Position numbers and translations under genes: made by a program
Notes under the pieces: model-generated
What the model saw: only the letters and a program-made list of their open reading frames with translations
What the model was told of the DNA's origin: nothing
Databases searched by the model: none
Shown: piece after piece, positions 1 to 64,000 of the stretch
How the letters are laid out: each line of letters starts with the position of its first letter
Position numbering within the stretch: the stretch's first letter is position 1
DNA from: Blepharisma japonicum
Lineage: Eukaryota; Ciliophora; Heterotrichea; Heterotrichida; Blepharismidae
Reading direction: 5' to 3'
Length of the DNA: 64,000 bases
Assembly: GCA_949751835.1 (NCBI GenBank)
Contig: CATKHK010000129.1
Location: 30,782 to 94,781 of the forward strand

Positions 1-244
1 TTCCTAAAGATAATGAGCTTGTTATAGTTGAGCCTACTAGTGGGGCAGATGCAGCTTTTCAAAAAGCAAAAAATCCTTCACGCTTTAGGAGACTTGAAAT
101 TGTCAAAATTGTGGAGCTGCCAGTGCTCTGCATGCGAACTTTAATGATATCTAGTGGCTGACTGACAAGAATTGAAGTTCATGAGGCTATTACCCCTGAT
201 AAAAATGATTTGTAATCAGGATAATAATTATTTTTTGCACTCAT
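1..244 (-). CDS. Mitochondrial carrier (SLC25) protein, 5' end only
   Basis: This is the N-terminal 81 codons of a carrier gene running off the left edge. The start is the ATG at 242-244. The reading gives a short polar leader, then helix 1 ending in the carrier signature QPLDIIKVRMQ, which fits the family consensus PxDxxKxRxQ. One TGA is read as Trp in the helix-1 segment. The stretch is nearly identical to the first 81 codons of the intact gene at 1239-2129, so it is the start of another recent tandem copy. SLC25 proteins exchange metabolites across the inner mitochondrial membrane; the substrate cannot be told. Whether the rest of this copy is intact lies outside the window. Confidence 0.8.
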
Positions 245-369
245 TTTAGTTTGTATGAATTAAAAGAATTAGAGAAATGGAGGAATTTCCTCTAAAAGTG
301 AGTAAATAAATTATTAATGAAAATAGTCTATTTAGGTGAGGAAATATCTTTCCACTTTACTTTAAATTA
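1..369. repeat. Direct repeat of 1887-2254 (carrier gene 5' end plus upstream DNA)
   Basis: By eye, this block matches 1887-2254 at almost every base, including the non-coding stretch upstream of the carrier start codon. It marks one end of a tandem duplication unit that made the carrier cluster. After about 369 the sequence carries roughly 100 bases of unrelated AT-rich DNA before similarity resumes at 467. Confidence 0.85.
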
Positions 370-466
370 AACTAATTTTGACTGAATTTAGGGGCAAATT
401 GTAGTAGTAAACCTTAATTTATTTATATTTTTGGTAGTGGCTTATAATTTCAAGTGATTGAAAAAA

Positions 467-806
467 ACTTATAAGTTCTCCCAAATAGTTACATTGTCAA
501 TTCGAATCTTGTCAAAACTGCTGCATTGACAGGAAAAGCCCTTAAAATGCACGGTACAAAGCCTTTAAAATACCCAGCCATCCCAAATTCTTTATAAGTA
601 AGCTTGACACACTCCCTTAGATTTTTATATTTGGATTTGCGTAAGAGTCTGACTGAATTTTTGATTTGAGGACATCAAATGGAAAACCAATCCAATAGGC
701 ATAGCCAGCTATACCTCCATAGACCATAATTTTCCATATACTCAGTTCTTTAGTAGTTACATTTGCAGTACCAAAGATGTTTCTCCCAGACCACTGAAAA
801 ATTGTA
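467..806. repeat. Direct repeat of 2254-2594 (3' end of carrier gene)
   Basis: This block matches the 3' end of the intact carrier gene with only scattered substitutions and one single-base deletion. Similarity stops abruptly at about 806, the junction where the pseudogene lacks its middle portion. It fits unequal crossing-over or gene conversion within the cluster. Confidence 0.8.
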
Positions 807-1208
807 TATCTATTTTTCTTTTCATTTGTATTTTTACTGCAACGTGCTCAAACGGACATATAACAAATGCCCTTACAAAACCTGAAGAGGTCCCACATAT
901 AGAATGCTGCCAGATTTTTAAACTTTTTCAGGATTTTATGGGTCCCTGAAAAACCTTTTTGTGTTTTCATTCGTTTCAAAAGATACTAAGCTTGTTAAGG
1001 TGAATCCAGCTAATATCGGTAAAGATGCTTTTCAAAATGCTAAAATTCCTTCGTGTCTCACTAATGCTAAAACAGTGGAAATTGTGGAGTTTCCTGTGTT
1101 TTGCATGTGGATTTAAATAATATCTAACGGCTGTCCGACCATAATAGCACTTCATGATGCTCCAACTCCTGAAAGAAAGCTTTTGTAATCGAGAAAATAG
1201 TTATCCAT
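467..1208 (-). pseudogene. Mosaic mitochondrial carrier pseudogene
   Basis: Reading from the ATG at 1206-1208, this starts like an SLC25 carrier and reaches QPLDII, where an in-frame TAA follows. Several more stops and frame changes come after. A second carrier motif, CPFEHVAVKIQ, is recognisable in another frame near 830-860. It is then joined directly to a third-repeat region, so roughly the middle of the protein is deleted. The 467-806 part is nearly identical to the 3' end of the intact gene at 2252-3139 but has lost one T in a T-run, giving a frameshift. The 5' half is more diverged. The copy cannot make a working carrier. Confidence 0.8.
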
Positions 1209-1238
1209 TTTTGTTACAGTAAATTAATAGTTCACTGA

Positions 1239-2129
1239 TTATTTATCTTCTCTTCCTAAAAATTTCATGGTAACTTCAAAACCAGCCATATAAGCTGCAT
1301 TAGAAGGAAAAGCCCTTAATAAAGCAGGAAATCATCCTTTTGTAAGGCCAGCGAGGCCACCTTTTTGTAATGTGATTTTTATACAATCTGATACTCCTTT
1401 ATACCTTGGGTTTGTAAAGGAATCGGCTTGGATTTTTGTTTTTATTATATCAAACCCAAAAATTCCAATCCAATAGATATCTCCAGCAATTCCTCCACAA
1501 ATAATAATTTGTCATAAAGGTAATTGATGTGTGTCGATGCAATCTCCTCCAAAAATCTTTTTTCCAGCCATTTGGTATGCCGCAAAAAACAGCCCATGTC
1601 CAAAAATATCTCTGGATAAACATATATTGAATCCTCTGTATAGTCCTTTTATCCCATACTTTTTATATATTGAACCAAAGCAATCCCTTGGGTTTTTATA
1701 ATACGGATCTCCTCTTGAATTAAGCTGCCCTTGCACCTGAATTTTTACAGTAACATGCTCAAAAGGACATGTCAAAATCGACTCTGCTATCCCAGAAATG
1801 GAGCCACACAATGCATGCTGCCAAATTTTCAAACTTTCGGTAGGGTCTGAAGGGTTTTTAAAGATTTTTTTTGAATTTTCATTTATTCCTAAAGATAATG
1901 AGCTTGTTATAGTTGAGCCTACTAGTGGGGCAGATGCAGCTTTTCAAAAAGCAAAAAATCCTTCACGCTTTAGGAGACTCGAAATTGTCAAAATTGTGGA
2001 GCTTCCAGTGCTCTGCATGCGAACTTTAATTATATCTAGTGGCTGAGTGACAAGTATTGAGGTTCATGAGGCTATTACCCCTGATAAAAATGATTTGTAA
2101 TCAGGATAATAATTATTTTTTGCACTCAT
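1239..2129 (-). CDS. Mitochondrial carrier family (SLC25) protein
   Basis: This 296-aa protein has the usual carrier length and three tandem repeats of about 100 aa, each expected to form two helices in the inner mitochondrial membrane. The signatures are QPLDIIKVRMQ in repeat 1, CPFEHVTVKIQ in repeat 2 and FGFDIIKTKIQ in repeat 3. Repeat 3 has Gly where the family normally has Pro. The gene starts at the ATG at 2127-2129 and ends at TAA (1239-1241). Several TGA codons must be read as Trp, for example near 1512 and in the LTKGWFPALLRAFP segment. The gene lies 122 bases downstream of a paralogue on the same strand. The substrate is unknown. Confidence 0.88.
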
Positions 2130-2251
2130 TTTAGTTTGTATGAATTAAAAGAATGACAGAAATGGAGGAATTTCGTCTAAAAATGAGTAAATAAATTATT
2201 AATGAAAATAGTCTATTTAGGTGAGGAAATATCTTTCCATTTTACTTTAAA

Positions 2252-3139
2252 TTACTTATAAGTTCTCCCAAATAGTGACATTGTCACTTCGAATCCTGTC
2301 AAAACTGCTGCATTGACAGGAAAGGCTCTTAAAATGCACGGTACAAAGCCTTTAAAATACCCAGCCATTCCAAATTCTTTATAAGTAAGTTTGACACACT
2401 CCCTTAGATTTTTATATTTTGGATTTGCGTAAGAGTCTGACTGAATTTTTGATTTGAGGACATCAAATGGAAAACCAATCCAATAGGCATAGCCAGCTAT
2501 ACCTCCACAGACCATAATTTTCCATATACTCAGTTCTTTAGTAGTTACATTTGTAGTACCAAAGATGTTTCTCCCAGACCACTGAAAAATTGTAAAAAGC
2601 ATTGTCATGCCTATTAGCTCTCTTACCATTGTCATATAAAACCCTTTATAAAGCCCCACAATTCCATGGTTTTTCAAAATCGTCCAAAAACAGTCCACCG
2701 ATCCTTTATAAATCGGATCTCCTCTAGGATCAATTCTCCCTTGAATCTGTATCCTAATCCTCACATTCTCAACAGGGCAGGTAATAAAAGCTCTAGAAAA
2801 TCCAGCAATAATTCCACAAGTGGCATGCTGATTCAGACTTAATATTTCTCCAGGTTTATTATAAGAACTTATAATTCTTTTAGCATTTTCATTGATGCCA
2901 AACGATATCGAGTTTCCTAATCCTAAACCTATCAGCGGTGGCAATGAGCCTTTCCATAAGGCAAAAAACCCTTCGTTTGTGAGTAAGGTTTTTAACGTAA
3001 CTCATGCAGATCCACCACTATTTTGCAACCTGACTTTTACGATGTCAAAAGGCTGCCCAACAATGACCCCACACCAAGCCCCGACTACTCCTGACACAAA
3101 TCCTTTGAATTCAGGGAAAAAGCTTGGTTTTCTTTCCAT
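2252..3139 (-). CDS. Mitochondrial carrier family (SLC25) protein
   Basis: This 295-aa three-repeat carrier has signatures QPFDIVKVRLQ, CPVENVRIRIQ and FPFDVLKSKIQ, including the conserved acidic and basic residues that form the matrix salt-bridge gate in the family. The true start is the ATG at 3137-3139: reading the TGA at 3002-3004 as Trp joins the first repeat to the rest and gives the expected length. The protein is paralogous to the next gene downstream and is the parent of the 3' half of the pseudogene at 467-1208. Its start codon lies only 10 bases from that of a divergent gene. The substrate is not identifiable. Confidence 0.9.
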
Positions 3140-3149
3140 TTATAAACAA
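3140..3149. promoter_or_regulatory. Ten-base gap between two divergent start codons
   Basis: The carrier gene starts at 3139 on the minus strand and the small gene starts at 3150 on the plus strand. The gap, ttataaacaa, leaves almost no room for two separate promoters and untranslated leaders. Any core promoter must overlap the opposite coding region, or one start codon is misplaced. Confidence 0.45.
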
Positions 3150-3497
3150 ATGATTGTACATGTTCATATAAAAGACCAAATCTTTCCTATACAATGTGGA
3201 ACTGGATGCCAAAGACTGCAGTGGCTTGGAGATGTAGCAGTTTTCCGATATGAGCATTTTTTTAACGTATCTACTGGGGTCTGCAAGGCACTTGAACTGG
3301 AAGATGGAACTGCATTAGATGTAGGAAGCATTATCTCTGATACAATTCCTGAAAATTCTCATGTGTGGGTTGTTCTGCAAGAAGACGAAATTGCGAAAAA
3401 GCGAGAAGAGTTAGATGATACTTCATCGAAAGTGTCATCAGTGCATGAGGCTTCTCTTTTAAGACCAAGAAATCAGCAAACAGCTAAAAGGAAGTAA
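3150..3497 (+). CDS. Small conserved-looking protein, possibly beta-grasp fold
   Basis: This 115-aa protein starts at ATG 3150 and ends at TAA. The first 75 residues alternate hydrophobic and polar positions (MIVHVHIKDQIFPIQCGTG, then QWLGDVAVFRYEHFF), suggesting a compact beta-rich domain similar in style to ubiquitin-like folds. The last 40 residues are charged and likely disordered or helical (EDEIAKKREELDD). An open frame continues upstream to 2892 on the same strand, but that part is antisense to the carrier gene, so I reject it as coding. I do not recognise the family. The balanced composition and clean stop suggest a real gene. Confidence 0.65.
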   Translation: MIVHVHIKDQIFPIQCGTGCQRLQWLGDVAVFRYEHFFNVSTGVCKALELEDGTALDVGSIISDTIPENSHVWVVLQEDEIAKKREELDDTSSKVSSVHEASLLRPRNQQTAKRK

Positions 3498-3616
3498 ACA
3501 GCTAATTTTATTAATTTTATGTTGTAAAATTTCTTTATATATTTTATCTGCTACCTTTCATAATTCAAACATCCTAAATTTTCCATTTACCAAGATCTTC
3601 ATAATTAAATTTAAAA

Positions 3617-4501
3617 ATGTTAACAAGCCCAACAGATTATTCCTCCCACAAAGACCGAATCCAAAGTCTCCTTAACGAGCCTGGAGTCCGTGAAAAGGTG
3701 ATTGAAGAGCTCCAGTCACTTGGAATCCCAACTATCCCATGTCTGAAATTTGAGATCAAAGGTCTCCAAGGACACACTTTTACACTAGAAGAAGAAGATT
3801 TAAGACGTGTTTTTTCAGTTTACGGAGAGATTGAGCATATTGAAGTCTTCGAATCTGAAGCTTATATCCAATTCACCGACATTTGCTCTGCATACTTCGC
3901 CCAAAAAACTCTTCATAGCCGAAACATTGAAAATCTCCAAGCCAATCTTGAAGTTACTTGGCAGCTTTCTAGCAGAGTCCCAAGCTCTTTAAGTGTGTGG
4001 GGAAAACAAAATAATTTGGCAAATGATTGCAGCTCAAAATATACATGCAGATTTGACATTCAAATCGACAATGAAAAAGAATTCCAGGTAGCAAGAAGAC
4101 TGATCGGGCCAAAAGGAATTAATATGAAGAGGATTGTAGAAATTTGCTCAAAAGGGATGAATTGCCAAGCTCACGATATCATTAAGTTGAGATTGAGAGG
4201 GAAAGGATCAGGATTCAAAGAAGGGCCAAATCAAGAAGAAAGTTTTGAACAGCTTCATATGTGTGTTAGCTCGAAGTACTTTGGAAAGTATCAGCTTGCT
4301 TGTGAGGAAATTGAAAAGCTTATACAACAAGTGTATAGAGAGTATCAGCAGTTCCTTTGGACAAAAGGAATTCCTGCAGCTTTGCTGCAGGTCAAAAGAA
4401 TAGAAAATGTTGGGTCATGTGGACTGAAGGAAAGATCAGTGAATCTTCCTGAGCCAGTTTTTAATGAAAAACCAAAAGGTCTTAAAGAAAGAAAAAATTA
4501 G
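3617..4501 (+). CDS. RRM-KH RNA-binding protein, short paralogue
   Basis: This 294-aa protein has an RRM-like domain at about aa 43-110 (CLKFEIKG as beta 1, then VFSVYGEIEHIEVFE, then AYIQFTDICSAYFAQKTL). A type I KH domain follows at about aa 145-245, with the KH-type loop IGPKGINMKRIV and the segment KLRLRGKGSGFKEGP. It probably binds single-stranded RNA in splicing or mRNA metabolism, a general inference from the domain types. A paralogue at 51120-52172 has the same order plus an extra C-terminal tail that this copy lacks. This copy contains no in-frame TGA. The start at 3617 is the first ATG. Confidence 0.85.
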   Translation: MLTSPTDYSSHKDRIQSLLNEPGVREKVIEELQSLGIPTIPCLKFEIKGLQGHTFTLEEEDLRRVFSVYGEIEHIEVFESEAYIQFTDICSAYFAQKTLHSRNIENLQANLEVTWQLSSRVPSSLSVWGKQNNLANDCSSKYTCRFDIQIDNEKEFQVARRLIGPKGINMKRIVEICSKGMNCQAHDIIKLRLRGKGSGFKEGPNQEESFEQLHMCVSSKYFGKYQLACEEIEKLIQQVYREYQQFLWTKGIPAALLQVKRIENVGSCGLKERSVNLPEPVFNEKPKGLKERKN

Positions 4502-4817
4502 TTTAGAATAATAAAAAATTTTACACATAAATTTCTATATTTTTTGAAATTGTCTTTTTCTTCCGCGCATTTTGAATAATTTTTAAATTTTTGTTTATTT
4601 TTCATAAGTAGCAATGATAGATGAAATTTCAATGTTTTGTAATTTTTTTAATATGGAGCCATTAATATTATAATTTTTAAGGCATCATATATAATTTTAA
4701 TGTAGAATATATTATTTCTTTGATACATATCATCTTCATTCAGAAACTTTTTAAATTGCAAGATGGTTAATGGTTTAATTATTAATCATTTTAATATACA
4801 TAATCGACAATAAATTA
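4502..4817. other. Intergenic, nothing recognised
   Basis: This is very AT-rich DNA with poly-T runs between two plus-strand genes. I see no open frame or stable fold. Confidence 0.6.
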
Positions 4818-5789
4818 ATGGATTGCGAAAAATTTGGATCTCAGACCAGCTTTCAAGGTAAAAAGCCACAGTTCTTTAATAATAGAGCTGGACTTCCATA
4901 TGAAAATCCTCAGTTCGATCTGGATGAATTGTCAGTAGGTGACGATATAGGTCAAAAGGAAGCTAAAGAACAATTTGAGGATTATGAGAGCCTTCGCTCT
5001 GAATTCCTTCAAAATGGTCCTTCCCAGTTAAGTTTCTTACTGTTAAGAAGGATAATTCAAAATCCAAAAATCCCTTGTGAATTTCGTGCTCAGCCACTTT
5101 TTCGTCTTCTCGTTGACTCTTGCAAAATTTTAGCCCTAAATGAAATCGAAATATCAGTATGGGCAATTTTTTTAGACCGCTGTGTTTGGACTGATAATAC
5201 AGCAAAACTTGACTATGTCTTATATTATTCAGCATTGTCAGCAAAGGGCTATACAAATTCAGATATTAGCCCTTACTTGAGTTTCTTAGCGTCAAAGATT
5301 GGGAATTTTTATAGCAATTATATACAGTGAACTCAGAGAAATAGAAATCAGTTAGAAGTTACTGATAAAGAATTGAACTGTATTTATAAAAAACTTAGAG
5401 CTCCTTGTAATGAAGATCTTGTCGACTATAATTTTTATGTTGACGATATTTTGCAAATGTCTCCACCCTACATATCAGATCTTAAAGAGTCCACAGTCTC
5501 AAAAGATTTTTCAAGGGATGCGGAAGACACCACTTTGGCAACTTCTATACCTAACCCAAAAAATAAAAAAATAATATTTTCTGATGCCAGCTGGGTCCCG
5601 AACTATGATTTTGAGTCTCCAACGCCATTAAATGTTAGTTCCCAGAAAAATTCAATTTTATCTCCTATGGTCCTTGAAAGAATTGATTTTATTTGTTCAG
5701 AATTTCTGAACTGTGAAGTACCTAAAATCAATGTTTGTCACTCAAACAGAACTCAGAATCCTCTTTTGAGCAGTCTAGCTAACTTATAA
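4818..5789 (+). CDS. Uncharacterised soluble protein
   Basis: This 323-aa protein is continuous when the TGA at 5328-5330 is read as Trp; it starts at ATG 4818 and ends at TAA. The N-terminal 55 residues are polar and acidic (DLDELSVGDDIGQKEAKEQ). Residues 60-170 look alpha-helical with regularly spaced hydrophobic residues (PLFRLLVDSCKILALNEIE). The C-terminal half is polar and low in structure. There is no membrane helix or signal peptide. I do not recognise a family. Confidence 0.7.
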
Positions 5790-6372
5790 GTTAATATTAA
5801 ATTTTAACAATTTAATAATTTTTAGTATAAAATTAGTCAATAAGCCAAATTTTAAAACTTTGTGAGCACCAAATCAAATTTAAAAGAAAACTTCCAATCA
5901 ATAGAATTTATTTTAATCTAAAAGAAAACTTAAACTATTATTCAAAAATTTTTATATATCATCAGAATGGTAAGGGTGAATTGTTGAAAAGGGATTGATA
6001 ACTCTTGAAGTTTTATTATTTAAGTAAATGTATCATATACAATCTCTAGTAAATTTAAAATCTATTGGGCATTTTTTAGCATATGAAAATACTATTTCAT
6101 ACCCAAGTCAGATTTAACAAACTATATAACTTATGATCAAATCATATTATAGATTTTTTCAAAAGAAAACATTGATATACTTAAATATTTAATAAGATTT
6201 ATGGGTATAAATACTTTCATATAGTGATACGCTAAGACCTCAAAAGCCCTGCTTCTTGATGTTTTCAAGCGTTTATTCATTTTTTAGAAATTTTATTTTC
6301 CAAGATAATCTCTATTATTTTCTAATTTATAGTCCTATTAAATATAATTAATAAAAGAATTTGGAATTCTTG
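5790..6372. other. Intergenic, nothing recognised
   Basis: This AT-rich stretch lies between convergent genes. No open frame of note on either strand. Confidence 0.6.
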
Positions 6373-8379
6373 TTAATCAACGTCTTTATCCTTCACTATT
6401 AAAAGCGCTTTGCCTTTTTCTTCATCTTTTACAGCTTGCTTCGCCCTTACTGATGAAAATATCAATTTTTCCACTGCAAGTGCTGGCATTTCTATAAGCA
6501 GCACAAAGGGTACTGACATCAAAAAGCAAAACATAAAGTACCAGGTTGAGTCTTTAAATATCAAAAAATTATCCAAATAAACCGCAGACGTTTGTGCATG
6601 ATAAATCATGTCAATAATATCAGATTGTACCAAATAGCAGCAAAAAGTCAGTCTTGCTAAAGGAGTTCATATATCTAATGATAAAAGTCATGTCATTCAT
6701 GTAAAATGCCCTAATAAAGAAGGTAAAAATAGTAATGTAAGTCCTAATCCGAACACAAATCGGCTAAAAGCTACATAAGCTTCATTTTGTTCATGAGTTC
6801 AATGTGGGAAGTTCATGTAAGGTCCTGGGTGTTTTGTACTGTCATATTGGACAAAAATAATAATGTTAATCAGAGCAAGGCCTAAAAATCCTATAAAAAA
6901 ACGAATTGGTTTATTTTCTAATTTTTTCCCAATCCATACACCAATAGGGTCATATATTTTTTGCTTATTTATGAATTGACGATATGAATAAATAACCAGT
7001 CCAGTTAAAATTCCTAGCGCATAAACCCCTATTCTGCAATAAGGTTTCACGTAATAATAGTCATAATAATCTCCCCAGGTAGTTCCTGCAAAACCTACAG
7101 CGTTTAGGGTAAAATGGTGGGCAATAACTCCTGAAATTATGATAGAAAACCCAATAAAAAATGTTAAAATTCCCCAGGCAATATACCTATTGTATTTATG
7201 ATATAAATAAATAATCGGAGGAGTGATTATGAAAAATTGCATGTCGTCAGAGAGATACCAAGATTGGCCTAAGCAATTGCTACCTTTCCAATCTGGGACT
7301 AAATTATTTATAAATAAAATATTTGTCCATCACCATTTTTTACAGTCAGAGTTATACCAATATTCATTTCACCATAATGGCCCATTCCCCATATGTTTTT
7401 GAAGAGCCCATGAAAATAAAATAACAAATAAATAAACAGGCACTATTCTCAAATATCTATGGACATAAATTAATATCCAGTTCATTTTTTTTGAATTATT
7501 TACTTCAATTATCAATAAATAGCTAACCAAAAACCCAGAAATCCAGAAAAAGGTATCGACAGCAAAAGACCCAGACAACACAATAACTGTTACTGGTTTT
7601 GATAGAAAATCTAGAAGCTTGTTAGGATTTGCTAAAATAGAAAGGGTCATAGCGTTCATTAAAGTGTGACCAAGAATAACCCATCCTATTGATAAAACTC
7701 TCATTGCATTTAATATTTCAAGAGTGTCCTTTTTCCCTAATTTTTCTTGGCTACGGCTTAAAAATAGCTTTTTCGAGTTAGTTATTAGGGAAAAACATAA
7801 TGAATATTTAGCAAAGGTTGATAATTGTGGAGGCTTTGAATTATTTTCTATTTCGTTTTTTTTTGAAATTTCATTGGAAATCCAATATTCGTAAATTGTG
7901 GCTAGAAGTACGATAGATGCCACTATAGAAGTAAAAACTATCATTAAAATAGCGCCTGCGCTGTAGTCGCTTAAGTGATCATCAATAAACTCTTTAGGAA
8001 ACATTATAAATGGGCCCTGATTGCTAGCTTTTAGTGATATATTGTATGATGAAATTTCTAATTTTTCCAATAAAGGGTGAGTAAAGATATATTGATAATC
8101 CGCCTCGCTACATATTTTTGGCCCACATAAAGCTAAAAGCAATGCTGGCTGAGGAGATAGCTCAATCAATACATACTTTGCATATGAAAGCTCATTACAA
8201 GAGGCATATTGGCCGAGATTATTAACAGTAAAGCCTGAATACATGAACATTTTGGTATAGTTTGAAGGATTTGAAGAGAGCAGATCCTTACCAGACTCAA
8301 TTATTTTTGATCATTCTATTTCACAATCAGTCATGGCAGAAGCTACAAGATTTAGAGAAATGAGACAAAGTAATATCAT
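6373..8379 (-). CDS. NRF-6-like acyltransferase 3 membrane protein
   Basis: This 668-aa protein runs from the ATG at 8377-8379 to TAA (6373-6375), with several TGA Trp codons. A signal peptide (MILLCLISLNLVASA) is followed by a Cys-containing luminal domain of the nose-resistant-to-fluoxetine type (LGQYASCNEL, CGPKICSEADY). A multi-helix acyltransferase 3 domain follows, with the family landmarks LSIGWVILGHTLMNAM (containing the conserved His), SFAVDTFFWISGFLVSYLL and, further on, a YLSDDMQFF segment. Family members are thought to transfer acyl groups to lipids or glycans across a membrane; the substrate here is unknown. A paralogue lies immediately upstream at 9216-11255 on the same strand. 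Confidence 0.87.
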
Positions 8380-9215
8380 TTTTATTTATTTTTGGCAACA
8401 ATGCACCTGGGAAAATGGTGAGAAAATTATTCACATATTTCAAAGAAATATACACTTAGAATTAAAAAGAAAAGATAAAAAGAGTAGCTCTTATATTAAA
8501 TATTGATTTAAATCTCTAAAAATATCTAAAGTTCAGAAACAATGTGTCTCATATTTTTTGAATCTTTGGTAAAGTTTTGGATATATAAATAATATTTGCC
8601 TTAGCTTTCAAAAATCATGTAAGAAACCAATCTGTAAATCTAATAACTGGCACTATTTTTAATTTTTAATCTGTTGCTGTCTAACACAAATCAAGTAATA
8701 GCGGACATAAAATACATTATTTTTCTTGTTTCTTAATAAATAGCATACTTTTTTAAAAAATTGGAAGAATTGTGCAGTTGAAAATTGGAATAAATTTTAA
8801 CGATTAGTGATCAATTTTATAACAGTCGAGTGCATTTTATTTGAAGTTTCAATTTATTCAGCATGAATATTAACACTTTAATTTTTGAGGAAGTTATAAA
8901 TATCTTGGGATAAAGTCCTTATCTTATATTAATTAAATATAATAAACAAGCACATTAGTTAATTATAATCAAACTTATATATATGGCACAATTAAAAAGT
9001 ATTCAAAAATTCTGAAATATTTTTGTTAATAAATTACTTTCTAAAACATTAAATGTCAAGGCTATGGCTTTAAAAAATTTAAAATTAAAATCAATTATAC
9101 TATAGAGTTGCTAAGCAAATGGAATATTTCCCCTAATAAATAATATTAATTTTCATGTACTTTGGTTATCACTTAAAAATCTAAATTATTGGTGCTTTAT
9201 TTATTACCCTTAAAC
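8380..9215. other. Intergenic between acyltransferase paralogues
   Basis: AT-rich, with no supported gene or RNA. It would hold the 5' regulatory region of the downstream acyltransferase and the 3' end of the upstream one. Confidence 0.6.
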
Positions 9216-11255
9216 CTAAGCATAATAAGGCTTCTTTTCCTGATCCACCAGTGATATCATCAAAAGTGATTTTTTCTCCTCTACAACAATTTGACTTCTA
9301 GACTTGAAAATTAATTTTTCTATTTCAAATGCAGGAATTTCAACAAGCATCACAAAAGGAATAGAGCATACAAATAAAAACAAGAAGAACCAAGTTAAAT
9401 CTTTAATCCCAGAAAACTGATCAAACCACAAAGATGCTCTTTGGCTTCTATAAGCAATTTCTATCATATTCTGTTGAAGCAAAAACACGCAAAATGTTAG
9501 CCTTGAGAAAGGAGTTCATATTTGTGACGATAAAAATCGGGTCATCCACGAAAAGTGGCCTAGTAGTGCTGGCAAAAGTAAGCTTGCTAGTGCAAGAGTA
9601 AAAACCACTCTATGAAGTGCTATAAAAGTTTGATTTTCTTCATCTGTCCAATTGGGGTAAGTTAATTCCATACCTCCAGGATTTTTAAAAGCGTCATATT
9701 GGATGAAAATTATAAAATTTATTAAGGCATAGCCAATAAATCCAACAGTCCATCTTATGCATTGATTTTCCAGTTTTAATCCGATCCAAACACCAATTGG
9801 ATCATATTTTATACCTTTTTCTTTAAACTGCTTATATGAGTATACTACAAATGCTGTTAAAACTCCTATAGCATAAGCCCCAACTCTACAATATGGCTTT
9901 GTAAAGTAGTAATCCATATAGTTATTTTCATTGGGCAAAGCAGGAACAACAATATTTAATGTAAAATGATGGGCCACAACTGCTGATAATATTATAGTTA
10001 ATCCTATAAAAATAACCATTATTGCCCAGCCAATATATTTATTGTATTTATGATATAAATAAATGATCGGAGGGGTAATAATAAAAAATTGCATATCCAA
10101 AGCTAAATACCATCCTTGGCCTAAACATCCACTCCCTTTTCAATTAGGGACAAAATTATTGATAAAAAGAGCGCTTGACCACCAGTAATTTTTACAATCG
10201 TTATTATATAAATCTCCATTATACCAAAGAGGGCCATTTCCTATGTGTTTTTGAAAAGCCCAAAAGAAAAACAAAATAAACAGCATAAGAGGCCAAAGCC
10301 TAATCAGCCTATGAATATAAAGCAATATCCAGCTCATTTTTTTTTCTTCTTTATTTATTTCCGCAAGAAGTAAATATCCTAATAAAAATCCAGAAAGCCA
10401 TAGAAAAGTATCAACAGCCAAAGTACTTGTAAGAGGGAATATCATGATGGTTAATTTTGCAATCGTAACTAATTTATTGAAATTTACCAGTGCAGTTTGG
10501 GATGATATAATTTTGGCAAACTGTCCAAAAATGACCCAGCCGATTGCTAAAACTCTAACAGAGTTTAAAATTTCAAAGGTGTTTTTTTGGCCAAATTTTT
10601 CTTCGCTTCGACTTTTAAAGATTTTTTTAAAATTTGTGATTATAGAAAAGCAGAGGAAAAACTTTACCAAAAAATTTAGATCTGAAGGTTTTGAGTCCTC
10701 CCCCTTTTTAGCTTCTTTTTGAGTATATATTCAATAGTCTATACCTGTTCCTATAATAGCAATAGAGATTATGGCGATAATGATAATAAGCATAATAACC
10801 TCTCCTTCGCTGTATTTATCAAAATGATCATCTATATATTCTTTAGGAAAGATAATCTTGAGACTGCCTGAAGATGAGGCTTGAACAATTTTACTAAAAG
10901 ACGTCTTTAGAATTTCTTTATTTTTTTCTTCTGGATCTGCAAGACTTTTCAGAAGCAAAATATAATCAGTTTCAGAGCAAATAGAAGGCCCACATAAACC
11001 CCAAGCAACAACTGGGGAATCACTTGCCTGTATGACTACAAATTTCGAATTGTCTAATTCTAAGCAAGAATCATATTGTCCTAACTCATTAGCATTTAAG
11101 CCTGTGTATAAAAATTGCTTGCTATAGTCAGAAGGATCAGGGCCAATAATTCCTTTAGCTGATTCAAGGATTTTTATTCACTCCCCTTTGCATTGCAATA
11201 GAGTGGATTGTGCTCAAACCGCTCCAAGAAACAGGAGAATAAAATGAAAATTCAT
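9216..11255 (-). CDS. NRF-6-like acyltransferase 3 membrane protein (paralogue)
   Basis: This 679-aa protein is read from the ATG at 11253-11255 to TAG (9216-9218); several in-frame TGA codons are Trp. The signal peptide is MNFHFILLFLGAVWAQ. The Cys-containing luminal domain (LGQYDSCLEL, CGPSICSETDY) precedes the acyltransferase 3 helices. LAIGWVIFGQFAKII has Gln where the paralogue has the His of its GHTL motif; acyltransferase 3 enzymes usually need that His, so catalysis may be altered or lost. SLDMQFFIITPPIIY and the later helices match the paralogue. The gene is tandem with 6373-8379 and probably arose by local duplication. Confidence 0.85.
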
Positions 11256-12728
11256 CTAATTATTATGGAAGAGAATTAAAAAAAGAGTTAAAAAGGTAAA
11301 GTAATCCTGGGCAATAGACTTTAGGAATTTTCATAGAAATAATTTAAGCTTTTACAAATAGATAGTGTTTGGGGATATTGAAATTTTTTTTGAGCTACAT
11401 TTTATAGGAATTTAATATATTCTAAACTCATAAATACTTTGCACTAACGAAGAAGGTAAAAAATAAGAGGTTTTGATGTGATTTTTGTCGTATTAGATGA
11501 GATAGCTTCAGGGAGAGATAATTAAAAAATTATATTTCATCGGCAATTAAAATGGAAGATTCAATAATTTCTTTAACTGAAACTAAAATTTGCATTTCTT
11601 TCTGGGATTTAATATCGCGCTATTCTTGAAAAGAAAAATAATTTTTATATCAATTTTTAATTCTGAAAAATAAAAAATTGAACAGCTGATGAAAAAGAGA
11701 TTTTGAAAACTGCTTGAGAGTTTAATAAACCTTAAAGAGTTAAGGGGAAATATAATAGAAATTTAAGATTATTGATAAAAAAGGATCTAAAAATTCAATT
11801 TATAAAGCAAAGCTTTAATAATTTCTAGATAAAAAGTTAGAAAAATCACTTCAATTTTTGTACCCTTAATCTTTATTGATGAATTTATTAAACAGCAATA
11901 TAAATTTAATAATTACTGAGATTTTAGAAAAGGGTTTTACTATGATTTTACTTCTTAAATTGACTTAAATATTTACTAATGTATATGAAAAGCTAAATAC
12001 CATAAAATTTTAATATGGCATATAATTAGAATATGAGGTTCTAAGTGCAAAAATTATTTGAGAAATTAAAATAGATTTTACAGTCATTTTTTGTATTTTG
12101 GAAATCAGTTTAATATATTTTTGCCATAAATATATTAATTCCTTAATCTATAAGAACTAGTTTAAATGGCTATTGTGTCATTAAATATAATTTATAAATT
12201 TGAATAAAAATTCTAGGTTTATGAAAAATACTTATAACTATATAGAGCTTTGATCAATATGTTGAATTTAAAAAAATAGTGAGATCTATCATTTAAAGCA
12301 TGCCTTTAAATTTAGCTTTTTAAAAATTATTGCTCTAAATTTTTTGTTTTTGCATCCCTTAGGCCTTTTAAATGAGTCAATTTTTTTCTTGGTCGCAGAA
12401 GGATTTAGAAATTGCAAATTAACTTTATGCCTTATGAGTAAAATTCCATTTTATAAGACTCTAGAGATCAATCTAAACTTTTTTGTATTATTTATAATTT
12501 AAACAAAAAGAGGAAATATTTTATAGGTCAATTTGTTTCAAGGCATTTATTCCAAAAAATAAACAAGAATTTATATAGTTTGATTCTTATTATAAATCGA
12601 TCATTTGAAGCAATCACTACAGCTTTAGCGATCATAATAATGTTATTTAATAATTCACTTATAAAGCTAAAACACTTCTGAGCTGCTGTCTTATCCATGC
12701 ACTAAATTATTAGATAATTAATTTTCAC
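11256..12728. other. Long AT-rich intergenic region
   Basis: These 1.5 kb hold many short A and T runs and no open frame, repeat or fold that I can support. It separates the acyltransferase pair from the OSCA-like gene. Confidence 0.55.
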
Positions 12729-14868
12729 TTAAATATGAGAAATAGCTAAAGGATGTGCATACAATTTCCTCCACTGATGTTTCGTATCTTCATTATCTTC
12801 TCTTATAGACGCATAATATTCATCATCATCTTTTTCAATATCATATAACCTCCCACTGAGCATTAAAGCTACCAAAATACTCCCCATCAATAGCACAAAT
12901 ACCAAAAACGAATGAATTCTTAATTCGTTTAACGCAAAAAATCCAATCATAGAAATCTGATAAAAAAGTACAAAAAGTGAGGCATAATTAATAACTGATC
13001 TTAATAATCTTCCTTCTCCATGAATTTCTTTACCATGGACACATAATAAATTCAAGGAATCAACAGAGTGTTTTAAAAAGAAAAAAAATAGCCCAGCTGG
13101 GATAACTAATGGGACACTTGAACAAAATGTCATAACGATTCCAAAAGAAGTAAGCATAAGGGCGTAAAAATAGCCATATTGGAAGACCTGTGACTCATCT
13201 CTTCGCCACTTATCATGCTCATTTAAATCTTTTCGGGTTTGATATCCAAGCCATATAGAAAAATAATTCATTCCTATTTCTGGACCTCTTAATAAGTAAA
13301 ACATGCAGGAATATGTTGCTTTTTGTAGCAAAACATTAATAAAAAATGCCCCAGAATCTGCCAAATGAAGTTCTCCTAAAATATCAGCTAAAAGATATTC
13401 TCGGTCTTGGAGGATTTTCACAAGGGATTTTGTAGCTGCAAGAGTAACTCCTGGAATTATAAGCATGTTTAAGCTTAAATAGACAACAGAAACATTTAAA
13501 ATTGAGCTTTGGACGTCAGTATGGCAATAATGTCTTTCCATATATGCAGAAATATCGATAAGCACCAATAATACTTGATTGAGCATAATGATAAATAATG
13601 ATGGAAAATAAGCTTGAACTAAATTTTCTACAGGCTCTGGTAAATTATCAAACCATTGGGCATCGCCACCGATTATAGATTTTATCTCAGCTAAAAGAGC
13701 AGCTGGGGTAGATAAAAACAATAAAACCAGCACTGCTAAAAATAGCACCCCAACTCTACGGAAAAAATAAAAGCCACGTGTTCCGCCTACGTTTACTCAG
13801 ATTAAATCATATGGATCTACAGCTCTAGTAACGACAATATCTTTATGAGCTGCGTCTTTATCATCTGGAAATCTTTCAAAAGTGGCTGAAAAAGCACGGA
13901 GTCTTTGCAATCCTTTTCATTTTTCTATAATATTTGAAAGGCCGAGTAAAATAGTTTTCCTTAAGCTGGGGCGATAATGATATAAGACTTTTTCTACACT
14001 TTCTAGAGAATTAAATGAAATTACAGCATGCCCTGAGTTCCAATAAGGAGTCATCGTAGCTTCTTGGATTTCTTTTTCTATTTCATCAAGCTCTAATAAA
14101 TAATGTTCATGATTAAGCGCAGCTCTAGGCAGGCAGCGAACCGGAGGAGGTGGATAATCACTTTCAAATAAATTTTTCATGAGAATAGTTTTTTCACGGT
14201 CAATTTCAAGTTTAATTAATTTTTGAAAATCTGGGAAAAGGACGACTTCTACTACTCGACCTCCACGATCTTTGAGAAATGAATTCATTTGGGTTGCTAA
14301 AGCTTCACCTGATCTGTCAGAAATATCTAAACCTCGGACATGGACTGTTCGAAGTTTAAGCCACTCGTGGTCTTTTTCATGGCTTCTTTCTTTAGCTTTT
14401 TCTTGGAGCATGGTACCGACTTTTTTCTTTAGCATGAAAATCATCATGAAAACAGCTGAAGAGAATAAATAAACCATTCCTACTTGAAACCATGTAGTGT
14501 AACTTGACATATTAGTAGGCGATGAAGTGCTCATAAATGTAAATTCTTCTGTAGTATTTGTAAATGTAGCTGGGATTGCGGCAAATAATGAAATCATGGT
14601 AAAAATAAATAAAAGCGAGATCATATATCGCTGGAATAATAAGTAAATGTAACCTTCCACGCCTGTGTATTCAATTCAATAAGATTCGTCAAAGTTTCAA
14701 AGAATTGGGGAGAAATGGCTAATGACTTGGCCAAATGATGAAAATTTTTCTGAAATTCCAGGAATTTGGATCCCAAACCTGCGGATTCATAGCCTATTTC
14801 AAAAGATTATACCAATACTGAAAATTCCAGTGTTTAGAAAGATAAGTCAAAGAGTGCCGACAATCATC
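12729..14868 (-). CDS. OSCA/TMEM63-type mechanosensitive channel
   Basis: This polytopic protein of about 706 aa follows the OSCA/CSC1/TMEM63 order: an N-terminal helix, a membrane pair (ISLLFIFTMISLFAAIPATF), a cytosolic RRM-like domain starting at LRTVHVRGLDIS, the segment DPYDLIWVNVGG, then a long multi-helix channel region. It ends near RKLYAHPLAISHI. Family members are stretch- or osmo-gated cation channels. The frame is clean from 12729 to about 14834 with TGA as Trp, but it has no ATG and meets a TAA at 14835-14837. An ATG at 14866-14868 in another frame supplies a fitting first helix (MIVGTLWLIFLNTGIF). A 19-nt GT...AG segment at 14794-14812 would join them; the exact 5' end is uncertain. 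Confidence 0.82.
14794..14812 (-). other. Possible 19-nt intron in the OSCA-like gene
   Basis: On the minus strand this segment begins GTATAATC and ends AAATAG. Removing it joins the ATG-led frame at 14868 to the main frame and leaves a continuous hydrophobic first helix. It is longer than the 15-16 nt introns elsewhere in the window, and no 15- or 16-nt candidate works here. A one-base deletion in the sequence would explain the break equally well. Confidence 0.35.
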
Positions 14869-15284
14869 TTTCTAATAAAATTGAAATATTTTTGAATAAA
14901 TGGTTTTATATAGAATTTTAAATGAAGTTGAGATTCCCTGCAATTCTTTAAATTTTCGAAATTTATGATATTTCTGAAAACAAAATATCCAAAAGACATA
15001 AGATTTTTAAATTTCAGTAAATACTTGTCTAAAAAAATGGTTTATTTAACTCTTAATCTTTTAATTCACCCAAATCATAAGATATTCATTAAATCCATAG
15101 AGATAGTTCTATAATGAAATTTCGTTTAGAATTATAAATAATATGAAATCTTATTCATACATTACACTAAAATAGATTAATTTTTATGAATTTAAGAAAC
15201 ATGCTATAGACATTTATTAAAATTCACATTATCTGTTTATGGCTGATCAATAAAAGTTATCATCATTCTATAATTTTTCTAATT
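14869..15284. other. Intergenic, divergent gene starts
   Basis: AT-rich spacer between the OSCA-like gene (minus) and the B-box gene (plus). It should contain both promoters; no specific element is recognised. Confidence 0.55.
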
Positions 15285-17372
15285 ATGGTTATATGCAAAG
15301 TTCCAAATTGCCTTTTCGATGCAAATATAGAATGTTCTTGCAGCCTAAAGTATTGCAAGCTGCACTATAAAAAGCACTCTTCAGAAAATTTTGATGATCA
15401 TCAAGGTCATAAAATCTTTCACAACGTTGATGAGCATTCTAAAAAGGAAATTCTAAACTTTCTTTATGAAGTAAAAAGAAAGGTTTCACAATGGGCATCA
15501 CAAACAAAGCTACATTGAGTTAAAAAGCACACAAAAATTCAATTAATGGATTTTTCTTCTCTTTTCAAAAGATTCCATGAAATCATCATAAATTGTGATG
15601 AATTAATTTTGAAAATCATCAAAATATCGAAACTGCCCGTTAAAATTTGTTATGACCCTATTGAATATTTTTTGATGCAGCCATTAGAAAAAACACTAAA
15701 ATATACATCAGCTCTCAATTTAAATATTTCAGAGTTTTCATTAGAAATTATACCAGAAATTTTAGCAGAAACACAAAATCATCTTTATAATTATAATTAT
15801 TTAGATGGAAACGAGAAAGATTTCCATGGTGGCGAAATTCAAAAAGAAAAAGAACTGATAATGGAGCTTTTAAATATTGCTGGAAGCTTGCTTAACGATG
15901 ATGAATATTATAATTCTAAATGTTTATATAAACATTGCAGAAAAATATTAGAGAAAATTCAATATCACAAACAAATTGATGTTTTCTTTATTGATTATTA
16001 TTTGTTTATGATCCAACACAAAATTGATCCGAATTGTGGAAAAGATGAGCCTGTTCCAAAGCCAAAAATCTTTATTTGCCCTTATTTTATCGATTTTTTG
16101 GATTTTATGACAAGCACTTATGTAAATTGGGGACAAGAACATAAGCCAAAAGAATTTCTTAAAAACACTATGCAAATTTCGAAAAAGGAATTTACAAGTG
16201 AAGATCATTATGATGGATGGCTGTGCTTTTGCAAGGGCTTGATTAATTTGTATATAAATAATTTTGAAAAGTCAGATATATACTTCAGAACCAGTAAAAT
16301 ATATTTCAAAGCTCCTGACCAATTCTTATTTCTAGCACTTATGTATTATTATTTAGGATTCTTGCATAGTACTAGGTTAAGAACTGATGTAGGTATTTAT
16401 TATATTAAAAAATGCAAAAGTATTTGCAAAAAACACAATTTATTATTGCTTTTAGAAAAAGCATATTTTGGCCTTGGATATTTACTTATATATCAATTTC
16501 GACTGGAAAAAGGGGAAAAATATTTAAAAAAAGGGAAAAAAATGTTAAATGGGCCTGGGAAACGTTATGATGTTGCATTCTTTAAGCTTAGTATATTTAA
16601 AACAGATTTGGAAGAATCTTATGAATTATTGAAAAAAATTAATGGTGGGTTTTATGTTCTTCCTATACAAAATCGAATACTTGGGTGGCTCTATAGTGAA
16701 GTTGGGTTTTTATATTTTTTATTTGGAGATGTAAAGCAAGCTGAAAGTTATTTTAGCAGAATTAATTTAGATGTGATAAAAGCATCTGATTTATATAACC
16801 TTATAAATGTTTGTGTTCTCTTAGTAATATTTTACATTTTTACATCCCGTTTCCAAAAAGCTGAAGAAGTCTTAAACATTTTAGCGGAAAAATATGAGCA
16901 TTTTGTTGGTGATTTAAAATTCTTTATCGATATGGGAAGATTAACCTTGCGCATTTTTTCTGGAAATTGCTTAATGAAAAGTGACCAAGAATTTGAAGGT
17001 ATTAAAAATGAAATTCAAACATTAAGTCTCCCTCCTTGCTACTCAGAAAACACAGAAAAATTCTTTCAAGTGTTTCAAAAAACTTGTAATGAATCAAAAT
17101 TTTGGGATGATTTACTTGAAAAACTATTCAACCATATAATTTCAGATTTCCCACACAGAAATCCTCTTTTTGCATATATATACCAGCTCAAATCTAAGCT
17201 TGAAGAAAACTTGGGAAATCATGAAGAAGCTAGAGAATGCTTATTTAAGTCTTTAGAAATATTGAAAAAGTTTGTATCGCCAAATAACGTTCAAGTCAAA
17301 AATACTGAACAAAAAATCATTGAGATAGGAAAAGCAATAAAGCCGCATAATAAAAAACAAATTTGCTTCTAA
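15285..17372 (+). CDS. B-box-like zinc finger protein with TPR-like helical repeats
   Basis: This 695-aa protein runs from ATG 15285 to TAA; the TGA at 15516-15518 is Trp and joins two apparent frames. The first 45 residues hold Cys4, Cys9, Cys17, Cys19, Cys24 and His27, His31, with further His residues, a B-box-like zinc-binding pattern. A helical region with repeated TPR-like pairs follows (for example YYYLGFLHSTRLRTDVGIYY and AYFGLGYLLIYQFRLEKGEK). The C-terminus ends with another TPR-like unit (KLEENLGNHEEARECLFKSL). It is probably a soluble protein-interaction scaffold; the partner is unknown. Confidence 0.78.
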
Positions 17373-17821
17373 TAAGATTATTAGTTTGATTACATAAATT
17401 TCTTTTTCTCAAAAAATTAATGTTTTTAACGCAACTTGAAGAGCCTAAATAGTATATAAATCTTGTGAAAACTCACTTAAAAACTTTAGAATTATTTAAG
17501 ATATTGATAAACCATTTTAGTATAACAATATGAAATTTCAATTAGCATGAGCTTAATGGACATTGAAATAATAAAATTTGCATGATTCGAGGAATTTCAT
17601 ATTATTTATATATGACATATTATTTATGAAGATTCCTATTGAAAAAATTTGCCATTATTCTTTTATAATAAAACTATAAAATCAAAAAGCAATAAATTTC
17701 AAAAACTAAATCGTTGATTTGCTAAATCCTTAGAAAATAATTTATTCAATTTCTTATAAAATATTACTAATTATATTTTAAATTATGAGAGCTTGGGAAA
17801 ATTTTTATTAATTAAACAGAT
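17373..17821. other. Intergenic, convergent gene ends
   Basis: AT-rich spacer between the stop of the B-box gene and the stop of receptor copy 1. Nothing recognised. Confidence 0.6.
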
Positions 17822-20800
17822 TTATTGTTCTGCCAAAATTGAATTAAAATCTTCACTCAAATATTCACTTTTTTTATCATCGTAACTTTGCTCAGCAAAT
17901 TCATAATTTACTGAGCGAAGAACTCCAGCTTGTGAAGGCGATCTTTTGGACAATTGAAATTTAAAAAGGCTAAGAATGTCTTGCCCTTTTGGAGACTCCA
18001 AAAGAGATGGAAGATTTCTATATTGATAGATCATTCCTATAATCACTAATAAAGCTCAACCTACTCCTATTACAGATTCAGCAGCAATTACACAAAACCG
18101 ACCAATTTCACAGCAAATCCAAAGCCAGACACAGCCAAATATAAATATTGTGTATCACAAAGAAGCCCTTTCATAATTATATGGCTTCCTAAACAATGTA
18201 AAAATTCCAAAAATAGCTATAGCTGTTGTGTAGCATACATCATAGGCAATCTCAGAGTAAGGTAAAAGAGTAGCATTCAGCATAACAAGTATAATCTGCA
18301 GAAAGCTTTTAATAACTGAATGAACAGGCTGCTCCTTAAAATGAAAAACCAAATCCCCAGTATCTTCTTTTCAAGATGCCCTAAAATGCAGGCTAGTTGG
18401 CAAATAAAGCAAAAGCGCCACAAATGAAGCTACTGCATATTTGACATGTTTACTTTGCCAACAAAAAATAGAGCAATCTTGATTAAGGAAACTTTTTTTA
18501 AAACTATCTTCAATGCTTTCTGTGCATTGAAAAGTTAAAAATAAAAAGTAAAAAATTGGCAAAAATAAAACATCACCAATAAAAGGCAGGGAATAACTCC
18601 CTAGCTCACCAATAATTATAAGCAAAGAGATCTTGCATTTTTTTCAGCAGCCAAAAATCTTTCCAAAGAGAAAAGTAAAAAATAAAATTACAATAATTCC
18701 AATTATACCTATTTGATAAAGAAATATAGAACCATGATCAAAATTTCTTATATCTATCATTGGAATTTTTGCTACTTTGGTCAGAATATTTGGCAAAATA
18801 TCAGTAAATCTGGGACCTATTGATATATATTGCAAGCACTCTATAAGCATTGCTAAGTACATAATTTGGTCAAAAATATTTTCTTCAGCTTTTTCTATAA
18901 TCATTGGAAATTGTCCGCATGGAGAATCATCAAAACTTTTATAAACAAAATATAGATCAAAAATTAAAAAAACTCCTCCAATAATAAGAAGAATTAAGTA
19001 GCCATAAAGGAAAGATCGAACTTCAGAAGGTTTAAAAGGACATGATAAATCAGCCCCTATAATTTCACTAGGAAGAATGCCTTTATTATCAGTATATCAT
19101 GAAATTTCATCAAAAACATCAAAAACAACTACTTTGGTAGGATCATAAATCCCAGTTAAGATTAATTGCCATTCTGAGTTATTTTTTATCAGATTATAAG
19201 TCCCAACCTTAATCGTTGACCTGTCATTGCCACTTTTACTTATTTGCACATTTCCTGAGCATCCTGTGAATTGGACTTTTCTTACCCATTCTTCAATTCC
19301 TGAACTGTTTAAATTAAACCCTCTACTTATCATAGAATCAATAGCATACGCTCCTAAATAAGTCACATCATAAAATAAGCACATATAATCATAAGTAAAA
19401 CCAAATTCTTGCAAAAAGTTATTATAAATCTGTTTCCCAAAAACCCCATAATACGATAAAAATGTGACATAAAGAGATCCTTCTACAAGCTCTGTGATGC
19501 TTTGATAAGAATCCTCATGCAAAATATTCGCTTCTGAAGCTCCAAAACTCCCTTCTCCGAAAATAAAATAGAGGTCTCCTTTCCTCATTCCTAATTCATA
19601 AAAAGCTTTAATTACAGAAAAAATTTCAGTATTTGAGACTTCAATGATCACATATCTTGTCTTTAAATCAACAATTTCTTGGATAAGTGATTTATCAGTG
19701 CCGTTATACCCGCTAGGAATTGCTTGATTTTTATTTAGAATTTCAAGATTATATTTCTCAGCTTGGCTGATGAATTGATTTTTAAAACTCAGACCCCAAT
19801 TTGAGTCAAGATACAGTAGTGAGCATTTGGTAATTCTAAACCAAGTTAATAATAGAACAACTGCGCTTGCAGTATACGTATTAGAAAAAGACACACTTGT
19901 ATACTGAAGATCATCATTATTTTTCAATGTAGGGTATGATTGAACACCAAGCACGGGGACTGAAATATTTAAAGATTGAAAAGCTGTTATCGTGCCTTCT
20001 ATCATCGTTACTTGTTGAGGGGAAACATGAAAATACCCTAAGTCTTCTAAATGCTTACTAAAACAGCTATTTGTATAATTGATATCAAAATAAGAAGCTC
20101 CGCAATCTGTTATGTTGCTAATCACTAGCTGAAAATTTTCAAGGATTTTTGAATCAGTATTTATTGAGTTCGCTGCATAAACTGAGCCTTTTTGGCAGTC
20201 TGCATTAAAATCATAAGTAGACCCATCAGGGTTGCTTATTCCTCCAGCAATACTGATCGGTATTTTTAGTCTTGAATTGTCTGGGATATTTGTAGTCCCT
20301 CCTGGGAATATAGGAGAAGAATATAAGTTAACAACACTGCTTGTGATGTTCCCAAAAGGTACAAGCTCGCTATTTTGTATATTGAAAAGATAAAACCTTT
20401 CTGTATTGACTCCATTAATTAGGAACGCATAAAATGCATATAATGAAAATGCTCCTTGTATTATGTCCATATTCATAAACATCAGCAAAAAAACCGTTGT
20501 ATTGTTAATAAGAATTTCAATATAGTTTTCTACCCCTGTAGGTGTCCAATTGTATTGTTCTATCAAAATAGCTCCTTCAAGGTATGCAGTTCATGCACTT
20601 TGATGGAGAAAAATGAATACATAGCCCTCCTTATTCATATCAGCCGCTTCTATTGCTTTTTGAATTAATTTTGAGAGATTTTCATTAGTTGCAATAATAA
20701 TAGTTTTAACCCCTAGGGGCTTAACTTCTTTCGACACAATAATAGATATTGCTTCATATGAAAGTCCTGATGGGAGGATTGCTTGATAAACAATTTCTAT

Positions 20801-21301
20801 ATCATTTACATCTTTAAAATCCATCCCAGAAAGCTCTTGGCTTAAAAACACCACAGCTTTTTGCCACCGATATTGCTTCATAAATGACAGAGCAGCATTT
20901 CTTATTATAATTTCTGAAGTATCAGAAAAATAAGTAAGCTGGGGTGGGTTGTCTGGAATAAACCCATAAACTAAATGCATGAAGTTATATGGTTTTGCAT
21001 ATGCACTGATGTGTGAGCTCATAATAGATGAAAATGTTAAGTCAAATAAATATGTGATATCCGAATCAGCTATCAGCTCTTCAAAATCATTCACATCATT
21101 TATTTCCATTGGGATATAAAATGCATTAGGGTTGGATTTGCAAGGCAATGAATTAAGATTGGGGCAATTATATTGATTCAAGATAACTTCTTTTATAGCA
21201 CTAGGAGTAAATTGACTGTATAAAATTGGAACATTGAGGTATTGACTTAAAGCGAATTTTATAAATAGGTAAAATATCAGCTTAATGATCTGCTGGAACA
21301 T
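17822..21301 (-). CDS. Receptor copy 1: tandem PBP1 domains plus nine-helix membrane protein
   Basis: This 1,159-aa protein starts at ATG 21299-21301 and ends at TAA. It has a signal peptide (LIFYLFIKFALSQ), then two type-1 periplasmic-binding (ANF receptor-like) domains at about aa 20-335 and 345-740. Domain 2 shows classic landmarks: a KIPISIAGG first strand, VSFSNTYTASAVVLLL, LFYDVTYLGAYAIDSM and the closing FTGCSGNVQISKSGNDRS. About nine membrane helices follow, then a tail with SPKGQDILSLFKFQLS. Such domains bind small ligands in class C GPCRs, glutamate receptors and guanylyl cyclases. This is the only inverted copy; its start faces copy 2 across 1.2 kb. About ten TGA Trp codons occur. 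Confidence 0.85.
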
Positions 21302-22522
21302 TCCTATTTAAATTAATGATTAGTTTGTAATTACTCTTTAAAAAAACGCATTAATCCAAAATGTTAAATTTTTAAAAAATTGGGATTGCTGAGCTTTTCT
21401 CCAAAATATTATGATTTATGACATTTTGTGATTATAAAAATCTCCATTAATAAGAAACTTGACCGGATGAAACATTGAAAATTTTGTTTCAATATTATAA
21501 AAAATATTATATTATCAATAATCATATTAATTTTTAATAATAAGTCCATAAAGCTTAACTTATATAATAAAGATACTTAATTAAAATTAAATATTGCTTA
21601 GAATATCTAGGTTATTTGAGTAAAAATATCATTTTTTATCGATATCTCAAAGTAAACTAATTTCATATAAATTAAAGTTTTTTATATTAAAAAATATTTC
21701 AGCTTTTTTATGCAAGAAGCTAATTTAATTTGAATCAAGTTGTCATTTTTGCATCAACCTCTATGATAGGAGAGCAGCTATAGGATCTATACACTGACTA
21801 AGAGCTGGATTTAACCCCCGTTGGGCAAATGCGAAGCTGAGACATCTAATCACCTCGGACAAATGCGGAATCTGTGAAATTGGGCTTCGAGTGGATAGCA
21901 TTAGTGGAGGTAGTATTTTATGGAAGGGAAATGGAGAATCTGATAGAATGGATGGCAAAGGAGGATGAAAGTTAACTGGGAAATAAAATGTTCAGCAATC
22001 AAGCTCTTTCATGAGGAGATTCTAGCGAACAAGGTGGAGTGCTTCGCATTAAAGCGCGATTTGGCTGAGCAACAAGCGGGAAAAGAAAAAAAGAAGGATA
22101 TCTGGAAGCAGCGTAGAATTAATGAGCGACTATTTAAGGTTTTTTATTTATTTTTTATACAAGAAGACTAATAAATTTTCTGAAGGCTGTCCTATAATAA
22201 AACCAAATTTAAATTGTTTATTAAATCTTATAATTAGAATTTTATGATTATATTTTGTAGCCTATATGATAGGCCTACTTTTATTAGACATCATTCTTAA
22301 AAAAATTTAAAATGATGTTTTTTACAAAAGACTAAGCTGAGATTAAGGCTTAAAATTGACCTCTAAATAATGCTTAATAATTAAAATTTAATCAAAAAGC
22401 ATTAATATATTGTAAAACCTTCTAAAATTGAATTATCTTCATTAAAAATTTATTCTCCTTTCTTTTGAAGAAATTTATAATTTTAATAAATTACTAAGAG
22501 CTATAAGTATAATAAAAAGAAA
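21302..22522. other. Bidirectional spacer between receptor copies 1 and 2
   Basis: The flanks are AT-rich and should carry the promoters of two divergent receptor genes. The centre (about 21740-22170) is visibly richer in G and C and is listed separately. Confidence 0.6.
21741..21986 (+). other. Orphan open frame in a GC-richer island
   Basis: With TGA as Trp, the plus strand is open from 21741 to TAA 21984-21986. It contains two CxxC pairs (CHFC and CGIC, about 40 residues apart) and ordinary protein-like composition, but no ATG near its beginning. A second short frame (21965-22171) follows. Composition differs sharply from the surroundings. It could be a relic of an inserted gene or element; I recognise no family. 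Confidence 0.35.
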
Positions 22523-25500
22523 ATGCTGCGACTCTCAATTAAATTTTGGCTTCCGATCTTTTGTGGAATTGTATCAGCCCAGTTCCTCAATGTTCCTATT
22601 TTATATAGTGAATATACACCGAAGTCTGTTATAGACATGATTTGAAAAGAATTTAATTGTCCAGATATCAGTTATGAAAGATGCCGTGGTAATCCCTATG
22701 CGTTTTTCATACCTTTAGAAATAAATGACTTAAAAGATTTTGAAGAATTCATAGCAAGCCAAGATATCATTTTTCTTATGGATTGTACCCTTTCATCAAT
22801 CATAAGCTCCTATATTAGCTCCTATGCAGAAATTTATAGATTCATCCATCTCGTTTCGGGCTATACTCCCACTATTATTCCACCATTAACTTATTTCGCA
22901 GATACTTATATCACCGAATTCCGAAATGGAGCCATTTCTCTAGTAAAATATTTTGGCTTACAAAAAGTTGTTGTACTTCTGAGCCAAGAAAACTCAGAAA
23001 TGGATTTTCGAGTAGTCTCTGATATTGAAGTTGTTTTTGAAGCAATTCTTCCTCCTGGACTTTCTTATGAAACCATTTATATCATTGTTTCTAAGCAAAT
23101 TAAGCCACTTGGCATAAAAACTCTTATTATTGCAACTGATGAGTATCTTTCTAAATTAATTCAGCAGGCCATAATAGAAGCTGAGATGGATAAGGATGAG
23201 TATGTCTATATTTTTATCCATCAAAGTGCTTGAACTGCTTATCTTGAAGGATCATTTTTAATAGAAGATTACTGATGGATATCTAAAAGCTCTGAGGATT
23301 ATGCAGCTATATTGATTAATCATGTAACTAGTTTTCTGATGAGTCTTATGTATGTATATCCTATTACAGGGACATATTCATTATATACAATTTATGGATT
23401 TTTGTTAAGCCAAGTAAGTCTTCAAAGATTTTACTTTTTCAATATACAAGATAATGAAGTAAATTTGTTAGGAAATATCACTGATAAGATTGTTAATCCA
23501 TATGTTCCAATTACTTTTAAAGGTGGAATTATACCTGATAATTCAAAGATAAAACTTCCATTGAGTATTTCAGGTGGATATAATAATCCAGATGGATCCT
23601 CATATCTGTATAATGCAGAATGCCAATATGGGTCCATTAGTGCTGCTAATGATATTAATACTGATTTTAACATACTTGAGAATTTTGAGCTTGTTGTATA
23701 CAATATAACAGATTGTGGAGCTTCTTATTTTGATAGTGGGCACGCGAGTAAATGCTTTACTAATAATATAGATAATTTGGGCTATTTTCATGTCCCCTCT
23801 CAACAAACTTCTATGATTGATGGCACAATGACTGTTTTTAAAGCCTTAAATATTTCAGTACCTGTCCTAGGTGTTCAAGCTTCAACGTCATTAAACAATG
23901 ATTATTACCCTCAGTATACAAGTGTGTCATTTTCCAATATTTATACCGCAAATGCCATTGTTTTTCTTCTTGCTTCTTATAGAATCAACAGAATTTCCCT
24001 ACTTCACCTTGATACTCCTGCAGGCAAAAATTTTAAAAATCAGTTTTTAAGCCAAGCAGAAGCATATAAAATTGAAATTTTAAATAAAAATCAAGAAATT
24101 CCCAGTGCTTATAATGGGACTGATAAATCCATGCTTCAAGAGATTATTGATATAAAATCAAGATATGTCGTAATAGAAGTCACAAATGCTGAAGTTTTTC
24201 CAGTAATAAATGGATTTTATGACTTAGGAATGAGAAAAGGAGACCTTTATTTAATTTTTGCAGGAGGATTTAGTGTATCAAACTCTGATATCGTTGAAAG
24301 CGAGTATAAACAATTATTAGAAATTGCAGACGGATCTCTTTATATAACATTTTTATCATTCTATGGGCCATATGGAAAACAAATTTATTCAGAATTTGAG
24401 CAAAAGTATGGGCTTGTATATGATTATATGTGTCTGTTTTATGATGCAACCTTTTTAGGAGCCTATGCAATAGACTCAATGATAAGCCGAGGATTTAATT
24501 TAAATAGTTCAGGGATTGAAGAATGGATACGAAAAGTTCAATTTAGAGGATGCTCAGGAAATGTCCAAATAAGTAAGAGCGGAAATGACAGATCTACTAT
24601 AAAGATAGGAATTTATAATTTGAAATTAAATAACACAAGCTGGAATATTATATTGAGCGGAGTTCATGATCCTACCAAAGTGGTAGTTTTAGAAGCTTTG
24701 GCTGATGTTTCATGATATACTGAAAATGATGGGATTCTTCCAAGTGAGATTATTGGGGATGATTTATCATGCCCATTTAAACATGAGGAAGTAAGGTCCT
24801 TTTTATATGGATACTTAATTCTAGTTATCATTGGAGGGTCTTTTCTAATTTTTGACCTTTATTATCTCTACAAAAGTTACGATAACACTGTCTCAAGAAA
24901 GTTTTCACTGCTTCAGTGTAAAACTGAAGAGAATGTATTAGACCATTTACAGTATTTTATAATGATAATTGAGTGTCTGCAATACATCGCTATTGGCCCT
25001 AATTTTAAAAAGGTATTTCCTGACTTTTTTACAAGAATCACTAAAATTTCAACACTAGATCTACGAGGTTGAAATCAAAAATATGAATGGAAAATCTGAT
25101 ACCAAATAACCTTAATGGAGTCTATATTAGGTCTTTGGCTTGTTTTTCTAATTTTTAGTATTTTTGGTTTCTGGAGAAAATGGAAAATATCATTAATCAT
25201 CATAGTCAGTGAAATAGGAAAACTTTGCCTTCCTATTATAGGAGATATTTTATTTTTGCCTATGATTTGGTTTTTATTGTTAACTTTTCAATGCACAGAA
25301 AGCATAGGAGATAAGTTTACAGAGAGTTTTCATAATCAAGACTGTACTGTTTTTTGCTGAAAAGATGACCATATTAAGTATGCAGTTGGATCAGTTATTT
25401 CAATTTTGATTTATTTGCCTACAAGCTTATATTATAGGCCTACTTGAAAAGATAATACTGGGGATATGGTTTTTCACTTTAAAGAACAGCCTTATCATTC

Positions 25501-26002
25501 AGCTGTAAAAAGCTTTATGCAGATTGTTTTAGTTGTACTTAATGTTGTACTGTTGCCTTATAATGATACTGCCTATACAGTATCTTTTGTTTTTATTATT
25601 GGAGCTTTTGGAGCTTTTACATTATATAGAAAGCCTTATAACTATGATAGAGCTTCTCTATGATATAGCTTATTTATTTTTAGTTGTGTTTGGCTTTGAA
25701 TTTGTTGTGAGGTTGCAAGATTTAATGTGATTTTTTCTGAATGCATTGTGGGGGTTGGCTGGTTTTTATTAATTGTAATTGGAATTATTTATCAAAAGCG
25801 GAAACTTCCTTCATTTTTGGAGACTCCAAAAGGGCAAGATATTTTGAGGCTGTTTAAATTTCAATTATCTAGAAGATCACCTTTTCAAGCTGGAATTCAG
25901 TCATCTGCAGTATATAGTTATGTGGAATATAGCAGTGGTGGAGATAAAAAAAAGAGTGATTTTAATAGTGAAAATATTTCTTCTATAGGATTTTTGCATT
26001 AA
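22523..26002 (+). CDS. Receptor copy 2: tandem PBP1 domains plus nine-helix membrane protein
   Basis: This 1,159-aa protein is read from ATG 22523 through all in-frame TGA codons to TAA 26002. The signal peptide is FWLPIFCGIVSAQ. PBP1 domain 1 spans about aa 20-335 (LVKYFGLQKVVVLLSQE, IKPLGIKTLIIATDE) and domain 2 about 345-740 (KLPLSISGG, SVSFSNIYTANAIVFLLA, FRGCSGNVQISKSGNDRS). Predicted helices lie near aa 757-782, 804-826, 858-882, 890-922, 950-971, 993-1013, 1016-1034, 1046-1073 and 1075-1091. The cytosolic tail contains TPKGQDILRLFKFQLS. With a cleaved signal and nine helices, the ligand domains are outside and the tail inside. It is the first of five head-to-tail copies. Confidence 0.88.
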
Positions 26003-26629
26003 TGCAATTATATACTTAGAAGCAAAAATAATTTTAAATAAATATAATTGATCGTTTTAAAGCTATATTCCTAAAGAAAAATAATTTTCTTTAATCTATT
26101 TGAAAGTAATATATAAAATTAAAAAAGAAAAATTTTAATTTATTTAAAATTTTGACTATTTTAAATTGGAGAATTCCCCTTAAAGCATTATGCTATGAAT
26201 AGTTGATGCAATGACATATAAAGCAACATATAAAAAATTCAAAATTTATAATTATATTTCTAATATTTTAATTTTATTAAGGATTTGGAAGAATTTTTAT
26301 TAAAATTAAATAAATGTTAAAATAAATATATTATAGTCAATTTAAATTTTAGTTGTTGTTGTTTTATGTCCTCTCTCAACTATTGAACTATATCGCTTGC
26401 CTTTTATAAAAGAAATAAATTATTACACGTTTTGAAAATCCTTAAGGTTATTCAAACTATCTCCTAAAAATGGGTGATGATTTTTGGCTATAATGGAGTT
26501 TTTATAATTTAAAAGAATTTCGTTCATAATTATTTAAAATAATGAGACCCTCAAATATAAAAATTTAAGTCATTTAATTTAAAAATTTGTTTTTATATGC
26601 TGATAAAATAATATTCAGTAATTTTATCA
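26003..26629. other. Spacer between receptor copies 2 and 3
   Basis: AT-rich DNA with no supported gene. A short open frame at 26587-26802 in another frame is a shadow of the start of copy 3. Confidence 0.6.
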
Positions 26630-29600
26630 ATGTTACAGATAATTATCAAGCTGAAATTTTGATTATTCAATTTCGTTCTATGTCAATATCTAAATGTTCC
26701 AATTTTATACAGCCAATTCACTCCTATCTCTATACAAGACATTATTATAAATCAGTATTATTGTCCAGATCTAAGCTTCGAGCCATGCAAATCGAATCCT
26801 AATGCGTTTTACATTCCAATTGAAATAAATGATGTGAATGATTTTGAAGAGCTTATGGCTAATACAGACATCACATATTTATTTGACTTAACTTATTCAT
26901 CAATTATGAGCTATCATATAAGTGCATATACAAAACTTTATAACTTCATGCATTTAGTGTATGATTTTATTCCAGATAACCCTCCTCAGCTTACTTATTT
27001 TTCCGACACCCGAGAAAGCATTATAAGAGATGCTGGAGTGTCGTTTGTTAAACATTTTGGTTGCCAAAAAGTTGTGGTGTTTTTAAGTCAAGAGCTCTCT
27101 CAGATGGATTTTAAAGATGTAAGTGATCTCGAAATTGTATATCAAGCTGTGATTCCTTCAGGAATCTCATATGAAGCGATTTCTATTATTGTGTCAAAGG
27201 AAGTTAAACCTTTAGGAGTTAAAACCATTATTATTGCAACTAATGAGAATATTTCGAAATTAATACAAAAAGCAATAGAAGAGGCCAATATGGATCAGGA
27301 AGGCTATTTCTTTCTTTTTCTACATCAAAGTGCTTGGACTGCATACCTTGAAGGAGCCATTTTGATAGAAGAATATGACTGAACTCCTACAGGTGTAGAA
27401 AATTATATAGAAATTCAAATAGAAAGAACAACAGATTTTTTGCTAAAGTTTATGGATATGAGTCCAATACAAGGAACTTTCTCACTATACTCCTTTTATG
27501 CTATACTTGTTAATCAAATTAATATTGAAAGGTTTTATCTTTTTAATATCCAAAATAATGAACTAGTACCTATAGGAAATATCACCAACAATGTTGTCAA
27601 TTTACAGTCTTCTCCTATTTTTCCAGGAGGAACGACAATTATTCCAAATAATTCTAAGCTAAAAATTCCAATAAGCATAGCTGGAGGCACAAGCAATCCT
27701 GATGGATCCATATATGATTTTAATGCAATTTGTCAGAATGGGTCAATTTATGCTATGAATTATATAAACACAGATTCTGATATCCTTGAAAATTTTGAAC
27801 TTGCAATAAACAATATAGTAGACTGCGGGGCTTCTTATTTTGACAGTGCATATGTAACTAACTGCTACAGTAAACACTCGAATGATTTAGGGTATTTTCA
27901 TATTCCGCCTGAACCACTTTATATGGCAAAGGGTATATTAACAGTTTTTGAATCTCTCAATATCACAGTTCCTGTGATTGGTGTTAAATCTTCAGCTCTA
28001 ATGCAAAATAGTTACTATCCTCAATACACAAGCGTTACTTTTTCCAATACATATACAGCAAGTGCAGTTGTTTTATTATTATCGTCATTCGGAATTAAAA
28101 AATGTTCTTTACTCTATCTTGACACAGCTTGAGGCCAAAGTTTCAAAAATCAATTTATTAGTCAAGCCAAACAGTATAATCTCGAAGTTTTAAACAAAAA
28201 TCAAGCAGTTCCTCAAGGATATAATGGCACTGATAAAACAATTCTCCAAGAAATTGTTGATTTAAAGACAAGATATATCATTATGGAAGTTACAAATATA
28301 GAAAATTTTTCAATTATTGAAGCGTTTTACGATTTAGGAATGAGGAAAGGTGACCTTTATTTGGTATTAGGAGAAGGAGGCTTCAGTTCTTCAAATAGTA
28401 ATTTAAATACTGAATTATATAAAAAAGTAGCAGAAATTGGAGACAGAGCTCTTTATATGTCATCTTTGACATATTATGGGGCATTTGGAAAATCAATTCG
28501 TAAAAGATTTTTTGATGAATACGGGTTTGCAAATGACTATATGTGTCAGTATTTCGATGCAACTTATCTCGGAGCATATGCAATAGATTCAATGATAAAT
28601 AGAGGGATTAACGTAACAAGTCTAGGAATAGAAGAGTGAATAAGAAAGATCAAATTTATAGGCTGCTCAGGAAATGTGCAAATAAGCAAAACTGGGAGTG
28701 ACCGATCAACTATAAAAATCGGAGTATATAGTTTAAGATTAAACAGTACTAGTTGAAGTATCTCATTAAGTGGAATCAATGATCCTACTAAATCTGTATT
28801 TTATGAATCTATAAAAACAATTTTATGATATACTGATAATGATAATGTACTTCCCAGTGATATTATTGGGGATGACTTATCATGTCCATTTAAGCCTGAA
28901 GAAGCAAAACAATTTTTTTATGGTTATTTAGTTCTCATTATCCTTGGGAGTTCTTTTCTTATTTTTGATATATATTTGATATATAGGTTTTTTAAAAACT
29001 CTACAAACAATCAGATACCTATGCTTGTAGAAAAAGTTGAAATAAATATTTTTGATCAATCTATATATTTAGCGATGTTGATAGAATGTTTGCAATATAT
29101 ATCAATAGGTCCAGATTTTACTGATATAATGCCAGAATCTTTCACTAAATTTTCTAAAATTTCAATACTAGATATTAGAGATTTTATTCGAGCTAATAAT
29201 TATAAATTTTGGTACCAAATGGATATGATTTACTTTATTTCAACTTTATGAATAATTTTTCTTTTAAGAAAAATTTTTGATTGGTGAAGAAATTGTAAAC
29301 CTCGATTAATATCGATAATTATTGGGGTAGGGAGCTGTTTTCTATCAGTTATAGGAGATATTTTTTTCTTGCCAGTCATTTATTTTTTATTTTTGAATTT
29401 TCAATGCACAGAAAGTATAGGAAATAGCTTTGAAAAGAGTTTTCTTAACCAAGATTGTACGATTTTTTGTTGAAAAGGGGAGCATAAAAATTATGCCGCC
29501 TCCTCATTTGTATTCCTTTATTTGTACTTGCCTGCATGCTTATATTATCGACCGAATTGAAAAGATGAGTTTAAAAATATGCATTTCCATTTTAATGAGC

Positions 29601-30100
29601 AACCTTCAAATTTAATTGCTAAAAGCTTCCTGCAGATTGTACTAGTTATTCTAAGTACAACTCTTTTACCTTATTCCAAGATTGCCTTTAATATATCATA
29701 CACAGCAATAATAGCTGTTTTTGGAATTTATACATTGTTTAAGAAGCCGTTTAATTATGGAAGAGCTTCTCTATGATACACAATATTTATTTTTGGTTGT
29801 GTCTGGCTTTGAATTTGCTGTGAAATTGCTAAACTAAATTTAACATCAGCCCAAAGCGTTCTTGGAATTGGCTGGTTGCTGCTAGGACTTGCAGGAAATA
29901 TTTATCAGAGACTAAAACTTCCATCACTTTTGGAAGCACCTAAAGGACAAGACATTTTAAAACTGTTTAAATTTCAGTTTTCTAGGAAGTCACCTTCAGA
30001 GGCTGGAATTCAAGCTTACGTAAAGTATTATTATGTCGGCCAAGATAATCAAGATAACAACGATATTCATGAAAATTTCTCTCTTGAAATTTTGGATTAA
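26630..30100 (+). CDS. Receptor copy 3: tandem PBP1 domains plus nine-helix membrane protein
   Basis: This 1,156-aa protein starts at ATG 26630, which gives a hydrophobic leader (IIIKLKFWLFNFVLCQ) directly before the conserved YLNVPILYSQFTP. An upstream open reading in another frame was discarded. It has the same two PBP1 domains, nine helices and APKGQDILKLFKFQFS tail. Copy 3 is closest to copy 1 in domain 1 (for example DITYLFDLT, PDNPPQLTYFSDT). At 27335-27337 the conserved HQSAW Trp is TGG, whereas copies 1, 2 and 4-6 use TGA, which is direct evidence for the code. The region between 29251 and 29579 is continuous when TGA is Trp. Confidence 0.86.
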
Positions 30101-31812
30101 AAGTTCAAATGCTAGTTTTGATTTTACAAGATTTCAATTGGCAATAATTAAATAATTATTTTAATTAACCAGTAATACTTTGTAAATTTTATTTTAAATA
30201 GCTTTTCAATCAAATTTAATAAATACAAAAATTTGCCAAAAAATAAAGAATGGCTGGTATTCTGAATATAAAACTACTCACTTTTTCAAATTTATAAGAT
30301 TGAAAAAATTGATTATTCAAAAGAAGAAACACTTTTAAACAAAAAGAATGGTGAATATTCTCAAAGCAAATAAATGATCTTCAGGAACGGTAAAAACATT
30401 TATTTGCCATATAAAAAAGGGAAAGTTCAAAATTACAATGAATTCTTTGATCTGCAAATGAAAAAATAATTATTTTATCCTGCTCTCTGAGCGAAGATTT
30501 CTTGTCAAAAAGTATTGGCATTTCTAGATTTTGAATTAATAGCAGTACATTAAAAATGGTTAGAAGTCTAATTCATTCAAGCTAAATTTTAAGATAAAGA
30601 TATTTTCAGCTTATGATTATGTGCTTCCTATTTTCAGTTATTCATATGATTTAAAGTTAAGGAGATAATGTTTAAAGAAAGTTTAAAGATTAACTAAGAA
30701 TACCTAAAGTCTATTTTACAAGTTAGCCACTCTATAAATTTATTTAGAAATGTGGCAGTTTATCAATCAATGATGAATTATCATTATTTGATAGTAAATG
30801 TAATGGAATAAATTATTATTCTAACTTATAATAGTTAGTTCATTATATTTTTAAATATTTTTAATTAAAATATTTAAATTTAAGCAATTTATGATACAAA
30901 TGCTTAAATGTTTGTTTAAACATACCATTATCACTTTATAAAAAATCTATTATCTTCTCTAAGAAAGAATATTAATTATGCCAAGAATATTTGGTGTGTA
31001 GATCGATAAAATATAAATTAATTTAGAGGAATATGCTTATTTTTGTCAAAAGCACTTTCTATGTAATTCTAGAGAATAATGTATAATGATCTACTACTCT
31101 AATTTAAAGCATCATATAATTGTACTATTTTGATCATCTAATGTCTAGCTTTCTTGAGTTTCTATATGCATGAAAATAATTTAAGATTTAAGATTTCCCT
31201 TGATAACCTAAAATTGTGTTTCCTTGTGCCTAGACGTGATAACAGTCTTCTTTCTGAGCAATGGGCTTCTTCATCCAAAGACCTTTATTTAGAACTTCAA
31301 CTGTCTTCAGTCTAAGTATGACTCTTTTACAACTACCAAACAGGGAATGGTCAAAGACCCTCAAAGAGTGATAGACTACTCTCATTGGGACAGTTACATG
31401 AGAATTGCTCTTAACTGATTGCTATTTTAATTTATACATATAATTAATTAAGTATGTATCGTTTAGCGTCCAATACTATTATCTGTCCACTTTGTTCTTC
31501 AAGAGATGCTAATTTCATATAGACTTTATTTTTACCTCTTTGGGCCTGTTTTGTTTCCTATTTGTTTTAGCATAATTATTAAACTAGTTTAGATCTATTT
31601 TTAGTTTAATTATTAACTCTTAAAATCTACCTATAATTTATATAGTAATATACCTGGAGTGGCATGCAGTGAGTGCCACTCCAGGTAATATTCTATACTT
31701 GATTTTTTGTAACATGGTTAAAAGCATTTTTGATGATCAGTCATTTATCAGAAAATTTGAAAAATCTATTTGATAACATTTATTAAGTTGAATAAATATA
31801 ATTTAAAAGTAA
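30101..31812. other. Long spacer between receptor copies 3 and 4
   Basis: It is mostly AT-rich. A less AT-rich patch at about 31200-31440 contains a short minus-strand open frame of about 50 codons without recognisable similarity. A perfect hairpin lies at 31651-31687. From about 31693 the sequence belongs to the 4.1-kb duplication shared with copy 5. Confidence 0.55.
31651..31687. repeat. Perfect 14-bp inverted repeat with 9-nt loop
   Basis: The left arm TACCTGGAGTGGCA (31651-31664) and the right arm TGCCACTCCAGGTA (31674-31687) are exact reverse complements around the loop tgcagtgag. The GC content of the stem stands out against the AT-rich flanks. It could be a structured RNA, a palindromic scar of a mobile element or a protein-binding site. 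Confidence 0.85.
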
Positions 31813-34800
31813 ATGCTACTGTTCTATTATGAAATTTTTATTCTGCTGCTTCTTACAATAGCTTCAGGCCAATACCTCAATATTGCTGTTGCATATAGTA
31901 AATCGACACCAAAGGAGATAGTAGAATTAATAAGAACTAAATTCAATTGTCCAGATCTTGCCCATGAATGATGTTTTGGAAACTCCTTAGCATTTTACAC
32001 ACCTGTTGAAATAAATGATTTAAAAGATTTTGAAGAATTCATAGAGAATCAAGATATTTCTTACCTTGTAGATTTTACACTTTCATCATTACTAAACTTT
32101 TATATGTCCTCCTATGCAGAAACATATCAATTTTTAGATGTAATCCCTGACTATAACCCAGGTGTTGTTCCTCTATATGCAACTTATGTCAATGGTCACG
32201 CCACCTCTTTAAGGGATTCAGCAATTGCTCTAGTAAAATATTTTGGCTTACAAAAAGTTGTAATTCTTACGAGCCAAGAAAATGTAAAAATGGGCTTTGA
32301 TAAAGTATCAGATGTTGAAGTAGCATTTTATATAATTCTTCCACATGGTCTTTCATATGAAGCCATTTATATCATTGTTTCTAAGCAAATTAAACCACTT
32401 GGTGTAAAAACAATTATTATTGCGACCGAAGAGAACTTGGCTAAACAAATTCAGAAAGCGGTAATAGAGGCTGAGATGGATAAGGATGAGTATGTTTACA
32501 TTTTAGTCCACCAAAGTGCATGAGCTGCTTATCTCGAAGGGGCATATTTAATAGAAGACTATGCCTGAATGATGAAAAGTTATTTGGATTATGCTGAGTT
32601 TTATGGTAGTCAAGCAGCATATTATATGATGCGATGGATGTATCAAAATCCTACACATGGAGCAATTTCTGAATATTCAATGTATATGTTTTTGGCTAGC
32701 CCAAATACTAATAATCCTGAAAGATGCTATTTTTATGTTATGCAGAATAATGAAGCTTACCTTTTAGGACTTATCTATCTTAAGGTTGTATACCCATATG
32801 AACCAATACCCTTTAAAGGAGGTATTCCACCTGATAACTCTAAGATAAAACTTCATATCAGTATTTCAGGCGGAAGTACAAATCCAGACGGATCTTCCTA
32901 TATTTATAATAAAGACTGTCAATATGGATGAATATGTGCCGTAAATGTTATTAATACAGAGTTTAGCATACTTGAAAACTTTGATCTCATTATTAATAAT
33001 ATAACAGAATGTGGAGTTTCTTATTTCGATAGTGATTATGCCAGTAAATGCTTCAATGACCATTTAAAAGACTTAGGCTATTTTCATGTTCCCTCTCAAC
33101 AAATTTCTATGATTGATGGCACACTGTCTACTTTTAAGTCATTAAATATTTCAGTCCCAGTTCTTGGCATTCAGGATTCAGCGTCTCTGCACAATGATTA
33201 TTACCCTCAATATACAAGTATATCATTTTCTAATACCTATACAGCAAGTGCAATAGTATTTCTTCTGGCTTCTTACAGAATTAATAAAGTTTCAATACTA
33301 TACCTTGACACTGCTTCGGGCAGAAATTTTAAAAATCAATTTTTAAGGCAAGCAGAGGCATATAATATTAAAATTTTAAATAAAAATCAAGCAATTCCAG
33401 TTGGTTATAATGGCACTGACGCATCAATGCTTCAAGAAATTATAGATATAAAATCAAGATATGTCATTTTAGAAGTTACTAATACTGAAGTATTTTCAAT
33501 TATAGACGGCTTTTATAATTTAGGGATGAGGAAAGGGGACCTTTATTTGATTTTTGCAGGAGGGATAAGTGTTTCAAACTCTGATATAAATGAAAGCAGA
33601 CATAATCAATTACTAGAAATTGTAGACGGCTCTCTATGTATTACATTTTTATCATTTTATGGGTCATATGGAAAACAAGTGTATGAAAAACTTCTGAAAG
33701 AATATGGATTTGCTTATGATGATATGTGCTTATTTTATGATGCGACCTATCTTGGAGCTCTTGCACTAGACTCGATGATAAATAGAGGATTTAATTTAAT
33801 TAGCACTGGAATTGAAGAATGGGTAAGAAGAGTTTATTTCACAGGGTGCTCAGGAAAAGTTCAAATAAGTAAGAGTGGAGTTGATCGATCTACTATAAAG
33901 GTAGGAGTCTATAATTTGAGGTCGAATGGTACCAGCTGGGATATCATTTTAAGCGGAATTTATGATCCTACCAAAGTAGTTGTTTTAGAAGCCTTAGATG
34001 ATGTTACATGGTACACTGATAATAACGGGGTTCTCCCAAGTGAAATTATTGGTGATGATTTACCATGTCCGTTTAAGTCTGAAAAGGTTAGGTCATTTAT
34101 TTATGGATACTTAATTCTATTTATTATTGGAGCATCTTTTCTAGCTATTGATTTATTTTTTCTCTATAAAATTCTATCACAAAAAAAATTGAAAAAGCAC
34201 TCAATTCTTAATTGCAAAACAGAAGAAAACATCCTTGATAACTTACAGTATATTATCATAGCAATCGAATGCTTGCAATACATAGCTATTGGTCCAAGCT
34301 ATAATGACATGTTTCCTGATTCTTCGAAAAGGGTTATTAAAATAGCAACACTCGATTTTAGAGGGTGAAATTTAAAATATGATTGGACAATCTGATACCA
34401 AATAACATTAATGGATTGTATTTTAGGCATTTGACTTATTTTTTTGGTTTTGAGGATTACTACTTTCTTGAGAAGATGTGAAACTACATTGGTCACAATA
34501 ATCAACGAAATTAGCCAAGTGTTTCTTCTTTGCATAGGGGATATTTTATTTTTACCAATGATATGGTTTTTATCATTGACTTTTCAATGCACAGAAAGTA
34601 TTGGAGATAATTTTACAGACAGTTTTCATAATCAAGATTGTACCGTTTTCTGTTGGCAAGATGATCATACTTATTATGTCATTGGGTCAGCTTTTGCGAT
34701 CTCACTTTATTTGCCTGTATGTATATATTATCGGCCTTCTTGAAAAGATGATATTGGAAACTTGATTTTTCATTTTAAAGAGCAGCCTTACCATTCAGTC

Positions 34801-35830
34801 ATCAAAAGTTTTATACAAATAGTTTTAGTTGTTTTGAACCTCATCCTTTTGCCTTATTCAGATGCTGCTTATTCGGTATGCTTTATTATTATTATGGCAA
34901 GTTTTGGAATTTTTACATTATATAAGAAACCATATAGCTATGACAGACCTTCCCTATGGTATACCATATTTATATTTTGCTGTTCCTGGCTTTGAATTTG
35001 TTGTGAAATTGCAAAAGCTAATGTGATTTTTGCTCAATGCACTTTAGCGGCTGGCTTACTTTTGTTAGGAATTATAGGATTGGTTTATCAGAGACTCAAA
35101 CTTCCATCATTTTTGGAAGCTCCCAAAGGGCAAGATATTTTGAAGTTATTTAAATTTCAACTTTCTAAGCAGTCACCTTCTGAAGCTGGAATCCAAGCTT
35201 CTATGAAGTATATTTATATTGACCAAGATTCCAAGGACAATAGCAAAAGCGACAATTATCGTGAAAATTGCTCTCCAATATTTTCAGATTAGATTTATAA
35301 GTCATTAATTTAAATTTAAAGAGTTTATGATTAATTAAATGATCCTTTTTATAGCTTGTTCAATTTAAATGGGAGACTTAGACTGGACTTTTATATACTT
35401 GACGGAATTAAGTTGATTTGATCAAGAGCTGCAAGTACATTAGTCGAAATTTGAATGCTTGAGTTGACATATCTCAGATTAAAATCAGTACTGTCAAATT
35501 CTGGCAGTAGAGAAACCCTAAGAAGGGTGGAATTGGATGGGTAACGTGTATTAGGCGTAATCGAGACTTATTTTAATAAATTATATGCGTTTATATAGAA
35601 GCTCCAGAAAACTAGGCGTTAGATGATCAAAATAGTTCATATATAAAGGTTTAAATTCGAGATGTAACTTATTATACATATTTATTGTATTTTCTTCTAT
35701 GGAATTTCTAGTTTTGTCTAAGAGTCTCTTGAATAGTATAATAGTCTCTATTTTTTGTGATGTATTAAAAATATTTGGCAGCTTCAGAATTTTTCATGAG
35801 TTATATGTTTTCTTTATAAATCTTAAGCCC
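31693..35830. repeat. 4.1-kb segmental duplication, left copy (contains receptor copy 4)
   Basis: The whole block, including about 120 bases upstream and 540 bases downstream of receptor copy 4, matches about 38060-42205. Differences are scattered substitutions and a few small indels. The right boundary is near 35830 (agttatatgttttctttata), after which the two flanks diverge. Confidence 0.85.
31813..35292 (+). CDS. Receptor copy 4: tandem PBP1 domains plus nine-helix membrane protein
   Basis: This 1,159-aa protein runs from ATG 31813 to TAG. The leader is EIFILLLLTIASGQ. Domain 1 is more diverged from copies 1-3 (ETYQFLDVIPDYNPG), while domain 2 keeps KLHISISGG, SISFSNTYTASAIVFLLA, YDATYLGALALDSM and FTGCSGKVQISKSGVDRS. 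The helices and the tail APKGQDILKLFKFQLS are conserved. It is nearly identical to copy 5 and must be a recent duplicate. At 34366-34368 it has TGA where copy 5 has TGG. At about 32930 a TGA gives Trp where copy 5 has Ser (QYGW versus QYGS). Confidence 0.88.
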
Positions 35831-35910
35831 CAAAAAGTTTAATCTAAAAATTTTAGAATTAGAATTGTTTTGATGGCCTAAAGCCAAATTACATTTTTAT
35901 TAAAAGAATC
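35293..35910. other. Duplicated 3' flank of receptor copy 4
   Basis: There is no gene here. About 540 bases are shared with the 3' flank of copy 5. Inside are two short potential hairpins, ctgtcaaattctggcag and accctaagaagggt (35490-35530), present in both copies. Confidence 0.55.
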
Positions 35911-36069
35911 ATGAGCTTTAGGCTTAGATGTATTAATGCAACAGAACAATTAATGAAAGAATTGCTAGACTTAAATATTCGGGAAGAATTTTACAGACAA
36001 TGGCAGCAATGCTTGAATAAAGTCAAATCAGCATATTGGCAAGTCTTTATACTTGCTGCATATTCCTAG
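35911..36069 (+). CDS. Small orphan open frame
   Basis: These 52 codons run from ATG to TAG with protein-like composition (LLDLNIREEFYRQWQQCLNK). The pattern resembles fragments seen at the ends of transposase genes, but the match is too short to claim. There is no counterpart beside receptor copy 5, so it lies in DNA specific to this spacer. Confidence 0.25.
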   Translation: MSFRLRCINATEQLMKELLDLNIREEFYRQWQQCLNKVKSAYWQVFILAAYS

Positions 36070-36312
36070 AAATTTCATGTAAATAGGGCGAATCACCAGC
36101 TAATAGTCAGTTTTAATTCATGTGCAGCAAAAGCATATATGAGTAAATGCCAGTGTACGCATTGCAAGCACAATTGTCTTATAGAGAATTAATTTCACAT
36201 CTTAGAAGATTGTTAACTTTACACAAAATAGAAAATCGGTTATTACTTATTAGGATGAGTTTACTCCCCATCCCCCCTTTAATTGGAACATAAAATTCGG
36301 TTCAATTTAAAA

Positions 36313-36758
36313 ATGGTAAGTTTTGGAATTTTTACATTATATAAAAAGCCATATAACTATGACAGGGCTTCTCTATGGTATACAATATTTATATTTTGCT
36401 GTTCCTGGCTTTAAATTTGTTGTGAAATTGCAAAAGCTAATGAGATATCTGCTCAATGCACTTTTGGGGCTGGCATATTTTTGCTAGGAATTATAGGATT
36501 AGCTTTCCAGAAGCTAAAACTTCCGTCATTTTGGAAACTTCTAAAGGCCAAGATATTTTGAAGCTATTTAAATTTCAGCTTTCTAGGCAATCACCTTCTA
36601 AAGCTGGACTCCAGACTTCTATAAAATATATTTATATTGACCAAGATTACAAAGATAATAGCAAAAGCGACATTTATTGTGAAAATTACTCTCCAATATT
36701 TTATAGTCAAATTAATTCAAATTTATTTTTTATAGCTTTATATTTTTTAAAAAATTAA
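36313..36758 (+). pseudogene. Receptor C-terminal pseudogene fragment
   Basis: This piece matches the last two helices and tail of receptor copies 4 and 5 (compare 41266-41664). It has lost its reading: the conserved WLWICCEI segment has TAA in place of the second Trp codon, and one base is missing at the LPSFLEAPKG motif, which shifts the frame. No upstream receptor sequence accompanies it. It shows that a further copy once stood here or that a 3' end was duplicated alone. Confidence 0.85.
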
Positions 36759-38181
36759 AAAAATCTAATCTGATCTGAAAATATTTAATTTCTGTAAGAC
36801 TGACAAATTGCCTCATGTTCTGAGATTAAGCTTGATTTTTCCAGAAAATTATTTTTTTTTCTACTAGCTTATTGTTGATTTCCTATTCATCTCCAATTCG
36901 TATTATTTCCATTTTCGCATTCCATAATCGCTTTCAATCATATCAGCGTTATTTTTAAAACTCTGCAAAGTATAAGAAATTGCCAAAAAGAAATCAAGAT
37001 CAATTTGGTATATACACTTTCTGCCATTGCGACAAAAAATATATTTATATATCTAGGAATATATGATTTAAAAAAATATCAAGGAACTCATAAAATTAAT
37101 TCGAATTATAATATGGTATGAAAAATTAAAGAAAGTCCAATTTGATTTAAAGACATTTTACATCAATTATTACATTATATTAGGTTAAGTGCGTTCTAGT
37201 AATATTTAAGCTTACTCTAGTATCTTTGGCAACTCTTCCATACTGAACTTTATTCATTTTGCCTCATAAAAATCATTATCTCTCCACTTCTGCAATCATC
37301 AAACCTAGATATCCCAGAGTTTTATTGCATTTCCCTTCCCATGGAATAAATTGCCTATATTAATTAATAATAAAAATTGCATATTAAAATTTTTCAATTC
37401 CAATATGAAGAATATACTCTGTTTTAATGCCAAAGCAATTGATTTGTGCGTACTCTAAATAAAAAGAATGATTAATAATTGCTATTGCTTCTTTAGTATG
37501 AATAATACCTCATATTTAATGCCTTAATGAATTTATGTTTTTATCAAATGCTTGCAATTATTTAACTCTATAATAAATACTAGAACTAAATTAGAATTAA
37601 ATTATACCTAACAATAATTTTATTAAAAATACTTGCTGACTTGATTAAAAGCGACTTTGTAATATTATTATGTTTTATTGGGATATACTGAAAATTCATT
37701 ACTGAGTTAATAATATCTGAGCTTAAAAACAAAAATCACTATAAACATTGCTTAGAAATTAATTTCTGATAAATTTATCCCACTAACTTAAAAAAAGAGT
37801 GATAATTTTTTAATAGACTTAAGTATAATTATTGAAATATTAGAAATATATTTCTACAGATAAAATTTATAATTTATTTACAATAATCTAATCAAAGCTC
37901 TTACTTTTCCATTGTTTTCTTTAGTTGTATTTCAATTTGAGCCATTTTATGAAATTCTAAGAATCTGTTATTCTTTGATTTTCGTAGTAAATTCAATGAT
38001 TAGTGACTAAAGGGCGCTTTTTCTGTTTCTCAATTCGATAAAAAATAGTATTCTGCCTATAATTTATACTTGATTTTAAGTAGTATGGTTAAAAGCATGC
38101 TGAATGATCAGTCATTATCAGAAAATTTGAAAATTCTATTTGGTAACTTTATTAAGTTGGATAAATATAATTTAAAAGAAA
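36759..38181. other. Spacer before receptor copy 5
   Basis: AT-rich, with no supported gene. The 37740-37930 part resembles DNA at about 42260-42480 beyond copy 5 (shared gaaattaatttctgataaat), an older repeat. From about 38060 it is the 5' flank of the 4.1-kb duplication. Confidence 0.55.
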
Positions 38182-41100
38182 ATGCTACTGTTCTATTATG
38201 AAATTTTTATTCTGCTGCTTCTTACAATAGCTTCAGGCCAATACCTCAATGTTGCTGTTGCATATAGCAAATTGACCCCAAAGGAGATAGTAGAAATAAT
38301 AAGAACTAAATTCAATTGTCCAGATCTTACCTATGAATGATGTTTTGAAAAAAGCTCCTTAGCATTTTACACACCTGTTGAAATAAATGATTTAAAAGAT
38401 TTTGAAGAATTCATAGAGAATCAAGATATTTCTTACCTTATAGATTTTACACTTTCATCATTGCTAAACTTTTATATCTCCTCCTATGCAGAAACTTATC
38501 AATTTTTAGATTTAATCCCTGACTATAACCCAGGTTTTGTTTCTCCCTATGCAACTTATATCAATGGTCACGCCACCTCTTTAAGGGATTCAGCAATTGC
38601 TCTAGTTAAATATTTTGGCTTACAAAAAGTTGTAATTCTTACGAGCCAAGAAAATTTAGAAATGGGCTTTGATAAAGTATCAGATGTTGAAGTAGCATTT
38701 TATGTAATTCTTCCACATGGTCTTTCATATGAAACCATTTATATCATTGTTTCTAAGCAAATTAAACCGCTTGGTGTAAAAACAATTATTATTGCGACCG
38801 AAGAGAACTTGGCTAAACAAATTCAGAAAGCGGTAATAGAGGCTGAGATGGATAAAGATGAATATGTTTACATTTTAGTCCACCAAAGTGCATGAGCTGC
38901 TTATCTCGAAGGGGCATATTTAATAGAAGACTATCCCTGAATGATGAAAAGTTATGTGAATTATGCTGAGTTTTATGTTAATCAAGCAGCAATTTATATA
39001 ATGGAATGAATGAATCTAAACTCTAAAAATGGAGCAATTTCTGAATATTCAATGTATATGTTTTTGGCTAATCCAAATAATGTAAATCCTGAAAGATGCT
39101 ATTTTTTTGTTATGCAGAATAATGAAGCTTACCTTTTAGGACTTATCTATCTTAAGGTTGTATACCCATATGAACCAATACCCTTTAAAGGAGGTATTCC
39201 ACCTGATAACTCTAAGATAAAACTTCATATCAGTATTTCAGGCGGAAGTACAAATCCAGATGGATCTTCCTATATTTATAATAAAGACTGTCAATATGGA
39301 TCAATATGTGCCGTAAATGTTATTAATACAGATTTTAGCATACTTGAAAACTTTGATCTAGTTATTAATAATATAACAGACTGCGGGGTTTCTTATTTCG
39401 ATAGTGATTATGCCAGTAAATGTTTCAATGACCATTTAAATGACTTAGGCTATTTTCATGTTCCCTCTCAACAAATTTCTATGATTGATGGCACACTGTC
39501 TACTTTTAAATCATTAAATATTTCAGTCCCAGTTCTTGGTATTCAGGATTCAGCGTCTCTGCACGATGATTATTACCCTCAATATACAAGTATATCATTT
39601 TCTAATACTTATACAGCAAGTGCAATAGTATTTCTTCTGGCTTCTTACAGAATTAATAAAGTTTCAATACTATACCTTGACACTGCTTCAGGCAGAAATT
39701 TCAAAAATCAATTTTTAAGGCAAGCAGAGGCATATAATATTAAAATTTTAAATAAAAAACAAGCAATTCCAGTTGGTTATAACGGTACTGATGAATCAAT
39801 GCTCCAAGAAATTATAGATATAAAATCAAGGTATGTCATCGTAGAAGTTACTAATACTGAAGTATTTTCAGTTATAGACGGCTTTTATAATTTAGGGATG
39901 AGGAAAGGAGACCTTTATTTGATTTTTGCAGGAGGTATAAGTGTTTCAAACTCTGATATAAATGAAAGCAGACATAATCAATTACTAGAAATTGTAGACG
40001 GCTCTCTATATATAACATTTTTATCATTTTATGGGTCATATGGAAAACAAGTGTATGAAAAACTTTTGAAAGAATATGGATTTACTTATGATGATATGTG
40101 CTTATTTTATGATGCAACCTATCTTGGAGCTCTTGCTCTAGACTCGATGATAAATAGAGGATTTAATTTAATTAGCTCAGGAATTGAAGAATGGGTAAGA
40201 AGAGTTTATTTCACAGGGTGTTCAGGAAAAGTTCAAATAAGTAAGAGTGGAGTTGATCGATCTACTATAAAGGTAGGAGTCTATAATTTGAGGTCGAATG
40301 GTACCAGCTGGGATATCATTTTAAGCGGAATTTATGATCCTACCAAAGTAGTTGTTTTAGAAGCCTTAGATGATGTTACATGGTACACTGATAATAACGG
40401 GGTTCTCCCAAGTGAAATTATTGGTGATGATTTACCATGTCCGTTTAAGTCTGAAAAGGTTAGGTCATTTATTTATGGATACTTAATTCTATTTATTATT
40501 GGAGCATCTTTTCTAGCTATTGATTTATTTTTTCTCTATAAAGTTCTATCACAAAAAAAATTGAAAAATCACTCAATTCTTGATTGCAAAACAGAAGAAA
40601 ACATCCTTGATAACTTACAGTATATTATCATGGCAATCGAATGCTTGCAATACATAGCTATTGGTCCAAGCTATAATGACATGTTTTCTGATTCTTCGAA
40701 AAGGGTTATTAGAATAGCAACACTTGATTTTAGAGGGTGGAATATAAAATATGATTGGACAATCTGATACCAAATAATATTAATGGAGTCTATTTTAGGC
40801 ATTTGACTTATTTTCTTGGTTTTGAGGATTACTACTTTCTTGAGAAAATGTGAAACTACATTGGTCACAATAATCAACGAAATTAGCCAAGTGGTTCTTC
40901 TTTGCACAGGGGATATTTTATTTTTGCCAATGATATGGTTTTTATCATTGACTTTTCAATGCACAGAAAGCATTGGAGATAATTTTACAGACAGTTTTCA
41001 TAATCAAGATTGCACCGTGTTCTGTTGGCAAGATGATCATACTTATTATGTCATTGGGTCAGCTTTTTCGATCTCACTTTATTTGCCTTTATGTATATAT

Positions 41101-42205
41101 TATAGGCCTTCTTGAAAAGATGATATTGGAGACTTGATTTTTCATTTTAAAGAGCAGCCTTACCATTCAGTCATCAAAAGCTTTATACAAATAATTTTAG
41201 TTGTATTGAACATCATCATTTTACCTTATTCAGATACTGCTTATTCAGTATGCTTTATTATTATTATGGCAAGTTTTGGAATTTTTACATTATATAAGAA
41301 GCCATATAGCTATGACAGAGCTTCTCTTTGGTATTCCATATTTATATTTTGCTGTTCCTGGCTTTGAATTTGTTGTGAAATTGCAAAAGCTAATGTGATT
41401 TCTGCTCAATGCACTTTAGGTGCTGGCATACTTTTGCTAGGAATTATAGGATTAACTTATCAGAAGCTAAAACTTCCATCATTTTTGGAAGCTCCCAAAG
41501 GGCAAGATATTTTGAAGCTATTTAAATTTCAACTTTCTAAGCAGTCACCTTCTGAAGCTGGGATCCAAGCTTCTATGAAGTATATTTATATTGACCAAGA
41601 TTCCAATGATAATATCAAAAGCGACAATTATCGTGAAAATTACTCTCCAATATTTTTAAATTAGATTAAAAGTTAAATTAATTCAAATTTAAAGAGTTTA
41701 TGATTAATTAAATGATCCTTTTTATAGCTTGTGCCATTTAATGGGGAGACTTAAACTGGACTTTTATATAATTGACGGAATTAAGTTGATTTACCCAAGA
41801 GCTGCAAGTACATTAGTCGAAATTCGAATGCTTGAAGTTGACATATCTCAGATTAAAACTAGCACTGTCAAATTCTGGCAGTAGAGAAACCCTAAGAAGG
41901 GCGGTATTGGACAGCTGATGGGTATTGGGCGTAAAGCTAGACTATTTTAATAAATTATATGCGTTTATATAGAAACTCCAGAAAACTAGTTGTTAGATGA
42001 TCAAAATAATTCATATATAAGGGTTTAAATTTGAGATGTAACTCATTATACATATTTATCGTATTTTCTTCATATGGAATTTCTAGTTTTGTCTAAGAGT
42101 CTCTTGAATAATGCCATAGTATCTATTTTTTGTGACGAAATATTTATTAAAAATATTTGAAGCTTCAGAATTTTTCATGAGTTATATGTTTTCTTTATGA
42201 ATCTT
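38060..42205. repeat. 4.1-kb segmental duplication, right copy (contains receptor copy 5)
   Basis: This is the counterpart of 31693-35830. It includes the shared upstream stretch atggttaaaagc...gatcagtcattatc and the shared downstream stretch ending near 42205. Confidence 0.85.
38182..41664 (+). CDS. Receptor copy 5: tandem PBP1 domains plus nine-helix membrane protein
   Basis: This 1,160-aa protein runs from ATG 38182 to TAG. It is nearly identical to copy 4 over the full length, including the leader and tail. One extra codon lies in the N-terminal region (FEKSSLAF versus FGNSLAF). Differences concentrate in domain 1 and the linker (NLNSKNGAISEYSMY versus YQNPTHGAISEYSMY). The Trp at 40738-40740 is TGG where copy 4 has TGA. 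All frame-joining TGA codons are at positions conserved as Trp in other copies. The gene appears intact. Confidence 0.88.
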
Positions 42206-43401
42206 AAAGAAATTAAATTCATTTTCCGTTCTATTGATTATCACGAAATCTAGAAGAATTGTTTGTATTGATTCATTGTAGTAAGAAATTAATTTCTGAT
42301 AAATTAATATAACTAGCATAAAAAAATATAAAAATAAAATTAAAACGCATTTTAGCTGAGAATAAAGCCTTATTAATAAGGAAAATTCTAGAAATAGCAT
42401 CATCCACATAGCGAATTTATAGGTTTGCTTGCTCATATCATAGAGCTGATCCAAGCTTTGACTTTTTCATTGTTTTTCTTTATAAATTTAGCGAATCTAG
42501 GAAGGAGTAACTAGAATTTAAATACTTGAAAATTAAAATTTTCAAGATAATAAAATATCAGAGATTGACACCAGAAGGCAGGGATAGAGAGCAAGAAGAA
42601 GGTAAAAGAGTAAGGAGAGAAAGCATCTGAGAAATGTTTTGGTCATATGGAATGAAAAAGGGAAATACATATAAGAGTATCTGAGGTTATAAGTACCCGC
42701 TTATTAATTGGATTTAATTAACAAAACAAAATTGGCAGCAAAAGTGATAAATGTGTAAAAGTTGTTCTCAATATATCCAGTTTAAAGTTCAAATTAAATG
42801 ATTTATAAGCTAACTTCCTATGGTAATAATTGTTTAATTTTTATTATTAGATTAGTAAGCCTCTTTTTATTTATGTCTAAAGAAGATTTAAAAATTCTTA
42901 AAAATGAATAAAAAGATAAATAGAAATAATTTACTTCGATTAAATTTGAATAAATAAGATCAATATATTTTTATAAAACGCTTTAATGCTTTTGTATAAT
43001 TTTTGCATGTATCGCCTAAAAAAAGATATGTTAAAGCCATATATAACTATTCTCATCTCTCATAGAAGTCAAATTAAATGGATTCTGGAAGATCTATTAG
43101 CATTTATCATTAAAAATTCAAAATTTTATTTAAATAAAGCATGATCGCTTCTTTAATAATTCCAGCACATTTTCTTTTTAAGACTTTTTTTTTTATTTGC
43201 AATAAGAATTGAATTTGCATTTGATATTAAAAAGTCCTTATAGAATAAAGAAAATTTGAAACGAACCTTGATTTATATTAAAATAAATTTAATTCATATT
43301 TTATTGCAAAACTAGCTCTCTTAACACAAAAATATTTAAAATTCAAAAATATTTTGCAGGTTAAATGAATAACTATATAATTTGGCATAATTTAATAGGA
43401 A
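41665..43401. other. Spacer between receptor copies 5 and 6
   Basis: The first 540 bases are the duplicated 3' flank. A minus-strand open frame at 42182-42454 encodes a strongly hydrophobic 90-residue stretch (FFMLVILIYQKLISYYNESI) but has no good start and a degraded relative near 37740-37930. I consider it a possible gene fragment. The rest is AT-rich with nothing recognised. Confidence 0.5.
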
Positions 43402-46400
43402 ATGTTACGATTCTCTATGAAATATTACTTCCTACTATTTTTTACAATAGCATTTGGTCAGTTTATCACTATTCCTTTATTATACAGCAAATATACTCCT
43501 GAATCAATAAAAGAGGTCCTATTGAAAGAATATAATTGTCCTGATCTTAACTCAGAAAAATGCATAGGCAATCCAGATGCCTTTTTCATCCCTTTAGAAG
43601 TAAATGATGCTAATGATTTCTTAGAATTTATCGTCGGCCAAGATATTTTATTTTTATATGACATAACTTGTTCTTCAGTAATAAATGCATATATTGATGC
43701 ATATGCTACACAGTTTTTATTTTTACATCTAGTATCTGGATATACACCAAATGCTATTCCGCCATTAACTTATTATGATCACACCAGATATACTTTAATA
43801 AGAGATGGATGCATTGCTTTAGTGAAACATTTCGGATGGCAAAAAATCATTGTTTTTGTAAGTCAAGATTTCTCGGAGATGGATTTTCAAGCTGTTACAG
43901 ATGTTGAGGTCGTTTTTATGACAATTCTTCCGACAGGGCTTTCATATGAAACCATATATATCATTGTTTCAAAAGAAGTCAAACCTCTAGGGGTAAAAAC
44001 AATCGTAATAGCGACAAATGATAATATGTCTAAACTAATTCAACAAGCAGTAATAGAAGCTGAGATGAACACAAAAGATTATATTTATATTTTCCCCCAT
44101 CAAAGCGCATGAAGTGCATATCTTGAAGGAGCACTTACATTAGAAGAGTACGCTTGGATGCCTAAAAACATAGCAAATTATGCTGAAATTATAATCAACT
44201 ACTCAGCAAATTTTTTAATGAATTTAATGAATTATTACCCAATACAAGGCTCCTTTTCGTTATATACATTTTATGGATTTTTACTTACTCAAGTTGTCCT
44301 TGAAAGATTCCACCTTTTTAATATCCAAAACGGGGAGCCAGTTTTAGTTGGAAATATTACCAATAGAGTGGTTACTTTCTATACCCCTCCTATTTTTAAC
44401 GGAAATCTAACAACGCCTCCTGACAATTCAAGGATAAAACTACCTATAAGTATTTCTGGCGGAAGTACCAATCCCGACGGATCTAATTATATATATAATA
44501 CATACTGCCAATTAGGCTCAGTTCATGCTATAGATACTATTAATTCCCAGTCAAAAATACTTGAAAATTTTGATTTGGCTATTAACAACATAACAGACTG
44601 TGGTGCCTCTTATTATGATAGCGATTATGCAAGCAAGTGCTTTAAAGAACACTCAGCAGAGCTAGGGTATTTTCATGTCCCTGCTCAGCCAATTGTTATG
44701 GCAGAAGGTACATTAAATACTTTTAAAGCCTTAAATATTTCAGTCCCAGTACTCGGAGTTGAAGCATCAGCTTCACTTAGCAACAATTTTTATTCACAAT
44801 ATGCAAGTGTATCATTTTCAAATACATATACAGCAAATGCAATTGTTTTACTCCTTGCATCTTTAAGAATCACAAAGGTTTCTTTGCTATATCTTAATAA
44901 TCCTTGAGGTGAAAATTTCAAAAGTCAATTTCTCAATAGAGCGGAGTCATATAAAATTGATGTTATAAACAAAAACCAAGTAATTCCCAGTGGTTATAAT
45001 GGCACCGATAAATCATTTGTGAAAGAAATTGTTGATTTAAAGACAAGATATATAATAATTGAAGCAACCAATACTGAAGTATTTTCAATTGTAGTAGCTC
45101 TTTATGATTTAGGAATGAGGAAAGGGGATGTTTATTTGGTCTCTGGAGGAGGGTTAGGCCTAACCAGCAATGTTCAATATGCAATAGGTGAAGACTCTTA
45201 TAAAAAACTAATAGAAATTGGGGATGGATCACTTTATGTCACTTTTTTGTCATATTACAAAGCATTTGGGGAGCAGATTTATGGAGAATTTCTCAAAGAA
45301 TATGGGGTTGCTTATGATTATATGTGTTTATATTATGATGCAGCCTATCTAGGAGCATATGCAGTAGATTCAATGATAAGTAGAGGATTTAACTTAAATA
45401 GCTCCGGAATTGAAGAGTGAATAAGGAAAGTTCAATTCTCAGGATGCTCAGGAAATGTTCAAATAAGTAAAAGCGGCAATGATAGATCAACTATAAAGGT
45501 AGGGGTTTATAATTTGATTAGAAACAACTCAAACTGAGAGTTAAAATTGAGTGGAATCAATGATCCTACCAAAGTCATTGTCTATGAGTCTTTAATTGAT
45601 ATTTCATGATATTCTGATAATAATGGAATCCTCCCAAGCGATATCATAGGAGCTGACTTGTCATGCCCATTTAAATCTGAACAAGAACGATCATTTTTAT
45701 ATGGCTACCTGATTCTTCTTATTATTGGAGGGTCTTTTTTAATTTTTGATATATATTTTCTCTATAAAAATTTCGAATTTACATTATCAAGAAAGTACTT
45801 AATGCTCCAATGCAAAACAGAAGAAAATATCCTAGATAACCTTATGTATTTTGCAATGATAGTAGAATGTTTCCAGTATATTTGCATAGGTCCAGATTTT
45901 ACAGACTTATTTCCTGATTTTTTTAAGAAAATAATAAAAATTTCAGCACTAGATTTCAGAAATTTATCGAAAAATTTAGATTGGACAATATGATATCAAA
46001 TAATTATGATGGAAATTATTTTGGCAATGTGGCTTTTTTTCCTTATCGGCAAAATGTTTAACATTTGGAGAAAATGCAAGATTCAATTAATTGTAATAAT
46101 AAGTGAAATTGGCAATATTTTGCTTCCTATTATAGGCGATATATTATTTTTGCCAATGACATGATTTTTATTACTAACTTTCCAATGTACAAAAAGTATA
46201 GGAGATAACTTTAAAGACAGCTTTCATAATCAAGACTGCACTATATTTTGTTGGCAAGATGATCATTTGAAATATATCGCAGGATCGTCTGTAGCGATTT
46301 TGCTTTATTTACCTGCAAGCTTGTATTATCGACCCTCTTGAAAAGATAATACCGGAAATTTAGTTTTTCACTTTAAAGAGCAGCCTTATAATTCAGTAAT

Positions 46401-46890
46401 TAAAAGCTTCATGCAGATTGTTTTAGTTGTGATGAATACAACACTTTTGCCTTATTCTGATATTGCTTACACTGTATCATTTGTTTCTATTGTCTCAATT
46501 TATGGGGTTTTCACATTATTTAAAAAGCCTTACAATTATGATAGGGCTTCTTTATGATATACGATGTTTATTTTTTGCTGCGTTTGGCTTTGGATTTGCT
46601 GTGAAGTCGCAAGATTTAATATGGTTTTTGCTGAGTCCATAATAGGCGTTGGCTGAGTTTTGTTAGGAATTATTGGAATTATTTATCAAAAACGAAGACT
46701 TCCGTCATTTTTAGAGTCTCCAAAAGGACAAGACATTCTAAGACTTTTCAGGTTTCAGCTTTCCAAAAAATCTCCATTTCAAGCAGGAATTGAAGCTTCT
46801 GTGAGCTATATTTATATTGACCAGAGCAGCAGTGATAACAAAAAAAGTGAGTTGTTTAGCGAAGGATTTCATTTGGAGTTTTTGCATTAA
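43402..46890 (+). CDS. Receptor copy 6: tandem PBP1 domains plus nine-helix membrane protein
   Basis: This 1,162-aa protein runs from ATG 43402 to TAA. The leader is KYYFLLFFTIAFGQ. Domain 1 (LVKHFGWQKIIVFVSQD) and domain 2 (KLPISISGG, SVSFSNTYTANAIVLLLA, YDAAYLGAYAVDSM, FSGCSGNVQISKSGNDRS) are conserved, as are the helices and the tail SPKGQDILRLFRFQLS. In the membrane domain, FQCTKS replaces the FQCTES found in the other intact copies. It is not part of the recent duplication and is the last receptor gene of the array. Confidence 0.87.
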
Positions 46891-47752
46891 CTAATAATAA
46901 TTATATGATAAAAGAAAATTCTCTGATGTTTCATAAAGAAATAGGCAGAGAATGATAAAAAATTAAAAAAAGCTTTAAAATTGCCATTATTATATTAATA
47001 ATTTAAGCTGAAAAAGTTTATTTACATTATATCTAGATTAAACGTAAAAAAGAGAATGGACATATCAGGGTGCTTATGAAGACCACTGGTCTAATTTTGC
47101 ATATTTTAGGAAAAGAAATTTTCATACAAAAATAAATGAAAATCTCGAAATTTTTTATTTATTCCTATGGAAAATTTTTATGAACTTTAGTAATTAATTG
47201 TTATTCGTCATAGTTGTTAATGCAATTATGAAATTTTTTAATATAAATAAATAATTACAATTATTAATTTATAATTTTTAAAATTTTTATAGTAACTTAG
47301 GTTTTTATAATTAGACTTTTCAGAATATTATGCTCAGGATTTTATGTTTGGGAATCTTAATTCCTTTCAACACACACAATAAAAAGAATATAAGACATAA
47401 TCAAATAGTAAATTCTAAATTAGCATGGAGTATTAATGGCCACTTATATTTTATTAGAATCTGACAAGAAATTACAAATAAACGAAATTTTATAAAATCA
47501 CTCAATTCTCTAAGCATTTCTGCCTTTTGTCCCTATAGAGGAACTAAATTCTCTCTGTCATTTTTGACTCCTTAGTTTAATAATGGTCTTATAATTTCTT
47601 CTTTTCTCTTAATTGATAATGAGCACACTATTGCTGTTGACTTCTGCACCTTATAAGATGATTATCCTAAGTCTCTCGTAGGCATCTTTAGCTCATTTTT
47701 TTAGGTATTTTTGAATCCAATAATTTGCCATATCAACAGAACTGAACAAATC
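46891..47752. other. Intergenic after the receptor array
   Basis: AT-rich, with no supported gene. A short ATG-led frame at about 47620-47680 ends at TAG and does not connect convincingly to the next gene. Confidence 0.55.
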
Positions 47753-48295
47753 ATGCAGTCGTTAAAGCTAGTTGGTGGGAAAACTGGGAATACTTATTCT
47801 AGCCTTTGTAGGCTTGGGATTAAATTTGCAAATAGCTTTATGGCATATGAAGCATTTCAATGTTTCGTAAAAGCTATCAAGATAAATCAAGAGAGAGGAG
47901 AAGCCTGGATAAACCTAGGTATACTATATGAAATTTTTGATCAATTAGATCAAGCAAGAGCAGCCTACAAAGAGGCTGAAAGCATAGAAGATACAGTAAA
48001 CATTGGCAAACTAATGACTAGCCGAATCGGGCTAATGAAAAAGAAGGATTTGGAATTTTTTTATCCATTAGCACAAAGTCAAGAAAAAGAAGTGGAAAAA
48101 AGAGCAAGGAAAGACATTGAAGATTTTCAAGAACTAGGAAGGCCCAAAAAAAAGCTGAAGATAAAGGATGAAGATTTGGATGAAAATGCTAATATTGCTA
48201 TTACCTTCAGTGATATCAAAAATAACTTAGAAGAAAGTGAGTTATTTATGTTAGAGGACATAGCAAAATTTTTATCGCAGCCTAAATTAGAGTAA
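47753..48295 (+). CDS. TPR-repeat protein
   Basis: This 180-aa protein starts at the first in-frame ATG (47753); the frame is open a little further up but has no ATG there. Two TPR units are clear: AYEAFQCFVKAIKINQERGE, then AWINLGILYEIFDQLDQARA with AAYKEAES. The C-terminal half is charged with a basic patch (GRPKKKLKIK, a possible nuclear signal), followed by an acidic segment. It is short for a scaffold of this type; an upstream exon is possible but no convincing 15-16 nt intron was found. Confidence 0.68.
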   Translation: MQSLKLVGGKTGNTYSSLCRLGIKFANSFMAYEAFQCFVKAIKINQERGEAWINLGILYEIFDQLDQARAAYKEAESIEDTVNIGKLMTSRIGLMKKKDLEFFYPLAQSQEKEVEKRARKDIEDFQELGRPKKKLKIKDEDLDENANIAITFSDIKNNLEESELFMLEDIAKFLSQPKLE

Positions 48296-49440
48296 TGTCA
48301 TTAAATCATTAAAGTAGAGCTAACTTATAATTAAAAAGTCTATATGGTTTGCAGTTAATGATTATGTGCTAAATTGCACGCTGAAGTTTATTGGAAATCA
48401 ATTAATATTCGTTGTTTTAGTTATTCAGTCTATTAAATGCAATGAATTAAAGAAAAGACTAAAATATTACTAAAGACAAATAAAGAATTCACAAAAAATC
48501 TATCAAAAATATCTGAATTATTTTGAAATTTATTACTCTTGAACTGGAAAGAAAGGGTGATATTAAAGCAAAAAAAATAAATTCACATTAATTTTCTGTT
48601 GCTTATATTAATAAAAATGGCTAAAATGCAATCCTATGTTGTGATTTCAATATTTTATAAAGTGCTTTTTCTACAAATGCATTAAAAGCAGATTATAGAT
48701 TCAAAGATTTATCATATTATTTCAGAGGGGCATATAGATAAGAAAAAATAAAAAAAATAACGCAGATATGGCAAATTATTTATTGATAATAATTCTTTAA
48801 AAGAAATTATAAAAATTTTTTTATTTTTATAAATCAAATTCTAATTCAAAATGCATTCGTCATTTGATACATCTTTGGAACTTTGATAGCAATATATATC
48901 CATAATTATTATTAAGATTTTATATAAAAGTGATAAAAGACTTTATGTCGAACGTAAAAGTTATCAGAAATAATTCATCAATTGAAAAAATTTGCTTTGA
49001 ATAAACAGAATTTTATATATAATAAAAAAACCTAAATTCTCTAATTTTCAAGATTTATTTAAATAACGTCATCATATAGATTTGTATATTTGCCTAATAG
49101 TCTAAATAGATATAACTAATTTCTTAAGGTATATCGTAAAAATTAATAGAATTTTGCATTAGAAAAGCAATTTAAAAAGAAATTAAAGAGAAAATGATAA
49201 AATATATCTAGCATTACATTTTTGAAATATCACTTAGCATTGTTTATGACTCAATTTTGATTAGAAGGCACCTAGATTTTTAAAGCAATTTGCAAAACTA
49301 CCAAACGTTATAAGAATATTTCCCAACCAAATTAAAATTATTTTATCCTAAAGCAATAGATCAAATAAAAAATTATCTTTTACCATTTCGTAGAAAACAG
49401 GGAGCTTTAATAATCTCAATAAGGATTAATAAAAATTAAT
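48296..49440. other. Intergenic, nothing recognised
   Basis: These 1.1 kb of strongly AT-rich DNA hold many A-runs and no open frame of note. Confidence 0.6.
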
Positions 49441-50289
49441 ATGATAATCCCAGAGATGATGCAGTATGACAGCTTTTTCTTTGATTTAGACGGAGTCGTA
49501 TGAGAAGCTGAATCTGCATTACCAGGGGCAGTGGATTTTATAAACCGTCTTCATGCTTTAGGTAAAAAGGTCTACTACATCTCCAACAATGCGAGCAGAA
49601 AACGAAAAGACTTTATTAAAGCACTAAACGCAATAGGCATCCAAGCTGAGCTTGACACTATTTTATGTGCAGCTTATTCTTGCTCTCTTTATCTTCATCA
49701 AAATTATCCTTTAAATACAAAGGTTTTTGTGATCGGCCGTGAAGGATTAATTGAAGAAATAAAAGAAGCTGGATACGAAGTAATTGATGGGAATTCTTAT
49801 AAAAATACAATTTTTGGAACACATAGAGACTTTTTAGAGCTAGAAGTAGACCCAGACGTAAAAGCAGTCATAGCTGGGTTTACTTTTGATTTTAATTATA
49901 CAATGCTGAGTTATGGCTCGAAATGTATACAAAGTGGAGCAAAATTAGCAACTGGGAATTATGATCATTATGATAGGTTTGGAAAATACAATGCGCCTTC
50001 ATGTGGATGCATAGTTGATGCTTTGAGATGTGCTTCAGGGGTACAAGAATTTGAAAATTTAGGGAAACCTAATACTTATCTCTTAGAAATGATATGCAGA
50101 AGAGATAGGCTGGATACTGGGAAAATCGTTGTTTTCGGGGATAAAATGGTTACTGATATAAAATTGGCCAAAAATTTTAACGCAGCAAGTGTGCTTATGA
50201 TGACAGGAGCAGAAACAAGAGAAAGCTATAAAAAATACGATTTTGAGCCAGATTATGTTTATGATTCAATGGAAGAATTATTAATTTAG
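49441..50289 (+). CDS. HAD-family phosphatase, PGP/chronophin-like
   Basis: This 282-aa protein starts at ATG 49441. Motif I is DLDGVVW with nucleophile Asp15 and Asp17; its Trp21 is the TGA at 49501-49503, a position usually Trp or Tyr in this family, which strongly supports the code change. Motif II is YISNNASRKR, the motif III Lys lies in ENLGKPNTYLLE and motif IV is VVFGDKMVTDI. A C2-type cap (VIAGFTFDFNYTML, ATGNYDHYDRF) sits between motifs II and III as in p-nitrophenylphosphatase/phosphoglycolate phosphatase and pyridoxal phosphatase. It probably dephosphorylates small metabolites in the cytosol; the exact substrate is uncertain. Confidence 0.9.
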
Positions 50290-50302
50290 TCCATTTAGTC
50301 TA

Positions 50303-51047
50303 TTAAATTTGATATTTATTAATTGCAATACTTTCTTCACTATCTATATCTTTTTCTAGCAGCTCTATTGAGATGGTTTCTGTAGCTATAACCACTTTTT
50401 CTTCATTTTTCAAAAAGCTGTCTGTAATCCAAAACATTAAAGAGTTCATCACTACAGGTATTATTATCATTACCATTATCAGCTCAAAATTCGGAAACCT
50501 CTCTATAGGCTTCAACAATAAATCCCCTATAAACCGTAATGGACTTTTAAACACAACCATAATCCCAATTAAGCAGAATTTGGTAAAAAGGATTATTCCT
50601 AGTCATAGTCACATTTGATAAGCCCACAAGCCTCAGCTTGGAGGTTCTCCATAAAATCCTGACTTAAACCTTAACGTTTCGCTCCCATTTAGACATCTTT
50701 CAAGACTATTTAACAAAATATACGCTATAGCCATCCCCAAAAATATATCTACAACAAAAGTCAAAAAATACCATGTACATTGACCCGATCCAGGCTCTTT
50801 TCCTTCAATATAATATGATATCAGTAAATTCAAAATATGTAATAATCCTGCACTAAATCCTTGCTTTGAAGTATCCATGAACCAGATTTTTCAAGTTCTT
50901 CTGTTCTGATCTGTATATCTTTTAACTGAATTATAAAGTACCAATAAGCGAAGAAAATGATGCAGCTCCGAGGAGTCCTTGAACAAGTCAGCCGAGTTTA
51001 CCAAAGAGCTGGCATTGTTGTGGATTTTGAGATATTAGGATTTCCAT
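50303..51047 (-). CDS. STIMATE/TMEM110-like membrane protein
   Basis: This 242-aa protein starts at ATG 51045-51047, has a 16-nt intron at 50926-50941 and ends at 50303. After splicing, helix 1 (LVQGLLGAASFSSLI) joins VKRYTDQNRRTWKIWFMDTS, followed by SKQGFSAGLLHILNLLISYY, then CTWYFLTFVVDIFLGMAIAY and FYGEPPSW. These are the landmarks of STIMATE (TMEM110), an endoplasmic reticulum protein that promotes STIM activation at ER-plasma membrane junctions in animals, and of its yeast relatives. Several TGA Trp codons occur. The C-terminus is acidic. The gene ends 13 bases from the convergent HAD gene stop. A role in ER membrane contacts is inferred by family only. Confidence 0.85.
50926..50941 (-). 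other. 16-nt intron in the STIMATE-like gene
   Basis: On the minus strand the segment is GTACTTTATAATTCAG. Unspliced, the frame from the ATG hits a TAA inside it. Removal fuses ATT G with TT AAA AGA and gives exactly the conserved KR...W..W..DTSKQ block of the family. Confidence 0.9.
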
Positions 51048-51119
51048 TTTAAAAGGCTATTGAATTATAGATCTGGTTTATTATTTTTGGAATAATTTAC
51101 CTTTTAAATATTGATTTAT

Positions 51120-52172
51120 CTATTGGTTTTTCTTATGTTTCCAAGAAGTGACTTCAGTGCCTCTTCCTCTGGCTCCTTTTTCGTCAGTCAAAATGACGCC
51201 TTTTTTCTTTAGAATTTCTCTGATCCTATCTGCTTCTTGGAAGTTGCATTGTCGTCTGGCTTCGTTTCTAATATCAATTAATTCTTCAATATCAATTTCT
51301 GAAGAATCCAATTCTTCAATTTCTCTGATTTTTTCAACAGGAATATTCAAAGTTCTTCCTGACACATTTTCGATTTTTTTTGCTTTCAGCTGAGGGTCTG
51401 GCTTCCCTTTTTCTAAGCAATAATCTCTATACTCGGCATAAACCTGGTTAATTAATTTTTCAACTTCGACTAAAGCAATTTCATATTTATCTTCGAATTT
51501 AGAGCTGACACACATGTGTAAGGTCTCATCACTTTCTTCTTTATCTGGGCCTTCTTTAAAGCCTGATCCTCTTCCTCTGAGCCTTAATTTAATTATATCA
51601 TGTGCTTGGCCTTGTACGCCTTTGCAGCACCTTTCAACGATTTTTTTCATATTAGAACCTCTTGGGCCAATTAGTCTTCTGGCGACTTGAAATTCTTTGT
51701 CATTGTCAATTTGGATGTCAAATCGACAAGTATATTTTATGGGTTGTGGGATTTCTGGAGTATTTATTGATAAATCTTGAAGAGGGATGCGAGAAGTCTC
51801 TTCTTGATTATGATATCAATTCACTTGTAGAACCAAATTAAACCCTGGTAGTTGGCGCCCATTTAGCACTTTTTGTGCGAAATAAGCAGAGACGATGTCC
51901 TTATAAAGGATCAACGCAATGTTATCAAAGACCCTCAAGCTTTGAATTTCTCCAAATTCCTCGAATACGTTGGTCACATCATTTTGCTCCATAGAAAACC
52001 GTTTGCCTTGATTTTCTGCAATTTCTAGCTTGAGACATGGAGTATGGGATGGAATTCCTTGGGCAGCCAAAGACTCGAGGACTTTGTCTCGGACATCTGG
52101 CTGCTGCAGCATTGAGCTGATTTTAGATCGTTTCAGTGTAGGGGACTCACAATCTCCCGCGTTGCTTTGCAT
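51120..52172 (-). CDS. RRM-KH RNA-binding protein with CysRS-like C-terminal tail
   Basis: This 350-aa protein runs from ATG 52170-52172 to TAG 51120-51122. The TGA at 51816-51818 is Trp and joins two frames. The order is an RRM-like domain (VFEEFGEIQSLRVFDNIALI), a KH domain (FQVARRLIGPRGSNMKKIVE, LRLRGRGSGFKEGP, LHMCVSSKFEDKY), then a tail absent from the paralogue at 3617-4501. The tail reads ARRQCNFQEADRIREILKKK followed by GVILTDEKGARGRGTEVTSW. That pattern (R..AR....F..AD.IR..L...GV.L.D) resembles the C-terminal helix of cysteinyl-tRNA synthetases. The full protein is about 56 aa longer than its paralogue. Confidence 0.87.
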
Positions 52173-52352
52173 TTTAAATTATGAAATGAAGTTTTCAGTG
52201 AATAGAAATGGATAAACAGTTTTAATCTAAAATTAAACAAGAAAAAGAATATAAGGAATTTTATTTTAAAAAAGAATATAAGAATTAATGTAGTTAAGAA
52301 TTCTAAATTTAGACTAAATAAAGATTTCATCTTTTAATGATATTTATTAAGT

Positions 52353-53873
52353 ATGCTAAGAAGATCTTTAAGATTGTTTTCAAGAAATTGATTTTCAGCA
52401 ACACCTGAAGAAATATTACCATCTGTGACCACTTTTTTTGCCATGAATCCTCCTCCAAAGAATACTCTAATTGTCACAGGTCCTCAGGGTACAGGAAAAT
52501 CGATGGCACTTCGAATGTCTTTTGCAGCTGGGTGCAAATCAAAAGAACCTGATATGCTACTAGACGTAACCTTCACTGATGCAGTTCATGAATCTCCAAA
52601 AGAAGCTAAGAAGCGTGATCCTAATGAAGATAATACTGTTGACCCTTTAAACTTCATCGATTGTTTCAATCAAGCAGTTGTCCGAGTACTAGAATACTTA
52701 GAAAAGAAAAAATTACTCCCAGACTCAGCAAAACAAGAGTTATTTTCATTGTTTCACAATTATGCCAAAAAACTATGTGCTCTATCTGAAGAAGTTGATA
52801 AAGAAACTGCAGAAAGGAATGACGGAGCAAATCTAATAGATCTCAGAAATGAAGAAAAACAAATAGGGATAGAAATCATTAATAGCAAGCTTACTTCTTA
52901 TAGGAATGTTATTAAACTTACTGACGTAGAATATTCAGGGTTTCAGCATGTAATTGATAATGTAAGTGTTGCGGACGCTTTTGATATCACTGCCACATCA
53001 ATTCTTGCGTTTAGAGCAGAACATCTGTTTGGGGAACTCAGCTCAGCATTTTTGGTTGTTGTGCTTAATACAATAGGGAAAGCTTGCTATGAAGCGAGTA
53101 TACAAGCCCCAGTTTTGAATATTTCTCAGTGTCAAATGCTATTCATTACAGAAAAAACAATTAAATTCTTTGAGTTTCTTTTAAATGAATTAGTTAACAC
53201 AAAAACCCATTTTTACTCAGTAATAGAAGGTCAAGGTCTCTACTTAGGCCCTTTAGATATTATTGAGCATTACAATGATCTTTTTGAATGAATCAATATA
53301 AAAGAAGACAGTGAGGAATGATTCAAAAGCTATGTGACTCACCAAGTCCCAACTATTACTGAAGGTGAGCTCCATGACTTGTGGCATTTTACCTATGGAA
53401 ACATAGCACTGACTGAAACATCGTGTAGAATTTTAAAAACTAAAAAAATGTCTGTTACAAAGCTTATATGGTGAATGACTAATAGTGCTATCAACGATTT
53501 AAATAAAACATTTAAGATGTTTGAGACAGATATAGAGGCCACTGAAGAAATAGGGATAATGGAGAAAGTCATGAGTATTGATGTCCCAAGGACTAGAGCA
53601 GCAGCTTATTTCTTATATAAACTTTGTGAAGAACCTAATTATGAGCTTGACGTGACGATAAAAGATATGGTAGAAAATCTTGTTATTGGAAGGCTATGTG
53701 TGCTGAAAGTGCTGTATTTTAACAGTCATACTATGAAAATAGGGTTTGATAAAAAGGTTTTTCCAAATATTCTACCTAAATGCGATATATGGAAGTATAA
53801 TGAAACCTGGGCTGAAAGAGCGAAAAATAAGATAGCTTATAATAAGATGGCTCAAGAGCAGTTAGGTTATTAG
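52353..53873 (+). CDS. P-loop (STAND/AAA-like) ATPase, probably mitochondrial
   Basis: This 506-aa protein starts at ATG 52353, chosen because the following residues form a basic, amphipathic presequence (MLRRSLRLFSRNW, Trp from TGA) typical of mitochondrial import. Walker A is GPQGTGKS at aa 43-50. A helical insertion rich in acidic residues follows, and later HDLWHFTYGNIAL, which resembles the conserved Gly-rich element after the ATPase core of archaeal-type STAND ATPases. I cannot locate an obvious Walker B. Further TGA Trp codons join the frames near 53289, 53319 and 53472. The function is unknown. Confidence 0.75.
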
Positions 53874-54347
53874 GCATTAATTAAAATCAAAGATTGATAG
53901 GAATTAATGATTATATATTTTTGTATAAAAACGTGAGTTATTTATAGATAAGTTTGTATAAAAATACGAATTACAAAAGAAAAATTATTAATTTTATTGA
54001 TTAAAAGCTAATAATACCCTCTCCTGGAAGAAGTTAAATTCCTTAAGCTTATATTATCAAGGAATATTGCTAGAAAACATGTATATTCCTGCAAGATTGG
54101 TGTTAATTGTAAATTTATTAATAAGTTTATATGATCCTCATTTCTTTCAATAACTAATCTAGTTCATCTTCAAGCATTTATAGATAGCTACTCAATAGAC
54201 AATCATTATTTGATTTTAGTCAGCTTCTGAATATGAGTATAGAAACTAGAAGCCAGGGAAATTATTGTTTATAAATATATTGTGGAGTTATCCTAATAAA
54301 AATTTAATATATTCTGGTAATGGCTGACGTTTTGACTATTAATAAAA
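53874..54347. other. Intergenic, nothing recognised
   Basis: AT-rich DNA between two plus-strand genes. Confidence 0.6.
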
Positions 54348-54891
54348 ATGATACAACAAAGAAGTATGTTTGCTGATGGATTTGTAGAGCGGCATGACCT
54401 TGAGCAGTATTTCTGAACAGAAAAAACTGTATCTAATTTAATCCATGCCATTGAGTCTTATACAAATTTATTATGCCTCGCCAACACCAAGTCTAGCCCA
54501 TGCATTGCATGAAGAAGGCCGAGAAGAAGCCTTATATGATATAGACACAAGATTTAGCTATTTACCTAAATTCAGATATTATGATTTATTAAACCCTGAA
54601 GATGTTTCAGAGGAGTTTCGAATAGTTGTTTTTGACCCACCTTTTTTTTATATCCCAATGCATAAAGTGTTTGAAGCTGTGTGCAAAGTGGTTAATTACA
54701 ATTTTAAAACAAAAATCATGATAGCCTTCTTAAGAAGAGAGCAAAGTGAGCTTATTAAATATTTTAGAGCATTTAATATCAAACCAACAAATTTCGTTTT
54801 GGAATATGCAACAGTAAGTCCTAATAAATGGAGGAACTATTGTTTGTATTCAAATGTAGATTTACCAGGAATTAAACGCCTAAATAAATAA
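54348..54891 (+). CDS. ZCCHC4-like N6-adenine methyltransferase, with an unexplained frame change
   Basis: The catalytic part is clear: IDTRFSYLPKFRYYDLLNP then VVFDPPFF, where DPPF is the catalytic motif of the ZCCHC4 family that methylates adenine in large-subunit rRNA. EEF1A lysine methyltransferases have a related DPP motif, so the substrate is inferred. The start at ATG 54348 gives MIQQRSMFADGFVERHDLEQ, then YFWTEKTVSNLIHAIESYTN and LLCLA, matching the expected fold start. The continuation TPSLAHALHEEG lies in the next frame. A +1 shift near 54480-54484 (GCCAACACC) is needed, and no 15-16 nt intron fits. The N-terminal zinc fingers of animal ZCCHC4 are absent. It may be a pseudogene, a sequence error or a frameshift site. 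Confidence 0.7.
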
Positions 54892-55194
54892 ATTTGTAGC
54901 TAACTCTTAAAATATCATGTTTTCATCAAATAAATCGATCACATCATCTTTTCAAATTTTATAATTAAAATAATTGCACTAGCAGATACAAGTTTTTCAT
55001 GCATTAAAATTACAAAAATATCATAAATGGATCATAAAATAGATTGATCTAAAATTTACATTTTTCCTTTAACTTCAGCCCCTAGGCTCAATGAAAATTA
55101 TTTCTGGCCTATTTTGAAGCTCCTTAGCAAATTCTAAAATTTCAAATGTCTGTATTATTTCTATTCAAATTCTGATTTTACAATATAAATCAAA
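54892..55194. other. Intergenic, nothing recognised
   Basis: AT-rich spacer upstream of the Rab-like gene. No element recognised. Confidence 0.6.
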
Positions 55195-55749
55195 ATGATG
55201 GAGCAAATGTAATTTAGAAATAGCGATTATTTATTCAAAGTTATCATGCTAGGCAATGCAGGAGCAGGCAAAACAAGCCTTATGATCCGTTTCAGTGAAA
55301 ATCAATTTATTGGAGATTCAAGCACAATTTCGTTTGACTTCGTAAATATTACATAGAAATTCAAGAAGATAAGTCTAAATGGAAAAACAGTGAAACTTCA
55401 GGTTTGGGATACAGCTGGACAAGAAAGATTTAGAACAATGAGCGGGGCTTATTATAGAGGAGCCGAAGGCTGCATTGTGGTTTTTGATATAACTGACCGA
55501 AACTCGTTTAATGCTGTTTCCAATTGGATAAGAGAGATCAACACAAATGGAGCAGGAAATAGCATAGTTGTTATAGTCGGATCAAAAGCAGATTTAAGGG
55601 AATCAAGACAAGTTTCTTATGATGAAGCTAAAGATTTTACAGATCAAAATCATATGAGCTATATTGAAGTTTCATCATTAGATGGTCATAATGTTGAAGA
55701 AGCTTTTGCTTTGATAGCCAATAAAATGATTTTTAAGCAAACTAATTAA
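55195..55749 (+). CDS. Rab-like small GTPase with two 15-nt introns and no prenylation cysteines
   Basis: After removing 15-nt introns at 55209-55223 and 55342-55356, the gene encodes 174 aa. The P-loop is GNAGAGKTS (aa 15-23), switch I is SSTISFDFKF with Thr39, and switch II is WDTAGQERFRTMSGAYYRGA, typical of Rab proteins related to Rab1/Rab8. The guanine-specificity motif is SKAD where almost all Rabs have NKxD, and the last motif is EVSSLDG rather than ETSAK. The C-terminus stops at KQTN right after the G domain, without the hypervariable tail and CC/CxC prenylation motif. It may act unprenylated or with altered nucleotide specificity. Confidence 0.9.
55209..55223 (+). other. 15-nt intron 1 of the Rab-like gene
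   Basis: The sequence GTAATTTAGAAATAG interrupts codon 5 (AT|C). Unspliced, it carries in-frame stops. Splicing links MMEQ to IDYLFKVIMLG, the canonical Rab beta 1 strand. Confidence 0.93.
55342..55356 (+). other. 15-nt intron 2 of the Rab-like gene
   Basis: The sequence GTAAATATTACATAG lies exactly between codons 44 and 45 and ends in a TAG that would stop translation. Splicing gives the continuous switch I region SFDFKFKKISLNG. Confidence 0.93.
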
Positions 55750-55825
55750 CCATAATCTTAAATTAGGCATAAGATAAGTTCTTTCTCAAATATTTCATTA
55801 TAAGCTCTCATCAGTTAAATAAAAG

Positions 55826-56556
55826 TTATCCATATTGTCAGAATTTATAGTTTAAATAATTACTTAGATTAATTCCACCTTCTAAGAAGTTATCAAATTT
55901 CAGCATCATCTTCTTCTTGATTTCCAATTCAATAGAGCTTTTCTTAGAGAAATAAATTGAGCATAATCCTTGGCTTCGAATTTTTATGTTGTCATAGAAA
56001 TCTAGTATATGTCCAAAGCTTAACTTATTCAATACAATTATTTTCCCTGAGATATGACTAGAAAATTTATTCTCTTTCTCAACATCGGGATTAAATTTAT
56101 TGTAAGTAAAAGAACTTCATCAGAATTATTTATTTTCGAGCTGATATGAATAAAATCATATGATCTAATATTTTCCCATCGAGCTAATTTATCGTATTAA
56201 GTAATAGATCTTCTTCATCTTCAAAGATTTCTTGATATTCATTTTCTTATCTATTATTTGATTCAACTCCATGGGCCAACAAACAAATTTTGTTCGCTCA
56301 AACATTTCTTACTATAGCAGTCTTCATTATTGGAACAAGGTTCATAATTTCCTAAAAAATAATTTTCTGGATAATATATATATGAAGAGCTATTTCTAGC
56401 TATACAAATAGTGTCTGCAATATTGATATCATCAAATTGTTCTAAATTTGAGCATATGTTTGACTTTGGGCATATTTTTACAGTTACGTTATTCCGTTTA
56501 CATCTGAGCATTTCCCCCCTTTTATTGTAAGGATTCTCCATAAAAGCGCTTTGCAA
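55826..56556 (-). pseudogene. Decayed Cys-rich gene remnants
   Basis: The 5' part (56254-56556) encodes about 100 residues with Cys-rich segments (KICPKSNICSNLEQF, EPCSNNEDCYSKKC) like secreted disulphide domains, but it has no ATG-led signal peptide. Downstream, open stretches continue in changing frames (EYQEIFEDEEDLLLNTIN, then SYDFIHISSKINNSDE, then LSFGHILDFYDNIKIRS) separated by stops or shifts. I could not connect them by 15-16 nt introns, so I treat the region as a degraded gene. A multi-intron gene remains possible. Confidence 0.4.
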
Positions 56557-56648
56557 AATTGAGATTTCATTGCTGAAATAGGTATAACTCAGAAAAACTT
56601 CTCATTTAAAATTTATAAAAATTAAGGAATAGTCAATTAACTAGAAGC

Positions 56649-59600
56649 TTAAGCTTCTTCTTCCCCACTTCCTTCTCCACTTTCTTCCTCATAATCTTTT
56701 TCTGCTTTCTCTTCTTTCTTATCTCCTTCTAACTTAGTCCATATCTTAATAAACATTTCTTCAATGGTTTCGAATCTTTTTTGATTAATTAAATTTGATC
56801 TTTTTATACTTTTCTTAATAGCTGCCACCTTGGTATTAATATTTTTTTCTACTTCTTCAGATTCTTCACCAGTAAGTACCTGGAAATAAGAACTTTCATT
56901 GAAATTTTTCTTCCAAAACATCAATGTTTCTACTTCCATGATCATCCCTAGTAATTCTTTTCTGTCTGCAATTTCTGCGTTTTCTTGAACTCTTCCAAAA
57001 GTGTCGCCCATAATTGAGATCAAGAGATTTAGCATAATAATCATATTGGTCATAGTAGCCAGGAATAAGCATATCCATTGAGCTGAAGTAAAACCAGAGG
57101 AATCAAAATCTCCAAGGTCTAGTCTATATGAGATTTTGATATAATCAATTAATTTCGGGTCATTTTTATCCATAACTAAGAATATAAATGCAAAAGCAAG
57201 GGTTGAGTAGAAGAGGAGGATAAGGAATGATGTGATATCTTTTATCACTTGAGTAATCAGATTAACCATGTATCTCGTATTTTTGAAAATTCTGAAATAG
57301 GTTATACCTCTCGTCCATGAAATAATTACAATACCCAATAAAATATTGTAGCTAAGCTCAGAGTGCTCGTCTTCTGCCCAATTAAGAGATACATAGACTA
57401 TAGTTAATATAGTTCTAATCGCATCAATATAATTCCAGACATCCTCTATATACTCCGAAGGAGAAGTGATTAGCTGAAATAATTCATAAGAAGAAAGTAG
57501 TATGCTGAAAATAAAAATAATTACCAAAGGTAGTGATTGTCCTATAAAGTATAGGAGATAAACTGAAAGCAAAACCATATAGATTGTATATATGATTACT
57601 TGCCAGTACATAGCCCATCTAAGATCTTCCCACTTATGATCTAATATATCTTGTATAAGTTTAGTTGTAAAAATAGCGGAATTAGGACACTCTTCAAGGC
57701 TGTCTAAGAAATCAATGCTTGCTTTAGACCCATTAGTTAGTGGAAGCGGTAAAGATGTTGACATACACGCTACAGGTTTGCCCACTAAATGCTTGCAATC
57801 AAATTTTTTTTGCCCATTCTGAAAGAAATTTGACTCTAATGGATAAATTTCTTTTGAATGATAATAAATCGGGGTTGGAAATGACTCATCAACAAATTTG
57901 ATAAATTTCCCTTTATAAGGGGTATAGATTTGCTTATAAAACTTGGTTAAAGAAGGGTAGCCAAGATTATTAAGTCCAATAATGCAATCTTCTGATATGA
58001 AGTTCAGGGCATTAGGATTTCCTTTTAAAAGTTTTCCAAAAGAGGACACAACTGCACTTATACAGCCTGAAGCCTGCTTTTTAATAGCAAATGACAAAGC
58101 ATTTTCTCCGAAATTAGTATTAAATAGAGAACCTCCAGCTTCAAGTGCTAGTTTCAGCAGATTTGGATGATTTAGGTAAGAATAAAGATGAAGAGTATTG
58201 ATTCTATATGGCATTATAATCCATTGATTGCTTTCTGGATTATGCTGTATCCCTTTATTATTCAAGAGATTCATAACATATTTCATATAAGAAAACTCGC
58301 TGCCAGGTCCAGCAACACTCACAACCTCAGTTGCCAGAGGATTTTTCTTAATAAATAAATTGTCAGTACCGCATTTGACTTCCTCATCTTCTTCATGCTC
58401 ATTTTTTTCTTTATTAGATTTATTCTCATCTTCGCTCCCTTCTTCTTTTTTCTCAATTTCATCTTTGGCTTCCTTATTTATTGTATAAGCTAAGTATTTT
58501 TCATTAGCTGTGAGCTGAAAATAAACTATCTCCTGCTTAATATCATAATAAAATAACTGATTGTATGTAGCAATACTCCAAAAAGTGATTTTGCCTTCAT
58601 TGGTTGCAACAATAAGGCTTTTTTCATCTTTTACTATATGAATTCTATTAATTTTTCCTCCAGCCTTAAATGTGGCTAACAATGTTTCTGCTCTTCAATT
58701 ATAAACGAATATTGAGCCATTTTCACAGCCAATTACTACATTTTCTTCATTTTGAAAAGTATTTAATGATTTTATTAACTGGTCTTTTTCTGCTTTAATA
58801 GGGGAAATCACAAATTCTCCAGTCGAAATACTCCAGAAGAAGACAATTCCATTGCCGTTTCCAGCTGCAATAACATTGGAAGACGGCAAGAAAATTATTT
58901 TTGAAATGCATGTGTCACTTCCTTTGAATTCTTTGATCTTTTTCATCGTTTTCACATCCCATAAGAACACTTTTTGAGCGTTCCCTCCAGTTGCATAATA
59001 TGCTTTATCAGGGCTGACTGAGCGTGCATAAATATAGTCAGAGTCATCATCTACAAGAGGGATTTCAACACCTTCTTTGCTCATGAAGTTGTACTTTACT
59101 ATGTAATCAGTGCCCAGGATCATTATGGTACTCTCATCAATGATATCGTAAAATTCTATATAGCATTTTTTAATTCTAGCTACCTCTTCAATCGTGTTGG
59201 TAGTTAAATCCCACTTCTTGAATGAACTATCGTTGTTAGTTTTAATAAGCAAAGCATTTCCTGAAGGCAAAACCTCAAAGTCACTTACTTTAGTTGATAA
59301 TTCTTTAGTAAATTCTGGAAAATGCAATGTGCAAATTTTCCCATCAAGTCCATTTGTGTATATCAATTTGCCATCATAGGAAAGTCTCACAAGTGTAATA
59401 GTCTTATTATGAACTTGGATTTCCGAGATTTGCTCTTTGTTTTTAATGTCTCAAAACGTAAGCTTTCCTTTATCATCTCCTAATATTAGAGTGTTTTCGT
59501 CGAAGGCTATTGTAGGTGAGTAAATGTTTTCTTTCATTTTGAAAACTCTTACCATAACCAAAGGACTCACGCTGACTATAGTTACAGTTCTTAAAGAAGC

Positions 59601-60362
59601 TGCTATAATTTTGGATTGGTTATTAGAGTATTCCAGACAGCTAATATCATCAATGCTAATATGCACTTCTTCTTGGCTTGAAGTTTGTAAATTTATTAAT
59701 GTCAATTTACCATCATTTGAAAATGTTGCAAACTCTCCAGTCCGTGCTAAAGCCATTTGAGTGAAATTTCCTTCAAGAATGTCTTCTCTTTCTTGAAAAT
59801 TTTCAGGGTTGACTTTTACAATTTTTTGCTCTTTTAATAGGACATATAAAGAATTTTGATCATAAGACTGAATCATTTTTGGGATCTCAACACCGAAATC
59901 AAAGGTTTTTTCTTTGACTGGGAGAAGTGAAGGAAGCCTAACTTCATGAAGAGTTGTTCTGCCAGAGAATATTGCTTTTTGTTCACCTTTTAAAATGACA
60001 ACATAATTTAGCTTTTCACTAATTTTCTTCTCATCAAATTTTTGCGTTCTAGTGTCGATATAAAGAGCAAGCCCTTCGCAGGTGCTAGACAGATAATGGA
60101 TTTCATCTGAAAGCTTTGCTATATTAAGGACCCGGTAAGGCACACTGACTTCTGAAGGTAGAAGACAATTAAAAACAGTTGAGATATTAATTAGAGCATC
60201 TTTCATTGGATCCAGCTGTGCTTTATCATTACTAACTTGGATAGTTGTAGGCTTAATTTGGCTAAACTTAAATTCTTTGTCTATAGTGATAGAGGGAAGA
60301 GCATCTTTTTCAAATGACTTCTCGTCGCTTAGAAGAGGTTTAGATAACTGAAAATTATCCAT
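56649..60362 (-). CDS. WD40 - ankyrin-like - TRP-type channel fusion protein
   Basis: This 1,237-aa protein starts at ATG 60360-60362; TGA codons near 59448 and 58692 join three frames. Residues about 60-610 form WD40-like blades (YNFMSKEGVEIPLVDDDSD, ATGGNAQKVFLWDVKTMKKI, AAGNGNGIVFFWSISTGEF). An acidic linker lies near aa 625-655, then ankyrin-like helices (NTLHLYSYLNHPNLLKLALE). The channel part (about aa 915-1150) has six helices, a pore region (YRLDLGDFDSSGF) and the S6 and following helix (MIIMLNLLISIMGDTFGRVQ), as in TRP/polycystin-type cation channels. The C-terminus is coiled and acidic. It is inferred to be a cation channel gated or scaffolded through its large cytosolic domain. Confidence 0.87.
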
Positions 60363-61961
60363 TTATTTTCTTATGAAATGATTTTAAAGAAAATCAAGTT
60401 ATCTATTGCTAATCACTATTACTAGTATTAAATATAATCGTAATTTTGCAAAAGCCCTTAATTTTAGGTTTCTACATTGATGAATTTTGTTATTATAGGA
60501 TACGGATTGATTATTGAAACTTTATTAAATAACAGAAAATAATTAGGATTTAGATCATATAATTTCAGAAATAATTGCAGGTGCTGAAAATTATATAAAA
60601 TTTACGATTTAAAAAGTTTCATCTTTATTTTCTTATAGATGACTGTTTTGATTTGATTTTTTCATTCTTTAAATACTCTTGTGCTTGGTTTTTTATAGTA
60701 TCTTTAATGAATATTCCTATCTAAATGAAAATATATAAAAATTAAATTTTTCCATGCATAAGCCCTTTCCTTAGGCAGAGTCTTTTGGCTCTTAATTCGA
60801 CTTAGTTTCTTCTTCAAACTCCGCCATCTAGCTGGCCTAATGCTACTTCAACTTGTATCGATCTTTTATTAGAGTAGACGCTTTTAGTTTGCCTCTTAGA
60901 TTGTGTATTCCAGAATCTCAGGATCTGGAATGGAAGAGTCTGATTATAGTCCCAGTCGACTTCAACTCAGTCTACCGCGTCTATCACCTGCTAAAAGGTT
61001 GCGAATTCAGGATAGATTATGAATCTTAAAGTTAACAATGATTTTCTGTTTGCTTTCTAAGCTTGCATTATATAACTCTTCTTCGACTATCGGCAAGAAA
61101 TCGTTACTTTCTTCCAATACTTTGGATAATGGGATTTCAAGAGGTAATATGAATGGCATCCTATAACGGCTCCAACTATCGTTCTTTTTGGCAGATAAGG
61201 TCCAGCAGGGACAATCAATTTTTGTTTAAAATGCTTAACACTGGTAAACCCTTTCTTTAACGCAGTTTTGTAGTTCGATCCAATAGTGAATATTACAGCT
61301 GCATCACCTGCTGGCAGCATCCCTTGACCTTAAACGTCGCTAGAATGTTAAATTGGATTTAAGTGGCAGGATTAGCGAGGTGCACAATTTTCATTTAGCT
61401 TTTCCATTGGAATCTCTAAGATGTTGGGACATGTCGAGCTTTAATGTGCAGCTCAATGTATCATCTACTTCGAGGTTTGGTGCTACTTCTGTTGGAGTTG
61501 ACCAGGCGAAGAGAAATCCAGCCCTCTAACTTCATAATTGTGCTTAAACAACGTAGAGGCTGTATGAGGCTGTGATACTATCTTTCCGTTCTCCTTCATT
61601 TACTTAAAAATTTTGATTTTCCCAAGAATAAAATTTTGTTTTGCAGGTTTTTGTTGTTGTTGTATTCATCCAATCTTTTCTTGAGTAGCTGAAAAAATAT
61701 AAAATTAAAAGCACATTAATAGATCTTTTCATTAACCAACTTTGTATTTCTCGTTTGGCTATTTCTTTCTTTCACAATTTGTTATCTAAACTGGCTTCCA
61801 ACTATTGCTTACTTCTAAAAGATAAATGGAGAAATTACAGATTTAATAGCTATTCTAGGTATTAAAATTGTGCCAGATCACCAACTATTGGTGAAGTCTA
61901 ATTAAATTAAATTTAATTATATTTTGGTATTGAACTGGCATTTAAATAATTAGCTAAAAGC
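60363..61961. other. Spacer between the WD40-TRP paralogues
   Basis: The outer parts are AT-rich. The centre is the compositionally distinct island listed next. Confidence 0.6.
60760..61620 (-). pseudogene. GC-richer island with frame-broken coding potential
   Basis: On the minus strand several protein-like stretches follow one another in changing frames. They include EVRGLDFSS, then STPTEVAPNLEVDDTLSC, then IVPAGPYLPKRTIVGAVIG, then LPIVEEELYNASLESKQK, then FQILRFWNTQSKRQ. Stops and shifts lie between them, and no 15-16 nt intron that I tested restores a single frame. Composition is visibly richer in G and C than the flanks. I do not recognise the family. A decayed inserted gene or mobile-element relic is the simplest reading. 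Confidence 0.45.
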
Positions 61962-64000
61962 TTAATAATCTTCTTCTTCCTCACTTTCTTCTCCACTTTC
62001 TTCATCAGAATCCTCATCAGGGTACCCATCTTCTTCTTCCTCTGCTTTCTTGTCTCCTTCTAACTTAGTCCATATCTTCTTCAGCATTTCTTCAATATTA
62101 TCCAACCTTTTATTGTTCTGCAATTCAAATCTCTTTATGTGTTTTTTGATATTTACCACTCTGGTGTTAATATTTTTTTCTGTTTCTTCAGATTCTTCAT
62201 CAGTAAGCACTTGGAAATAAGAACTTTCATTGAAATTTTTCTTCCAAAACATCAATGTTTCTATTTCTTTGATCATTCCTAGTAATTCTTTTCTGTCTGC
62301 AATTGCTGAGTTTTCTTGAACTCTTCCAAAAGTGTCGCCCATAATTGAGATCAAGAGATTTAGCATGATTATCATATTGATCATAGTAGCCAAGAACAAG
62401 CATACCCATTGAGTTGAAGTAAAACCAGAGGAATCAAAATCTCCAAGGTCTAGTCTATATGAGAGTTTAATATAGTCTATTAGTTTAGGATCATTTTTAT
62501 CCATAACTAAGAAGATAAATGCGAAAGCAAGAGTCGAGTAGAAGAGGAGGATAAGGAAAGATGTGATATCTTTTATTACTTGAGTAATCAGATTTACCAT
62601 GTATCTCGTATTTTTAAAGACTCTGAAATAGGTGATTCCTCTCATCCACGAAACTACAACAAGTCCTACTAAAATATCGTAGCTAAGATCAGAGTGCTCG
62701 TCTTCTGCCCAATTAAGAGATACATAGACTATAATTAATATAGTTCTAATTGCATCAATATAATTCCAGACATCCTCTAGATACTCTGAAGGTGATATGA
62801 TAAACTGGAATACTTCATAAGAAGACAGCAGTAAGCTGAAAATGAAAATAATTACCAAAGGTAGTGATTGTCCTATAAAGTATAGGAGATAAACTGAAAG
62901 CAAAACCATATAGATTGTATATATGATTGCTTGCCAATACATAGCTCATTTAAGATCTTCCCACTTATGATCTAATATATCTTGTATAAACTTTGTCATG
63001 AAAATAGCGGAATTAGGGCACACTTCAAGACTTTCTAAGAATTGCATGCTTGCTTTAGATCCATTAGTCAATGGAAACGGCAAAGAAGTTGTCATGCATA
63101 CAACAGGTTTACCTCTGAGCCTTTTTTGTCCTTGCTGTAAGAAATTTGATTCTAATGGGCAAATTTCTTTTGAGTTATAATAAATCGGGGTTGGCAATGA
63201 CTCATCAACAAACTTGGCAAATTTCCCTTTATAAGGGGTATAGATTAGCTTATAAAACTTGGTTAAGGATGGATAGCCAAGCATATTAAGAAAAATAATG
63301 CAGTCTTCTGAAATGAAATTAAGGGCATTAGGATTTCCTTTTAAGAGCTTTCCAACAGAAGTCACAATTGCACTTACACAGCCTGAGAAATTATTTTTAA
63401 TCGCAGAAGATAGAGCGTTTTCATCAAAATTGGTATTGAATAGCAAGCCCCCTTCATCAAGTGCTAATTTGAGCTGATTTGGATGGTTGTAGTAAGAATA
63501 AAGGTGAAGAGTATTGATTCTATACGGCATAATAATTCATTTGTCATTCTCTGGCTTATGTTGCTTCCCTTTATTTTTTAAGAGGTCCATGACATATTTC
63601 ATATAAGAAAACTCGCTTCCAGGTCCGGCAACAACTACATCATTAATTGCTAGAGGATTTCTCTTAATAAATAAAATATCAAGAAGATCGCTTTTCATTT
63701 CTTTATCTTCATCTTCGTCTTCGTCTTCTTCTTCTTCTTTTTCTTTTTCTTTTTTTTTTCTTCTTCTTCTTCTTCTTCTTCTTCTTCTTCTTCTGCTGCT
63801 TCTTCTTCTTCTTCTTCTTTTTCTTCTTGTTCTCCTTCTTCTTCTTCTTCTTCTTCCTTTTCTTCGTTGCTTTCTTTTTCCTCATTTCCGCTCTCTTCTT
63901 TTTCCTTATTTTGCTCTCCTTTTGTCTCGCTTTCATCTTTTTCTTCCGTTTTGTTTATTGTATATGCTAAGTATTTTTCATCAGCTGTTAACTGAAAATA
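61962..64000 (-). CDS. WD40-TRP-type channel fusion paralogue, C-terminal part
   Basis: The gene ends at TAA 61962-61964 and runs off the right edge, giving 679 codons. It matches the C-terminal half of the neighbour at 56649-60362: ankyrin-like block (NTLHLYSYYNHPNQLKLALD), six channel helices, pore region YRLDLGDFDSSGF, S6 (INMIIMLNLLISIMGDTF) and a coiled, acidic C-terminus. TGA at 62943-62945 and at 63537-63539 are Trp. The acidic linker is greatly expanded here (63705-63925). Any WD40 part would lie beyond the window. The same-strand arrangement suggests tandem duplication. Confidence 0.87.
63705..63925 (-). repeat. Expanded GAA/GAG trinucleotide tract coding for an acidic run
   Basis: About 220 bases of TTC/CTT-rich repeat on the plus strand read as GAA/GAG on the coding strand. 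In the channel frame this gives a long Glu-rich run with a few Asp, Lys and Ala. The neighbour has only a short acidic linker at the same place. The Lys- and Arg-rich reading in another frame is a shadow. Confidence 0.85.

Follow-up and report, generated by a model that had tools for sequence, protein, structure and literature searches.

Six neighbouring genes of Blepharisma japonicum, a ciliate that appears to read TGA as Trp, probably encode cell-surface chemoreceptors, in which two extracellular flytraps (PBP1 domains) would be mounted on a domain of about nine membrane helices, followed by a cytosolic tail. Together the six form a single tandem array within a very large family. Sensing, topology, coupling and output are what we infer for this family. 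A sequence-only reading had suggested a chemoreceptor class, and an expanded tandem family of putative surface proteins fits that suggestion.

The array and its family

With TGA read as Trp, the window (the whole stretch of 64,000 nucleotides that was analysed) contains six intact open reading frames of 1,156-1,162 aa (1,159, 1,159, 1,156, 1,159, 1,160 and 1,162 aa), in agreement with the six-gene array first described. Under translation table 11 the same genes fall into fragments, so the six full-length frames depend on this code. A TGA codon is present in 22 aligned columns, and in 9 of the 22 all six genes have TGA or TGG; among the non-TGA cells of these columns, 35 of 77 are TGG, compared with 0.7% TGG overall. 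The TGA = Trp code is thus supported by conserved Trp columns. The features are as follows.

17822..21301, minus strand: gene 1, 1,159 aa; hydrophobic N-terminus, putative PBP1 domains D1 and D2, membrane domain of about nine predicted helices, tail
22523..26002, plus strand: gene 2, 1,159 aa; architecture as gene 1
22580..23527, plus strand: first PBP1-like domain (D1) of gene 2; weak profile match here, better in paralogs
23555..24697, plus strand: second PBP1 domain (D2) of gene 2; ANF_receptor profile positions 9-351 of 353
24755..25999, plus strand: predicted membrane domain and cytosolic tail of gene 2; used as a search query
25826..25864, plus strand: tail motif of gene 2, PKGQDILRLFKFQ
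26630..30100, plus strand: gene 3, 1,156 aa; architecture as gene 1
31813..35292, plus strand: gene 4, 1,159 aa; architecture as gene 1; recent duplicate pair with gene 5
36289..36710 (about), plus strand: truncated relic of a seventh copy, corresponding to about the last 135 family residues, helix 7 to tail, in two frames
38182..41664, plus strand: gene 5, 1,160 aa; architecture as gene 1
43402..46890, plus strand: gene 6, 1,162 aa; architecture as gene 1

Gene 1 is oriented opposite to the other five. Positions 38062-42207 (spanning gene 5) and 31690-35826 (spanning gene 4) are 94.7% identical. All six proteins begin with a hydrophobic segment and a small residue before Gln, which is consistent with the signal peptide claimed earlier, although this was judged by eye and the peptide is putative. 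The tail motif PKGQDIL.LF.FQ, also claimed earlier, is invariant in all six window genes, but is absent from relative L001 and partial in relative L007. The seventh-copy relic and a family far larger than six were both missing from the sequence-only reading.

A census of the organism's own genome gave 163 distinct membrane-domain places and about 181 candidate genes, with a family neighbour within 8 kb for 140; the numbers were the same whether all 117 places of one search or 9 of them were used. Of the 106 PF01094 (ANF_receptor) places in the genome, 84 are followed by a membrane domain no more than 700 bp downstream. Among the others, all 16 examined carry the membrane domain, five are upstream matches in genes already so counted, and one is at a contig edge. 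In the reverse test, we scanned 10 of the 79 membrane places left unpaired. PF01094 was found upstream in eight (seven over the cut-off, one at 25.1 of 25.4 bits), while in the other two the open frame upstream is just 110 and 158 aa long. These results show that, where tested, the PBP1 part and the membrane domain go together in both directions.

The extracellular domains

Pfam searches showed that PF01094 matches all six window proteins in two stretches, at 79.9-104.4 bits against a cut-off of 25.4. When D1 was scanned alone, PF01094 matched in 6/6 at E<=1 (best 1.3e-7), with gene 2 at E 0.028 and 13.9 bits, under the cut-off of 25.4. The tandem ANF-receptor-like domains proposed from sequence thus hold up in profile search, D2 as a firm prediction and D1 as a weaker one. 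A comparison of the two six-sequence profiles detected no significant similarity between D1 and D2 (P 0.5). In the PDB, D2 of L001 matched plant GLR3.4 best (E 7.7e-18), followed by matches that include T1R taste, GABA-B and mGlu receptors, and with the D2 profile of the six the top-ranked chains were mGlu8 and mGlu4, although these matches were weak (E about 0.013).

Structure prediction had been put forward as a check. With the six window sequences as input, the AF2 ectodomain model was poor (mean pLDDT 43.5), but residues 111-213 and 458-559 of the model, one stretch per half, exceeded pLDDT 50, with ten-residue means mostly of 60-87 and strands alternating with helices. The corresponding membrane-domain model failed (mean pLDDT 33.7). 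Foldseek placed mGlu, NMDA and bacterial solute-binding chains first for the ectodomain (E from 2e-6), but the model used was of low confidence and the TM-scores were 0.13-0.17.

The duplicates 4 and 5 differ in 35/316 residues of D1, the outer domain, compared with 13/381 of D2 (p 7e-5), and in non-synonymous to synonymous changes of 42:10 compared with 14:23. Between D1 and the membrane domain the difference was not significant for residues (p 0.18) and marginal for codons (p 0.048). The D1 excess is that of this one gene pair; in the other 14 pairs omega was below 0.5 in D1, D2 and the membrane domain, with many dS values saturated.

The membrane domain and known families

We aligned the membrane domains of 55 members, namely the six genes of the window together with 49 out of 68 loci. 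The alignment excludes 6 loci that are the window genes again, 4 second copies of genes already included (L039-L042), 7 partial, gapped or broken loci (L028, L033-L038), L043, which is also partial, and L046, which contains a stop. The helix pattern is conserved. The nine-helix model places 14.4 Lys/Arg inside and 9.3 outside, compared with 9.8 inside and 13.9 outside for ten helices, so that nine helices with the N-terminus outside and the C-terminus inside would be the best-fitting topology, and the earlier count of about nine is favoured over ten. The glycosylation-sequon test was mixed, as sequons also occur in proposed inner loops. Fourteen residues are invariant in 55/55 members, including four cysteines and D807, E817, Q820, R972 and K996 (gene 2 numbering). 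It had also been claimed that no pore loop is visible; we identified no pore signature, but the helix-4 region is a long, ambiguous hydrophobic stretch, and since the membrane model failed as well, a pore loop may still be present.

A PDB search with the 55-member profile returned 0 distinct sequences at E<=10. Pfam at E<=1 named 20 families over the 55 domains: S_4TM in four members (best E 6.2e-4), Oxidored_q2 in two, 7TMR-DISM (PF07695) in two (16.5 bits, E 0.0085, and 24.4 bits, E 3.2e-5, against a cut-off of 29 bits), and 17 others in one member each. Forty of the 55 were rescanned singly at E<=0.1, with curated cut-offs compared for these and member 1; every match listed in the rescan was below its cut-off, the nearest being 7TMR-DISM at 24.4 of 29 bits, with S_4TM at 19.7 of 26.9. 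Beyond PF01094 and PF13458, Pfam at E<=1 listed nothing in the six whole proteins except three DUF matches put down to chance; there was no cyclase catalytic domain, no kinase or other output-enzyme domain and no NCD3G domain. Searches by short patterns in viral and prokaryote collections found no relatives of the membrane domain, which is a weak negative.

Class C GPCRs (mGlu, GABA-B, T1R) resemble the family in having, by sequence, an extracellular PBP1 flytrap, a short linker and a helix bundle, but the family has two tandem flytraps, about nine predicted helices and a CPF linker in place of the cysteine-rich domain, and it matches neither NCD3G nor 7tm_3 (PF00003; 0/55 membrane domains at E<=1). 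The three 7tm_3 places in the genome, one of them over the cut-off, are all at least 388 kb from any family place on the same contig. The 7tm_3-like gene over the cut-off (C5) did not align with the family profile (P 0.34) and was rejected as a seven-helix core; its reversed copy scored better (0.0074), indicating that such P-values are loose.

In ionotropic glutamate receptors and plant GLRs the second extracellular module is a periplasmic-binding-II ligand domain. The family shares with them two stacked extracellular modules and the best match of L001 D2, but its second module is predicted to be PBP1, and Lig_chan (PF00060) is absent from the six proteins and the 55 membrane domains in Pfam searches; the 10 PF00060 places in the genome are all away from family genes. 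Receptor guanylyl cyclases (ANP receptors) likewise have an ANF_receptor ligand-binding region, with one helix compared with many here, and Pfam listed no kinase-homology or cyclase domain in the six proteins.

Fungal-type TRP-like proteins (PF06011, FLC/Pkd2 type) also have a multi-helix domain, and a K/R-P-Y/F motif after a helix is common to both and was aligned by hhalign. Against seven aligned PF06011-like pieces from the same genome, however, hhalign gave a probability of 1.1% (P 0.05, score 21.1), no better than the best controls: 3 of 60 block-shuffled ones scored higher (23.5, 22.7 and 22.1), and the score of the plain reversed copy was 13.4. In half of the controls, 25-residue blocks were left in forward orientation, and these controls may therefore retain the motif. 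PF06011 matched 0/55 membrane domains, the family HMM did not match the seven fetched pieces, and the PF06011 places in the genome belong to other genes, at least 7.7 kb away from any family place on the same contig. We rejected this candidate and treat the motif likeness as a lead, not as evidence.

On the membrane part the sequence-only reading is supported: neither a class C GPCR domain nor one of glutamate receptors or cyclases was matched, and no other Pfam or PDB family matched convincingly. It had named a membrane match to a characterised family, or failure of the ligand-binding-domain calls, as outcomes that would count against it, and neither occurred. Set against Pfam and PDB, with its own genome as the ciliate genome compared, the membrane domain is best read as a new type.

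Proposed signalling and alternative explanations

In the chemoreceptor explanation, a small molecule would close the cleft of a flytrap, and the movement would be passed on through a short juxtamembrane segment with the CPF motif and a cysteine-rich loop between helices 4 and 5, whereupon the helix bundle would rearrange. The bundle itself would signal, either as a flux of ions or via a cytosolic partner bound to it, because the proteins lack a kinase or cyclase domain and the search for a canonical G-alpha found none; with many diverged copies, many ligands would be covered. The G-alpha search found no canonical one in this genome (one assembly): the sole match over the cut-off comprises three stretches in one frame (C42), with profile positions 53-142 uncovered by any match. 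That this negative comes from a single assembly, and that GPCR-dependent G-protein activity is reported for Tetrahymena (PMC3226668), both count against our preferred explanation. A further point against it is that the membrane domain could equally be that of a transporter.

The likeliest output within the chemoreceptor explanation, plausible but tentative, is a ligand-gated ion channel, in which the nine-helix domain would be a pore opened by flytrap closure. The absence of effector domains from the six proteins and of a canonical G-alpha from the genome favours it, as do the invariant charged and polar residues of helices 2 and 6 and the ambiguous helix-4 stretch, which could be re-entrant. 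Signalling in ciliates runs through membrane potential and calcium. Against it, the family matches none of Ion_trans, Lig_chan or PF06011, and neither a pore signature nor a confident membrane model was obtained.

It is unlikely that the proteins are divergent seven-helix receptors, of the type of class C GPCRs or bacterial 7TMR-DISM, that carry two additional helices and signal through a cytosolic partner. The closest PDB relatives of the PBP1 domain are class C receptors and plant GLRs, and the order of flytrap, short linker and helix bundle is alike. In 7TMR-DISM receptors, too, a sensor domain is followed by a helix bundle, and the two sub-threshold matches cover some 135 residues in the last helices (roughly profile positions 34-169 of 205), which hints that the bundle might be a distant version of a known one. 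Both are nevertheless under the curated cut-off and 53/55 members have no such match at E<=1, and the missing 7tm_3, NCD3G and canonical G-alpha matches also argue against such receptors.

Nutrient uptake, in which a permease fused to a solute-binding protein would import amino acids or other solutes from prey, is comparably improbable as an explanation of the whole: PBP1 domains are bacterial solute-binding folds and a multi-helix partner suits a carrier, but no permease or carrier family was convincingly matched by any of the 55 members, two tandem flytraps and about 180 paralogs would be unusual for a carrier, and the faster change of D1, seen in one pair only, suits recognition better.

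Blepharisma mating is described as using a glycoprotein, gamone 1, and a small amino-acid-derived gamone 2, with receptors that are putative (PMC10892320). A role in gamone or other cell-cell recognition, raised as a speculation in the first reading, is very unlikely for the array: a PBP1 domain could bind gamone 2 and one or a few members could still serve, but nothing links the six genes to mating, and the about 181 family genes exceed the need and argue for a broad repertoire instead.

A broader version of the chemoreceptor explanation, to which we give a little less than an even chance, is a hitherto undescribed class of flytrap-gated receptors in which a double PBP1 module directly drives a nine-helix domain that has its own fold and probably conducts ions; the genes of this class, about 180 or more, would be the main chemosensory repertoire of a heterotrich ciliate, independent of class C GPCR and glutamate-receptor machinery. 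Little is known of the receptors by which ciliates sense chemicals. A 2012 survey of 83 genomes, including Paramecium and Tetrahymena, reports 118 new class C members, which it assigns to fungi, a sponge, choanoflagellates and Capsaspora, and its stated counts include none from the two ciliates (PMC3251606). In the present family, the sensor halves resemble human taste and glutamate receptors, while the membrane half matches no family found, and the family is perhaps a further answer to how a flytrap drives a membrane domain. The about 180 putative double-flytrap receptors would give a concrete gene set for experiments on heterotrich chemotaxis, feeding and mating.

Tandem PBP1 modules of the putative receptor proteins

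The six putative receptor genes of the array (genes 1-6) had open frames only if TGA is read as tryptophan. This reading was supported by aligned paralog columns, in which TGG occupied 35 of the 77 non-TGA cells opposite TGA, compared with 0.7% TGG overall, and the stop codons of the six genes were TAA or TAG. The A+T content of the window was 69.5%, and the genome containing it comprised 224 contigs and 45.2 Mb; for the Blepharisma stoltei somatic genome, TGA as tryptophan, 66% A+T and 41 Mb have been reported (PMC9942806). The host is probably a Blepharisma or a near relative of it. Genes 2-6 were 54-66% identical to gene 1 at the protein level, and the proteins were laid out as follows:

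D1, first PBP1 domain: residues ~20-335
D2, second PBP1 domain: residues ~345-725
Membrane region: residues ~745-1,100
C-terminal tail: ~60 residues

All six N-termini showed, by eye, a hydrophobic stretch with a small residue at its end and then Gln, which is consistent with the signal peptide of the sequence-only reading as a putative feature. ANF_receptor (PF01094) was the sole family common to all six proteins (E 2.4e-22 to 8.6e-30 for the entire proteins) and matched each of them in two stretches; the NCBIfam scan gave just two matches, both far under cut-off. Taken alone, D1 matched PF01094 at E≤1 in 6/6 genes (best 1.3e-7, gene 2 only 0.028). In PDB searches, the D1 profile found no PBP1 chain, only five unrelated matches (E 0.09-0.31), and the six-gene D2 profile reached mGlu8 and mGlu4 at E ~0.013, which is weak taken alone; neither profile detected the other. 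The two tandem ANF-receptor domains proposed earlier were thus recovered as two stretches, the PBP1 identity of D1 being less certain than that of D2.

L001, a family relative, matched plant GLR3.4 in PDB at E 7.7e-18, with T1R2a (7.1e-11), GABA-B1 (5.1e-8) and mGlu1 (4.4e-7) among its further matches and 102 distinct sequences at E≤0.01 (the best 60 of the 102 listed). By sequence similarity, L001 ties the family firmly to known PBP1 receptors. In the predicted structure, each half of the ectodomain contained one ~100-residue stretch at pLDDT >50 with alternating strands and helices, and Foldseek ranked mGlu, NMDA and solute-binding proteins first, but the TM-scores were 0.13-0.17, and the model as a whole is therefore unreliable.

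The membrane domain and known families

We aligned the membrane domains of 55 members, with gene 2 as reference and the 54 others 21-70% identical to it. Mean hydropathy gave nine to ten peaks. With nine crossings and the N-terminus outside, Lys/Arg counts were 14.4 in inner and 9.3 in outer loops, and splitting helix 4 in two reversed the bias (inner 9.8, outer 13.9). N-glycosylation sequons gave a mixed test: on the outer side, loops 2 and 4 each carried 22 and helix 6 had 28 at its outer end, and on the inner side there were 10 in loop 1, 8 in loop 7 and 12 in the tail. The earlier count of about nine helices, with the N-terminus outside as its putative topology, is favoured by charge. Cysteines C750, C924, C941 and C945 (gene 2 numbering) were present in 55/55 members, and the nine-helix model would place all four outside; P751, D807, E817, Q820, W946, Y964, R972, W975, K996 and G1079 were likewise invariant.

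The 55-member profile found 0 PDB matches at E≤10. At E≤1, 20 Pfam families were matched, none in more than 4/55 members, and in the 40 members rescanned singly each listed match lay under its curated cut-off. Viral and prokaryote contigs searched held no relative of the membrane domain. These results agree with the earlier observation that the membrane part fits none of class C GPCRs, glutamate receptors and guanylyl cyclases. Among the rescanned members, the nearest family was the bacterial receptor domain 7TMR-DISM, below cut-off, at residues ~208-342 of the membrane region in two loci (C126) of the window genes' clade:

L031: 24.4 bits (cut-off 29)
L029: 16.5 bits

These matches, a lead only, may reflect chance or the ancestry of the helix bundle; they slightly raise the odds of a seven-helix receptor of class C GPCR or 7TMR-DISM type, which we nevertheless consider unlikely. 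Nutrient uptake by a binding protein with a permease is similarly improbable. Known membrane families lay apart from the receptors in the genome:

Places of known families, with distance to the nearest place of the receptor-like family where a contig was shared
7tm_3 (E≤1): 3 places, at least 388 kb
Lig_chan (E≤0.1): 10 places, at least 150 kb
PF06011, TRP-like (E≤1): 30 places, at least 7.7 kb

On a 22-locus set, the family HMM recovered 14/14 family loci and 0/7 PF06011-like loci, and the 7tm_3-like locus was also unmatched. The PF06011 gene group on C139 (L072, L075, L076) and C110 (L073) is a multi-helix family separate from the receptors.

Family size, pairing and history

Three protein searches of the genome gave at least 103, 116 and 117 matches, and merging them gave at least 163 distinct membrane-domain places. 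Together with 18 PF01094 places lacking one, this makes ~181 candidate genes. The number is approximate, since two or more of the 18 are upstream hits in genes already counted and part of the places are broken; 140 of the 181 had a family neighbour within 8 kb. A membrane place followed within 700 bp of 84/106 PF01094 places. Among the other 22, the membrane domain was present in 16/16 examined (L007 and L008 by reading; L069-L071 and L080-L090 by HMM, with L085 a partial match and L086 split across frames), five were upstream hits in genes already counted (C133 by reading; C64 and three on C112 by equal open-frame lengths), and one lay at the edge of its contig. Conversely, 79 membrane places were unpaired, and PF01094 was found upstream in 8 of the 10 that were scanned.

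A quick tree built from 59 membrane domains placed genes 1-6 and two C217 genes in one group (SH-aLRT 95), nested in a 23-row clade with genes from C126, C17 and C105, and contig labels changed 28 times against a shuffle mean of 46. At the DNA level, the two C217 copies shared 95-96% identity with genes 4 and 5; C217 may represent another version of the array. For the gene 4/5 pair, omega was ~0.8 in D1 versus 0.14 in D2, residue differences were 35/316 versus 13/381 (p 7e-5), and residues 250-300 held 15 of the 80 differences; counted by residues, D1 showed no significant excess over the membrane domain (27/345, p 0.18). The remaining 14 window pairs had omega <0.5 in D1, D2 and the membrane domain. 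Four members on separate contigs (L001-L003, L006) form a small group that has few TGA codons and matches PBP1 far more strongly; these may be the family's ancestral, conserved receptors. The window also contains:

36289-36710: relic of a seventh receptor gene's 3' end, between genes 4 and 5; a related arrangement lies on C217 (L037)
1-806 / 1886-2594: direct repeat overlapping a mitochondrial carrier gene, in two pieces of ~0.35 kb each, 97% identical (1-369 vs 1886-2254; 467-806 vs 2254-2594)
6373-8379 (-) and 9216-11255 (-): two adjacent Acyl_transf_3 membrane acyltransferase genes
12729-14999 (-): RSN1_7TM channel gene (E 1.9e-28), of OSCA/TMEM63 type, adjoining the receptor array
56649-60362 (-): 1,237 aa ORF, WD40 propellers in the first half and Ion_trans in the second (E 3.3e-7), an apparent propeller-channel fusion
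61962-63698 (-): adjoining Ion_trans gene, 86% identical in DNA to the channel half of the preceding ORF

Output and function

The G-alpha search of the genome gave 35 matches at E≤0.1, at profile positions 3-52 or 143-264, none spanning positions 53-142, as we infer would be expected of Arf-kind small GTPases; only a three-stretch run on C42 exceeded the cut-off. Because of this result and the lack of an enzyme domain, we tentatively favour ion flux gated directly by the receptor over other outputs.

In open-licence PMC literature (titles and shown abstracts), we found no PBP1-type receptors in ciliates, and the main text of the Blepharisma genome paper (PMC9942806) contains neither 'receptor' nor 'ligand'. 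Automatic annotations of ciliate proteins in databases may already bear the ANF_receptor name. The flytrap sensor is already known; the membrane part alone is unmatched. The family is real, large, receptor-like and, as far as searched, undescribed. The members of this large, tandemly arranged family have, wherever tested, an extracellular-type ligand-binding fold joined to the same conserved helix bundle, and chemoreception is the economical reading.
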